Positions 1 through 64,000 of a stretch of 64,000 nucleotides of DNA are shown here, piece by piece; positions within the stretch are counted from its first letter, which is position 1, and each line of letters begins with the position of its first letter. A program made the translations under genes and the position numbers. The DNA is taken from contig JALJEE010001725.1 in NCBI GenBank assembly GCA_023231475.1, positions 23,868-87,867 of the forward strand, given 5' to 3'. This DNA comes from Seison nebaliae. Lineage: Eukaryota > Rotifera > Pararotatoria > Seisonacea > Seisonidae. The notes beneath the pieces were generated by a model. The model saw only the letters and a list, made by a program, of their open reading frames with translations. It had not been told where the DNA came from and did no database searches.

Positions 1-2872
1 TGTTTTCTTCTTTCGTTTCAATTCGAATTTCTAAAAGAAACCATTTGAAAATCAGACATCTTGTAATCGATTAGCGAATCTATGTGCTCTCACCTTATAC
101 GATATGAAGTCCATTCCTTGTAAAGAATATACGTCGTTGATGGTCAAAGAAAATTTATTAAAGTTATCCGATTTAAATAAATAAGTAATCTGGAAATGAG
201 ATGTGGAAACAGACCAGATTTATTCCCTGAAATACTTTACGAACATCACTCCAATGAGAATATGCAATCGATTTATAATGCTGAATATCAACGAATAGAA
301 ACGAATTATCTCTTTCGACAGAGTAAGGCTGATGTTTAAATTATGAGAATTATATAAATTATATTAATATTTGAATAATTAGTGGAATACCAATGTTCTC
401 AATATTAGATTAGCGACATATGATGAAATGGGTCGATTTATTGGTTTGATTAATGCATTTCATGATGCCATCATTCAATTGTGTGGTGGACGACATTACG
501 GATCGATTTATGCATATCTCTTCGGAAATAATTATCGACAGAAAGTTCACATAAAATCTTCAATTTCTTTAATTTCTCATTCTCAACTTTTGTCAGTGTC
601 ACATCAGTTACGACTGGTTAAAGAATCATTCGCCAAATACTCTATTTTTTGATGCATGTTCCATTTGTGATGTTGTTTCTCTCTTATTTCAATATATTTC
701 TCATTAATAGATTTAGAGACATATGAAACAGATAAGAAGTACAGTAAAAGAAAGAAACGAAGTAGTAAGAAAGAGACTCGGAAACTTTATCCAATTTTAG
801 TTAAGATAAAGAACGGCGTTCAAAACATAACACAATATACGAGACGATTCTTTATTATTGATAAAGTGGGAGGAAAAGATCGTTATGGAACTTTCAAACG
901 AATAAGATATGCTAAAAAAATTAAAATGAATATCGAACTAGTTCGTCAAACGAAGAACACTTCAGCTTTCATTTATCCGATTATGATGGAAATTGAATAT
1001 GCTTCGTTCAATTCCTCCAGGACCTATCGATTGGATGAGACGACGGAAGTGATGTTTGAAATGGAATATAAAATGAATTTGAATTGGTTCTCAATTCCAT
1101 TAATCATTTTTCTCGTCATCGGTTCCATCATTGGAATAAGTATTGGAATTTTCAAATCGATGAATTGGAAGAAAATGGATGGGAGAGAATTGCCAGACAT
1201 TCTGGTTAATTTTCTTCTTTTCTTCATTTATTTCATTTCTTCTTTTAGGTGTTAATCCGATTTTCCGTTTATTCGATGGGTTTGATGGCCGATGCCATTT
1301 TCCTCATTTTAATATCTGTCGCTTTCTGGTATTTGATATTCTTTAAAAGACAAGACGTCGCTTACGTCATGTTGCCAACTCCTTCGCAGATGTCATTATT
1401 TAAAATTACTTTAATTATTTGTCTTATTTGTAAAACGATGGAAATTATTCAACTTTTATTCTCACAAATAACAATCGACATTTTCTTCCTCGATTGGGAA
1501 CGATTGAATTTGGTGAGTTCGTGCAGCGATGCTGGAGATCGGAATATTAGATCAGATCCACATGATATGAAGAATCATGTGTCAGCATGGAGAACATATT
1601 TCATAGTCCACGAATGGATCAATTTGCAAACGAAGAGGAAAGTTAATTTGCCGATTCATTTGTTTATTCTTCTTTTCGTTTTAATTGTTAGATATTTGTC
1701 TCCTTTCCTTTCCTCTCAAACTTCTTCATTTATAGATTTGTGACATTCAAAAATATTCGACTTCCGATCCAACATTACAATCAAATGAATTGCTAGCAAG
1801 TGCTCCTTATCATTCACTTTTACGTTTAGCTGTCGGTTTAACGATTTTCGTCATTTTAGGTTATATTCTCTTTCAAATTTTTCTTCTCCAATATTTTTTT
1901 TATATTTTTTTATTATATATTTTAGGAATCGTTCTTTGGATGATTCAGAGATTTATTGTTGAATTATTTATTGAAAATCGCTTAGCTCGATTTGTTGATT
2001 TGTGTATGTTGACGAATATTTCCCTTCTCATATTCTCTCAACGTCGAATGGGATATTATATTCATGGAAGGAATGCTGGACCTACAGCTGACGGCAATAT
2101 TGAAGACATTGCATTGACCATACAACAGGAATCGGAAGTTTCAAATTATTGTTAGTTGGAAATGAATTAATGTAAAAACAAATTAGAGTAAACGAAATTT
2201 GAAAGGATTATTCCCAAAAAAATCCAATCAACAATCATTCATCGTTGTTCTTACAGAGCATTTTCGAACGACTTATGAATCATTCTTAAATAAAGCGAAT
2301 GATTCACATTTGTTCAGAGAAGATATTGGTCACATACGTGCCACATCTACCTCGTTCAGGAATCGCATCCGAACTTATTATCGCTTAAACAGTTTCCTCC
2401 TTCGATTTATCAATGAAGGTGCTCGATTAACCAAATTGAAAAGTAAGAAAGCCACTCTCATATATTCCGGTCCACATTATCGAAGTTGGATAGAAAATTT
2501 ATTAAATGTTCAATTTCGAGATGCTTGTCGATGTTCCATGTTTTATTGTGGTTCCATTCTTATTATATTATTGTCGAGTTAATTCAATTCTTAATTGTAG
2601 ATGATGAACGTCATTTTGATAATGTCATTTGGTATGGAAATGAAAGATGTCTCTTTATCTGGAATGCCATCATCTTCGCTCTCACTGATTATTTTGCTCA
2701 CAGTTATCTAATTGCCGCATTCGTTTGTTGGCTCTTAAACTATGTTAGTTTATTCTCTCACCTCACCTTCACTTCATCATTCATCGATCAGATATTGAAC
2801 CTGATTCGCATCTATCTCGCCATCTTCAATCTACAACGAACAACTTTAGTTGATCCCCGATTCGTTTTCTGA
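1..2872 (+). CDS. TMEM67: Meckelin (TMEM67/MKS3), 5' end cut by window
   Basis: Meckelin is a multi-pass membrane protein of the ciliary transition zone. The reading frame enters the window around position 44 (CNRLANLCALTLYD, compare human CQALGNMC) and runs to the stop at 2870-2872. Landmarks recalled from human meckelin line up in order: a TRRFFIID-like strand near 850, FWYLIFFKRQ, SQITIDIFFLDWER, VSAWRTYFIVHEW, RFVDLCMLTNIS, GYYIHGRNAG, IWYGNE and the C-terminal TLVDPRFVF. Introns placed by frame and homology start near 1205, 1687, 1860, 2151, 2534 and 2743. The one at 2151-2186 is only 36 nt, and all start GTT. The first 850 bases contain at least three more introns whose edges are less certain. 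The N-terminal signal peptide and most of the Cys-rich region lie outside the window. Identity is firm; the 5' exon limits are not. Confidence 0.93.
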
Positions 2873-3098
2873 ATTGCAATACCTCAATAATTTTTTTAAT
2901 TTTTCCTATTTTAGCAATAAATTTCCTTTTCTCAAACTATCCACCCATTATGCTCATCAAATGATGGTTTTGTGTATCAGACGTGACTTTGAGAGTGACG
3001 GAAGCCTCACACAATAAAATTATTAAAAAAATTTAAAAAATATATTTCTGAGAATTTCAAAGAATATTTTTTAAAAATTTAGCTTCAATCCAAAATAA

Positions 3099-4039
3099 AT
3101 GGATCATAATCCGTATGATAAAAAAAGATCAATATCGATCGATGAATCGAATAAGAAGAAATTAGGAGAGGAAGAATTGGAGAAGTTATGTGAATGTGTT
3201 TACGATGATGATTTGAAGAGTATTCTCTTCTCATATTTCCGTCATTCCAATCAAATGGAATCATACGGGAAAGCGGTTATTGATGGAGTGAGATTGCCGG
3301 CACCTATTAACTTCACCAATAACGATCCACCACAAGTTCTCATCGCTGAATTATTGAATGAGTATATGGTGTCACAAGAGAATATGTTACTTTATTATCC
3401 TGTACAATTGAGTGAAATCGGTCAACTTTATAATTATGATTTATATTTGCCTTCGGAGAAGAAAGTTTTATTTCATTTCCATTTCTATCATATTCATTCT
3501 TCTTTTGTAGGCGAATGATCTCTTATTTACACATTATTTGAAAAATTATAAAAAATGTCTCGACTATCTCGCCACAATGAAACAGAATCGATCGAGATAT
3601 CGAACTTTAGAAATTATGAGACTATCCGCCGATACCAAGTTACTCATTTATTAAAATTACTCAATAAATTCTTCTCTTCTTCCTTCGTTATTATTTCTCG
3701 TTTTTTTTCCTTTTTTTTCCTTTTTTTTCCGTTTGAGAAGAGATTGAGTAAATTTTTAGGAAATTTTTTTTTTTGTCATTTAGTCAATTTTAAGGAATAA
3801 TTTCGAAAAAAAATAATGGGATGTGATATCTATAAATAAATTTATTTGGCAGATTAGTGAATTACGATACAGCGAAAAAGAATTTATTGGAAGATAATTT
3901 CAAAAAGAGGAAATTGGCAGATTCGAACTATTTCCAAATGATGATGAGAGAAGCTGACAGAATTACAATTCTATCGAATCAGTTAACGGTGGATGATGTG
4001 CCATCGTCGGCTCTTTCGTCGCCAACAAAGAGAGAATGA
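3099..4039 (+). CDS. LisH-like protein, CEP20/OFD1-type candidate
   Basis: Three exons (about 3099-3466, 3514-3637, 3854-4039) join in frame into a protein of roughly 240 residues. The first intron begins GTTTTA and the second GTTACT. The segment IAELLNEYMVSQENMLLYY followed by SEIGQ has the spacing of a LisH motif as in CEP20/FOPNL (INELIREYLEFNKYKYTAS, then ESGQ) or OFD1. The rest is charged and helical, and it ends in a Ser/Pro-rich tail. LisH proteins of this kind work at centrioles and basal bodies, which would fit the meckelin gene 226 bp upstream on the same strand, but neighbourhood alone proves nothing in an animal genome. The third exon is placed only by frame compatibility. The long T-rich second intron (about 3638-3853) could hide another exon. 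Confidence 0.5.
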
Positions 4040-4064
4040 AAGAAGATTTTGGATGAAATAAATT

Positions 4065-5798
4065 TTACGATTTGTATTTTCTCAATTTCTTTACATTAAT
4101 TTTCTCTCCTTTTTCCACTTGTGTTTGTATCTCTTTCAAATATTCATGTAATTGATGCAACAATGCCATATTGGGAGAGATGAGAGGTGTCTGAAATTCT
4201 TGTGCTAATCGTTGTACATTCATTTGTTTGATATTCACTTGTTTCTTCACTATCTTCGAGATTATTCTATCTAACAATTTCCGATGATCTGGTAAACGAT
4301 CTTTACATTTCCTTCGAATTTTCGATGCCATTTCATTCATTTCGTAATTCAAAGGGAAATCTGGCGCTTCGATCTGATTGACGTCGATACTCGCCAACCA
4401 CGGACATTTGAGTGCTTGTTTCGCACTTATCCGTTTTGCAGGATCGAGTGTCAACATCTGATCTAACAAGTGTTTGGGACCGATGGGAAGGAAATCGAAT
4501 TCGGCTAATAATCGTCTTTGTTGAGGGAGAGTGGTAGAACAGGAACGATATTTCGCATAATATTTCAAATGATACCATTCTGATGGAAATCGATTACCAC
4601 ATAAATTTTGTATTTTCTCCAATTGATGAAATTCGTCTTTACCTTGGAAGATTGGTCTTCTTTTGAATAATTCTCCTAAAATACAACCGACACTCCAGAT
4701 ATCGATTGATGTGGTATAATGTTCCTCTCCAATCAATAATTCTGGAGCTCGATACCATAAAGTAATCACTTTGTTTGTGTATGGTCGTTTTGGAGCATAA
4801 AATCGAGCAAGTCCAAAATCTCCAATTTTCACTTGTCCATTCCGTCGAACGAGTATATTCGAACATTTAATGTCACGATGCATGAAATGATTGGAATGAC
4901 AGAAATGAAGACCCTCCAAAATCTGTTTCATAAACGAAGCAATATGTTCATTAGAGATGGTAATATCATGATTATCGAGAATTCCATATAAATCAAATTC
5001 ACAATATTCAAAAACTAAATAAAATGATATTTCACTAATTGTATCGGTAGTAGTTTGAGATGAATTATCATCTTCTTCACTTACAACATCTTTTAATGAA
5101 ACAATATTTGGATGACGCAATTCTTTCAATATCTTTATCTCTCGAACAGCTGTTATTGGGAATCCTTCCTTCTCATGATCTAATCGAACTTTCTTCAATG
5201 CTACCACTTCATCTGTTCGCTTATCTTTCGCTTTATATACATAACCAAAAGTTCCTTCTCCAATTCTCGTTTCAATCTCATAAATTTCATTAACGATACC
5301 ACTACCCCAATTAAAATGAATTTTTTTATTCTTCAATTCAATTCTTCGTTTAGTGGACGAACGTCTCTTTTGTAATTCGTCCAAATTACGATATAATTTC
5401 TCACGTTCACTAATCGTCCAAATTTGAACGAATGTCGATTCTTTTGGTGATGATGGTGTTGAATTCTTCCTACCAATTGCTAATGGTGGAGATGTGGTAG
5501 TTGTTGTTGATTGGAGGGATTGGTGGTCATTCGATGTCGTATTATAAGGAATTTGTTTCATATTATTATTCGTCAGATAAGATGGACGACGAGATAATGA
5601 ATTGGATGATGTCGTTCGATTCATATCGGAAGAGATTCCACAACTATCTTGTCTCGAACGTTTCCAATATTGTTCTTCTTTCTCTTGTATATTATTTCTC
5701 ATTTTCCTTCTTTTCATCTCGTTCCCAATCTGTTTCCGTCCATGATTATTCGATAATTCAAGATTAATCGTTCGTCCTTTGTCGAAAGTTGGATGCAT
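4065..5798 (-). CDS. CDK12: Cyclin-dependent kinase 12/13-like
   Basis: This single-exon gene encodes 577 aa. A basic, Ser/Asn/Thr-rich N-terminus (about 1-165) precedes a complete kinase domain. The glycine loop is GEGTFGYVYKA, the ATP lysine is in VALKKV, the cyclin-binding helix reads PITAVREIKILKEL, the catalytic loop is HRDIKCSNIL, the metal-binding motif is DFGLARFYA, and the T-loop end is PYTNKVITLWYRAPELLIGEE. KCSN plus RPYTNKVITLWYR is the signature of the CDK12/CDK13 (Ctk1) group, whose members phosphorylate the RNA polymerase II tail together with cyclin K. The C-terminal helix beyond the kinase core is present. Human CDK12 has a far longer RS- and Pro-rich N-terminus, so this is a slimmed version. 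No intron is seen. CDK9 is less likely because of the KCSN/NKVITLWYR pattern. Confidence 0.88.
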   Translation of the reverse strand: MHPTFDKGRTINLELSNNHGRKQIGNEMKRRKMRNNIQEKEEQYWKRSRQDSCGISSDMNRTTSSNSLSRRPSYLTNNNMKQIPYNTTSNDHQSLQSTTTTTSPPLAIGRKNSTPSSPKESTFVQIWTISEREKLYRNLDELQKRRSSTKRRIELKNKKIHFNWGSGIVNEIYEIETRIGEGTFGYVYKAKDKRTDEVVALKKVRLDHEKEGFPITAVREIKILKELRHPNIVSLKDVVSEEDDNSSQTTTDTISEISFYLVFEYCEFDLYGILDNHDITISNEHIASFMKQILEGLHFCHSNHFMHRDIKCSNILVRRNGQVKIGDFGLARFYAPKRPYTNKVITLWYRAPELLIGEEHYTTSIDIWSVGCILGELFKRRPIFQGKDEFHQLEKIQNLCGNRFPSEWYHLKYYAKYRSCSTTLPQQRRLLAEFDFLPIGPKHLLDQMLTLDPAKRISAKQALKCPWLASIDVNQIEAPDFPLNYEMNEMASKIRRKCKDRLPDHRKLLDRIISKIVKKQVNIKQMNVQRLAQEFQTPLISPNMALLHQLHEYLKEIQTQVEKGEKINVKKLRKYKS

Positions 5799-6266
5799 TT
5801 AAAAAAAATTAAATTAAAAAATTAATTTATTCTACTTTTCCCATAAGCTCATTATTGGAATATGATGAGAATGGAAAAGCTTCCTCTCAACTCCATTCAT
5901 CCAATCTCCATATAAGGCTTACGTCATCTCAATTAGATTCATCTCTCTCATTCAACTCGATGTAATTAAACTGAAAAATTTTATCAAAATTACTTTCATC
6001 CACCATTTCCAGATATAAATACGTAAAAACAACTCGATTATTTCAATTGTGATCGTTTTAAAAAATGATAAATATTTGACAATTCTCAATGTAGTTTTGA
6101 GTTGGTGAAATTTCAATTGACATTTTGAGAAGGATTGAGAAAATTTGTGTATGATCAACAAAAAAGTTTATTAACTAAAACATTTAAATTTCAGATTTGT
6201 TATCAGCCAATCGATTATTAGTTAAAAGAAAAACATGTTTTTAAGCAGATGAGGCAAAAGAAAAAC
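5799..6266. other. Intergenic, CDK12 promoter side
   Basis: This gap lies between the CDK12 start codon and the stop of the next minus-strand gene. A T-rich ORF in 5952-6161 has biased, hydrophobic composition and no recognisable motif, so I treat it as non-coding. It presumably holds the CDK12 promoter and the 3' UTR of the pseudokinase. Confidence 0.5.
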
Positions 6267-7574
6267 TTATTTGCCTGGTTCGGTTGTTTCGCCCCAGTTG
6301 GGCAAGTTGAATGCACCTTCGTTTATTTCCGTCGGTGCAAATTGAACAGTGTCGGTATATTCAGATCGTTTCAATTCATTCGGCTTAAGAGGTAGACCAT
6401 AAGGATGAAGATGAGAACCTTCTTCTAAATCGGGGAAATGTATTTGGTTAAAAAATGGTTCGTTAAGTATTTGAGTGGTGGCACCAGCGGCACCTAAACG
6501 ACTATCTTGTAAATTATGTGTCAGTTTTAGAATGATCTTTTTCGTGTTGGCATCAAAGGCGATACGACTTAATTTCCATTCGACTTGACGATCCCATGGT
6601 GCTTGCAACGGAAACAATAGACCTCTCTCCAATGTCATCATTTCGTACATGATGAGACCTAAAGCGAAACAATCAACGGAATGGTCGAAACCATCGGGAA
6701 AACAATCGGGCCAGCGACGTTCAGGTGGAGCGTATTCTTTTGAACCGCAGAAAGTTTTAGTGAACGTCTTCGAACCGATATCACAATTATAATGTTTAGT
6801 GAAACCGCAAATTTGGAGACGACCACTACCATGAACTAAGATATTATCTGGTTTCAAGTCTCCGTGAATCACTCCAAGTCCATGAAGGAAGGTGAGACCT
6901 AGAGTGATCTGTCCAGCCCATGTGGCGGTTTGTAGAGGTGAAAGAGGACGAGACATCCAACTAAGATAGTAAGTAAGATTGCCAAGATCAGCTAATTCCA
7001 ATAACATGAAAGCATAACTCTTAGTTTGAGCGACACAAGCCGTATTGTGAAGATGTACGATGAAGTTGGATTTTGGATCGGATGTCGAATCGAATGAGAT
7101 TTTATATAACAATTTTCTCTCATTCTCTAAAGCTTTTATGGCAGCTTCTTCTCCATTTAATCGTCGTGCAACATTCGCTTTTCGGAAGACCTTGACAGCA
7201 CAGAACTGCTTCGTTACATTATCGTATGCGAGATAAATTCTCGAATACGGTCCACAACCAAATAGATCGAGATGATCAACGGGACATTTTGGAGCATCAG
7301 TTCGTACATATGTAGCGAAATCGGAATCGAGAAATGTAGCTGTAGAATTCAGCATATTGTCATCCACACTCATGTACGTGTTTACGCCGTGCTCGAGGAG
7401 AGTTTGGCGAAATCTCCAAAATTTATTATAGGCCATGGCACATTCTGCTTCCAATCGGATCGGTTTCTCGAAATAATGCTCCGTATTTTTGAATGGAACT
7501 CCTTTCATGTAATAAGGTATCTGTAAATCTGACAAGTTGTTTGGAACAGTATAATTATTCAATTGATCTTGCAT
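6267..7574 (-). CDS. AGC-like protein pseudokinase
   Basis: This single-exon gene encodes 435 aa. A unique region of about 90 residues precedes a kinase fold. The nucleotide-binding loop is GCGPYSRIYLAY, the ATP lysine is in CAVKVF, and the catalytic loop is VIHGDLKPDNIL, where HRD has become HGD but the Asp is kept. The DFG position reads ICGFTK, so the magnesium-binding Asp is replaced by Gly and the Gly by Thr. The activation segment TKTFCGSKEYAPPE resembles the AGC pattern FCGTPEYxAPE. Lobe helices follow (SVDCFALGLIMYEMM). Loss of the DFG Asp normally abolishes or strongly weakens phosphotransfer, so a scaffolding or allosteric role is inferred. The nearest family is unclear; RSK-like or other AGC kinases are the best guess. 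The initiating ATG is the first in the frame. Confidence 0.75.
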   Translation of the reverse strand: MQDQLNNYTVPNNLSDLQIPYYMKGVPFKNTEHYFEKPIRLEAECAMAYNKFWRFRQTLLEHGVNTYMSVDDNMLNSTATFLDSDFATYVRTDAPKCPVDHLDLFGCGPYSRIYLAYDNVTKQFCAVKVFRKANVARRLNGEEAAIKALENERKLLYKISFDSTSDPKSNFIVHLHNTACVAQTKSYAFMLLELADLGNLTYYLSWMSRPLSPLQTATWAGQITLGLTFLHGLGVIHGDLKPDNILVHGSGRLQICGFTKHYNCDIGSKTFTKTFCGSKEYAPPERRWPDCFPDGFDHSVDCFALGLIMYEMMTLERGLLFPLQAPWDRQVEWKLSRIAFDANTKKIILKLTHNLQDSRLGAAGATTQILNEPFFNQIHFPDLEEGSHLHPYGLPLKPNELKRSEYTDTVQFAPTEINEGAFNLPNWGETTEPGK

Positions 7575-9555
7575 CTTGTGTAGAAAGAAATGAAACTAAA
7601 CCAAAATGAAAAGAATCCACTTAAAAAATTTTCGTGCAATTAAACCAATTCCAATTTCAATTTATATGCTCTTCAACCAAACACTCTCTCACTTTTACTA
7701 ATTCTCATCGAATCCAAACTCTGAATTTCATCTACTCATTCCATTTTATATACCTTCCAAACGACTTTCCTCCCACCGCTCACCCTCCACCATCATCCTT
7801 TATATATGCACGTACTAGATTGTCGCTTAAGCAAATCTCAAGATATTAAGGTAACTCAATTCTTTCTACTTACATTACCCACTCAACCATTAGTCCCATA
7901 TGCATACATAGTAGAAAAGGTGACTCCACAAATGAATGTGATCATTCTCTTTAGAACATTATGCAAACGACCATTCTTCTAAGAATTGTTTTAGCGAATC
8001 TTCCTACAATCTCTTTCGCCCGCTCCTCCCAACAACTAGACGCAAACAAATTCATTCGTTATCAAACACACTAGAATTATTCTCTTCCGCCTACTCCTAC
8101 TCCATCCTTAAACTTTTTACGAGCAATATTCGACCTACAAACCAAATCTCATACGTGGCTCTCTAACACAAGGAAGAAATCTCGATTTAGAAATAAATGG
8201 AATTGGTCGAATGATCTAGCATATAATCTAGCCATCTACATATCGTCCATATCAGAGAAAGGAAGAGTTATATTTTGAACTTCTCGATTTATGAGGGAGA
8301 TTGTCCTCCAATCCTCTACACTCATTTCATTTGGCCACTTCATATGGTTTCCATAACTAATCAAGAGGTCACAAATATTGATGATTCTCCTCACTTCTTT
8401 TATTTAGTTTAATGAACTAGTTAAAAAAAAAAGAAAAGACTGAAATCCACCATCCAAATTGAAGAAGAGATATAACGGACATATTCTCCAATAATTTCTT
8501 TTTTATTCACTCTTCCCCGCTCCAACCAGCTCATTTGGTGAGTATGCGAATTCATATAAGAATTTCCAATAATATTCTCCGTTAATCTAATATTGCCTTG
8601 AACGATATGAATAAACAATGATGAATAAAAATTTATAGAAACTTTTCTTCTCCTAGATAGTTTGTGGATAAATCCAATTTTCTACTAATTTATTTTAATC
8701 ATTTGTTTTTTCGTTTCATAAAGAACTAATGGATATAATTTTTAGTTGAATAGTTTTCAAAACGAATTAGATTAGTATTTGAGATTTATTCTTCTTCTTC
8801 TTCTTCTTCTTCTTCTTCTACTTCTCCTTCATCTCACAAGTCAACTGATTTTATTGGAGAGGAATATATATTTGTATAATTTCCGTTATGAAACCTAGTT
8901 GGAATGATACTAATCGGCATTGTAATTAAATTACGGTTTAGCTTTTAAATATCACCCTAACTGTGACATATGAGAGAATTAATGAAATTTGAATGTTTTT
9001 TTTTTTATTCTGCAAATGCAATCGAGAAAAGAAAAAGGAAAATTTTCGAAATTTTTTTCTTCTTTTATCGAACGAGACGATTATGAGGAGATGTGTGTCA
9101 TTGTGTCAGTATGTGGAGCATGACAGTGGAAAAGTGGAAAACGAGCGATTACAGAACAAGATGTAATCGGAAATCAATATGAGAGGAAATTGGATGAAAA
9201 GGACGAACGACTGATTACGTACTCAGCAAATGTGCAGTCGATGAAAGTGGATGATAGATGTAGTTGTCATATTTTCTCTTATGTTATTATGATAATGGTG
9301 ACGGTGGTGGTGGTGATGATGGAATTATAATGAAAATAGGAAATGTTATATAAATCATTCATCATTCCCTCGTATCAGTATCGAGATGAGAAGGAATTGG
9401 AAGGAATTTCATTTATTTCTTGGAACATCATCACCAACTCTCCCTTCCTCCCCATTCCAACATATTTATCAGAGATAGGACAGTTTTATTCATTTTACAT
9501 TTCCTTTTCTTTTTCTCCCCGATTATTAGTATAATAAAAAAAAAGGAGACGAAAT
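7575..9555. other. Intergenic region with CTT microsatellite
   Basis: About 2 kb lies between the divergent pseudokinase and KIAA0513 genes. I see no supported gene. Short ORFs near 7634, 8421 and 9343 lack coding character. A (CTT)n run lies at about 8790-8829. Both promoters should lie here. Confidence 0.5.
8790..8829. repeat. (CTT)n microsatellite
   Basis: About 13 uninterrupted CTT units lie between the pseudokinase and KIAA0513 genes. Confidence 0.9.
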
Positions 9556-12500
9556 ATGGAATTAATTGACGCCATCATCTCATCAACACAACAACAATTG
9601 AATTGGGTGAGAAAGAAGCAATTGGATATTTTGGAGAATTCGAAAGAATTAATTGATGAAATGGAATTGGCGCAAATGATTGTCAGTGAGACCATCCGGC
9701 TCGCTCTCGCTACACTCATATATCAACGTGTCATGGAGAAATGTTTGAGGGAGATGGTAAGTTCACGATGTTCGATCGTTAACTTTGTGCTTGTGGAGAT
9801 CGTCAGTGAAATTCATCAACAAAATACAAATAATACAATTGATAGGTACGAGAACGATGACAGACAACATAAATTCATTGAATATTGCCGAGTTTGTATT
9901 CTCTTTTCTTTTATCAATTCACCTTCATGCTTTCCACACGTCCTCTCTCAACTACTGATTACTCGTCATATGAAACTTTGCCAGGTTTATGGCTCAATCC
10001 ATTCATTCCCCTTCAACCTCCTCACCAACCCATCCGACTAACTAACTAACTTTATCCGAAACTTTTTCTCATTGAATAATTTTTACAGGAATTCTTAACA
10101 GTTTCCTCGTATTTTTTTTATATTTGCACTATCGCTTCATTAAGTTGCATTATATCGATTTTCATTTGAATTACTGCTTAATTCACTGGTTGAAAGTGGA
10201 GATGATGGAAATTTAATAAAGATTCTTCAGCATTACTTAACTCGCTCTTCTCTGGTCGTCTGCGAATGGAACCGAAGGAGGTAAGAAAAAATGAAATGGA
10301 AGAAACGATCCGCCTCCAACTTCATGTTACATGTTTCACTTTCATGTTCTATACATCTAACTGAAGTAATAGGAAAGAAAATTCGGTTGAATGGATTAAA
10401 AAATTTTCCATTTATATCTTCTCCGTCTTCTACAAGAGTTCCCTTCCCATAACTAATCACTTGACCTATACCAGAGATAAATATTGTTTCCTAAACCGAG
10501 AACAACATTAAATGGTCGCACAGTTCGATATTGGCGATAATGACATATCTATCTTCGTCTAATTTATTTCTTATTAGCGAATTTATTGGACATGACCTAT
10601 TTGGGTGGGGGTAGAGGAAAATGTATTTTAAATAAATATTTATGTTCGAGCTAGTTCGGCTCTTCATCATCCCACTCCCATTTATAGTCTGCGAGAGAAT
10701 TATTTATTTCCATTTACACGTATATCTTCTGACTTTGGAGAAGATGAAAGATTAAGTGATTTGTCTGTTTTAGTATGTTTTCTGGAAGATCATCTGCATG
10801 TGATGAAGGAAAATTTGTTGAAATGTCTTATTGGAAAATGAACGTCTTATTGTTCTCACTCAGTCAACGAGTCAGTCAACGAGTCAGTCAACGAGTAAGC
10901 GGGCGACATGTCTCACTAGTAAGAGAGACTGAGATGTGCGAAGAATGAGCGAGTAGTGCCCAGGAGAAATATCATCGATCTTCTTAAATTGTTGATGGAA
11001 GGATAAAAGATCAGGATAATTTCCTTATAGTAATAACATAAAGAAATCTTTTATAATTATTGATATTTACTGTAATATTAGAAGTAAATCCAAATCGAAT
11101 TTTTACCTATGAGCAAATATCTAATATGGTAATGAACATTCGTTTATTTTCCTATGTCACTCCTCTCTCACATATCGCCCATCAGAAGAATGAGTCGATA
11201 TATACGTATATGGCATGTAACCTAAATTTTCTTTCGTGAATGTCAGAAAAGAAATTCCTTTAACCCAAATGAATTCATCATACCAATCAGTTATTCAATT
11301 TGTCGCTTCAATATCTTCTTTCTCATTTCGTCGTAGCTTCCATCTATTTTTCTTATCACAATAATAATATTCATTCGGTTACTGACATTTCTTCTTTTTC
11401 ATTTCTAGAGCTCTTCTGGTAAGCAGGTCTTCCTTTCGACTCTCCAATACATCTTCCCCAACTCGCCAATGGAAGACCAATATATCAATCAAACCGTCTT
11501 CTCCAGACTCCAACAACATTTCAGTCTCATACTCTTCCAATGTTACGAAACGGATAATTATGAACACATTCTACAACTAATTAACAAATGTTTCTCCTAT
11601 TACACTTATCAAGCATTAGGCAATCATTCCATGAGACGTTCCTTATTTATCAATGATACTCGACTTAGTATCACTCCCCAAACTGACAGTCGAATGTCTT
11701 CACTCGCCCAAGATTCCAATAATAATCTACCCAAATTAACCAATGAACAACAACTCAATCTCAAACAAACGTTAGCATTCAAAATGGAACGACTCGCTAA
11801 AACGAGACCACTCCTCGGCTACATCACTCAACCATTCTCGATGATCGAGAGCCAATCAACGAAAACAGAGGAAGTGATCGATCTGAAAGACAATCGAAAG
11901 AAATCCATTATCGAAATGAAGAAACGACCAATCGACAAAATTCGTAGATCTGTTTTCACTTATCATGTCGGACAAGATGGTTTCCGACAATCCATCTCAA
12001 ACGTCTTCCGTCGTTCCAGTAACGTCAAATTAGAAAATGACGACAATCAAAATCCGTTAGAATTGGATTTAGATGATGATTGGACAGATGAGGAATATAT
12101 CGATTTGGATGAAGCGAACATAATCGTAGAAGAAGATATTACTGATCTCGACAGTTCCAATACCAGATTCTCCTTACCAGCTTTATTCACTCAGAGATTG
12201 TCCAATGCATTTCCCTTCCTCCAACCCAAAGTTGAAGATGTTCAAATGGATGAATCATCCAACGTTACACAACCGGAAAAGAAAGAAAAACGAATTCCAA
12301 TGGCACGAATGCAAACCGTATTAGGTAATATTGGTGAAGAAAATGAAGATGATGAAAATGAAATTAATGAGCCCGCGGCAAAACAGAGACAAACTGTCCC
12401 AAATATCAGACTAAGTCAATCGCCATTTCTCTCAGAAATGACTCGAGACTCCACCGAATCAGATAATATCGACGAAGCTTTTCGAATTGTCGCTAATGAA

Positions 12501-13379
12501 ACAAATGAAATTCCATCACATTACGACAACAAATTGTGTAGCAGTGATGGTCAAATAGGAGTGGAGAATATTCATGAAAATTCTCAAGAGAATTATCTGT
12601 CGAAATCGGCGGAAAATATCACGGGGAGAAATTTTAATGGAAATTTTAATGGAAATTTCAAAGAAGATTCCATAAACAATCAACAGGAAATCACCAACGA
12701 AGAAAACGACGATCGAAATTTCCAAAACAGTTTCTCAGGAAATTTAAAGGAAGAATTTAACGAAAATTCCACGAGACAAATTAATAAGAATTTTCACAAT
12801 GGAAATTTTTCTATAAAAACCAACGAGAATCTTCCCGAGAAAACAGAAGAAAAAACGATAAAAATTCTTTCCGACGACAATCAATATCAAACGAGTAGAA
12901 CAAACAACCAAATGATGGAAATGGAGAAGGAGCCCATTCTCCCAACAGAGAATCGTTCACAAATTTCTTCGATCTTCGACAACTTTTTCACGAATGTGAA
13001 AGATAAATTGAAAAATTCCAGTTTCACTAATACATCCACTTATACGGAAGTGGAAGACTCCTCTCCCAAAACTAGTTTTTTTACAACAATTGGAAATCGA
13101 TTTGAACAATTCCTCAAAATCGATGAACCGATAGATGCAATGCCATCAATCGTAAAAATTCGTGTCAATCCAAGAACATCGGCTGAGAGTACAATAACGA
13201 CAACATCTGACGACAGTGAGGAAAGAAGTGAAATTTCAAATTTACCCAAACCAAAAGTCAGTTTTGCCAGTTCTCTCGTTTGTCCGATGAACAAAGAGCA
13301 TTGTAATGATGAAAGTAGCAAAAATGATGATGATGATAATGATGATGATGAAAGTTGTGACAGTAAAAAAGATACTGAC

Positions 13380-13420
<41 letters not shown>

Positions 13421-13970
13421 TGATGATGGTGATGATGATGATGATGATGAGAATAAAGAAAATAAAAATTTTTCATATAAATTGCCAAGTTAAATTTTCC
13501 TAAATGAATTTTGAGGAATTTCAATAATTTTCTTTAGGAATCACGTTGAATATCGCAGATGCAGTGGACAATTTCCGATTATCATTAAATCCGAAGAAAT
13601 CGAACGTCGGTTTAACTCCGTTGGCGATTAATGAACCTCAACCGGGTCAAAAATATTATTTATTCGAAGCGCTCAACAGTATTCCGATTTGGCAGAAGGA
13701 AAAGTTTTGGTACCAGATCTTTTTGGAATCGTTAGACAAAGATTATTCGTTGAACAAATTGAAAAGTATTGATATTCCAAAGAATGAATTGTTGGTGGAA
13801 ATGAAGTTAATTTTTATATTGAACAAATTTGAAATTTATTGATTATGTTGGATAGAAACATTGTTGGATATCAGAGGAAATTGAATGTGGACGAAGAATT
13901 GATCGACGATTTCCTAGATCATGCCACGACACAATTCAATATTGAATTGGAGGAATTGGGAGAATATTAA
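9556..13970 (+). CDS. KIAA0513 homologue (SBF2-domain-like protein)
   Basis: Four exons: 9556-9754, 11409-13488, 13538-13805 and 13856-13970. Two blocks match human KIAA0513 as I recall it. In exon 2, TVFSRLQQHFSLILFQCYE followed by KCFSYYTY corresponds to ATFYRLVQSFAVVLFECHQ followed by MCFTYYHI. In exon 3, YYLFEALNSIPIWQKEKFWY corresponds to IYLYTHLKQQPIWHTLRFW. KIAA0513 is a cytoplasmic protein of poorly known function, reported mainly in neurons and related to the SBF2 domain of MTMR5/13. The protein here is about 880 residues, roughly twice the vertebrate length. The extra sequence is an acidic, Asn/Asp-rich, probably disordered linker between the blocks. Intron 1 is 1.65 kb and starts GTAAGT, a rare canonical donor in this window. 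Introns 2 (49 nt) and 3 (50 nt) start GTT. The choice of first exon is less certain than the rest. Confidence 0.75.
9755..11408 (+). other. Long intron 1 of the KIAA0513 homologue
   Basis: At 1654 nt this is the longest intron placed in the window. It starts GTAAGT and ends in a T-rich tract followed by TTCTAG. It contains three perfect copies of a 12-bp unit at 10861-10896. No coding sequence was recognised inside it. Confidence 0.55.
10861..10896. repeat. 12-bp tandem repeat, three copies
   Basis: The unit cagtcaacgagt is repeated three times without mismatch inside the long intron of the KIAA0513 homologue. It is GC-richer than its surroundings. Confidence 0.85.
13306..13451 (+). repeat. 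GAT/AAT trinucleotide repeats inside coding exon
   Basis: Runs of GAT and AAT codons in exon 2 of the KIAA0513 homologue encode poly-Asp, poly-Asn and again poly-Asp. Length variation would change the protein without shifting frame. Confidence 0.85.
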
Positions 13971-14418
13971 ATATCTAACATTGCTCAATTTAAAGTTTAA
14001 ATTATGAGAAATATTTAGTGAAATTATTGTAAATAAAAAAAATGTAGAAAAGAGATTTCTTAAAATTTTATTTCATATAAAAGAAAGAAGATAACTGTTC
14101 ATGAGAGGGAGGAGAAAGTGAGAGAGGAGAGAGAGAGAGAGAGTGAAAGATAATTGATAATTATCGAAAATAAGGCAAATAGATAAATAATATCGAATAC
14201 TGCTAAAATATTTATACAGATTCGTCATCCAAATAAAAATAGTTTTGAGAATCATTCAACTTTTATGAGAAAATTAATCGGATTTATGGACAGATTATGG
14301 TTTTTGAAAAGGAACTCTAATGAGTTCGTTAAAAAGGAATGTGTAAAATTAGAAATTATGAAATAGATTTCGTTTGAAAAACTGAAAGAAGGTTTTTAGT
14401 AATGTCATTGAATTCTTG
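13971..14418. other. Convergent intergenic gap
   Basis: This gap separates the tail-to-tail KIAA0513 and MARVEL genes. It contains a (GA)n tract at about 14112-14148 and AATAAA-like signals near 14030. I see no gene. Confidence 0.5.
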
Positions 14419-15225
14419 TTAATAATATTGATTTTGTTGTTGTTGACTGGGTGCAGAGATCTCGGGTGTAGTCGATGGTGGTATAGTAGCCATATTGTTT
14501 GAGACTGCCGTAACTGATTTATTATCGTTGACAGCATAAGCATTGGGACGACTTGGTGTGGCGGTGGCACTGGATGAACTGAGAAAGTTTCCTTTCAATC
14601 CCAAAAAGACGAGAACACTGCTAGCGATGTAGAGGAGCATAGCGAGAACGCAGAAGAACTTTAGTTTTTTGATAAAAAAGAAATTAAATAAAATGTGTTA
14701 AAAAGATTATTATTAACTGCCGTTGCAATGGCGGAACTTCGTTTATATCTGAATTTGTCTGCATCTACACTGGCAACGATGAGACATACGAAGTAGAAGA
14801 AAGCCCAAACTGCTCCAATGGCTAATTCCTGGAGAGATGGAGAAAATGAAAAGATGATGAAAAGAGAAAAAGTTGATGGATTAACAATTATGGGCCATGG
14901 AATCTTCGTTTGCCATTTAGGGACAGAGAATAAATAAAGGAAAAAGAAAGCCAATGTCACCAACAATCCGACGACGGAAGTGAAAATGATGAAATTCCTA
15001 TTAGTTGTGACGACCATCGTCGCTGCACAGATCAAGATGATGAGATTGAGCACCTGCATTCGTTTGAAAGATGAAGACGATTATGATAGAGAGAGAGAAA
15101 GAAAATGGAACCATAAAGAAGATTTTGAAGATGCCCATTCCGGTGGTGAGGAAACATTTGTCGAAGACCGGTTTCGTATAGATAACACTAGCCGGTTGAG
15201 TGACCTGTGGTGGCGATGAATTCAT
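14419..15225 (-). CDS. MARVEL-domain four-pass membrane protein
   Basis: Four exons join in frame to about 205 residues. A cytosolic leader (MNSSPPQVTQPASV) is followed by a helix starting near GMGIFKIFFM and running into VLNLIILICAA, a second helix FIIFTSVVGLLVTLAFFFLY, a short loop ending IPWPIIE, a third helix AIGAVWAFFYFVCLIVASVD and a fourth helix FFCVLAMLLYIASSVLVFLG. The tail is Ser/Thr/Gln-rich. The WP-x2-E motif before helix 3 and the ALYxxAS-like end of that helix are typical of MARVEL proteins (plasmolipin, CMTM, MARVELD1), which organise membrane domains and vesicle traffic. Introns start GTTCCA, GTTAAT and GTTAAT; two are in frame and could be misread as coding. The ATG at 15225 is the first good start. 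Confidence 0.75.
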
Positions 15226-16098
15226 GGTAAGCAATTGATAATTGCGTCTTCAAAGGAGAAAGGAAAATTTCTGAATGTTTTATGGGGAAATGTCGAAAAA
15301 TAAACATATATTGAGAATGGAATGAATGGTAAGTTTTTTTCTTATTTCTACTATCGCAACGACCATGAAAAGGTGAATTATTATTGAAGTATTTCCATAT
15401 AGCTACATGTTTACCCGAACGAACACTAGTTTGGAATAAGGAGAGAACGATATCACAAATTTTTATGTATATATCGCTCATATATGAAGGAAAATGAAAA
15501 TTTATTGACAAGAAACAATAACATTTAAAAGATTGAATAACGAGGACGAGGAAGAAGAAGAAGAAGAACATAGAGAACTAATTCTTTTAATAAGAATTAA
15601 TCGCATAGAAATTATTCTCGATTTTTTTTTGTCTCTACAACGGAGATGAAGTAAATAGTGAAGACGAGTCCTCAGCCAACACGACGACAATAAATGAGAA
15701 TCTGAGAAAAATGGGAGAAATTCCCAAGTACTGACGAATGACGAGAAAGATAATAATAAACAAAATAAAAATTTTATTATTCATCGATTACAATCGATTA
15801 GTTACGAGAGGAGTAAAGGAAGGGCGAAAGAAAGAGATTACTCTGCCATAAAAGAAAAATTATTACTCTTAAATTTTTTCACTTTGACTTATTGATGAAA
15901 AAAATTTCGAAAAATTTCATTTTACTTATCACCAAAATATCAGACGCACTCATAACCATATATCGACGTGTGAGAAGATAGAGATAATTAGAAGGAATTA
16001 CTTCTTCCTCACCAGGCAGCACCTCGAACGCTAAAGAGAACTTGTCTTCCAATCATTCTCACCCTCTCACTGCGACATGATATGACATTCTCTCTCTC

Positions 16099-16136
<38 letters not shown>

Positions 16137-16737
16137 GAAAAAGAAGAAGAGAAGGAAACATAGTTTCATCAAATGAAGTATGAATGAAGAGAAATTATAT
16201 AAAAATTGGAAGGTAGCAATGAGAAAATAATTAATGATTCATTCCTATTTATATAGAAACAATCGATAAAAAAAGGCAAATGAGGAACATGTAGAAGTGA
16301 CATGGTGAAGACCGACTTCTCATAGAAGAAAGCACATGGTGAACGTGCAATTGAGCTATACTGATTCACTTCTACAATTGGGAGAAGACAAGATATTGTA
16401 ATCTGTAGATGTTTATGCAAATTTGAAGTGCAGATACTGGAATGAACTTTCTTATTTAAGGAGAGAATTAATGGGAGAAAGAAGCAATTATTAAAAAGTC
16501 AAACTTCTTCTACTCATCTATTAGTTTCCTCGTTTCCACCGATGAAATTTATCTTTTAATTATTTCTCATTATAATAATATTATGTAGTTAATGGATGTT
16601 TCCTCATCATTAGGAGTAGCCAGCCCAGAAATATTTGATAAGAGAAGTAAAGTGTCGTTGTGGATAGAAGTTCTCTTTCCCATTTCATCCAATTCAAATT
16701 GTAAGCTCCTCAAAGTTTATCAAATGTTATTCATATG
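15226..16737. other. Shared upstream region of MARVEL and TSG101 genes
   Basis: This is 1.5 kb between divergent genes. It holds a perfect (TC)n tract at about 16089-16133 and A-rich stretches. Short ORFs in 15188-15690 and 16169-16420 look like chance. Pyrimidine tracts of this kind often sit in promoters, but no specific factor site was identified. Confidence 0.5.
16089..16133. repeat. (TC)n microsatellite
   Basis: Pyrimidine dinucleotide run of about 45 bases with one short interruption (tccctttc), between the divergent MARVEL and TSG101 genes. Confidence 0.9.
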
Positions 16738-18507
16738 ATGGAAGGCAATTTGAGTAAAGCGGGTGTTAGTGCAAAGTTTATGAATCATGTCATATTATAA
16801 TCAATCATTCTAGATTCATGATCGTCATGTCATTGAAGATGTTCGAGCGTTAACTAACAAATATCCAACATTGGCTTTCAATATATCAGTGGACAATTAT
16901 GGTTAGTTCATTCTCTCACATATTCCATGTTCATGAGTTATCATGTCCTTCCAGTAATGAATAATGGAGAGAATGCCCTACTATTTCGATTAAGGGGAAC
17001 CATTCCAATTAATTATCAAAGTTTACATAAATTTCATTTAAAATGAACGAAATATTCTAAAGTGAAAATTTTTTATTTTAATAGGAGCTCAATATAACAT
17101 ACCGATTGCCATATGGCTACCGAAACGATATCCGAATGAACCGCCAATATGTTATGTTGAACCGACGGCATCGATGAGAGTGCGAGCAAATGAAATTGTC
17201 GAATTGAACGGTCGTATTTATTCGCCACTTATCCGTTCATGGCGGAAGGTTCATCTTCAAAATGATTCGAAATGAAATTCATCCTGAAATTAATTTCTTT
17301 TTTTTTCTTTTCAGCAAACTAAACTCACACAAGTCGTCGATGAATTCACCGCCAAATTCAGTATAGCACCACCTGTCTATAGTCGAAATAGTGGACAAGC
17401 ACAAGCACAACAACAACAACAACAACAACAGTATCAGAATAATTACAATCAACCACCATATCCATCAACATATTCTCAATATCCTTCAACTGTCAATCCT
17501 TCGTCGAATGTGTATGGATCACAATTTAATTCCAATTCGCCTTATCCACGTTCCCCATATTATCCAACACAGAATCATAATATGTATCCTGATCAACAAG
17601 CACATGCAAGTCGAAATACATCGATGATAGAGACACAATCATTACGAGAGGCAGTCGAACAGAAATTGAAAGAGAAGATGAGACAAAAATTCTCAGAGAA
17701 TAATGCCGTCATCGAATCGTTGAAAGATACAGAGAAGGAATTGACCGTTGGTGCCAATATCATCAAATGTCATATAGATGAGATGGAGAAAGAGATTGAG
17801 ATAGTGAAAGAACAGAATGAGAAAACGGTCCAAACAATCCACCAAGTCAATAAGAAGATTAGCGAAATGAAAGAAAGTGACAAGATCGACGTGGAGAAAA
17901 TCGTCATTACAACCGCACCAGTATACGATCAGTTTAATATAATTATTCTCAATTTCCATTAGAAATTTTCTTTCGTTTGTAGATTGTTGAATTTGTTCGC
18001 TGAAGATAATGCCATTGAAGATATGTTGTACAATTTGGAGGAGGCGTTAAGAAAGCGAATGATCGACCATGAAATTTATTTAAAAGTTTTGTACGTTTTT
18101 TTTTCATAATTTTCGATCAAAAAATTTATCCCACTTAAAATTTCATTTAAAAAAAAAAAAAAAAAAATTTCTCGATAATTTCTTTTTTTTGTCTTTTCAT
18201 TTTGATTTCATTAATTTGTCATCATCCACATGTGAGAAGAATATGAAAAATTATCGTTATATTATTTCCATTCGAATTATTCTGGTATTATTATGTGAAG
18301 TTCCATCTAATAATAATATTCGTTCCATTTTCGCACATTCCACAAAATACTCATTTTTCTCATTCACTTCTTAATTTATCCAAATTTACAATATTTCTCT
18401 TTTAGCATGTACGAGAATTATCGCGACGACAATATATGGTGAGACAACTGATGAACAAATGTAGAAAGGTGGGCCGATTGCCACCACTCACAATTATACC
18501 CAATTGA
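16738..18507 (+). CDS. TSG101: TSG101, ESCRT-I subunit
   Basis: TSG101 binds ubiquitinated cargo and recruits ESCRT-III partners at endosomes. Seven exons are placed by homology: an inactive E2-like UEV domain (RGTIPINYQ, IPIAIWLPKRYPNEPPICYV, LNGRIYSPLIRSW), a Gln/Pro/Tyr-rich linker with poly-Gln, a coiled coil (about residues 200-290) and the C-terminal steadiness box (LLNLFAEDNAIEDMLYNLEEALR, then HVRELSRRQYMVRQLM). The catalytic Cys of E2 enzymes is absent, as in the family. Introns lie at 16765-16813 (49 nt, GTTAGT), near 16901, 17021, 17249 and 17932, and at 18086-18405 (320 nt). All begin GTT. The start MEGNLSKAG is a little shorter than the human N-terminus. Identity is firm. Confidence 0.93.
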
Positions 18508-18702
18508 TGATGGGGAAACATATTTTACAGAATTCATAATAATATTTTTAATAAAAAATTTTTAAGTTTCAATTGATGAAAATTGAAATAGGATGGAATG
18601 TTATACTACAGAAATTTTCGGAATTGTACATAAAATTTGGGTAGGTCGAAATGAATTGATTTGATTAAAGTAAAAAGTAAAATAAGATTAATTTAATGAA
18701 GT

Positions 18703-19569
18703 TCATCTGTAGGAGAGGATGTATTGTCCGTCATCACTACGAACAGCATTCTTGTTATTCGTCATATGATTATTAAGACGTCGTTTAAGTAATTTGCTTA
18801 AAGGAAATGATGTTATGGCATGGACGAATTTTTCATCATCTTCTTTTTCAGCTTCTTCAATATCTTTCCGTGATGATGGATGGATGTTTGTTGGTTCGAA
18901 TTGAAGTAATTTAGAATGAGAAATTATCATGTTTTCTCTCTTATCAGACGATGATATTTTTCCTTGACCATCCGACATCATTGGAAGATGATGTTTAATA
19001 CTTTCCGATAATTGACAATTTGAATGAATTTCTGTATCTGTTTCTACTTTCGACACATTCAATAGAGTAGTAACTGTCGAATTTGGATGGTGGATAGTGG
19101 GACGAAGTGGAGTGGAGAAGAATTTGCGAAATTTGAGTGATGGACGATTTGGTATTGAATCGATAGCGGTTTTCTTTTCTAAATGTTTCGCTTTCACTTT
19201 CTGAAAATGATGATTCAATTTCTCTCGTTTATACATTTCATCGGATTGGAAAAGAAATGCTTCTCTGATAATTGAATGAAAATAAAATGGAATTAAAATA
19301 ATGGAATGAATAAACCGATAAGCTCTGGGATAGATGTCGAACTGATTGAGACGTAATTCTACTGCATTCTTCTCATCATTCGAATTATGTTGCTCCACAA
19401 TCTCTTCGAGGTTTGTTGGCGATTGGTTGGTGGGATTCGTCTTACTCTTCTCACCCAAAGAAGTATAAACGAGACATTTCTGTTGTTGTTGGATTGGATG
19501 GATGGGATGTTGTGGAGATAAGAGTTTTATCGTGTTCGATGGTTCGATCTCTTCGGCGGATGTTGTCAT
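18703..19569 (-). CDS. Hypothetical protein, unrecognised
   Basis: An ORF of 288 codons starts at ATG. A stretch encoding HSIILIPFYFHSII (near 19260-19310) has the look of a retained intron: it starts GTTTATTC, ends TTATCAG, is a multiple of three and has no stop. Removing it gives YPRAYREAFLFQSDEMYKRE and a soluble, charged protein of about 272 residues. The N-terminus is Gln/Pro-rich. The C-terminus is basic with possible phosphorylation sites (KLLKRRLNNH). I recognise no family. The gene is convergent with TSG101, with 195 bp between stop codons. Confidence 0.5.
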   Translation of the reverse strand: MTTSAEEIEPSNTIKLLSPQHPIHPIQQQQKCLVYTSLGEKSKTNPTNQSPTNLEEIVEQHNSNDEKNAVELRLNQFDIYPRAYRFIHSIILIPFYFHSIIREAFLFQSDEMYKREKLNHHFQKVKAKHLEKKTAIDSIPNRPSLKFRKFFSTPLRPTIHHPNSTVTTLLNVSKVETDTEIHSNCQLSESIKHHLPMMSDGQGKISSSDKRENMIISHSKLLQFEPTNIHPSSRKDIEEAEKEDDEKFVHAITSFPLSKLLKRRLNNHMTNNKNAVRSDDGQYILSYR

Positions 19570-19816
19570 CGAAACAGAAGTTTGACTCGTTAAATAATTG
19601 TTTGGACTGAGGGGAGAGAAGTGAAAGTTAAAAAATAGAAATTCAAAAAAAATATGTTATTCATCGGAAATTCTACCGGACGAGTGTTATAATGAAAAAA
19701 CAATATGTGAAATAAGCGATGGAATTGAGAGAGAGAGAGAGAGAAGAGAAGAAGAAGAAATCATGATGATCATTAAAATTCCATTGAAATTAATAAAAAA
19801 AATTAAACAAACGCAA

Positions 19817-20024
19817 CAGCTGTGGATGATGTGCGAATTTGATGTCGTTTCTTCCTGCCCAATCTGTCTGATATTGACATTGAATTCAATTCTTTCTTCT
19901 TCTCTTGTTTTTTCGTTGACTTCGATCGATTCGCTGCCTATCAATACGAGAAAAAAAAAAGAGAAAGTTGATTGATATAATCTTTTCTGATGAGCGACTT
20001 CCTTCCTTTCTCTCATTTAAAGTC
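19817..20024 (-). CDS. Possible small minus-strand gene
   Basis: An ATG near 20023 opens a short coding-like stretch (MTLNERKEG). A T-rich tract ending TATTGATAG then precedes a segment that is open in two frames. One frame reads NSMSISDRLGRKKRHQIRTS and stops at TAA near 19795-19800. The other reads on into a hydrophobic C-terminus. I cannot decide the frame and recognise no family. Confidence 0.25.
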
Positions 20025-21035
20025 ATTTGTGCAATAAGGAATCTCTAATGAATTTGACTCATATTTAATAAAGGGAATTTAATAAAGGCAATGTTCAACA
20101 GATCTGGAAATATAGTCCTTCTATCAGTTTTCATCATGTCTTCTATTATTCTTACGCCATAACATGGCAATCAATGCTTACATAACTACTGTGGATATCT
20201 ATTACGAATGATTAATTCTGACTAATTCGACTATGTATTCGACTCTCTTCTCTTTTGCCTTGTCTTTTCTTCTCCATCCGACTCTCTACCAATATTTTAA
20301 TTTGAACAATTAATTCTCTTTATTGGGAAATGGTAATTTATTAGTCTTCTTCTACTACCGATCATCCAGTTAAATAACTTTCATTCGATGAGAAGGGAAT
20401 GTTGATTTGGTGAGAATGAATTCCGATTGTTTTTCGTGTCAGTGACAATGTCGTCGTCGAAAATGGTGGAAGGACGGGATGATTTTTCAATCGTCTCCCA
20501 TCTCAATTGGATGATGGAGAAGAAGACCTATTGAATTGAATAGTCTATTCGTTCGATTCTATTCAATTGTCAGCATTTGATTAACCTCGTCGTTGTCACT
20601 AATTAAACCAAAATTTTCATTCGACAAATGGAACACTTAACATTTGATAATTGTTTTATTGGTGTTGTTTCCTCGTGAGAGAGAATGGAAAAGAAGAAGA
20701 AGAAAAAGATTAATGTTTCTTATCTTATTTATTTATGGAAGATAATAATAATTCGCTTCTTATCATTCCATCATTCAACTATTTTTTATTGCTACTCCCG
20801 ATCATTAGATTGAAAGGAATAGTTGTGGAAGTATGTAGTCTGATCGGGTTGGCAGTCAATAATATTCTAGTATATACTCCCATTCGACCCATTTGCATGT
20901 GTATGAGATGAAAGAAAAATGAAATTGAATATTTACATAACATTCAATAGACTTATTACTCATGAGCAGTTTAGAAAAATATGTTATTTCATTACTTTTC
21001 TATGCCAACTTTAGAGTCGCCAAACACAAAGACTA

Positions 21036-21236
21036 TTACTCCCAGTTGTTGTAACACGAGTCTGTTGTAGAGAAACTGATAATTCGAAGGAATTTCGTTT
21101 CATGAGAAACGTGCGATTTTTCTGATCGAATCAATATGGAACCACATTCCAATAAAAGCAGAATTAAAATGACGAACTTCTTCTTTCCTTCGTAGGAGAA
21201 AGTGGAACGGTCCAACGGACAGCTCATGCTTCTCAT
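21036..21236 (-). CDS. Possible small membrane or secreted protein
   Basis: This ATG-initiated ORF of 66 codons has a basic stretch, a hydrophobic core (FVILILLLLECGSIL) and a polar C-terminus with one Cys. It could be a small signal-anchored or secreted product. There is no homology I recognise, and chance remains possible in this gene-poor stretch. Confidence 0.25.
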   Translation of the reverse strand: MRSMSCPLDRSTFSYEGKKKFVILILLLLECGSILIRSEKSHVSHETKFLRIISFSTTDSCYNNWE

Positions 21237-21709
21237 GATGTACGTCCATTTACCAAATGTCCAAAATGGATTATTTAAACTTTAACTGCAATGGAATTGT
21301 TCGAGTTCTCTTACTTTTTCTTTTGTTTTGAAGGAAAATTAATTTTAAGTTTATCAAATAATTCCTTTCGATAAATGTGAAAAGACTCGATCATCATTAT
21401 TTTATGATTAGGAAATGAGAAGTTAGGTGAAGTGAAAGATGACTGATGAATTAACAGATGATATATGTCATGAAAAATCAGTTTATCAATTCCAACATTC
21501 TCATCAAATATTTTGGGCAATATGTTTAATATATAAATGGAGAAATACGTAATTAAATTGTTATCGATATCGATTGTCTATTGATACGTGAATTGACTGA
21601 TATTATGAAAATGTTAGAGAAGAATAAGATAAATAACTTTCCGATATAGACTGATGTAATAATAATTAACATATTAATTCGATGTGGGAAATTGGAATAA
21701 AAGTTTAAA

Positions 21710-22812
21710 TTAGGTGACGAAATAATGGGTAACCTTATTCAACATCGTACTTTCTTTCTGTTCCACATACAGTTGTTGTAGTAGACTATCCTCACTGTTG
21801 GCGGGAGTCGTGGTAGCAGTACTTGTCGTTTGTTGTTTTTTTCGAAGGCTAATCCGTTTTGCTAATAATTGTAAAAGGAAAATATCGAAATCACTGGATT
21901 GATTTATTTTCTCTTTCTCTTCCTTTTTCCTCCTCCCATTTCCACCACTACCAAACGATGAAGATTGATTGTTGGCAGTTTTATTAAGTCCTTTCCGTTT
22001 CCAACCACCTTCCCCATTCTCTTCCTCATCCATTTCATGTCCTTGATTTTGTATAGTTGAAATGTGAATTTTATCAATCTCTCGTTCCCAATTATCAGTT
22101 TCATCAATTTCATTCGATTTGTTTTGATCTTGTTCGTTCGTGATGGTCGAATCATTCATCAATTGCTTCTCCTCATTATCATCATTATCATACTGAGATG
22201 ATGATTGTTGGAATTTATTTCTGGTATTCTTTTTACATCGTACAATCTCTTCCGTCTTCCCCTCCTCTAACACATACCGCTCACTCACCGGTGAGTTAGA
22301 TGATATTCCTAATTTTATCTCATTCTTCAACGACGATCGTCTACTTCGATTATCTTTTCGATCACTAATCTCATTCAATATGGGATAATTGTTCACCGTA
22401 TATTCACCAGTCTCTCCATTCTTCTCTCGAAGACGATGAAGGTGATGGAGATGTTGTTCAGGATGATTATTCTTCGTCTTTTCTCGACGAGTCCTTTTTA
22501 TTTCATTCGCCATTAACGACACATTAACTGCCGTTGTAAATTTCGATTGATGTCTCAAACTCGTCAAACGTTGCTGCTGATGATGATGATGTTGTTGTTG
22601 ATGTTGTTGTCGTCGTTGTTTTTGATGAATGGGACCGGACAATTTGGATAATTTTGAAGGTTCCTTCGTACCGAAACGAAATGGTCCTAAACGGAAATTT
22701 TGATCATTGTCACATCGCGTACGTCGTTCCACATTCATATTCAATGGAATTGCCTGAAACGTTTTATGAGAGTATTGTTTCACCGATTGTTTTATAATAT
22801 TTTCCACGTCAG
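21710..22812 (-). CDS. C-terminal exon of an unrecognised low-complexity protein
   Basis: This open frame of about 367 codons begins directly after a splice acceptor (CTCATTTCAG, read on the minus strand) rather than at an ATG, so upstream exons are missing from my annotation. The product is rich in His/Gln, Arg/Lys, Glu and Asn. A poly-His/Gln tract lies around residues 68-80 and an acidic block near 205-260. The end is partly conserved-looking (FDIFLLQLLAKRISLRKK, then DSLLQQLYVEQKE). It is probably a largely disordered cytoplasmic or nuclear protein. I do not recognise it. The first exon may lie several kilobases upstream in the gene-poor region. Confidence 0.5.
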
Positions 22813-25092
22813 CTGAAATGAGAAAAAGGAACTTATAAATTCTTTTACAACATCAACTCATTCGATTTCAGTCTAGTGTTGTGAGAGTAGTAGCAGTGAA
22901 CGGTTTCATTATTAACAAATGAATTGTTCGACGAAAAACAATCCTTTCTTCCTTTATGGTGATTAGAACAATCTAAAATAATTAACAACTTAGGCAGGAG
23001 CAATTATGACGGGTGATTTTCATCAGATTATGAATAGCTGATACAAAAACAAACATTTCATATACCAACTCGTCTCCTCTACCATAACATTCTTCGTTAA
23101 TTTTCTTCTTTCTCATCCTTCCACAATATACTCTTCCTATTTCTCATCATGCCGTTTCCATTCTCACAAAAATAACTATGAACTTTTATTTCTCCTTTTT
23201 CACCTATTTCCTTCAATAAATTTCTCTTTAATCTTTATATAAAAAAAACTCCGCTCGAGTTACTTCAATTCATCAGTATCATCAACACATGTCTCTTTTA
23301 AAAATCTCCTTTTACTATTCATAATCACATATCCCCCTCACAATTCTATTCTCAATTTCTTTATCAGAAAATTCTTATTAATCAATTTACTTCAATAAAT
23401 CAACCTTGTTCTTTCTTTTATACTTCATTTATTTCGACTCAACACCACCATTCTTTATGAAATATTTCATTTCATTTAAGAAGAAAAATGGTTGGGAAAA
23501 AACTCGGAAAGTTTTTTTAGAAGAAAAATTTTTCAAATCTTTCTCCAAAATTTCATAATATTCATCTTTAATAACTTTTAAGACGATAATAAAAAAAATC
23601 TTTTTCTTATAAATTTTTCATCTTCATCTTTTCACTTTCCAACCGTTTTGAATGCAAAATAGAAAAATGGATATTTTCCGTAATAATTTGAAATATCATC
23701 AAAAATATCAAATAGCATTTGGAATTTCCTTTTAACGCTTACAACATAAGGAGTGAAATGGCGAGAAATTACTGATAGTCATATGCATCGGACACATTGT
23801 GTCCATCGATAAAAATGTGGGAAACGGACAAGTGTGTTACGTGAGCAATTGGAAGAAAATATTTGTGAAATTTCCCTTAAACGAAAAACCGCTAAATAGA
23901 GACGATATGGTAGAAACTTGACTTTTGGAATTTAATTCAATGGGTTTCATACGCGATTCCTGTTTCACAATATTTACCTCCAAATGTGTTTTGCAACCGT
24001 CAATGGTTTTCTTTGAAATGTGTTTGGATTTAATATTGAATGAATTTTCCAGTACGCAAATCCGATTATTCCAATGGAAATTGGAAAATATAATATTTGT
24101 TTGTCGTTAAAGAAAAACGTTGGAGTAAGCAACTCCGAAATGTTTGTTATCCAATTCTGATATGATTTGACGTCATATTTCTTTTCTTTTTTTACAAAGA
24201 AGTTTCTACTGGTGACACCTCCCCTTTTTCTTACATAAAGCCGATTGTTAATGATATGAGAAGTGAAGAAAAGCCTGTTAGTTCCAGTTAGTTTGTCGAG
24301 TAAGAATATTTGAGTAAATAGTGTGATAGAATACTTAAAATTCGAGTACTATTAGTGTAGGAGAGGAGAATTCCGATGAAATAAACGAAACAAATGGAAT
24401 TGGAAAAGAATTAAGAAACACGAACATAATCATCAGAGATGATAGTTCTAATGCCATCACTAATCGTTAAATAAAAAGTATTATGACTGTTTTTCGTAAA
24501 ATTTGAAATCGAACAAAAATTTGATAAGATAAATTGTCATACAATTTACATATTTCTAATTATTTTTTTTTTCACCATGAATCTTTTCCTAGATGATTAT
24601 GTTATGTTATGAATTATATGTTCGATGAGCATAAACAAATTGAGAGGAAGGGAAAGAGAGACGATAATTGATGTATATCAAGGATTAGTAAATGTTCAAT
24701 GTTACATTTATTGGGGAGAATGATGAGACGATTATAATTCTCATGAATTTCCACAATGACAATATATCGACAGGAAAACTTTACAGATTCCACTCGATGT
24801 CTAAACATTTATTATGAATGAAATTATTTGACTCCCTTGGAATGTTTACGAGAAAATATAAATAATATATTTGCGAAATGTAACTGGTGTGGAAACATCA
24901 TGAAAATGGAAAATTAAAATTGGAACTGATTGAACTAAAACTAATTTATGATTGAATTAACAAATTAAAAATGGAATGACATGTTGTTAATGAACCGAGC
25001 TTAATTTATGGATGGAAGAAATAATTGGACGAGGGAAAGCAGAAGGAAATATCCGGAATGATTGTTGTTTTGATATTTTCGTGAGATATTAA
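22813..25092. other. Gene-poor AT-rich stretch
   Basis: No convincing exon was found here. The ORFs at 23925-24110 and 24614-24808 have no family resemblance. The stretch may contain the 5' exons of the minus-strand gene ending at 21710. Confidence 0.4.
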
Positions 25093-25275
25093 TTAGAAAA
25101 TGGTGAAACCGTTAGCATAGTCCTTAAATCGTCCGTCAACTCTCGTAGCTGAATGAAGAGGTTTATTAACTGGAGCTTTTGGTTTATTTTCGTCATGTCG
25201 CACACGTCTTTGATGTATCGGTTTGACTGTAATGGCATAATGTCGTGATCGTTTGCCAACTTCACCCGACATCAT
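25093..25275 (-). CDS. Small basic ORF or terminal exon
   Basis: Sixty codons start at a double ATG that lies one base after a possible acceptor (GTTCTTAG). Base composition is more gene-like than the surroundings. The peptide is basic and polar (KRSRHYAITVKPIHQRRVRH; then DGRFKDYANGF at the C-terminus), with no signal peptide and no Cys. It may be the last exon of a larger gene. Not recognised. Confidence 0.35.
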   Translation of the reverse strand: MMSGEVGKRSRHYAITVKPIHQRRVRHDENKPKAPVNKPLHSATRVDGRFKDYANGFTIF

Positions 25276-27658
25276 CCTAAGAACAGTAAGAGTGGCACTA
25301 GAAGATTGAAAGGATGTTATGGATGTTAATTAAATAGAAGTTTCATTTGATTTTACACATCCATCAGCACAAGTCATTGTCTGGCGTTCATGAAACTACG
25401 ATTCGATATCTGATTATATTAAACTCTAATTTGAAATATGTGCCATCTAGGAGATCCATGTAACAGTTACACACACAATAGAAACTAGTGAATAGTAGAC
25501 AGTAGTGATAGTAGTCATAGAAGAGAAAAAAGAAGAAGAATAATGAAAATCTTGAAATAAAAATGATTAAAATGTGTATAAGATGAACAATATCTTTTCA
25601 ATTCTTCTCACTGATTCGTTTGCTTTCCAAGTAAACAATAATGATTCAAGGTGAACCGAAAAAGAAATTCATTCACACTTATCAATTTTCTTATATCATA
25701 ATCCGATTGTTCATTATCACAATCGGTATTGGCTCTCCCTTTCGACCACAGAGAGAGAGAGAGAAGAGCAACGATATATTTATCATCAAGAGCAAGTGAA
25801 GCAGAATAGAAGAATGATTTCTGTCGATTTAATTATTTACCAATAAATTTCTTTTAATCGGTATATCTAACGATTGGCCTCCATAAAATATCCAATTCTT
25901 TATTTGCTTTGACATTCCAGTTCATTTTTGCTTGTCCTTCAAATCCTGAAAAACTCTAGACTGTTATCTCAATTTACTAAAAATAAACTGATCTCCTGAA
26001 ACAAGGGGACAAGTAGAAATCCGGATGAATTTTTCATTATTTTTCCTATTCCTCTTTCCACAAGAACCGATTGAGAAATCTGCTATCTAATTCAGCCCCC
26101 ATTGTCATACTCTTTGGGATATACTTCCTCTTTTAACTCTTCATCTGTTATATAATTATGCGTTAAATGTCCAATAGGGTTCGATTGGATGGATTAGGAG
26201 AAGCATGGATTCCACCCCCAAGGAAGGAGAATAAGAAGGAGAAGAAGAAAAGCTATAGGATTTATAGAGAAATTAACTTACTGTTCAAACAAATATCTAA
26301 CTGCTTTCCTATCTAACTTGGAATTGTTGAGATATGTTTAGTCAGTACCTTGTACAATATAAGAGATCTAGTTCAAATAACAGGAATCTGTTGTTATACC
26401 AAATTGTTTCTTTCAACAAATATTCATTTTATTCGCCTCTCATTTCTTCAACAAATTATATGCTCAAACAAATCATCAGTCGTCTCTACAAATGGACAAT
26501 GCGTCGTTCTTTAACGGATATTTGATCGTCCTCCATCCTAAATCGCTTATAATATTTAGAAATTGAAAATAAAAGAATATGCTACTACTCCCTTACGTAC
26601 CTATGTTTTACGAATGAGTTTCATTTCCTTTTTCAAATTATTTACTTGTCAAATCCAAATTCTTCTTCTTTTCACCAACTTCTTCCCCCTCTTTTCTCTA
26701 CTTTCTACACCTCTATGAATATGACCACTCTTATGTCATGACGGTTCTTCACTTACACAGACAACATACGTAATACATTCCACCCATTATTTTCTCAACG
26801 TCTTCTTTGAATAATTTCTTGAGAATATACTCTCATCAATGTACTGTTCCGATAGGAATATATGGAAGGAACAGAATTCTACATGAAATTTCTTAGAAAT
26901 TTCCAAATTATCCATATCTCCATCAACGATTATTGATTTCCAATTACTTTACTAGAACTATTTCGACCATCATCTTTTGTCAATGGGACACATCTGTATC
27001 AACATTCGGAAGTTGATTAATGAAGTAGAAAAACCAGAAACTGACGTATAAACATCGTCAAACAAGTAACGAATGGTCTGGTTTAACATATCAGTCATTT
27101 ATGTCGCATAATTATGCGTTATATGTTAACGTAACGGAAAAAAGAGAGTAGATGAGTAAAAAGGAAAGTGTTAAATTCTCTGGCCAGCTTAGGCAACTAT
27201 TCTTAGTGTTAATTAAGCATCATTATATATTTTTGGATAACACCTCCACAATGAACATCTTTAGCAACTGTGAGTAGAAATGTGAGTACCACTAGTGTCG
27301 ATATTGAAGGAATTGAATTAAGGAGACAATTTTTTCCTGATTCTAACATGTCATGTTTAGCGAGTGATGGGAGAAGACACCCATAGCAAATTTACATTTT
27401 CAAATTCCTAAATTGGGAATTGAGGGTAATTGTTAGTAATAAGATTACCAATCATCTCAATATGAAAAAAAAGGGAATTCCTCAATGACTTCATTCTAAT
27501 TTTGAGCAAACTAAACATTATTCCCAATCGACAATTAATTGGAATGGAAGAAATGAACTTCCTTTCATCAATCGACCATCATTTTAGCAATAAGTCGTGA
27601 AAAAGAAAACTATTAATTCTTAAAAAGAAAACGAAAAAAAACTGTTTACTTTCCCAAT
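25276..27658. other. Gene-poor AT-rich stretch
   Basis: I see no supported gene. A (GA)n run lies near 25750-25767. Short ORFs (for example 26334-26525) appear random. Confidence 0.4.
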
Positions 27659-28000
27659 ATGAATTTTTATATCTTTTTTATGATATTCTTCATCACATAT
27701 CACCAAATGGACACCTTACCACTCCTAGCGTATGAAGCTACCAATTCTATTTTGGACGATTTACTCAAAAATCAACAGGTTACATCTATTTAAGAATGAA
27801 CAAAATTTTTCGTCATAACGAACAACTCTTTATTCAACTGCAATTATTTCCAGTCATGCTATTTCCCAATAATCATACACTCCGTTTCTTTACAGATTCT
27901 TCAATACCTGATTGAAAGCAAACATGAAATTATAAAAAAGTTACAACATCGAAGAAAACGAAGTTGCTTTGACGAAGATAATGATTGGATGTGCTGGTAA
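27659..28000 (+). CDS. Candidate neuropeptide precursor with C-terminal cyclic peptide
   Basis: Two exons (27659-27778 and 27896-28000) join in phase 0 across a 117-nt intron (GTTACA...TTACAG) to give 74 residues. A hydrophobic signal peptide (MNFYIFFMIFFITYH) is followed by an acidic or amphipathic spacer (residues about 20-58), a tetrabasic site RRKR at 59-62 and the 12-residue end SCFDEDNDWMCW before TAA. One basic cleavage site followed by a short two-Cys peptide at the extreme C-terminus is the layout of cyclic neuropeptide precursors. The two Cys enclose eight residues, and there is no Gly for amidation. I do not recognise the peptide family. A possible donor (GTAATT) overlaps the last codons, so an extra exon cannot be excluded. 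Confidence 0.5.
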
Positions 28001-29386
28001 TTTTCGACATTGACAACGACTTATTTCTCATGAAACATTTTCACTTTTCCTAAAAAGTTTTCCGATCGAACACTCATCGGAACTCCTCCAAATAAACCAA
28101 AAGTTCATCTCACTCTGACCAACTTCCCTATTTAATGTCATGATTATTTGGACCTTTCAACTTCTTCCATTAAACACAAACCCCACATTATTTAGGACAT
28201 GCAGGAAACGTAAAAAACAAAAACAAATTTAAAACTAAAATTTTTTGTAACATTTTTAAGTACTACCTGATTATTGAGATTATTAATATAACTATTTCAG
28301 TCATCGAATGGACATTTTAACTAAATATCATAATAAACAATAATCGAAAAAATTATCGTAATAATTCGGAATAACAGATTGTAGGACATGGGGCAGTTGA
28401 TCAACTGGGCAGTCGAATTTTTTCAACTTTTTTTTAAACCTCATTTTCTATCAGAAATATTTAACTTACCATTTTAAACTTGTTAATATAATTGGAAAGA
28501 GTTCGAAATGCTCTACATTGTTACTCCCATGTTAACTGTTAACTGTAGAGTCTACAACATAGTTATTTCTACTTTTAATTTTATTCTAAAAATGGTTTAT
28601 GGTTATATATTGTAAGTTTATGGAAAAATAAATGATTTTCCTATTTTCACAATTCTCTTTTCCTCTTAAAACAATTTGTAGTCGGTAGGCAATCGGAAAT
28701 GTGAAATAATTGACATTTTGATAGTTTATTTGATATTTTCTATTTTTTTTAATTCCGTTCTTTGAATAATTTATCAGAAATTGAATCAGTTTGAGAATGA
28801 GATTTGCTAAATATAAAAGAAGAGAATGTTGGAAAATTTTGAAGAGTCTTATTCTAGAAATTATCTTTGGTAAATATTTGAAGAAACTAAATGGAAATTT
28901 TATGCTTGAATTCATGAAAGATTTTTAAGATTTCTAATTTCATTCTCAATGTGTTTTTATTTGAAAGTTTCTTTAAAATAATTTTTCCAAAGTTAATTTT
29001 TCCGAAAAATTAATGAAAAATATTTACTTGGTCATCGATACATAGAATTTCATTGAACATATTAATAAAATAATTAGTTTTAATTTAATACGGATATTTA
29101 GTTTGATTGGATGAAACTCAATTAAATTTGCATGAGTTAATAATCTTTCATTAAGAATTATTGTTGTTCTTCTTGTTAATGATGATTCACGTTAGATGGA
29201 AGAATGACGTGTAAATGATTATGTGGATGAAAAGAAAGAGAGATTGGGAAAGCGCAAAATTCCAACAGAAAATTTTCTAGTTCAAATTTGTTAGTTGTCT
29301 ATAAATATGGAGCACATATCATGTAAATTTCTTAATAGATTCATTGATACGGTTTACTTTATTTTATTATAATATTTTTTCTAATA

Positions 29387-29584
29387 CTATCTTCCATTAT
29401 AGTTTTTAAGAGAGGACATATTCTTCCATCCATGGACAATATGACATCGTCTATGGAATGGGTTGTTGGGGTCTATCAATTCAACAACAACACTCGTTAG
29501 ACAGGAAGTCTGGCGAGTGTTGTTAATACCCATGATATGATAGGTAGATTGAACGAGGTGAAAGATGAGAATGGCAAAGTACAT
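29387..29584 (-). CDS. Possible small secreted peptide
   Basis: This is an ATG-initiated ORF of 65 codons. It has a plausible signal peptide (MYFAILIFHLVQS), then a mature part with two Cys about 20 residues apart (SCLTSVVVELID, later RRCHIVHG). There is no intron and no recognisable family. Listed because the hydrophobic start is at the very N-terminus; chance is a real alternative. Confidence 0.28.
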   Translation of the reverse strand: MYFAILIFHLVQSTYHIMGINNTRQTSCLTSVVVELIDPNNPFHRRCHIVHGWKNMSSLKNYNGR

Positions 29585-30268
29585 TGGAGGACCAATTCAT
29601 TTCACACCAATTTGAAAAAAAATCCATTAAAGAATTCAATTACAATTCAATGAATTAAACTTAATAGACTTCCCACATTCTCAATGAATTTGTCAATCAA
29701 ATACCAACCAGACCATTAGATTAATCACAAAATAATATTCTTCCAGATTAACAGAATTTGTTTCTCAAATAAAACTTTCAGTTCTCAAAAATGTTTTATT
29801 ATTACATTTTAAGATTAAGAAATATAGAAAACATTATCTAAAACTTTCCACATTCTCAAATATGAAATAATAATATCATTCTATGACTGACATATGGGAC
29901 AACTGACTATTTCCCTGAGAACTGTTTAAGGACAATTTACAACTGTTTAATTGGACAATTAGCTCTTAGGAATTAGAGCTAAAAATTGAATTTTTAATTT
30001 TCTTAAAAAACATTCGCGACGAACCTCCAAGTTCATTTGTTGAAAGAAGGTTGTAAGCGCAATGAAATGTTGCATCCATGTTCGTCGAATGATATCTATA
30101 TATACGGAAATTCAATCCCTATTGAGATTAGTTAGAAATCATAATTTATGAAAATTCTTTCAATTTTTCGTTCAATTCGTTTCGAGATGGGGTCAATTTC
30201 ATGCAACAAGAGAATGGTCGTATGTCGGAGAAGAAATCTGTCAATCTTCCAATGTCGGGTGAATGGGA

Positions 30269-30600
30269 GGTCAATTAGTGGGTAGCCTCTTTGGTCCCGC
30301 TAATTGACCAGTTACTTAACTTGGTAAAAGGTTGGTGGTATCAACTTGGTAACAAAAACAGGTGACTCGGAAGAAGAATTACCTGTCAAGGGAAATATCC
30401 GAGATTTCAAATGGAAAGATCAAGAATGATTTCCGATTTTTGGAAATTCTTCTTCAGACTTCCTTACTTCCACACTCCAAAGTCTCAAGATCGCTTCCAT
30501 GGTATCTTTTTTCAGTTCCTGTGGTGTTATGGTATCCGAGATGGAATTGGTTATAGGATAGCGTCTAATCTGTGGGTAACCTCTTTGGTCCCCTGATTGG
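30269..30600. repeat. Two copies of a ~30-bp repeat, one in a hairpin
   Basis: The core cctctttggtccc, with matching flanks (gtgggta before, ctaattg or ctgattg after), occurs at about 30277-30307 and 30567-30598. In the first copy the arms ggtcaattag (30269-30278) and ctaattgacc (30300-30309) form a perfect 10-bp inverted repeat. A weaker relative lies near 32760-32795. This suggests remnants of a dispersed element. Confidence 0.5.
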
Positions 30601-31355
30601 GTCGCTCTTCCGACTATGGCCAATTAGTCAACAACCACCGATCTTCTCCGTTCTTGGAGAAGATATGCCTACTGATGGAACTGGAATCTACCAAAATGGA
30701 AGCGAAAAATGATAAAGATTGTTTGAGACTTCCAGTGATGGAAGGAATAAGCACCAAATATCTTCTACTAACTGGATCATATTATCATATATCATACTGA
30801 GCCAAATATGGGATATCAGAATAATCAATTAATCATTCAAAATTCAAGGGTGGTTTTCGAAGAACGATTCGGTCCAATACGTCATACATCTTGATTGCCT
30901 AGGCCTAGGTTTTTTGTCTATTCTATTCTCTTTACAAATCTTGATCTTCCATAAATTTTTGTTATATAACCAAATAAATATTAATATAAATTCTCCATAT
31001 TTTCTAACATCTAATATATTCTTGTAAGAATCATCTAAAATTATTCAGAGGTTTTCCTTATCGGATCTTACCTCTTTAATTTACACGATTAACAATACAA
31101 TATTAAGGATTTGAATAATATTTTATTAATAATCTTATATATTATTACGAAAAATATTCCTTATTGATCTACAACGTGAATATTCCATTAATTTTATGAG
31201 AATTTTCGTCAGTTAATGTCGCTGATAGCGAACATGCTTGTACTATGTCTCTACTAATTTTCATATGTACTGATTGATAATCAATGTCATCATAGTATTG
31301 ATGAAAGAAAAGTTTTATTATGAAAATGTTTAATATTATTATTAATTTAAAGATA

Positions 31356-31943
31356 CTATATGACGGTATATGTAACTTCGTCGGCTACTCGATCTGGTGC
31401 GTCGTAACAAGCCTGATGGTCCATCAATACATTGGGTGGTACGTTATCAAAAAGTAATCCTACTCCGATAATTGATCGTTGTCTTCGTTTGTTATCATTA
31501 TTCCGTTCGACTACATATTCAATTTTCTTCCATTGACACATCGAACAGGAGTATTTATTAACGGAGGTTTTAAGTCTGGTATCATATAATTCGTTGTTCC
31601 ACACGGCTAAATATTTGACTGACGGATATACATTCCAATTGGGTTGGTTTTCTGCCCACCACAGACAAGTATCTTTTAACCGATACTTTTTTTCAGAATC
31701 ATTTTCAAAAAAAGTTCCTTTTTGTGCATCCCATCCCTGTTCCATTTTCCCTGCAATTAAACATTTTTCCGTTATTTTAGAAGAAATGAAGTTGATCATG
31801 GGTTCGTCATATATGGGAACCTGTGGATAACCGCACTCCGTATCTAAAATTTCTACTTCACACTTGTAATGAGATGTTTCATGAAGAAGACATTCAATGC
31901 TTACGAATAGAAAAATCAATAGACAAGGATGCAATATAGACAT
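31356..31943 (-). CDS. Secreted Cys-containing orphan protein
   Basis: This single-exon gene encodes 195 aa. A signal peptide (MSILHPCLLIFLFVSIEC) is followed by a mature region with about seven Cys (HYKCEV, TECGYP, EKCLIA, DTCLWW, YSCSMC, QACYD). A furin-like site KRRQRSIIGVG lies near residue 158, so a C-terminal fragment of about 35 residues could be released. Trp and aromatic residues are frequent in the centre (CLWWAENQPNW). No family is recognised. The gene stands alone, with more than 1.8 kb of AT-rich DNA on its 5' side and over 3 kb on its 3' side. The coding character (no stops for 588 nt, good signal peptide) is convincing. Confidence 0.65.
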   Translation of the reverse strand: MSILHPCLLIFLFVSIECLLHETSHYKCEVEILDTECGYPQVPIYDEPMINFISSKITEKCLIAGKMEQGWDAQKGTFFENDSEKKYRLKDTCLWWAENQPNWNVYPSVKYLAVWNNELYDTRLKTSVNKYSCSMCQWKKIEYVVERNNDNKRRQRSIIGVGLLFDNVPPNVLMDHQACYDAPDRVADEVTYTVI

Positions 31944-33810
31944 GCTATTCGTCTTCCAATACTAAACTGGGAATTTTGTTTTAGTGTGAAATATATATTA
32001 TCCAAAATATAAAATCTAAAAAATTTCTTTCAAACCAGCAATATCTGAAATGAACCATTGACGATATAATGATTAGGAAAGGAATCGATATATCGAATAT
32101 CAATGAAATCTTTTCATGAAAGGAGAATAAAGTTTCATTATTTTTATCGGGAAACTACTTAACTACAAAACAATAATCGAACAAAGCAACAAAATACATA
32201 TATATAAGTAATAGTTCCAATAAGTTAATAAGTTCCTTTCCAATATCGATTTCACGGTACATATCAGTACAATGCCCTATTAAACGGTATGCAGCAATCT
32301 AAAAAAATATGAATTGTTCTATTATATTAGAGTTCCATCTCAAAAACTTGGTTATTCAATAAAGAATGAAGAATAATTAAGACGATGAAACTTTCAGAAA
32401 ATAAATTTTAAGTTTCACTATAGTTAGACTGAGGACAAATACCTTCTCAAAAATCGGACAATTGGCGTTCGATTTATAAAGCTTGAAAATTCGATATTTG
32501 AAAAATTAATATATATTCGGATTTTCATTATGGACAAAATCGATCGAAACGTGGAAGAACATTTCATCCATGTTATTGAAATGTCGCTGTTGCAAATAAT
32601 TTTCTTCATCTATAAATTAGGTACACATACATATTATAAATTCAGTTTTTCTAGTTGGAAAATGAAATTTTTAGGGTTTCATATACATTCTGATATTAAG
32701 ACGTGAACATAATTCGTTAGATTGTCGTTGAGGATTTGGTCAGCGGTCAATTTATGAATTGTCAATCTCTTTGGTGTCCAGATTGGTCCCTTATCACACT
32801 ACAAAGGTGAGAGATTGAAAATATTTGGAGTCGATCGAATGGAACAATCTCATCGCTCCTAATATCTCAACACAGTTTGTGTTTGGCATAATTTTAAAGG
32901 GTTATCGCCAAGCCCAACAATCTTGAGCGCATCATGAAAAGTCGGAAAGTTTGAGAAGAATTCAAATGGAGATTAACTTCTTTGGTGCTCCATTTGACTT
33001 CTCTCATCTGTTGCCGACCTCTATTTTGGTCCTTCCACCACTACCGCCACACGGGACGTTAGTCTCTGTTCATACATATATATATATAGGTTTAATAGAA
33101 ATGAAATATATTTCTAATCAAATACGCAATTCAAGTATTTATGGAGAATCAATTCAAATATTTATAGATGATCAATTCAAGTATTTATGGATGATCAATT
33201 CAAGTATTTATGGAGAATCAATTCAAGTATTTATGAAGAATCAATTCAAGTATTTATGGAGAATCAATTTAAAATTTAATTTTTTCGTCATTTACCCAAA
33301 ATTCAAATAAATTTTTGAAAAACTTTTTTTGTCTCATAATAATCGAGTAGTCTCTTTAGTTTTATTAAAAGTACATCAAACAAAAATGATTTAACTAAAA
33401 TATTCTCCTCATAATTAAACTGGTGGGATATGTGAGAACTTCATTCTCAATTAGAACTAGAATAATAATTAAGTTAATTTATTTTGATTTCGATATTTTC
33501 TCGAAAGGTTTCTCGATATGAAAATGATTACTGTGCATTTGAGAAAGAAAGTGCACGAAATACTCTTTTTTCTTCGATAGTTCCAGAAAAGTGAACGAAT
33601 ATTTTTTTCATGTTCTACTCGAAATATGAGAGGCAGAGAGAAAGAGAGGTGGAATAGAAATGGAGAACACATGTTTTCAAGCTCAATATTTCAATGGTTC
33701 GTTTAAATGATGAGAGGGGAGGATGAATAGAAGGAGAATGAAATAGTGGAAAGTTTTAGTTATTGGCACGTCATCGTTATTTTTCGATTCAACATATCAT
33801 CCCATCAAGA
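31944..33810. other. Intergenic with minisatellite
   Basis: AT-rich. It contains the 23-bp minisatellite at 33127-33264 (own entry) and a segment (32740-33060) loosely similar to the 30.3-30.6 kb repeats. I see no gene. Confidence 0.45.
33127..33264. repeat. 23-bp minisatellite, six units
   Basis: Six head-to-tail 23-bp units of the form caattcaagtatttatggag plus aat run from 33127 to 33264, with one to three substitutions in units 2, 3 and 5. A seventh, decayed start follows. Because 23 is not a multiple of three, all frames are traversed; the open frame through it (32951-33310) is probably incidental. Confidence 0.9.
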
Positions 33811-34169
33811 ATGGTAGTAAGGAAACCGCCGAAACCAGTTCGAATTCCAGTAGAGAATTATCGGAGACAAATCGGTTAGAAGTGAATAAATAACGAAATA
33901 AGATTTATTCTCTCTTGTCTGTTTTTTAGGGAGACAAGAAAATAAGTATGCATTGAGAGAAGAAGAGAAGCGCATACGACATGAGAAAAAGAGGAAACAA
34001 GAAACGAAAGAACATTCAGTTACATCTTTAATGTAACTATTATTAATAATATTTTCTCTCATTCATACATATCTCTTTTTTTTTTCAGTTGATAGCTGTG
34101 TGGACGGTGGCCGTATTATTTGGCTTAATGTTGATGATCTATCTCATCTTATACTACCGACTCAATTGA
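33811..34169 (+). CDS. Small integral membrane protein
   Basis: Two exons (33811-33874 and 34096-34169) give 45 residues. A basic cytosolic head (MVVRKPPKPVRIPVENYRRQ) is followed by one membrane helix (VAVLFGLMLMIYLILYY) ending RLN. The intron (221 nt) starts GTTAGA. The acceptor used here is GATAG at 34094-34095, seven bases after a TTTTTCAG. Only the GATAG choice keeps the helix in frame; use of TTTTTCAG would open another frame over the antisense gene. The layout resembles vertebrate small integral membrane proteins, but I cannot name one. Its stop codon directly abuts the stop of the DUF4773 gene on the other strand. Confidence 0.45.
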
Positions 34170-35397
34170 TCAGATCCAATGCATCATATTTCTTTGTGCT
34201 TCTTGAAAATTCTCAACACTTTTATCAGACATTAATAATTCTTTCCATCCAATGTTGCTACCACCCGGCAATCGGTAACATCCGATATTCGTCGTGAAAA
34301 TGTGTGTATTTCTCACGAACAGTTGTGATTGTAGACAACCGGCCGCTGATTGTTTCACGAATGTGGGCATCATGAAAATGATGGCCAATTCACAATAAAT
34401 GGCATTTGATGCCGATTCCAGAATGATATGTTCCGGCTTCGTTGCTAAAAAAAGAGAGAGACGAATAAAATAAATAAAACTTCATAAAATAATTTCATTA
34501 ACCGTTTGAAATGACTTCTTTCCCCACCGTCGAATTATCAATTGTGATAGTGAAATTGAGAGTTTTCGTCACCGTCTCTTGCGTAATGTCCACACACAAC
34601 AATTGATTCATTGATAATAATTTAAATTCGAGTTTTGCACAACATTTACAGATATTGGAGAGACATTGACATTTTGGCAATTCGTCATCCAACAACGACT
34701 TCGTCACGTTAAACGTGGGAAAAATTTTCTTTGTCTGATTTTTGGACATGCGGAAAATGGAGTCGATAATCTGTCGATATTTGGGATCGGTATCTAATAA
34801 ATTTGGTTCGATATGTGGAAATGATAGTTTGAAGGCGTCAGAAATGCGTCGAATATGATGTATTTTGTCATCTTTGGCACGTTGTGCTTCAGTTCGATTA
34901 TCACCACGATGTCGAAGATTGTGACGGATTTGCTTCATATTTGACATAGTCGTCAATTTAGCTATATGGACTCTGGGAATGACGATCTTTTTGGAAAGAT
35001 CTTTCTTCACATTAGATGGAATCACCGGTTCCAAATGCAACTGATGATCCTCGTCTGGTGGTGCCGTCTCCTTTTTCTTATTGATAATTTGTGGATTGTT
35101 TTTTGGTGGATGAATTTGATCTATCATCTTCTCGTGTATTATTGCGTCGTCGTCGATTGGGGAATGATGATGATGATTTTGAGCCTGATGGAATTTGTTA
35201 TTTGAACGTGTTAAATTTTCATTCGATTCATCAACTTTCGAATAGAAATAAATGGCGATGACAATAAATCCGAATAATAAGGTAATGATAATTGAGACTT
35301 TCTTCTTGAATCTCATCTTCCCTCCTCGATGATGCACATTCAATGGTTCTCGATGATGATCGATGGAATCATCTAAATTCTGCAAACGAGTATACAT
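34170..35397 (-). CDS. DUF4773-domain membrane protein
   Basis: Two exons (34503-35397 and 34170-34444) are separated by a 58-nt intron starting GTTAAT. The ATG at 35397 gives about 390 aa. A basic cytosolic stretch (MRFKKK) precedes one membrane helix (VSIIITLLFGFIVIAIYFY, about residues 33-51). A His/Lys-rich linker follows, then the C-terminal domain with CQCLSNICKCC, LLCVDI, LNFTITIDNSTV, YCELAI, GCLQSQLF and IGCYRLPGG. The CxCxxxxCxCC start, the LxFxIxxN strand and a closing CxRLG-like motif are the pattern of DUF4773, an extracellular domain known mainly from arthropods. Function is unknown. The protein is probably a type II membrane protein with the domain outside the cell. It is divergent from AHI1, with 477 bp between start codons. 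Confidence 0.72.
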
Positions 35398-35874
35398 GTT
35401 CAGTTCATAAGAGAAAAGAATTCTTTTGAAGAAAATTTTCGTGTTTAGCAAGAGAAAGAAAAATAGGTGAATTAAACAAAAGGAAAATTAGAAAGAAACT
35501 TTTTTTTTCGGAAAAATTCAATTATAAATTTTTTACTCGAAAAATTTCGTTGTAATAAAATTAAAAAATAAGAATGGAAAATTGTGGGAAAATTAAATGA
35601 ATATTTTCAATAATTTACCTCAAATTTATTAGCGATATTGTCGACTTATGATTCGAAAATTACTTCAAACTATTCATCTAATGTCATTTGATAATTTGTG
35701 ATGAGATGGAAGCTCGTTTCCATAACGATGGAAAAATGAAATTATCATCCGAAAATTTTTGACTTGACAGAAACTATTCATTCACCTGCATCAAAATCAT
35801 TGCTGATGGATTTTATTTTCATTGAACTAATTCAAATTGGTTAATTGAAGAAAATCAATTTTGGGAAAAGAAAG
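35398..35874. promoter_or_regulatory. Divergent promoter region, DUF4773 / AHI1
   Basis: Both genes start at the edges of this 477-bp gap, so both promoters must lie within it or inside the transcripts. The sequence is T/A-rich, with no recognisable core element. In particular I did not find a clear RFX X-box palindrome for AHI1. Confidence 0.4.
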
Positions 35875-38800
35875 ATGGCGAAGAAATCATCGAAATTAAA
35901 TATGGAATATTCGTCGTCGGATGAGTCGATGAAAGTTAATGAACGATTATCGATTCAAAAGACAAATGACGAAAATAAGAAGTTTGTAAGTTATACGAAA
36001 AAAAAGAAGAAGAAAGCGAAAGATGTAGATTTTGGTGGAGAGGGCTATGACGTATCGATAAACGTAGAAGAGAAGATTGAAGGAATAATTAATAAGAAAG
36101 AATCTCATAGTAGCAGAATACGAAATAGAGTTGTTGCTGATGACGAAGAAGGAAATAATAAAGGGAATGTATTCTGTATCGTCGTCCATCGAACGACACA
36201 AATGTTGAGTAGTTTAATTTTACAGAATCCGAAGGTTATCATCACTCTAGTCGATACAGAAACGAAAGGTTTATTAAAGAAACCAACTTCAAAAAATATG
36301 TCCAGTCAAACTAATCAATATATCGAGCAGTTGTGCACCTCACCAGCTGACACACATGATATTTGCCATCAACGGTTAATTATCATATTCTTAATAGAAA
36401 TTGAGTTAATGATAATTTCATTTCGTTTTCTAGACAATTTGAATGGAATGAAGCTCTAATAATTCCATATGATTATTCATGGATAACTCAACGGGAAACT
36501 GATATATTTGTCGTATGTGAAATTGTTGGCACTACTCCCAATGACGAACAAACGACTAATAACTATTCGATTGCTTGGGCTTACCTCAAACTCAATCAGG
36601 AGAACGAACAATTGTATCGGTTTAGTCGCGTACCATTACAACTCTACTATCCGAAAGGTTCGAGAAATCATCTAGCTAAATGGATCACCGATCCAATACA
36701 AAAGAAATATCCGGCTACACTCACAATTACCATCAAATCGATTGAACGATTTAGTGAGAAGATTAGTGATCAAATCAATCAAATGAAATGTAAACAAGAA
36801 AAGGAAGCACCAGCTGAAATGAGTGAAGATGACGAAACGGAGAAAACGGAATCAGTTCCAGTAGAAGAGGTTGTGGAAGAAGAGAAAAAAATTGAATTTA
36901 GAAAACGTCGATTAGGAGCTGTACGATATGTGCCCAATCGTGAATTCATCATATTTCCCTCCTCTCTTCATGGATGTACCAGTTTACGATTCTCCAATAA
37001 CGGTTTATGGATCGCTCTCGGTGTTGGTATCGAATCGTCATTCATTATTCAACTTTATGATGTAATTTCTGGGAAATGCTTAAAAGAATATTCTGGTCAT
37101 CATTCCACAATATATGACATCCAATGGTCATGTACAGACGAGTATATGATGTCCGCATCTGCTGACGGTTTAGTGAGAGTGTGGCAAATTCATGAGGGAG
37201 AACCAAAAGACAAACCGAACATTTTATTCAACACTTTCCCCATCGCAGTTTGTAGTCATCCGAAATTCATTTATTCAGTCATCTTCATCGAAGATTTAGT
37301 GAAGAATCAGATTATTATAGCGTCCGCTGGTTTCGATCGAACCGTTCGCTTATGGAGAATTAGAAAAGGTGATTCCTGTGCTGATTTATTGCAAGAATTA
37401 CTTCCATCAACTGTCGGCCACATTAACACCATTTGTTATGTGAAGAAATTGCGAGCCATTTTTTCCGGCGACTCAACGGGTGGTGTGAGAATGTGGGTTG
37501 CTGGTGGAAAGGATTGGACTCATAAAGGTGATATTATGGAAAAAGAGTTGAATGGTATAGAAATAAATCACATTTTATATTGTGAGAAGAAACATAAATT
37601 AGTGATTGGTGTACGTGATAATATTATTCGATTGTACGATTTGGCAACTAATCGAATTTTTCAAAAATTTTATGGTGGAAGAAACGAAGAATTTCTCACT
37701 CGAGGTACTATCAGTCCTTGTGGCACTTTCCTCTTCTTCTCCACCGATGACAATTATGTGAATTGTTGGAATATTGATACGGGTCAACAGATTTGTACAT
37801 ATCAGGAATTACATTATCCCAATCCTGTAACTGCTATCCATTTCCATCCGTTTTATGATCTGATTGCATTCGGATGTATCGGTTCCAATCAACCCGCTGT
37901 CATGTATGAATATAATATAGAGATCACTGCAAGAAATATGGGTCTCACCACCGAAAATGAGAATGAAACTTCCACCTATGAGAATGTGGCGGCTAATCAT
38001 GAATTAGAAGGAGTTCGAAAAGGAGCCGTTGTCCATACCAAAGTGACAAATGCCGACAGTCCATGGCTACCTTTTCCCCATCTCTCTCCTTCATTACTCG
38101 GGTTTCTTTTATCCTTTCTTTCCTTCTCCTATTTCTACGATTTATCACAAAAAAAACTTTAGTTATAAAGAAAACGTGGAAAATATCAATTCCGATTTAA
38201 AATTACAATTCTACGAACCAACAAAAAAATTCGCTAATCAACAAGTCAAACGAATTGAGAAAGTTAAGCAAATGTTAGATGCGGTCGATGTTAGTATAAA
38301 AAAAAAGAAAAATTACAGAGAACTTTTAGAAGAAAACTATTTAAAAAAAACTCTTTCACCAAATCATTCCCATTCAATCCACTTAGGCCATGTTTGAAAC
38401 GCGTCATGGCGGCTCTGGGAAATTGTACGGAACGGGAACGATGTATAAAGAAATTTTAAAGCTAGGAACACAGGATCCAACTCTACTGGATATCGGTAGT
38501 CTCCATTTGCCATCATATGCCATTCTCAGTTATTATCCATACGTTTTACGATATAACTACCGAACGAAGAAGATGAAAGCTGAAGTAATTTTGAGAATTA
38601 TTTCCAAATCTTTTTTTTTAATTTTCTTTTTATTTCCATTTAATTTCTTTCTTTTTTTTCTTCCGTTACGTTCCCTTTAAATACTTTATCTTTCTATTCG
38701 ATCATATAATGAGATTTATGTCTTCTTTTTAGATCAATTATTTCGATAAACGGAAAACTACGTCAACACATCAGAGACATGCAATCTTCACTCCCATGGG

Positions 38801-39083
38801 TAGACAAGGAGCGATGATTAACATCAATCTGAAGAAGCAAGACGTCTTCGCAACTCAAATGGAACCGATAGTGGACAATAATCTGGTAACGGCAATAAAA
38901 GACTATGTTGGGGAGAATGTGAACGAATTAACATTTGATAAAGGACAGAAGATTTTGGTAATTCATAAAAATAATGTGAATTGGTGGTATGGTGAATTGG
39001 TGGAGAAGAACGGAAATAAAATGAGGACACATCAATTATTGAAAAGAACAGGATATTTTCCATCGAAATTCGTCAAATGTTGA
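35875..39083 (+). CDS. AHI1: AHI1 / jouberin, WD40-SH3 ciliary protein
   Basis: Jouberin acts at the ciliary transition zone and basal body. Five exons: 35875-36374, 36434-38101, 38163-38289, 38387-38584 and 38733-39083. The N-terminus is Lys-rich with charged repeats. A C2-like region follows (VFCIVVHRTTQML, QFEWNEALIIPYDYSW, IAWAYLKLN, VPLQLYYPKG), then about six WD40 repeats (GHHSTIYDIQWSCTDEYMMS, DRTVRLWRI, GTFLFFSTDDNYVNCW, HFHPFYDLIAFGC). A linker precedes the SH3 domain (VTAIKDYVGENVNELTFDKG, NWWYGEL, GYFPSKFVKC). All these blocks occur in the same order in human AHI1, which has long Lys/Glu-rich N- and C-terminal extensions that are shorter here. Introns are 59, 61, 97 and 148 nt; three start GTT and the last GTAATT. 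The ATG at 35875 is preferred over any upstream non-ATG start. Confidence 0.92.
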
Positions 39084-39188
39084 AGATTATAATTTATTTA
39101 TTGAAATTGACTTGTAAACAAAAGAATGAATAAATGTCATAAATGAATAAAATATCTTTTTTTCTTTCTAAATCGTTCGATAGGGATA

Positions 39189-39609
39189 TTAAATGATTAA
39201 ATTCTCCAATTGATCATTGAATTTCGTTTTGCCTGTCGATTTACTCCCATCGTCAATACCTTCACAAATCATTAGTAATATCAATCATCATCATCAGTAA
39301 ACTACTAACCACATTTCTCCATACATTGTCTAATTGATTCGAAACGATTGTCGTTACCAAGGCAACCGCCATAAATAAATTCCTTACAAGATTGTGCCGT
39401 TGTATCGAAACTATACATTGGCATATATGCACGACATGGTCCCGCATCCGCTGCCAAATTACAAAACGTTTCTCCTAATTATTAGCCGAAGAAGAAAAGA
39501 AGTTGGAGAAAATTATGTTTAAAAATTAGTCTGATTGAAAGGAAGAACTTGTCATTCCTATCGAGAAATAAGATAAGAAGAGAAGGATTGGAAGTAAAAA
39601 TTGTTTCAT
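39189..39609 (-). CDS. Secreted single-domain Kunitz/BPTI inhibitor
   Basis: Three small exons were found by reading the minus strand. Exon 1 (39609 to about 39551) encodes a signal peptide MKQFLLPILLFLSYFSIG. Exon 2 (39474 to about 39308) is a complete Kunitz domain. The Cys spacing is C-8-C-15-C-7-C-12-C-3-C, exactly that of BPTI, with KEFIYGGC matching TFVYGGC. The P1 residue after the second Cys is Arg, predicting inhibition of trypsin-like serine proteases. Exon 3 adds a short charged tail ending LENLII. Introns start GTTCTT and GTTAGT. Total length is about 95-100 residues. Convergent with AHI1, whose stop is 105 bp away. Each exon is under 170 nt, so simple ORF scans miss this gene. 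Confidence 0.82.
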
Positions 39610-40192
39610 GTTTTTTGTCCTGTCACAACCGAAGTAATCTGTTTGGAGGAAATGAATAAAATGTGAATGAATTCTCCACTAATTGCTTTATAATTTGTAC
39701 GCCGATAACGGAAGATAAGACGGTATTAAATTTGAAACTAAATCAACAAACTGAGAAATTATTTACATTAAACAAACTCTCTTTCTCTAATTTTCTCTAA
39801 TTTTCTCTCTCTCTCTCAACTACGTTAACAATTCTTTCAATTGAGATGAAGAAGTCCTAATGTTATTATCAGTTTAGTGTAAGTTATTAAAAATTGGTCA
39901 GTATCTAAAATTAAGGAGGAAAAAAAGAGGCGATCATCAAATAATGATTTTCTTTAGTCCACCCTCTCAATCATTGTCTCATTTAATGGGGAAAATTTAA
40001 TTGGAGAAACTAAAATATTTTAATGTTTTTTTCCGCTTCCTAATTCATCATTGAACTCGAGACTTTCTCCATTAAAAACATCAAACTTCTTAATTGGAGG
40101 TATATTGTGTAACAAACGATCTAATGAATCATGTGAAAGGATAAAACAATTAATGAAAATACTTCGAATATTTCGAAATTCAAGCTCATGTC
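39610..40192. other. Intergenic, Kunitz and POLR1F-like promoters
   Basis: A divergent gap of about 580 bp. CT-rich repeats lie around 39778-39823. I see no gene. Confidence 0.45.
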
Positions 40193-40812
40193 ATGGAGAC
40201 ATATGGTGAAGTAAAAGAATCACTAGCGAGTCAGGATGACGATGACGATATCGCCCGTAAATGGATAAGTGAAGTGGAAGTGACGAAAACTTTCGATGTA
40301 CCACCAAGTATGTTCACTTCCATCGATTCATTCGTTAAAAATGAATTGGAGAAGATATCGTTACAATGGGATTGCGAGTTCGAATATTTAATCCAAAATT
40401 ATTTTTAGATTAATTTTTCTTTAGAATTGATGGAATTTGTATGGCGTTCGATATTGTACATATAGATCGACAATTGCCAATAATGGAAGATTATGCATTC
40501 GGATTGGTGAATGTGATAGTGAAAATGTTCCGATTCAATCCCGTCCTCAATACAGGTCCTGTCAAAATGACAATTACAGAGACGGATGATCTCTGTCTTC
40601 GTTAGTGGATTTGATTCGTTTGGAATTATTCTTATAAAAAATCTATTTTAGACGGACGAATTCTCAATGCATTCGATACGATTTTGTACAAAAATTCGAC
40701 AGACACTCAAAATTTTAAAAGTTATTTCATCGACGATGTGATCGACGTAAAGATATTAAGATTTGAAGAAACGAATCAATTCATTACGTTTCATGTGTCA
40801 TTTTCTCAATAA
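40193..40812 (+). CDS. POLR1F: RNA polymerase I subunit RPA43-like
   Basis: Three exons (40193 to about 40379, then to about 40601, then to 40812), joined across introns starting GTTCGA and GTTAGT, give about 170 aa. The centre resembles the SHS2/Rpb7-N half of RPA43: DGICMAFDIVHIDRQLPIM, then FGLVNVIVKMFRFNPVLNTG. It continues into an OB-fold stretch, LCLHGRILNAFDTIL, comparable to human LVHGCFNASI. RPA43 pairs with RPA14 in the Pol I stalk and contacts initiation factor Rrn3. The protein is half the length of human RPA43, with no basic C-terminal extension. Assignment rests on short motifs, so another Rpb7-family subunit is possible. Confidence 0.5.
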
Positions 40813-41225
40813 ATTTTTTTTTATCTTTCTCATTAAATCTCTTTGAATGATAAAAAAAAGAAAAATGTAAATTGTAATCACAAAAAATGAGTGGACTATA
40901 TATATATATATATTTATTTTGAGGATTAATTTAAAATAAAATTTTTTTTTAGAATTTTCAATATCAACCCGAAAGTTGCCTAATATTCAGATTTAAAATT
41001 TAGTGAAAATGGAACATGTGTAGAATTACTTGAGAAATTTAGTGGTAGGGAAAAATTAGAGAGAGATAGAGAGAGAGAGAAGATATTTTGAATTGAAATT
41101 TGCGGCTTATAAATTTTGTCTCATTTTAAATTTGTTACACAATATAACCCTAACAAATATAAAGTAACGTATCGTTGGGGAGAGACCATCTCAATCTTCA
41201 TTTCCATTTCTTATACCATTGAACA
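40813..41225. other. Intergenic gap with AT microsatellite
   Basis: This 413-bp gap holds the 3' end of the RPA43-like gene and the eIF6 promoter. It contains (TA)n at about 40892-40912 and a short GA-rich run near 41058-41081. I see no gene. Confidence 0.5.
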
Positions 41226-41978
41226 ATGGCGCTCCGCGCACAATTTGAACATTGTGACGACGTTGGTGTATTCGCTAAATTGACGAATACGTATTGTCTG
41301 GTGGGAACGGGAAGATCAGAAGCATTTTTCAGCATTTTTGAAAATGAGATCGGAGACGCCATTCCGATAGTACATACATCGATTGCAAATTGTCAGATTG
41401 TTGGGCGATTAGTAGTGGGCAATCGACACGGTCTGCTCGTGCCAAACAATACGACGGAAGAGGAGATGATTCATTTAAGGAATTCTCTTCCTGACGCTAT
41501 TCGAATACGTCGAATTGATGAAAGATTATCAGCTTTAGGTAATGTGATTTCTTGTAACGATCATATGGCTATCGCTCATCCTGATATCGATAAAGATACA
41601 GAAGAGATCGTTCAAGACGTTCTCAATGTGGAATTCTTCCGTGAAACGGTAGCAGATCAACAATTAGTTGGATCTTATTGCGCTTTTAATAATAAAGGTG
41701 GTATTGTTCATCCGAAAACTTCGAAACTTGATCTACACGAATTATCATCCTTACTTCAAATTCCATTAACTTTGGGCACTGTCAATCGCGGTTCACCTCT
41801 AATCGGTCCGGGACTCATTGTGAACGATTGGACAGCTTTCTGTGGCAATCGAACAACAGCCATCGAATTGTCTGTGATCGATCACATTTTCAAATTGGAT
41901 CCGAACGCTATTGGACGTGATCCCATTGATTTGACGACGGAAAAAGGAAAACAATCGATTGTGGAGGGAATGTCGTGA
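41226..41978 (+). CDS. EIF6: Eukaryotic translation initiation factor 6
   Basis: eIF6 binds the 60S subunit at uL14, prevents premature 40S joining and is needed for 60S maturation in the nucleolus. This intronless gene encodes 250 aa, close to the usual 245. It shows the five-fold pentein repeats: [78 protein letters not shown] and [20 protein letters not shown]. The end of the core is [20 protein letters not shown]. All hallmark stretches are intact and no oddity is seen. It is convergent with ZC4H2, with 108 bp between stop codons. Confidence 0.95.
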
Positions 41979-42086
41979 AGAAGTGCGAATGAGAACAAGT
42001 GTCGTTGTTTGTGGAATGGAAAAAAAATTTTATTTTCAAATTTCTTATAAAATAAAACAGATGAAATTTTTTGGAAGTTTTATCTC

Positions 42087-42572
42087 TCATTTCGCTCGTT
42101 GTTTCCGATTAGATTTTGATTTACTCTTTGCTTTACATAGTGGGCAGATCGGGGCATTTCGGTGGATTTGTTGTTGACATGAAAAACACGTTTTCATCGG
42201 TGGTTGAGATGTTACAAAATTATCGGAAGGAAGAATCTTCTCATTCTTTATCAATTCATTTTTAGTTGCCGATGGAAGAATTGTTATTGGAGATGATTCC
42301 ATTCCACCAGAAGACGGTTTGATTCCTGGTTGTAATGTTGATGAGGAATCGATCAGTTGTACCAATTGACGACACAAATCAATATCTTTATCACATTGGG
42401 AAATGGAAATTAAATGATCATTCTTCTCCTTTTCCAATACGTCGATCTCATTGGTGATATTTGAACGGAATTCTTCATGATCCTCCACACCATCCAAATT
42501 CGTCAGAATTATCTTCAACTTCTTTAAACGTCCAACAATATCTTCAATTGAACCATCATCTTGCAATTTCAT
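42087..42572 (-). CDS. ZC4H2: ZC4H2 zinc-finger protein
   Basis: This intronless gene encodes 161 aa against 224 in human. An N-terminal coiled coil (about 1-90; [16 protein letters not shown] matches human EMDLLLQEKMAHVEEL) leads to a polar linker and the C-terminal zinc finger [20 protein letters not shown] followed by CKAKSKSKS. That finger is nearly identical to human [20 protein letters not shown]. The family C4H2 pattern (CxxC, H, CxxC) is present. ZC4H2 is a nuclear protein linked to neural development and stabilises Smads and RNF220 in vertebrates. The start [11 protein letters not shown] is chosen because it aligns with the human N-terminus and no upstream donor exists. The shortening is in the linker between coiled coil and finger. 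Confidence 0.85.
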
Positions 42573-42799
42573 TTCACTCAATTCTCTCAATATTTTCCTT
42601 TTGAGGTTAATCGATTATTGATTGATCCCGATTGATTTGTTCTTGAGCTTTCAATTTAAAATTATTCTGAGAAAAAAATTCAATAGATATTTATGATAAT
42701 AATTGAAAGAAGTTCTGAGCATTTATCGTCATGGTGTAAATATTCATATTGTCCTCGGGTGTAAATATTCATATTAATCTTACACATCCCAAACACAAA
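42573..42799. promoter_or_regulatory. Bidirectional promoter region, ZC4H2 / MESH1
   Basis: Only 227 bp separate the two start codons. Within it an 18-bp direct repeat (ggtgtaaatattcatatt) occurs at 42733-42750 and 42758-42775, offset by 25 bp, directly upstream of MESH1. A T-rich tract ending CTCAG on the minus strand (near 42670) could be a trans- or cis-splice acceptor for ZC4H2, since no GT donor follows it before the ATG. Confidence 0.5.
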
Positions 42800-43342
42800 A
42801 TGACCTTTAATCGTTTATTAATGGCGGTAGATTTTGCCGCCTCTAAACATCGTCTTCAGAAAAGAAAAGATAATGAGACTCCCTACATCAATCATCCAAT
42901 CGGTGTAGCTAATATTCTCAGCAATGAAACAGGAATTACTGATGAAGCAACTTTGATTGCTGCCCTCCTACACGATACAATCGAAGATACCGACACGACG
43001 TTTGATGAAATTGATCGATTGTTTGGCAGAGAAATTTCCAACATCGTTCAAGAGGTTACTGATGATAAATCGTTGGCTAAAGAGGAACGAAAACTTCAAC
43101 AAATTAAAAAAGCTGCAACTGTTTCTCCCAAGGCCAGACTAGTGAAAATGGCCGATAAGATCTATAATCTACGAGATTTGAACAGACGAATACCAATCGG
43201 TTGGAATGAGTTGCGAGTCGCCCAATATTTCGAATGGGCGGAGAAAGTGTGGCGGAATGGACTAAAAGGAAACAATGAGCAATTGGACGACATCCTTTCT
43301 CAACTATTCCGCCAATTCGAAGAGAAGAAAAAACTTCCATAA
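42800..43342 (+). CDS. HDDC3: MESH1 (HDDC3), ppGpp/NADPH phosphohydrolase
   Basis: MESH1 is the metazoan small SpoT homologue: it hydrolyses ppGpp in vitro and removes the 2'-phosphate of NADPH. This intronless gene encodes 180 aa, the normal family length. The HD-domain signature is complete: AVDFAASKHRLQKRKDNETP, PYINHPIGVANIL, AALLHDTIEDTDTT (metal-binding HD plus ED), EVTDDKSLAKEERK, LVKMADKIYNLRDLNR and AQYFEWAEKV. The His of KHR, the HD pair and the Asp of MADK are the expected manganese ligands and all are present. The ATG at 42800 gives the normal N-terminus; the upstream open frame has no ATG. Confidence 0.95.
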   Translation: MTFNRLLMAVDFAASKHRLQKRKDNETPYINHPIGVANILSNETGITDEATLIAALLHDTIEDTDTTFDEIDRLFGREISNIVQEVTDDKSLAKEERKLQQIKKAATVSPKARLVKMADKIYNLRDLNRRIPIGWNELRVAQYFEWAEKVWRNGLKGNNEQLDDILSQLFRQFEEKKKLP

Positions 43343-43455
43343 TTTTGACATTTTTTTTTTGATTTAAATTTAATTATTATTTTTTGTAGGAAAATTTCTT
43401 TTTTGACATATTTTTTTTAAATTCACATTTTACACATTTTTCACAATATACTCAT

Positions 43456-43860
43456 TCATTTTCCATCAAGTTCAATCGAGATTTGTGTAATAGTTAATAA
43501 TAATTTTTGTAAGAGTTTCTCGTCGACGAAAGAAAATAATTTCGTTGTTTGCTCTTTCTCACTGTTGAGTAGATGGAACTTATGAGTGACCTTCGGTTTC
43601 TGTATCTTGTCGAAAGAATCGTTCGACATATCCAAATGGAGTTGTGAAGTGAAATCGACGACGAATTGATTATTCTCTTCATAGAAAAGTTGAAGAATTT
43701 GATCGAACAATTTTTTCTTTTGGGAAATCACCTTGAACTTCTCCAGTGATTTAGAGAAGTGTTCTGATGAATGATTCTCGATGATTAATGCGACTATTTC
43801 TCCCATCAATCGATCATCATCGAGATGATTTTCATGGAAAATGATTTTTAGTTTTTCCAT
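43456..43860 (-). CDS. COMM-domain protein
   Basis: 134 aa. A short helical N-terminal part (1-75) leads to a C-terminal COMM domain. NQFVVDFTSQLHLDMSND corresponds to the family pattern of a V/L-D-F/W strand followed by an L-x-L-x-S strand. Next comes KPKVTHKFHLLNSE, and the last helix is DEKLLQKLLLTITQISIELD, the usual closing helix. COMMD proteins form the Commander complex with CCDC22/93 and the retriever for endosomal recycling. Which paralogue this is cannot be told; the N-terminal domain is shorter than usual (full members run about 170-200 aa). Its start codon lies inside the end of the ZDHHC23-like gene on the same strand (13 shared bases). Confidence 0.6.
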   Translation of the reverse strand: MEKLKIIFHENHLDDDRLMGEIVALIIENHSSEHFSKSLEKFKVISQKKKLFDQILQLFYEENNQFVVDFTSQLHLDMSNDSFDKIQKPKVTHKFHLLNSEKEQTTKLFSFVDEKLLQKLLLTITQISIELDGK

Positions 43861-44775
43861 TTTATTTGTCCAATTATCAAATTGACGAGAGTTGGAAGGA
43901 GAAATAATGAGATTAAGAAATAAAAGTAGAAAAGTGAAGATGATGAGATGAGCAAGTGGAAATTTGTTATTAGAAGGGAGAAGAGGAAAAGTAAATATAA
44001 TTGACGATTAGACTTTGACACACAATTGTTCAACCACAAACAGTGATGAGATCGCTCTTGTCGATGTTTGTTGCAAAAGAAACAGAATTTCGATTCATCA
44101 TTTGTCAACTCGTCGAAGGAGACTGATATGAATAGATATTGGAGGAAATCGATAATTAATAAAATGAGGAAATGATAATTAGTTAAATTGAGAAGAAATA
44201 AATATGTAAATAAGAAAATAATGGTACATCGATAATGGAATTGATAAGAGACGTCCAATCTAAATTGGAAGAAGAAAGTAAAAAAGAGAAATGAGAAAAA
44301 GAAGAGAAAAAGTGCAACGAATGGATGATTAGTCAATGTGAGGAGAAGATTGATTAATAAAATGAAAAAGTTGAAAAAAATGGATATTGTGGGAAAATGT
44401 CTCTTCTCCTGTATTCGGGGAAATCGATGAAATAAATAGGATTTTAATGGAATTAGAATTCTCCTGATAAGTATATCATCTATTCTTTTCGCACCACCAT
44501 ACCACGGTAATCGACAACATCGATCGATAACAGATAATCGAATTCGCTTAAATCGATTAGGATGGAAATGGCAATGTCTAAATAAACATCTGACAAATTG
44601 ATATCAAGATGGAATTGATATAAGGGATGGATAACTCTGTGCAACATTCATCAATATCGGAACAATTACAAAAAATCTCACATAGATGTAACAATTGGCC
44701 TTCCTCGTTCATATATTGACAACAACACAAATGTTCATCTTTATCAGAATGATGTGAATCGATCTCAACTTCCAT
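43848..44775 (-). CDS. ZDHHC23-like palmitoyltransferase, divergent core
   Basis: Two exons are separated by a 58-nt intron (about 44575-44632) starting GTTATC. The N-terminal motif EHLCCCQYMNEEG followed by IFCNCSDIDECC matches human ZDHHC23 (EPLCCCEYIDRNG, CLCDCQDLDEGC), and RLPWYGGAKR matches RIPWLRGAKK. Several membrane helices follow, then the Cys-rich core KFCFFCNKHRQERSHHCLWL followed by NNCVSKSNRQ. The usual core has about 15 further residues with two more Cys/His ligand pairs, and DHHC where this protein has SHHC. The catalytic Cys and the WxNNCVxxxN stretch remain. Activity is therefore doubtful. Hydrophobic segments fit a four-pass protein. It ends shortly after the last helix, without the long C-terminal tail of ZDHHC23, and its stop overlaps the COMMD gene. 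Confidence 0.65.
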
Positions 44776-45564
44776 TCAAAAAAAATGTTTATTCAAATTT
44801 TTTTTTTTCAAAATGTCCACATGTTTCCTACTAATTCATTCGGCCACATGTGTATACTACACTTCTTTTTCTTATATATGCGTACATATTTATTCAACTG
44901 TCTGTCTGTGTGTATATTTGTGTATATTTGTGTATATTTGTGTGTGCGTGTGTGAGAGAGACAGGAGGTGAATTGAATTAAAATAATTTTGTGTTTCATC
45001 AGAAGAAAAATCCTGAAATTTTTTTGGAATTATTAATGATCGTTATACTCTTGCAGTTCGTGGAGAGGAGAATTTAAAGTGAATTCTATTCCATAAGATA
45101 ATGATTCATATTGTGAGAGAATTTGTGAGAAATGGTTTGATGATTTCCTCTTCTTCCTCTACTGTCTGCCCTGTCAATAAGAACGTCTGTCTTTGTGATG
45201 AGAGGGAATATGAAGAATGATGATAAAGAACAATTATTTATATATATTTCAATTCTATTTTGTCCACAAGAGAATAGAGTTAAACAAACTAGTAAAAAGA
45301 ATTCGTTTCTAGAATTGATATACAGTTGTCTTTGTCAAACTCTGATAATGTAACTGAACAAACAAATAAATAAAATGCTAGACTGCCTATGATGAAATGT
45401 ACGTGTATTTTGTGGATGGGCACGTGTAAAAATAAAGAAAGTTCGCCAATTTCCAAATGGATATGAACGATGAGATCAGATTGAAGAAAATAAAAAGAAA
45501 ACGTTGAATATTAGAAGTTATTTATAGAATGTTCGATACCTAATAGATTAATCCCTTATTTACT
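44776..45564. other. Intergenic with TG-rich repeats
   Basis: This gap holds the ZDHHC23-like promoter and the 3' side of the Thr-rich gene. TGTGTATATT units and a TG run lie at 44908-44955. No supported gene. Confidence 0.45.
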
Positions 45565-46085
45565 TCATTCATCTGGTACGTGGTGGAGTGATGAATTTGA
45601 ATTTTTTTCCGCTTCCATCATTTTTCTACCAATTCCTTCAATCGCATTTGGTAATTTTTCATTCTCCATAATAATTCTACTCGTTAGTGTTCTTCCAATT
45701 CTTCCACTTGTACTAGTAGTAGTAGTAGTAGTAGTAACAGGATTATTCATAAAAGAATTGGATGGTGTGACAACGACAGTTGTTTCTACCGGAAAAATTA
45801 TAATTGTTGTCGTAGTCGACGTATTAGTGATTAGAGGAGTTACTTCTTTCATTAAAGTAATGAGTTGTTTTAATCCGGTCACACTTGTTGTTGTTGTTGT
45901 TGTAGCAGTGGTGGTAGTAATAGTAGTAGTAGTAGTAATAATGGTGGTGGTTGTTGTTGTTGTTGTTGGAGGATGAGATGTTGTAGATGTCAAAGAAACA
46001 TTAATAAAATGGGGAGATGTTTCATCTTTTATTAATTTCGTCGTTATCGTCCTTATTATTATTGTTGTTGTTGTTGTTGTATTAA
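45565..46085 (-). CDS. Thr-rich mucin-like exon
   Basis: This open frame runs from near 46085, with no ATG at its start, to the stop at 45565. Most of the first 85 codons are Thr, encoded by ACA/ACT/ACC in (GTT/GGT)n microsatellites. A less repetitive part (TGLKQLITLMKEVTPLIT) and a polar tail follow. Poly-Thr blocks in animals are often O-glycosylated mucin-type stalks, but the sequence could equally be a microsatellite that happens to stay open. It may be a 3' exon of the membrane-protein gene just upstream (46268-46510). Not recognised. Confidence 0.35.
45880..46080. repeat. (GTT/GTA/GTG)n trinucleotide tracts
   Basis: Several imperfect trinucleotide runs lie in and beside the Thr-rich exon; on the minus strand they read as Thr codons. 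Confidence 0.8.
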
Positions 46086-46267
46086 TTGGTGATAATGTGC
46101 TCTATATATTGATGATTGGAGAGAATGAAAATAGAGAATAAAACACCAAAAAAAAAAAATATATTCTTTATTCATGATATTATTATGATACGTAACATAT
46201 CAATATCGCACGTGGAAGTTAAATGAAAATTATTTTGAAACGATTTCCTCTCCCCACATCTTTCTCG

Positions 46268-46510
46268 TCAGTGAAAATGATATACAATTTTTTTAACCTT
46301 CACTAATAATCGGTCGTTATTGTCGTTATTTGACGATACGTTGCTCATTCTCTCTTCGACAACGATATTGTCGCTGGAAGGAGGTTCTACGATCTTGCAA
46401 GTTACTCCTATTCTCATGTAACGTCCATAGAAACCGGAAACGAATAGAACGGCAATGAACGATATGCCAAAGCAGAGACTCAATAGAAGAACGAGAAGTG
46501 AGAGACGTCG
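46268..46510 (-). CDS. Single-pass membrane protein exon
   Basis: The exon begins after an acceptor (CAATCTAG, minus strand, near 46520) with TRSRRLSLLVLLLSLCFGIS. A strong membrane helix (to about FVSGFYG) and a short extracellular or lumenal part with one Cys follow (RIGVTCKIVEPPSS), ending VKKIVYHFH. An upstream first exon must exist but was not identified. The family is unknown. Codon composition and the basic-hydrophobic boundary support a real exon. Confidence 0.4.
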   Translation of the reverse strand, partial: RRLSLLVLLLSLCFGISFIAVLFVSGFYGRYMRIGVTCKIVEPPSSDNIVVEERMSNVSSNNDNNDRLLVKVKKIVYHFH

Positions 46511-48355
46511 AGATCTTGTCTAGATTGATCGTTCGAGGAAAATGAGAAAATTATAAGTTTTTCGAGATGTCAATATTGAAAAGGTTCATGTCGCTCGTCA
46601 GTTATTTCACACTGACAACAATCAAAGCGAGACGAACTAACAAAAAAAATATTTGAATTTTCAAAAAGTTTGCTAAACTTCTTTTCTCATCATTATTCTC
46701 TTCGATTCCTCCCAACTCAGTCAGCGACTCCACGCCAAAATTCAGTGGGATAGACTCTCAGTCCAATTTTGAAATTTGATTCGTAATTTCTTTCTTTTTG
46801 ATTCTCGCACACACTAACCGATGATTTCTTTTCCTTTTTTTCTTCTTGAGAAGTAACTTTAATTTATTCTTTTCTAAAAATTTTCGTTTTTCCTTCACTC
46901 ACTCTCACCAATCGAGTATGTAATTTTTTGAATTATGTGTATAATTATTATTTGCCATCGTCCCACCGACCATATGGACTGCTAACAACAGCAGCAACAT
47001 AACAACAAATAAATTATTTAATTCCAATTCTTACCTCTTCCATAGTCTTCTATTCCTTTCTATTCTTCCGTTCTTTTACGACTTCACTTATATAATTTTC
47101 TAGTACCGATTCTCCTACATATTCGTCTAGTCGTGTGTGCGTGTGTGCGTGTGTGCCTGTGTGCTTGTGTGTGTATATGTGTCGAGAATGAATAGGCAGA
47201 TAGGGACAGATATGTAGCAACGACTATTATGTATAAAGGATAACGAAGTAAGATGAATGTTCGAAATTGGCATGGATATTCAAGTGCATCTAAACTAATG
47301 ATTTGGAGACCATGGCAATATATGATCAGAATATGATATACTATTCATTTCCGCTCTTTACTCAATCACTCCTTATTATTTCATTATTCCATTTAGTTCA
47401 CCTTCCCATTACGACTCACCATAAATTCATCGACACAATCTCATCATCCAAATTGATCATTTGCACGTTCAATTTATCCTTAGTTACACTCAAATTCCTT
47501 CCTTTTATTTTCTCGTCTCATTCATCTTCATTCATCCTTCTTTTTTCACTTATAATTTATTTATTTATCTTTTATAAATTTTCGGCTTTTATTCTCATGT
47601 TGCTGTTGCTGTTTCCAGAAGTTCCTTATCATATTCCTGGTATTTGAAATGTACTGTAAATTGATGATTTGAGCTTTCCGTTCGAAAGTCTTTCTCTTCC
47701 TCACCATCTCTCTAACTCCTCAATTTTCCATTTAATACATTTTCTTTTTAATTCTCCATTTTCAAGAATGCTGATGTTGAAAAAACTTTACACATTTTTT
47801 GGATCACATGTTTTTTTCTAAAAAAATCTTTTTTCTTTTTTAACATACATACATTATTAAATGTTTGCAAAAAAATGTATAGTAATGTAGATCGAATGTA
47901 GAATTACTTGGACTTTCGTTTAGCTAATACCTCTGGCAAGGTTAGCTTCTTTCCAATCGTTTGACATTGATCTCTATACGTCCCTTGGATAGAGCGACTT
48001 CGTCCAAACAAAACGAATCATATCCATCCAATAAACACAGATTGATCATTGGACTTAACTCTGAAAAATTTTAGTTTGACTTATTCTCTCTTAAACTCTC
48101 ATTTCCAATTATTTCTAAGAAATGTACTTAAAAATGTCTCTCTCAAATAAAATTGATGTGGGCAATGTATGATTTGTATCTCTGACAATTTCTTCTTATC
48201 AGATTTTAATTTTTTTTTGTATGAATCAGTAAACGATAAATTTTTTGCATGACTAATAACATAGAATAAATTTAGCTTATTAAGTCTATTCTCAAATTTT
48301 ATCGAACTTTTTAACATTTTCACAATTCTATCTCGCCTTCAATATAAAATTGAAG
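46511..48355. other. Intergenic region upstream of SLC6 transporter
   Basis: About 1.8 kb. It includes a (GT)n-rich run at about 47131-47182. The T-rich ORF 47303-47647 reads as hydrophobic filler without motif and is not annotated. The 5' exon(s) of the minus-strand membrane protein may hide here. Confidence 0.4.
47131..47182. repeat. (GT)n-rich microsatellite
   Basis: Interrupted GT dinucleotide run (gtgtgtgcgtgtgtgcctg and similar) in the SLC6 upstream region. Confidence 0.85.
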
Positions 48356-50512
48356 ATGACGCAAGATGAACATGAATCAAAAGTAGTGAATCCAAAACGT
48401 TTTTCAATCGTTTACAAACCATCGCCGTCATCGTCACCACCAGCGAAATGTACAGAAAACGATTATCCATTGACACAGGCGAGAGTACTTCAAGATTTAG
48501 ATGAGAAGGAGCATCGATTACGGCGGGAAGATCCACGCACCAAACGTGCACAATGGTCGAATCAACTCGATTTTTTCATATCACTTGTCGGTTTTGGAGT
48601 GGGAATTGGAAATGTTTGGCGATTTCCATATCTTTGTTATAAAGGTGGTGGTGGTGCATTCTTAATCGCTTATATGGTCGCCGTCGTTTTATTAGGATTA
48701 CCGATCTTCTTTCTCGAAGTATCCATCGGACAATGGATGAGTCGAGCAGGATTGGAAGCATGGAATATCGTTCCATTAGCAAGAGGAATCGGATTGACGA
48801 CGACAGTTGTCGTTGCGTATCTTTCACTTTATTACAATGTAATTGTGGCATGGGCAATCAGATATTTAGTAGTTTCATTTGCAAAAGTTCTTCCATGGAA
48901 AGAATGTGGTAATCATTGGAATACTCCATGTTGTGTCTTTCATGATTATCAGAATAATCGAACATTCTTTCAAGGCGGTCAATATCCGTATACACCAGCT
49001 CAAAAGATGTTGGCAATGTTGAGCGCAACGACAAATATAACGACTAATTGTACAGAATTTCCCAATCCAGTTAACGAATATTGGGACCGGAATGTGCTCC
49101 ATATTTCAAAAGGAATTGAAGATATTGGAATTATTCGATGGGATCTCGCTATCTGTCTCTTTGTCGCTTGGGTGCTCGTTTATATTTGTATTTTCAAAGG
49201 AATTCATACGAGTGGAAAAGTCATGTATTTCACCGCCACTTTACCATATGTTTTCCTCTTCATTCTTCTCATTCGTGGATCGCTTTTACCTGGCGCATCC
49301 AAAGGAATCATATATTATCTCAAACCAAATATGACACGTCTAGCTGAACCGGAAGTATGGGTAGATGCGGGAACTCAAGTATTCTTCTCTTATTCACTCG
49401 CACTTGGAGCATTAATTGCTCTTGGATCTTATAATAATTTCCATCATAATTCAGCAAAAGATTGTGTCATTTTTGCATTCATCAACAGCGGAACGAGTGT
49501 TCTCGCTGGTTTCGTTATTTTCAGCGTTTTGGGCAACATGTCAGAAGTGACGGGAATCGATATCGAGAAAGTAGCGGAAAAAGGACCTGGTTTGGCATTC
49601 ATTGCTTATCCACAGGCACTTCTCCATTTACCATTTTCTCCTCTTTGGTCTTGTTTCTTCTTCATTACTCTCATCATGTTGGGTCTTGATACCCAATTCG
49701 TTCAAGTTCAAAGTTTATGGCAATCAATAGCTGATCATTATCCTCAACATTTCGCCGTCGACAAACGAAAGAAAGGAATTCTTTTAATTGTCGTTTGTTT
49801 CATCGAATTCCTTCTCGGATTATTTTGTGTGACGGAAAATGGTGCATATTTCTTACAACTTCTTGATTATTTTTCTGGATCAAGAATCATTTTACTTGTG
49901 GCTGCTATCGAAGCCATCACTATCTCTTACATTTATGGAATACATCGTTATTTTGACAATTTAAACGTCATGCTCAAATATCGTTTTCCTAATTTCTTAA
50001 AAATATTTCCCGCTTTTCTTACTCCTGGTTATGCGATTGCCATTTTCGCTCTCACTTTCAATTCGTCAAAAAAAATGAAATATAATAAAACTTACGAATA
50101 TCCCACATGGTCCATCATCATGGGTTGGTGTATCGCCCTTAGTTCAATCGTCTTAACATTCATTTATGCATTTTATATGTTACTCAAAACATCGGGAACA
50201 TTCAAAGAACGATGGAGAAGATTAACATTTTATGAATTACTTCCACATCAATTCGAAGCTATCGATGAAAGTGTTTATGATCATTGTTTGAAAGGACATG
50301 CTTCTCAATTACGAATAGCTCATGAAGAAGAAAGACAATCTCAATTACTTCTCTCCGAAACGAATACCAACACTCAATCTATGATTAGTATGAAACAATA
50401 TGATTATGATTCTGATGAGAAGCGATCACTCGATTCGAACAACAGTAACGATCCTCATCTTAATGGTCATGAAAACGGAAGAGATCATCGAAGAAATCAG
50501 AAATTCTTTTGA
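48356..50512 (+). CDS. SLC6 sodium- and chloride-dependent neurotransmitter transporter
   Basis: This intronless gene encodes 718 aa with the 12-helix LeuT-type fold. TM1 is VGFGVGIGNVWRFPYLC, with Gly where monoamine transporters have Asp, which points to amino-acid, GABA, taurine, betaine or creatine substrates. TM6 is QVFFSYSLALGALIALGSYN, very close to the GABA/taurine/creatine branch. TM8 shows MLGLDTQFVQVQSLWQSIAD. The extracellular loop 2 carries Cys residues and N-glycosylation sequons (NRT, NIT, NCT), as usual. The acidic and polar C-terminal tail is about 90 residues and ends without an obvious PDZ ligand. Start at the ATG 48356. Co-transport of Na and Cl at the plasma membrane is inferred from the family; the substrate cannot be fixed from sequence alone. 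Confidence 0.88.
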   Translation: MTQDEHESKVVNPKRFSIVYKPSPSSSPPAKCTENDYPLTQARVLQDLDEKEHRLRREDPRTKRAQWSNQLDFFISLVGFGVGIGNVWRFPYLCYKGGGGAFLIAYMVAVVLLGLPIFFLEVSIGQWMSRAGLEAWNIVPLARGIGLTTTVVVAYLSLYYNVIVAWAIRYLVVSFAKVLPWKECGNHWNTPCCVFHDYQNNRTFFQGGQYPYTPAQKMLAMLSATTNITTNCTEFPNPVNEYWDRNVLHISKGIEDIGIIRWDLAICLFVAWVLVYICIFKGIHTSGKVMYFTATLPYVFLFILLIRGSLLPGASKGIIYYLKPNMTRLAEPEVWVDAGTQVFFSYSLALGALIALGSYNNFHHNSAKDCVIFAFINSGTSVLAGFVIFSVLGNMSEVTGIDIEKVAEKGPGLAFIAYPQALLHLPFSPLWSCFFFITLIMLGLDTQFVQVQSLWQSIADHYPQHFAVDKRKKGILLIVVCFIEFLLGLFCVTENGAYFLQLLDYFSGSRIILLVAAIEAITISYIYGIHRYFDNLNVMLKYRFPNFLKIFPAFLTPGYAIAIFALTFNSSKKMKYNKTYEYPTWSIIMGWCIALSSIVLTFIYAFYMLLKTSGTFKERWRRLTFYELLPHQFEAIDESVYDHCLKGHASQLRIAHEEERQSQLLLSETNTNTQSMISMKQYDYDSDEKRSLDSNNSNDPHLNGHENGRDHRRNQKFF

Positions 50513-51569
50513 AGAAAATATATCGGAACTGATGAAATGATAGAAAATAAAGCGATCCATTAACGAACAACAACACGATCCAATCATCAGAAATAATTTG
50601 ATTTTTTTTTTAGAAGAAGGTCCTTGTAAATTCCAATTTTGTGGAACGTCACACACACAGACATCTTCAACTCTCCATCATTGACAGGAAATCCATAATG
50701 ACAATGTGTCAGTCATTGATTGTATAAAAATTGAATTGGAAAAATATTAATAAAAAATTATCGTTTCTATTTTTTAAATCTTTCGAAATCAATCCTAATA
50801 GTCGTAGTGGAAATGAAATTAAAGTAGTTAATTTAGTATAAAAGTATTGTATGGATAAAAAAAAAATCAAATATTTTTATTTTTTCAAAATAATTCCATC
50901 CAAATCTCATCTTAATATCTCACACATTCAACAACCTTTTTTTCTTCTTTCTTTTCTAATCATTTTTTTTTCTTTTCCATTCATTTTTCCGCCTTCCTTT
51001 CTTTTATCAAATTTTCTTTCTTTCTCGATTGTTTCGGAAAAAACACTTTTAATCTTTTTTTATATGATTCTTCCATTTTATCTAGAGAATGAGTACTTAT
51101 ATATGCGTTCAAATATCGGTTGTTTAATTTTAATGTTATTCTTATTTTCCATTCCCTTCCCTTCAATTCCTATCGTTGTCGTTAAAATGAAATTTCTTTT
51201 TTCTTCATTTAATAAAATTTAAATTCAGAAATTTTAAATTACCCAAAAAAAAAACAACTTGAAAATTTAATTTATAATTTTATTAAAATAAATGATAATT
51301 ATAATATAAATTAAAATATTATATTGTTGGAATAATAAGCGAAAAATTTAGAATTTACAATTAAGAATTTGAATTTGAATTTGATAAATAAATAAAATTT
51401 GGTAAAAGCTTAAAATTCAAATTTTATAAAAATGTAATTTTTCGGAATGAGAATATTTAACAAAACTGAAAAAAAATTGAAATATGTGCGTGCTCTTCTC
51501 GAACAACAACAGTAGATTTCTTATTAGTTCAAACATTGTATATTGTATACAATAGAAAAGATAGAAATC
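50513..51569. other. Intergenic AT-rich gap
   Basis: About 1 kb, with very AT-rich stretches between 51200 and 51480. ORFs at 50851-51222 and 51417-51635 are composition artefacts. It should hold the promoter of the eL40 gene. Confidence 0.5.
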
Positions 51570-52166
<597 letters not shown>

Positions 52167-52225
52167 ATGAACAATCATCTCATCATAATCTTAATAGATT
52201 TTTATTAAAAGAAAAATGAAAATTT

Positions 52226-54262
52226 TCAAATACATTTTCTTCTTTGACATGTTCTCTGAGAATAACACGAGATTTTTGGACACCATTTCGGACATTTACA
52301 AACATTCGATTCACATTTGCTCAGACATTTCGTCTTCAACAAATAATAAAAGAGTAGTAACAATAGGAAAAGGATAGAGATGATTCCCATCATTTTAATA
52401 TAAGACCAAAAATCTTTTTTATCGCGATTTCTATGCTGGTTTTTATCTTGATCTCCATGTTGGTTTTTATCACGATTTCCAAATCGGTTCCAATCTCCAT
52501 TTCTATGTCCCTTTTTACCTTTTTCATTTATTCCTCGTTTTTTTATTGATGATTTTTGATTGTGAGCACCGTTGTTTCTTAATGTTGTGGTTTGAGAAGG
52601 TAGATCTTTGAAATTTGATGACGGTAATGGTTGACATGGTGATAGACAGAAAGATTTACATGGATCAGGACACGGGTATAATGGCGGACATGATGGTTTA
52701 CATATCGGTTTAGATGTTGGTGGACAGAGTGGTACACACGATGACTTACATGGCGGTTTGCATGGTGGTGGACAAGGTGATCGGTAAGGAGGTGGACATG
52801 CTGGTTTATATGGTGGTGGACAGAGTGGTTTGTATAGTGGTGCACATGGTGACGTACACGGAGTTGAACATTGTGATTTACATATTGGTTTACACGGGGG
52901 TGGACAAGGTGGTCTGCATGATGGTGGAGATGGTGATTCGCAGCATGGTGGACATGGTGATTCACAGGGAGGTGGACATGGTGGTCGGTATGGCGGAGGA
53001 CATGGTGATTTACATATTGGTTTACATGGCGGAGGACAGGGCGATTTACATACTGGTTTACATGGTGGAGGACAGGGTGATTTACAGGGAGGTGGACATG
53101 GTAATTTACAGGGTGACTTACAGGGTGATTTACAGGGTGATTTACAGGGTGGTTTGCACGGTGGTTGACATGGAGGAGGACAAGGTAACTTGCATGGTGA
53201 TGGACATTTTGATCGGTATGGAGGTGGACAGGGAGAAGAAATGTCTATAACCTCGCAACATTCCTTCGGCTTAATACACGAATCCATCGGACATCTTATA
53301 TAATTCTGTAGACACATATCAGTACAAGTATTAGCGCAATTATTCAAATTTTCTCGAATGGCTTTCAATCGCATTTGTCTTTTATCTTCTTCCGATATTC
53401 CACAATAATCAGATGAGTTAACTATGATAATGTTTTCATGGAAAAATTGTTTGAGTTTAACTCGAATACCAGTTTCGTTCCGTTCACAAGGAAATGAGAA
53501 GCAGTAACATCCCGTTGTATGACAAGTAGATACGCATTGACAATTACTTATTGAAGTACAACATTTTATACGAGGACATGGATCACAACATGATTTGCGA
53601 CAATTATATGGAAAACATCGGATACAGGAAGGTTTAGCGCAAGCACACATATTCCGATTGCGATAAACACATGAACTCCGACCGTTATTATTACACGGAT
53701 TACAGTTTCGTTTCAAAATCGGTTTCACACATCTATCATCACTCTTGCAACATTCATCTTGTTCATTGCATTGAGGAGTGGCACAATTCTGAAAGAGTGT
53801 AGGCAAATCATTTAACATATCTAATGTCTCTAAAATTTCCTTAAGGAAATAATTGACTTCATAGAGATATGTCCGTTTTTTTCGATCACAGAAGAATAAT
53901 TGCATTCTCCTCAATATAGTTAATATTCTCGTTAAGAAATCGATTATTCTCGTACCGTTATGATTTGTCGATACATGATATATAAGAATGTGCATATATC
54001 GTTCGATATTCACTATTGGAATTAATGGGATAGTGACTTCAGCTCCTGGATGTAGTTCGATGTTATTAATCCTATTGAACAGTACTTCGATCAAACTAGA
54101 TAACTTACAAAATTGAAGTAAGCAATTCTCTAAGTTTAGTAGTTGTCCATGCTTCACTCTCACTATACGAACAATGTCCGCCACTAAATAATAGGTAGTA
54201 TTCGCTATCTGATGCAACCATTCATTCTCCACCGTATTATATTCGCTATCGCTGATAAACAT
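52226..54262 (-). CDS. Cys/Pro-repeat membrane protein, unrecognised
   Basis: This intronless gene encodes 678 aa. A non-repetitive helical N-terminus (about 1-165) is followed by a Cys-rich zone with many paired Cys (CDPCPRIKCC, CQCVSTCHTTGCYC) up to about residue 335. A long array of PCxPPC/PPCKxPC units (about 345-550) follows, then a polar linker of NRDKNQH-like repeats (about 590-610), one strong membrane helix (MMGIISILFLLLLLFYYLL) and a 36-residue tail with nine or ten Cys. There is no signal peptide at the start. The PCK array recalls late cornified envelope, metallothionein-like or cuticle-associated proteins by composition only. The C-terminal anchor suggests a tail-anchored-like topology with the repeats on the cytosolic side. 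Divergent with ELP4, with 175 bp between starts. Confidence 0.7.
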   Translation of the reverse strand: MFISDSEYNTVENEWLHQIANTTYYLVADIVRIVRVKHGQLLNLENCLLQFCKLSSLIEVLFNRINNIELHPGAEVTIPLIPIVNIERYMHILIYHVSTNHNGTRIIDFLTRILTILRRMQLFFCDRKKRTYLYEVNYFLKEILETLDMLNDLPTLFQNCATPQCNEQDECCKSDDRCVKPILKRNCNPCNNNGRSSCVYRNRNMCACAKPSCIRCFPYNCRKSCCDPCPRIKCCTSISNCQCVSTCHTTGCYCFSFPCERNETGIRVKLKQFFHENIIIVNSSDYCGISEEDKRQMRLKAIRENLNNCANTCTDMCLQNYIRCPMDSCIKPKECCEVIDISSPCPPPYRSKCPSPCKLPCPPPCQPPCKPPCKSPCKSPCKSPCKLPCPPPCKSPCPPPCKPVCKSPCPPPCKPICKSPCPPPYRPPCPPPCESPCPPCCESPSPPSCRPPCPPPCKPICKSQCSTPCTSPCAPLYKPLCPPPYKPACPPPYRSPCPPPCKPPCKSSCVPLCPPTSKPICKPSCPPLYPCPDPCKSFCLSPCQPLPSSNFKDLPSQTTTLRNNGAHNQKSSIKKRGINEKGKKGHRNGDWNRFGNRDKNQHGDQDKNQHRNRDKKDFWSYIKMMGIISILFLLLLLFYYLLKTKCLSKCESNVCKCPKWCPKISCYSQRTCQRRKCI
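52680..53240 (-). repeat. PCK-type coding repeat array
   Basis: The DNA is built from about 12- to 24-bp units encoding PCKxPC and PPPC. The variation between units indicates expansion by slippage or unequal exchange. The array shows up on the plus strand as long Gly/His-rich open frames, which are shadows. Confidence 0.8.
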
Positions 54263-54437
54263 AAGAGTAAAAATGAAAATTAAAATTATACTGAAATTAT
54301 AGTTGGAGCAAGTTCCATTCTCCTTCTCCTCTCATATATATATAGTTCTCTCATTCCATTAATTTCCCAATTCCCTTCAAAATTATTCCTCTCAAATAAA
54401 ATATTCAAATTTTAGGCTTAATTTAAAAATTTCAATT

Positions 54438-55675
54438 ATGGTCATTATCTCAAAAGGTGCGAAAATTGTAGATCATTTATCTGAGGTTACGGGAAGATGC
54501 ATACATCCTAATGGTCGTTTACAATTAGTATCATCAGGAATATCTTCCTTCGACGATATATTAAGTTATTTTTCTCAAATTATTTCCAACATATTCTCTT
54601 ATTTTGGATAGATGGTGGATTTGCAATCGGTTCAACCATCGGAATCAGTTAAATAATCTCATTTTCATTCAATTCAAACTCGTCTTTAGTAAACGATCAA
54701 TATGACATTTATTCAAGACGCATTCTAAAGTATTTTATGGCTGAAGGTATACGACAATCTCATAATATAATTCACATATCATTCTCGGATGAAGATACCA
54801 AAAAAGTTTTATCTTTTATACAAATCGGACTTTTTTCTAATTTTTATCTTTTTCAAATTAGATTCCAAAACTTTTTAAAAATCTCAACAACAACAGTAAT
54901 AAACAGTCTCAAAATGTACAAGGGTATTTGAAAAATTTGAAAAATAAGAATAATTCGTTGATAAATCTTAAAAAGACAAATGATAAAAAGGAAGAGGAAC
55001 TTTTCAATTTCGATGATATCCTTCTGCTCGATCACTATGAGAAATATCATGAAATTCGATTATTGGACGATGTGAAAATGTCTCTCACCTTTTTTTTTTC
55101 GAAATTAATTTTAATCTGAAATCTCAGAAAGAATTATGAGAATGTTCTAGATGAATTGGAGTCGTTATTGAAGGAACTCAATTGTGGATTTATAAAGGGA
55201 ACAATGAAGAAAGGAAGAAAACGAGAGTTTGTTCGAATTGTTGTTGATGATATTTTTGGAGATGTGCGAGGTAGAGATAAATTTGGGAAAGAGAATTCGG
55301 AGAAGTTCCTTCTCCGATTATCTGGTGTCATTTCAAATGTATTAGCAGTGGGTTGGATAAGATTGAATGAGAAAATGCAATTTATCGATTATCTCTTCCA
55401 AATGGAATCGATTGATGAGAAGAAAAATTTTGATGGAATCATCTTTTCCATTCAGTCGCCTCGTCTCCAATCCATCAATTCAGTTAGTGAGATAATTGAT
55501 AATGATCGATGTCAATTTGTTTTCAAAAATAAAAAGAATCGATTTTTGATTGAAGTTCAACATCATTTCTCCACTTCATATGTTCAATTCGTTTCATTTT
55601 AGAGATATCGCTTACAGCCAAATGTAGATGATGGTGAAGGAGAAAAGATTTCAGAAACGTTGAATGAATTTTGAA
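54438..55675 (+). CDS. ELP4: Elongator complex subunit ELP4
   Basis: ELP4 is a RecA-like subunit of the Elp456 ring, needed for Elongator tRNA wobble-uridine modification. Six exons are placed by homology. NGRLQLVSSGISSFDDIL matches human NGQLLVSTGLPALDQLL. GGFAIGST, the degenerate Walker A region, matches GGLAVGTV. YDIYSRRILKYFMAEGI matches YNIYSPLLFKYFLAEGI. Later FVRIVVDDIFGDVRGRD corresponds to ILRIGIQNLGSPLWGDD. The C-terminus ends ISETLNEF. Introns start GTTATT, GTTAAA, GTTTTA, GTCTCT and GTTCAA. The one beginning GTCTCT (near 55079) is one of only three non-GTT donors placed here. Total about 320 aa, somewhat shorter than human (424 aa). Confidence 0.85.
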
Positions 55676-57315
55676 TGGAAAATAATTTTTTTATTTTTTT
55701 TACGAATGTTTCTTCGCAAAACGAAAAAAAGATCAATAATAATAATACTTCAGTAAATAAGATGATGGGAGGACAGAAAGAAAGAGAAAGAGAGTGGAGA
55801 ATGAATGAAAATTGCTCTTGAATGAATTAGCGAGTGTATGATATGGGAAAGGGAAGAGATTCATTTCCTCTCCTTTCTCCATTACATTTACTAATGGATT
55901 GTTCTGATAATTTCATTTTCATTCTCTCCCGTCTTGTTCCTCTGTTGGAAAGAGAAAAATGGAAGAGGAGAAACATGTACATGTCATATCGGGAAAATGT
56001 TAATTAAGAAATATGACGCCATGAAATGATAAGCTTAAAATTTGAGATTAAATTGGGAGAATTTTGGGAATGAAATTGTTGTGTGGAAATAAAATGGGAA
56101 ATATGATGAACTTTCATCTATGTTCTGCATGCTACATGAGCCACAGATTATTCTATCAAGCATTTTTATTTTATTCGTAACAAATGAATGAAAAACATAA
56201 TAGTGAATGAGAATTGAATGAGTGAATGAGGAGCATGTACGTTTGATAAGCCGTTTTTCTTCCTTTCGTTCCTTCCATTCCTATCGTATTATTACAATGT
56301 AATGTAATTAGAGAAGTCCAAATGTTCATTGCGCACAGGTTCACATACAACCGAATGTACATAAAAGTAAACGAGTAAAAATCTCATGAGAACCCATAAA
56401 AATTTACACATACACTTACATAAAGACACGTACGGTTCGATTAAAAAGTAAAATACACGTACAACTCAACATTCAGTTACGTACATCTCCATGTGTGTAT
56501 GTAGTGGACTTATATATGGGATGTGCTTGTTTCGGATAAGAAGATTCATTTCGAATTAAACTTTTCTCCATTCAGAGCCTTTTGCTTGTTTGGTAACCTA
56601 TTGTCATTTCCTCACATAAACATGTAACATATAAAAAAAAAGAAACTTTCTTATCATTTCCCAAAAATTTCTACATCTCCATTACATCTGCTGAATGAAA
56701 ATGGAATGATTATTCTGAATGAATTCTCAATTACATAAATCTTCTCCGAAAAACATAGTCAAATGTGTCGTTCAATCTCGGTTCATGTTATCTTGCCGAA
56801 ACGAAACTTTCGTCGTCATCGACAATTGATATACAATGATACATGTACGTGATTGGACGATGAATTCGACTATCTATCATCATCTCAATAAGTAAAATCT
56901 TTATTTTCATGGTAATTTGAAGATGTCAAATTCTTCCTCTTCTATTCAAAAAGGAGCTTGATGAGAGAAGAAAAACAAAATTTTCATTTATTTACCAAAT
57001 CACCAACCTTCGACATTACAAATTCGTCTCATAATTTCTCTTCATTTAATCACTTCATTCGACACATGACGAGAGGTTGTGGTGTCGAAGACACACAAGA
57101 CAACATTGTCGCTCGCCCATTTCTAGACGACATCCATTTTCTTCTCATATAATCACTTCTCAAATTCTCGTCTTAATCCCAGAAAATTTTATTGAAATTT
57201 ATTTTCAACAATTTTTATTGTTTTCTCACAAAATTCTCCACTCCTTCCACTCCTTCTGCCCACTTTAATCTCACTCCTTAAAATCATATTTCTAAGAACT
57301 TTAAACTTTTTGAAG
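55676..57315. other. Intergenic, myosin light chain upstream region
   Basis: About 1.6 kb between two same-strand genes. ORFs at 56171 (minus), 56958 and 57077 lack motifs. It should hold the promoter of the regulatory light chain gene. Confidence 0.45.
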
Positions 57316-57874
57316 ATGTCGAGTCAGATGGCGAAGAGGAAAACGACAAAGAAGCGAGCTCAACGCGCAACGTCTAACGTATTCGCGATGTTCGACCAAG
57401 CACAAATTCAAGAGTTTAAGGAAGCGTTCAATATGATTGATCAGGATCGTGATGGATTGATAAGTAAAGAGGATTTGCGTGACATGCTCGCCTCGTTAGG
57501 CAAAGAAGTGTCTGACGAATATTTAGAGGAGATGATAGCGGAAGCAAAAGGCAGTATTAATTTTACGATGTTTCTCACTCTCTTTGGAGAGAAGTTGAAT
57601 GGAACTGATCCAGAAGAAGTCATTCGAAATGCTTTCCAAGTTTTAATTCAAATCTTCTTTTTCTATTTTTCTTTTTAATTTTTAGTGTTTCGATGATGAT
57701 AATTCGGGAAAGATCAATGAGGAACGTCTCAAAGAGTTATTATTGACAACGGGCGATTATTATACGGAAAACGAAGTGGAACAATTGTTCCATGAAGCAC
57801 CGATTAAGGACGGCTGGTTCGATTATAACGAATTCACTAGAATAATTAAACACGGCAAGAAAGACGACGAATAA
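57316..57874 (+). CDS. MYL12: Myosin regulatory light chain, non-muscle type
   Basis: Two exons (57316-57639, 57686-57874) with a 46-nt intron starting GTTTTA encode 170 aa, the usual length. The N-terminus [15 protein letters not shown] carries the Thr19-Ser20 pair, the conserved site of myosin light chain kinase and Rho kinase (vertebrate Thr18/Ser19). EF-hand 1 is intact ([12 protein letters not shown]); the others are partly degenerate, as in the family. The C-terminal lobe reads [20 protein letters not shown] and ends [11 protein letters not shown]. It binds the neck of non-muscle myosin II and controls contractility and cytokinesis (fly spaghetti squash). The ATG at 57316 is preferred because it gives the standard N-terminus. 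Confidence 0.94.
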
Positions 57875-58049
57875 AATTTTTTCAAAAAATAATTAATTTT
57901 TTTTTTCATTTTCATCATTATTGATCGATAACTTACATTAGTTTGATTTCCCATTCCAATAATTATAATAATAAACACATCTCTCAATTCCAAAGAACAT
58001 TTGACAACAAATAAAAAATCGTCGTCACTCACATCTCGAGAGATCTTCT

Positions 58050-61000
58050 TTAAATTTTTATCTGTCGAATCTTCGGACGACTTACATGGGTTACTCTACT
58101 GTCTCCACAACTCTGAGGACACGAACTCTCGTTGTTAAAAGTTAAACGTGCATATGTGTTTGTGCATATCTTCCGTCCCAATTTCATTCCATCACTCATC
58201 GATCGAACAAATTCATTATCTTTAAATGGAATCATAGGATATTTATATATATGATTGGTGTAAGAATAAGGAAGATATCGTCTCAAATTTGAACAAGAAG
58301 AAAATTTGTTCAATTTTGAATTGGATGAATCATCATCATAATAATATCTTCCCACATTGGAAGAACATGAAAAATATTGATATTTCTCCATATGGGAAAT
58401 TGACGAATCGTTACAACAATATTTCTCAATATTTGATGGTGAAGAATTCTGATAATATTTTTCAATATTTGATGGTGAAGAATTCTGATAATAATTCACA
58501 ATATTTGATGGTGAAGAATTTTGGTAAGATTTTTCCATGATCGAAGTGGAAGAGGAATATTTTTGAGATTTTCCCATATTCCAACTGGAGGAATTCTGAT
58601 GGTTTTTCATCGTTTGATCATCAAACGATTTTTCATATGGTGTCCTGTCGTCGGGAAGAGTAGAATCGATGTATGAGGTCCTTAAATAATTCGTGTCAAT
58701 GGATGATGACTTATCACCAATTCCATCATTTGTAAACGATTTTAAATGATTCGTAATATCAACGAATGATTTTCCAATATAATCCGATCGAACATTTTGA
58801 CCATTATCATTACTAAATGATAATTTCCGAGAGTGTTGAAGAGGAGAAATTAATTTGGAACGATTTTCATAATGAGAAAATGATTTGTGATTATTACTCT
58901 CGTACACAATCGATCGATCTTCCATGAAATTAGGTAAACATTTCTGATGATTCATATTAGATGTCTGTTGATGACAAATTGATGATTTTAGTTTATCGGA
59001 TGAATTTGAACAATATTTATTTTCAGTAGATTCTTCATATTTTAAATCAATTCTGTTCCCTTCATTTGAAGAGGATTTGAGAAGTTTACAAGTAAAATTA
59101 CATGTCCCATTAATTCCATAAAGATACGATTTCTCCTCATTCAACTCCTTCTTCTTTCCATTAGTCACATAATAAGATGATAATTTCTCATTTGCTTCTG
59201 GTGATAAGTTGGTGAATTTAGAAGGAATATTTTCACTATTCCCATCATATGAATTTATTGTTCGCCGATTATTATCATACATTAATATCCGCTTATAACC
59301 TGGTTCTATCTCAACTAACTGATCATGCTTCTCTTCGTCAATTGACGGTTTTTTATTAACGTATTGTAACCCGTTAAAATTATTCGGATGATTCTTTTTC
59401 GTTTTGTTTATAGATTTTGGACTTTTCATTGATGATTTTTGAGATTTGATTGAAGAATTTGGAGATTTTCCACATTTTGAAGTGTTCCCTGTTGATTTTG
59501 GACTTTTCAATGGTGATTTTGGAGATTTGGTTGAGGATTTTCCAGATTTCATTGAATCTTCTCGTAATTTCGTTGAAGAGTTTCGGGAATTGGTGGATGA
59601 TTTTGAAGATTTTTGATTTGATGTAAAATTGGGTGGAAATAATTTGGAAGTTTCATTCGTATTACTCGAAGTAGGCGGATTTTGACTTGTGTTTTTCATT
59701 GAATTGCTCGTTTTCGTACTATTTGGAGATGATGGTCCAGAAGATTTTTTAACGGTTTTACCTAAGAATATATTCTTACCCAAATCGAATTCGTCTATGG
59801 AACATGGTCGACATCGAGAATCGGAAGCACTGCTTTTCTTCAAATGTTTACTTAAACCATGCTTCTCAATATATTGTGCGTAAGTTAAACGACTTTTTTC
59901 CAATTGTTTCTCACAACAAAAATGAGAGAGAGATCTTCTCTTTGCTCTTTTATCCTTTTGAGATGATGTTGGTAAATATCGTTCGACGCTTGATATCGAT
60001 GGTTTGGAAAGGTTTTTGATATCATTAAAAAAATCTTCGTGACTTTTAGATACCTCACAAGATGATGATGGACTAATCAAATATCTTTCCACACTGGAGA
60101 TTGTTGGTCTTAAGGGATTTCCAATATTATAATCGATCAATCGTCTCTTGGAATTTCCATTATCTTTGGACGATTGTTTCTTTCCTTTTCTCATTTTCGA
60201 CATAGGAACTTTTTTCGAAATCATTTTCCGTTTTGATGGAAGTTGATTTTTCATGGAAATCTTCTTCGCAGTTTCCCGACGAATCGGTTTGGTTCGATGA
60301 ATTGGTTTCGAACTATCAGTTGTTTGTCTTGTCGAATTATATGTCGTCCGTTTGGATCGATCTTTATTATCAGTTCGATAACTCTGAGATTTGTGTGAAT
60401 GAAATTTTTGTAATTTTGGTGAAGTTTTCTTTTGGAAGGATTTAATATCGGTTGTAGACCATCCTCTTTTTCTATAAGGATTTCTAATCGGATTTTCAAT
60501 TTGAGATTTTTGATCTTTGGAGATGGTTTTCTTTGATGATGGTAGAGTGGACGGATTAATTTTCTTTCCTTCCACATCAGATTCATTGAATGATTGTAGA
60601 ATTGGTGGCGATGAAGGAGCATGAGAAGAATTTGTTGAGTTTTCATCTTCGGAAAACGGTGCAATACGACAACTGGAAGGTTCGATTGAATAATATGCGT
60701 CAATAGATGGACAGGGACATTGGGTGAAACTGTAACCATCAGAAATGGGAGAATCTGGAGAAAATGTTACACAGTGACACGTTTGAGATTTTTTATAATT
60801 TGATTTTGCTTCACTACTTTCTTTGTTGCACGTGAGTTCTTTGAAAACTGTGGAAGATTGTTTCGTATCATTCATTTTATCTTTATCAGATTCCGATATT
60901 GTTATCTTCTTTTTACGTTTAGATGATAATGAAGATTCATTCAACATTTTAGAAGGTGGAGATGATTCATTCAATTTCTCATTTTGTGGATATGGTGATG

Positions 61001-62120
61001 ATTCATTAAATGCTTGATATGATGGTGATGGTGGTGGTGGTGGTGATGATGTGTCATCATTCTTTCCAGAAGATGCAGTTTTTTGATGAGAATAAGTATT
61101 TTGATGTGAAGGAAGATCATGAGAATTAGGTGAAGGTGATGATGTTCCTGAATAATCAGTGTCATTTTTAGACTCTTCTTCTAATCGTGTCGGTGAAGTA
61201 TTTGGAGATGTTCTTTTATTATATGTATTAGTGGAAGTGGTATTGGGAGTAGAACGACGTTTTCGTCCTTTCTCGTATCGAATAAGTTTTGCTTTATTAC
61301 CTTTTATTCTCAATTTAGCACGAATTCGTCCATTTTTCCCTACTTTAACTCCATTATATCGTTTATTAAATTTTGATTGTTCCCCATAAGTTTGACGGTT
61401 TTCTGATATTCTTTTGGTTTCATTAGGTTGATGTGGTTCTTCATCAAAATTTCCATCATTATCGACATGATCATGATCATGATTAGTTGAATGTTTCAAA
61501 ACCGATTTATGGCCATTATTAGTTGGATGTTTGAGAGATGGTTTACGGTCATGACCATGTAGAGCATGTTGAGGATGGGAAGAGATATTGTGAGGTATAT
61601 GTTGTGGAGCCGTATGAACTGGTTGAACATTAGCTACCGTATCACAATTTACACGACAACAATAAGAACGATAATTTTGACAAGGTGACAAACTTATACA
61701 ATCGTTGGCATGGTGATGTACATGACATGGATCACAACAAATTGTTGATTGAGAACCACATAATACTTTCTCCGTTTTTCCTCGCACAATCACTTTTGGG
61801 TATCTCATGTTGGCACTACGTAATGTTTGATCATTGAACAATTCGAAGAGATTAATTTCAACTCTTCTTTCCAACAACTCTTTCGTCATCGGTTTCATTC
61901 TTTCATTTTGTTCGTCAGACTGAGGCAATCGACGACCATCTCGGTAACGAAATGTATAAGGAGAGTCACGTTTCGGACGAGTATTGTCGTTCATTAATTT
62001 AGCTTCATCGCTACTCCCGATAACTTTACAATGACCATCACGTTCTTTATTAATGAATGTTGCCCAATTAGCGAGAGAGGAGGGAGGGATAAAGTTTCTG
62101 AGATAAGCAATGTATGACAT
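58050..62120 (-). CDS. 1356-aa Ser-rich basic protein, unrecognised
   Basis: This single open frame of 4.07 kb has no intron. An N-terminal part of about 170 residues has globular character and a Cys/His cluster (CCDPCHVHHHANDC, CQNYRSYCC). The rest is a very polar, Ser/Lys/Asn/Pro-rich sequence. Internal repeats: a pair of ISSVERYL motifs about 45 residues apart (near 690-740), SSTKS/PKSP units (about 830-950) and three or more units of the type YYQNSSPSNIEK (about 1220-1270). A basic stretch near residue 270-290 (KVGKNGRIRAKLRIKGNKAK) could bind nucleic acid. It is probably a large disordered cytoskeletal or nuclear protein. It shares a CCDPC motif with the Cys/Pro-repeat protein 4 kb away, which may be coincidence. 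Confidence 0.65.
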   Translation of the reverse strand: MSYIAYLRNFIPPSSLANWATFINKERDGHCKVIGSSDEAKLMNDNTRPKRDSPYTFRYRDGRRLPQSDEQNERMKPMTKELLERRVEINLFELFNDQTLRSANMRYPKVIVRGKTEKVLCGSQSTICCDPCHVHHHANDCISLSPCQNYRSYCCRVNCDTVANVQPVHTAPQHIPHNISSHPQHALHGHDRKPSLKHPTNNGHKSVLKHSTNHDHDHVDNDGNFDEEPHQPNETKRISENRQTYGEQSKFNKRYNGVKVGKNGRIRAKLRIKGNKAKLIRYEKGRKRRSTPNTTSTNTYNKRTSPNTSPTRLEEESKNDTDYSGTSSPSPNSHDLPSHQNTYSHQKTASSGKNDDTSSPPPPPSPSYQAFNESSPYPQNEKLNESSPPSKMLNESSLSSKRKKKITISESDKDKMNDTKQSSTVFKELTCNKESSEAKSNYKKSQTCHCVTFSPDSPISDGYSFTQCPCPSIDAYYSIEPSSCRIAPFSEDENSTNSSHAPSSPPILQSFNESDVEGKKINPSTLPSSKKTISKDQKSQIENPIRNPYRKRGWSTTDIKSFQKKTSPKLQKFHSHKSQSYRTDNKDRSKRTTYNSTRQTTDSSKPIHRTKPIRRETAKKISMKNQLPSKRKMISKKVPMSKMRKGKKQSSKDNGNSKRRLIDYNIGNPLRPTISSVERYLISPSSSCEVSKSHEDFFNDIKNLSKPSISSVERYLPTSSQKDKRAKRRSLSHFCCEKQLEKSRLTYAQYIEKHGLSKHLKKSSASDSRCRPCSIDEFDLGKNIFLGKTVKKSSGPSSPNSTKTSNSMKNTSQNPPTSSNTNETSKLFPPNFTSNQKSSKSSTNSRNSSTKLREDSMKSGKSSTKSPKSPLKSPKSTGNTSKCGKSPNSSIKSQKSSMKSPKSINKTKKNHPNNFNGLQYVNKKPSIDEEKHDQLVEIEPGYKRILMYDNNRRTINSYDGNSENIPSKFTNLSPEANEKLSSYYVTNGKKKELNEEKSYLYGINGTCNFTCKLLKSSSNEGNRIDLKYEESTENKYCSNSSDKLKSSICHQQTSNMNHQKCLPNFMEDRSIVYESNNHKSFSHYENRSKLISPLQHSRKLSFSNDNGQNVRSDYIGKSFVDITNHLKSFTNDGIGDKSSSIDTNYLRTSYIDSTLPDDRTPYEKSFDDQTMKNHQNSSSWNMGKSQKYSSSTSIMEKSYQNSSPSNIVNYYQNSSPSNIEKYYQNSSPSNIEKYCCNDSSISHMEKYQYFSCSSNVGRYYYDDDSSNSKLNKFSSCSNLRRYLPYSYTNHIYKYPMIPFKDNEFVRSMSDGMKLGRKICTNTYARLTFNNESSCPQSCGDSRVTHVSRPKIRQIKI

Positions 62121-62238
62121 ACCATATAACGAGGAAAAGATAGAAACTTAAAGGAAAAGTAGAAAAGAAAACTTCTCCCCCCCACACTTTTCCATCAGTT
62201 TTATACTATTAAAAAGAAAAAACCGGAATTGAAACTAT
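62121..62238. promoter_or_regulatory. Compact divergent promoter region
   Basis: Only 118 bp separate the start codons of the 1356-aa gene and the IR-type receptor. It contains a short C run (62178-62183) and A-rich sequence. No specific site was identified. Confidence 0.4.
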
Positions 62239-63749
62239 ATGGAAACGCTTAGTTTCATGGAAAAATTTCGATTTGTTCTTCGAAATTCATATCCTTATCA
62301 TTATCTTTCTAATGACAACTCGACGATTCCTGTTTTAATAACATCCAATAATCTGTCATCAGTTCAAGGATTTATGATTGATATCATCAAATATATTGCG
62401 GATGATTTACAATTTAAGTTTCAATTCTCTTAATTTTATTAATACATAATTTTAATAATTATAATTTTATCAATTTTGTTCCAGATATGATTTCCTCATC
62501 CTACCAAAGAACATTTCAGTTGGAATCGAAAATGCGGAAAAGACGCATTTGACGGGGATGTTGAATGTGATAGAAAAAAGAGTTTTTTTTCTTCTTTCAA
62601 AATTCAAAATGTATTATTAAATTTTTTGTATTAAAAGTCGAATTATCTCGCTGGAACGGTGGCGAATACGATAACACGAGAGAAATATGTACATTTCCTT
62701 TATCCAATTTTAACATATGGACTTGGCATTCTCATTCAGAAGAATTATAAAGTGAATGATATTATGGGTGATTTGTTTCGCGTATTCTCCATTTTCCATT
62801 CAACTGTCTGGATCTTAGCAACTTTTAGTATTCTAATAGTTTTAATTGTCTTATCATTATTGAATAAATCGGATAAAGATCAGTCAAATTGTCTCTGTTA
62901 TTATATCCCAATAATCTTCACTTATTCAGGTTAACATGGAAATTGACATCTTTCTCAATTTTGCTTTAAAAAGACACTTCTATTTATCGAAAAAGATTAA
63001 CAGTACGTATCGTCCTTTTATCTTGGGGGATTTTCGTTCATTTATTTCTCATTTTCTTCATCGCCAAATGGACTGCCATGTTCACCATACGTCAAACTAG
63101 ACCATTAATATCATCATTAAATGATTTGATCAAACACGAAGAAATCACTTTAGCTGTCGAACAAGGGAGTAATACTGAAGAATTATTATTCGTTAATTTT
63201 ACCAATTTCCCAATTTTCTTTTAATTCTTTATATAGACGTTAAACTTCGAACCGTTCAGTTCGTTAAAGAAACGTGTAATTTTCTTTCATTCTATCGATG
63301 ATTGTGTTCAACAAATGAAGAAACAGTCGATTGTAGTAGTAGCCGATTATTCGACGTTACAACCAATTTGGAAAGAGTTTTGTGATTTAGAATTGATTCA
63401 AGAACAAAATGTATTTCAATACAATTCATTCGCTGTCGACAAAACTTTCATTTACACTGACATCTTTCGTCGAACTCTTCGACGAATGGATGAATTTGGA
63501 ATAATGGAACGTTTAAAAAAATCGTATTGGACAATTACCAAAAGTCGACCGATATGTCATCGAAATTTCTTTGATCCCAATCAAACAAATCGATTAATGG
63601 ATGGAAGAGAAAAGAGAGTATCTGAAGCTATATCTTTCTGTCATTTATCAGGAATTTTTACTTTTATGCTCTCCCTTTATTTCATATGTGCATCGATATT
63701 AGTTGCGGAGAAACAATTGAAAAAATATTATTCAGTACAACACGACTAA
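62239..63749 (+). CDS. Ionotropic receptor (IR)-type glutamate receptor homologue
   Basis: Five exons with introns starting GTTTCA, GTTTTT, GTTAAC and GTTAAT join to about 415 aa. There is no large amino-terminal domain: it begins with ligand-binding lobe S1 (FRFVLRNSYPYHYLS, SSVQGFMIDIIKYIADDLQF). The ANTITREKYVHFLYPILTYG segment follows, equivalent to the sites of iGluR S1 end where agonist Arg and Thr reside. Then come TM1 (TVWILATFSILIVLIVLSLL), a pore region, TM3 (HLFLIFFIAKWTAMFTIRQ, like SYTANLTAMLTVRR), lobe S2 and TM4 (GIFTFMLSLYFICASILVA). Lack of the N-terminal domain and a degenerate SYTANLAAF motif place it with the divergent chemosensory IR family of protostomes rather than synaptic AMPA/NMDA receptors. 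Function as a sensory cation channel is inferred. Confidence 0.75.
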
Positions 63750-63802
63750 AGCACTGACAAAATCAATAGCAATCAATATATTGATTAACATTCTATTACA
63801 AA

Positions 63803-63955
63803 TCAATTTTTTTCACATACATTAAACATTTCGTATTGTGGCAAATAAAAGCTTATGTTGTGTGGAGATGTTGGTTCGGCACCTTGTCCGGTAGCCGTCC
63901 CGTCAGATTCTTTGCCATCGACGTTCAGTTCTTTCTGGCTTGACTTACCAGACAT
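63803..63955 (-). CDS. Small 50-aa ORF, unrecognised
   Basis: The ATG at 63955 opens 50 codons ending at TGA (63803-63805). The sequence is polar, rich in Gly/Ser/Glu (MSGKSSQKELNVDGKESDGT), and clearly GC-richer than its surroundings. It closes with SFYLPQYEMFNVCEKN. A GTAAGT lies only six bases after the ATG; if used as a donor, the rest would be intron and the gene would be different. It could also be a first exon of a longer gene, with the apparent stop inside an intron. No family is recognised. Confidence 0.4.
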   Translation of the reverse strand: MSGKSSQKELNVDGKESDGTATGQGAEPTSPHNISFYLPQYEMFNVCEKN

Positions 63956-64000
63956 AGTGCACAAAGATACAATATATAGAAAGGGATTTTATTTAATATT

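Follow-up and report, generated by a model that had tools for sequence, protein, structure and literature searches.

GTT splice donors and a matching base change in U1 snRNA genes of the rotifer Seison nebaliae

The 5′ arm of U1 snRNA is among the most conserved eukaryotic sequences, presumably because it serves thousands of donors at the same time, and changing it should therefore be costly. Zhuang and Weiner are said to have found in 1986 that a compensatory U1 base change suppresses a donor mutation. Seison nebaliae displays what appears to be the same compensatory logic, but as a natural genome-wide state where the engineered suppressor U1 was a laboratory construct. Seison appears to have altered the U1 arm and its donors with it, a change for which duplicated U1 genes may have provided the route. 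According to a comparative study, earlier work could not definitively link donor variation to U1 sequence (PMC10599564). Seison makes the role of U1 in donor evolution testable, as without such a role nucleotide 6 of U1 and donor position +3 need not match.

Entamoeba has a donor consensus of GTTTGT, with T at +3 (PMC4053983), and is reported to be without U1 snRNA, the donor supposedly being read by U1 proteins (PMC13292270). Seison shares the T at +3 but has four U1 genes, three of them with a matching change, and so differs from Entamoeba-like splicing without U1 snRNA. Another animal with a genome-wide donor change, Fritillaria borealis, has mostly non-GT/AG introns and two U1 versions whose 5′ ends are identical and conserved, and its authors state in that context that dedicated U1 evolution “was not the alternative employed” (PMC13326754). 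Seison looks like that dedicated-U1 alternative. In the diplonemid S. specki an alternative U1 5′ end consisting of a run of C is found beside a conserved copy, and the two pair comparably with the same donors (PMC12621601). This resembles Seison in that, in nature, a conserved U1 copy is accompanied by one whose 5′ end differs, however the relevant part of PMC12621601 describes no matched genome-wide donor shift. In Saccharomycotina, 5′ splice site variation has been linked to the proteins METTL16 and SNRNP27K (PMC10581693), whereas in Seison, which has a METTL16-like gene, it is a changed U1 that accompanies the donors. No published report of the Seison match between GTT donors and A at U1 nucleotide 6 was found in the literature.

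The window analyzed is a 64,000 nt stretch of DNA from S. nebaliae (Rotifera/Syndermata). Together with 20 other 10-kb stretches it makes up a sample of 264 kb (32% G+C); 18 of the 20 were chosen by contig number alone and two, C208 and C647, for their U1 genes. Introns were predicted by a gene finder in two ways, i.e. with a uniform prior that gives GT...AG only and no donor motif, and with a learned donor matrix in which +3 carries no weight (+3-masked). T is at +3 in about 86–92% of the short predicted introns of Seison nebaliae. The +3-masked run shows T in 139 of 161 introns of 36–69 nt, the remaining letters being A (8), C (7) and G (7); the purine that is usual at +3 of major U2-type GT-AG introns is thus present in just 15. 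Introns in this size range came from 17 of the 20 stretches. Introns of 70 nt or more, outside the main count, have T in 21 of 32. With the uniform prior the count is 77 of 87 for introns of 38–64 nt, and 18 of 30 (65–99 nt) and 8 of 19 (100–150 nt) in the longer, noisier classes. In the same DNA, T follows 38.9% of all GT dinucleotides. The intron interior is 47.8% T, against which 139 of 161 gives a binomial p of ~2e-24.

Rescoring without the donor letters took in 160 of the 161 introns and left 118 with a donor posterior above 0.9, of which 109 are GTT. Equal weighting of the candidate donors alone gives 79% T at +3, because most introns offer few donor choices; the T signal therefore rests on the contrast with the genomic GT background and not on the posterior. 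The non-GTT minority amounts to 9 of the 118 confident donors, 22 of the 161 short introns and 2 of 11 introns in deposited gene models. By eye, the eight GTA donors show no clear difference at other positions. Predicted acceptors and those of the deposited models have a T-rich run followed by YAG; in the predicted introns the GT start and AG end are imposed by the gene finder.

All 25 window introns of 36–69 nt are GTT, as are 29 of 31 over all predicted lengths. In a putative meckelin gene on the forward strand the +3-masked run places introns at 334–382 (donor GAT/GTTTAA, 49 nt), 1205–1248 (CTG/GTTAAT, 44 nt) and 2138–2186 (GAA/GTTTCA, 49 nt). The same run gives forward-strand introns at 13489–13537 (CAA/GTTAAA, 49 nt), 13806–13855 (GAA/GTTAAT, 50 nt), 40601–40651 (TTC/GTTAGT, 51 nt) and, in a putative TSG101 gene, 17249–17314 (AAG/GTTCAT, 66 nt), and reverse-strand introns at 14659–14717 (GCA/GTTAAT, 59 nt), 15054–15111 (ATG/GTTCCA, 58 nt) and 34445–34502 (ACG/GTTAAT, 58 nt). 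Two forward-strand introns are placed by both the uniform-prior and +3-masked runs, at 57640–57685 in a putative myosin light chain gene (CAA/GTTTTA, 46 nt) and at 63192–63236 in a putative IR channel gene (TTC/GTTAAT, 45 nt).

The deposited S. nebaliae protein SNEBB_010236 (AHI1) matches the window residue for residue, which settles the species; COX1 had given no match, SLC6 and eIF6 had left the species undecided, and the plasmid-collection matches listed for the SLC6 protein were distant prokaryotic transporters. When SNEBB_010236 is mapped back exactly, all four of its introns, on the forward strand, start with GTT. Intron 1 is at 36212–36259 (GTA/GTTTAA, 48 nt) and was missed by the gene finder. 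Introns 2 (36375–36433, ACG/GTTAAT, 59 nt) and 3 (38102–38162, CGG/GTTTCT, 61 nt) were found by it as well; for each, the SNEBB_010236 mapping allows four placements, of which the one given is alone in being GT..AG. Intron 4 spans 38290–38732 (GAT/GTTAGT, 443 nt), and the gene finder, which uses the same donor, shortened it to 97 nt with a nearer acceptor at its length limit. A second deposited protein, SNEBB_001132, has five of seven introns starting with GTT, one of the seven using a GTCTCT donor. The two proteins together thus show GTT in 9 of 11 introns. All 11 junctions allow a GT..AG placement, most of them three to six placements, and for SNEBB_001132 the starts listed are GT or GC only.

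The preliminary description of the window had claimed that nearly all donors are GTT, and this is borne out by the short window introns, the whole sample and the deposited models alike. Two exceptional donors that it listed do not hold up: GTAATT at 38585 falls inside the deposited AHI1 intron 4, and at 9755 (GTAAGT) the reading frame stays open and no donor is predicted in the calibrated runs. The third is a candidate donor, GTCTCT near 55079, with the same letters as the one in use in SNEBB_001132. Among the predicted introns, lengths of 42–53 nt are the most frequent, and one deposited intron is 443 nt long.

It is extremely unlikely that the GTT donors are a reading-frame artefact and that the true donors are GTR sites within a few bases of them. 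Some edges are indeed misplaced by the gene finder, i.e. a tubulin acceptor, probably a PSMA3 donor, and the two AHI1 introns mentioned above. Against this, the deposited models show the same GTT excess, and comparison of three gene models (10 introns) with solved structures shows eight GTT donors that fit the homologue. Of the other two, a GTG donor opens a gap of one residue, which would disappear with a GTT located three bases upstream, and a GTA donor sits at the alignment edge. When the +3 letters of the 161 introns were reassigned at random, the same donors were recovered in 41 of 47 cases for A, 40 of 45 for T, 34 of 36 for C and 28 of 33 for G, thus the gene finder has no preference for T at +3; the rerun inside this control gave T in 136 of 159. 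Three other settings were set aside. An initial gene-finder run gave 14 introns, nine with T; a loose setting strung together spurious introns, which weakened the signal (T in 603 of 1237 in its last round, all lengths); and pairing of long open reading frames left 13 pairs, with 88% T when weighted and 65% with equal weights. Standard donor models in gene predictors may misplace introns in the lineage of Seison.

At least four U1 genes are present, 41 of 293 first-look candidates having been scored. They match Rfam RF00003 with 97.4–112.9 bits (gathering score 69.5). In U1a, U1b and U1c the 5′ end is AUACUAAC, in which U at nucleotide 6 is replaced by A (A6), making it complementary to GUUAGU; U1d has the canonical AUACUUAC. 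The A6 arms read 5′-AUACUAACCUGG, and in one gene AUACUAACUUGG. The RF00003 arm AUACUUACCUG is therefore absent from three of the four genes and kept in one. U1c also has U at nucleotide 9 (C9U), which fits A at donor position −1. The ideal donor for an A6 U1 is CAG/GUUAGU. A genome-wide search for the pattern ATACTNACCTGG gave five places, three of which are the U1 genes, and six for the backward control; the other two places (C92, C657) are outside the U1 matches. All four genes display an Sm-like AAUUU followed by N-U, and a terminal hairpin GCG(UUCG or UACG)CGC. The stem-loop 2 sequence AUUGCAC, the U1A site, is found in U1a, U1b and U1c, and U1d has AGAGCAC instead. Judged by sequence, the three A6 genes can be called U1-like variants, in which model match, fold, loop and Sm-like site are those of U1 and the arm is spelled differently. 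Contamination is an unlikely source of these sequences, as one contig carries both a canonical-end and an A6 gene, about 1.5 kb from each other, and the A6 copies are spread over three contigs.

The preliminary description had suggested a changed U1, to be sought in the U1 5′ ends, or else a changed intron-definition mechanism. Three of the U1 5′ ends prove to be A6 and one canonical, and the A for U in three of the four Rfam-found genes again allows Watson-Crick pairing with U at +3, so that the suggestion of a changed U1 is supported by the predicted pairing. Among the 27 possible single changes at U1 nucleotides 3–11, U6A is the best for base pairs with the 161 donors. The mean number of Watson-Crick pairs is 5.01 for A6 against 4.20 for the canonical arm, while the next best change reaches 4.44; U6A plus C9U, as in U1c, gives 5.21. 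Donor by donor, 139 pair better with A6, eight with U6 and 14 tie. Duplex energy is better for G6 (−3.04 kcal/mol) than for A6 (−2.64 kcal/mol), thus the choice of A does not follow from pairing energy. Overall pairing is not maximised either, since G at +5 (20%) and G at −1 (25%), both of which pair with U1, are weak in Seison donors.

The cause of the GTT donors is probably this U1 snRNA change. It is very likely, from the correspondence of the two sequences, that S. nebaliae has swapped the U1–donor base pair at +3, A6 U1s and GUU donors having changed together. The A6 U1 snRNPs would be the main expressed U1 forms and would select GUU donors, with U1 and donors altered by co-evolution. U1d would probably have been kept in a minor or specialised role and could handle the GTA, GTG and GTC minority.

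A mutational T/A bias may have shifted +3 to T first with U1 following, although this is rather unlikely. The T content of introns and the low G+C of the sample are in its favor, but inside the donor no position other than +3 has a T excess, +6 aside (T 48%), as +4 has 47% A and 35% T and +5 has 44% A and 17% T. Such a bias concerns the order of events and not the present match, and can hold alongside a joint change of U1 and donors.

The A6 genes could instead be pseudogenes, with the canonical U1d at work and GUU donors tolerated, but this is very improbable. Entamoeba splices GUU donors without U1 pairing, as the accounts in PMC4053983 and PMC13292270 have it, and U1d combines its canonical end with an upstream stretch TATCACACTTTT that it shares with U2a; the upstream regions of U1a and U1b show no PSE-like match above chance. 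However it is the A6 genes that retain the fold, Sm-like site and U1A loop and have the strongest 3′ element: AATTAAACT is downstream of U1a, U1b and U1c, and likewise follows U5 and U2a, with AATTTAACT at U2b. U1d is without AUUGCAC and its 3′ element is degenerate. Three decayed copies would hardly share one change in an arm that is otherwise perfect (U1a, U1b). The four U1 paralogues are 62–67% identical to one another, yet 15 of 41 predicted pairs show a double change that preserves the pair, thus they look like long-lived working genes. U1d scores 112.4 bits, on par with U1a (112.9), and with its canonical end it may also work. It is possible, though doubtful, that two U1 snRNPs are in use, A6 for the GUU majority and U1d, without the U1A loop, for the GTA/GTG minority or for a non-splicing job, e.g. 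suppressing premature 3′ ends. If true, an animal would here have a naturally evolved orthogonal U1 system, the product of duplication and stepwise replacement.

Homologues of U1C and Luc7, named in the preliminary description as worth checking, were looked for. The U1C zinc finger is present; a weaker second locus means little, as the U1C family search also matched the E. coli control. One LUC7 locus was found, LUC7L3-like by its motif. That the donor shift is set later than the U1 step, by U6, LUC7 or further factors, with A6 secondary or neutral, is unlikely. The single LUC7 locus and the weak G at +5 are consistent with it, in that the intron side of the donor would be less constrained once LUC7L/LUC7L2-type proteins are lost. 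According to a review, donor choice shifts away from strongly U6-pairing sites when LUC7L/L2 is lost, and the donor cut may be decided by U6 and not by U1 (PMC11732430). Relaxation however predicts a flat +3 and not the T excess observed, which is well above that of the intron interior. In addition, the ACAGAGA box is canonical in the one U6 copy found, the METTL16-like gene is present, and of the single changes compared, the one found in U1 brings the largest gain in pairs.

The donor of U12-type minor introns is RTATCC, which the Seison donor logo does not resemble; a search for U12 snRNA, carried out without a positive control, gave no match. In the copies found, U2 has GUAGUA and the U5 loop is GCCUUUUAC, a motif that looks canonical.

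The third intron base of the donor (+3) was surveyed with a gene finder written for this analysis, its coding model trained on long open reading frames and its introns defined as GT...AG with no donor preference. The DNA surveyed (264 kb in total) comprises the window and 20 further 10-kb stretches of this genome; 18 of these were chosen by contig number, and C208 and C647 were chosen as carriers of U1 genes. Under a uniform donor prior, T is at +3 in 77 of 87 introns of 38–64 nt (A 7, C 2, G 1) and in 18/30 and 8/19 introns of two longer length classes. With donor and acceptor matrices learned while +3 was masked, T is found in 139 of 161 introns of 36–69 nt (A 8, C 7, G 7) and in 21/32 longer than 69 nt, compared with a background in which T follows 38.9% of all GT dinucleotides of the surveyed DNA. 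Introns of 36–69 nt display GTT in 25/25 cases within the window and in 114/136 on the other stretches. These counts bear out the preliminary description, which had held that nearly all donors begin GTT.

The logo of the 161 introns displays A at -3 (42%), A at -2 (57%) and A (45%) or G (25%) at -1 on the exon side. On the intron side there is T at +3 (86%), A (47%) or T (35%) at +4, A (44%) or G (20%) at +5, and T (48%) or A (37%) at +6. Position +3 is the one that stands out in the donor, and the customary G at +5 and at -1 is weak. The acceptor has a T-rich stretch followed by YAG.

The gene finder has no preference for T at +3. When +3 was randomly re-lettered in all 161 introns and the full pipeline rerun, the same donor was recovered in 143 (A 41/47, T 40/45, C 34/36, G 28/33). 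Rescoring of 160 introns without donor letters places 118 donors at a posterior >0.9, 109 of them GTT. If every candidate donor is given the same weight, T already reaches 79%, since few candidates are available in most introns. Three of the 36 gene models (beta-tubulin-like, HSD10-like and PSMA3-like, with 10 introns) were compared with solved structures. In seven cases a GTT junction is seamless; tubulin provides an eighth GTT donor, which fits after its acceptor is shifted, as judged by eye. At the PSMA3-like GTG donor there is a gap of one residue, which would be closed by a GTT 3 bases upstream, and one GTA donor sits at the edge of the structure alignment.

The genome and RNA-seq of Seison, an epizoic rotifer, are the subject of Mauer et al. 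2021 (PMC8351084); in the portions available compact genes are described and a donor consensus is not, and the text has the word "splice" once. A search with the AHI1 protein of the window gave the deposited S. nebaliae protein SNEBB_010236, and all 865 of its 865 residues are placed exactly on the window. Its four introns (48, 59, 61 and 443 nt) all begin GTT. The preliminary description had listed GTAATT at 38585 as an exceptional donor, and this does not stand, as the site is inside the 443-nt intron of the deposited model. That intron (38290–38732) leads, within window 38290–39080, to a C-terminal exon, and SH3 domains are among the Pfam entries of the protein. A second deposited protein, SNEBB_001132, has seven introns (GTT 5, GTC 1, GTA 1), which brings GTT to 9/11 over both models. 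Given its GTC and GTA donors, the minority donors seem real.

At least four U1 genes are present by Rfam (97–113 bits), a lower bound since 41 of 293 candidates were scored. These are U1a (C208:8280–8439, - strand), U1b (C647:4426–4585, - strand), U1c (C762:47440–47598, - strand) and U1d (C208:6576–6739, + strand). In RNA sense, U1a and U1b start with AUACUAACCUGG, U1c with AUACUAACUUGG and U1d with AUACUUACCUGG. The suspicion of a changed U1 is thus upheld at the 5' ends: U1a, U1b and U1c carry A at nt 6 (A6), and the U1d end is canonical. In standard pairing, nt 6 of U1 lies opposite donor +3. The canonical-end and A6 genes on C208 (6576–8439, outside the window) are about 1.5 kb apart on opposite strands.

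Among 27 single changes tried at U1 nt 3–11 against the 161 donors, U6A is the best for pairing, with a mean of 5.01 Watson-Crick pairs versus 4.20 for the canonical end; the runner-up among the changes reaches 4.44. A6 is the better partner for 139 donors and the canonical U for 8, with 14 ties. The additional C9U of U1c suits A at -1 and gives a mean of 5.21. Duplex energy favors G6 over A6 (-3.04 vs -2.64 kcal/mol), so A is not demanded by energy by itself.

The four U1 genes are 62–67% identical pairwise, and 15 of 41 predicted pairs show changes on both sides that preserve pairing. Stem-loop 2 keeps AUUGCAC in U1a–c; the canonical-end U1d lacks this loop and has AGAGCAC. Downstream, AATTAAACTTT is matched at 11/11 letters after U1a, U1c and U5, at 10 after U1b and U2b, at 9 after U1d and U2a, and at 8 after U2c; among 3000 random stretches 165 reach >=9 letters and 17 reach >=10, the motif being derived from the same genes. 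The element begins 10–20 bases past the snRNA match (U1a, U1b, U1c, U5, U2a, U2b) and probably represents the snRNA-gene 3' box of this lineage. Upstream, GTTCRCACTTTCT is common to U1c and U5, and TATCACACTTTT to U1d and U2a; upstream of U1d, U1a and U1b, GTTCRCACTTTCT scores no better than chance. From these features we infer expression: all four are probably working genes, with A6 the regular form.

The copies found of the other snRNAs contain ACAGAGA (U6 snRNA), the GCCUUUUAC loop (U5) and GUAGUA (U2). A third U2 gene (L034, G000:C796:78598–78799) is clearly diverged (78.7 bits vs 139.1 and 135.4) and has no 3' element at the usual place. A METTL16-like gene (NPPF motif) was found. Homologues of U1C and Luc7, singled out earlier for checking, were also detected, i.e. 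the zinc finger of U1C and one LUC7 locus (G000:C540:21603–22771, L026–L028). The second finger at this locus is presumably closer to LUC7L3 than to LUC7L/L2, and the genome search found the single LUC7 locus and no LUC7L/LUC7L2-type match. Disruption of LUC7L/L2 moves choice away from donors that pair strongly with U6, according to the part available of a review (PMC11732430). Such an effect would fit the weak +5 G here.

Most likely, U1-A6 snRNPs would recognize GUU donors through a swapped +3 pair, A-U replacing U-A. In one plausible route, U1 would have been duplicated and one of the copies would have acquired U6A, while donors shifted little by little to T at +3 and the canonical copy was demoted. 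Three mutually diverged genes have U6A in common, so the change is unlikely to be recent unless it was spread by conversion.

The Seison case is classed here as U2-type splicing with U1 respelled. To our knowledge, and from the open-licence literature, there is no other natural case in which a base of U1 and its donor counterpart have changed jointly throughout a genome, and no report on Seison U1 or donors was found in that literature among the matches listed. In the source portions available, Entamoeba donors are GTTTGT, with T at +3 as in Seison (PMC4053983), but Entamoeba reportedly has no U1 snRNA (PMC13292270). Fritillaria introns are mostly non-canonical, yet the U1 5' end is kept (PMC13326754, in part). 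A diplonemid alternative U1 is C-rich, and a matched donor shift is not described in the portion available (PMC12621601).

Elsewhere in the window, a long open frame at 52226–54331 (- strand) has many CPPPC-like repeats and possibly encodes a secreted or structural protein, and a low-complexity threonine/valine-rich tract at 45515–46101 is open on either strand. Genome-wide there are 52 SLC6-family transporter matches over 15 contigs; several of these paralogues contain introns and could widen the donor survey.
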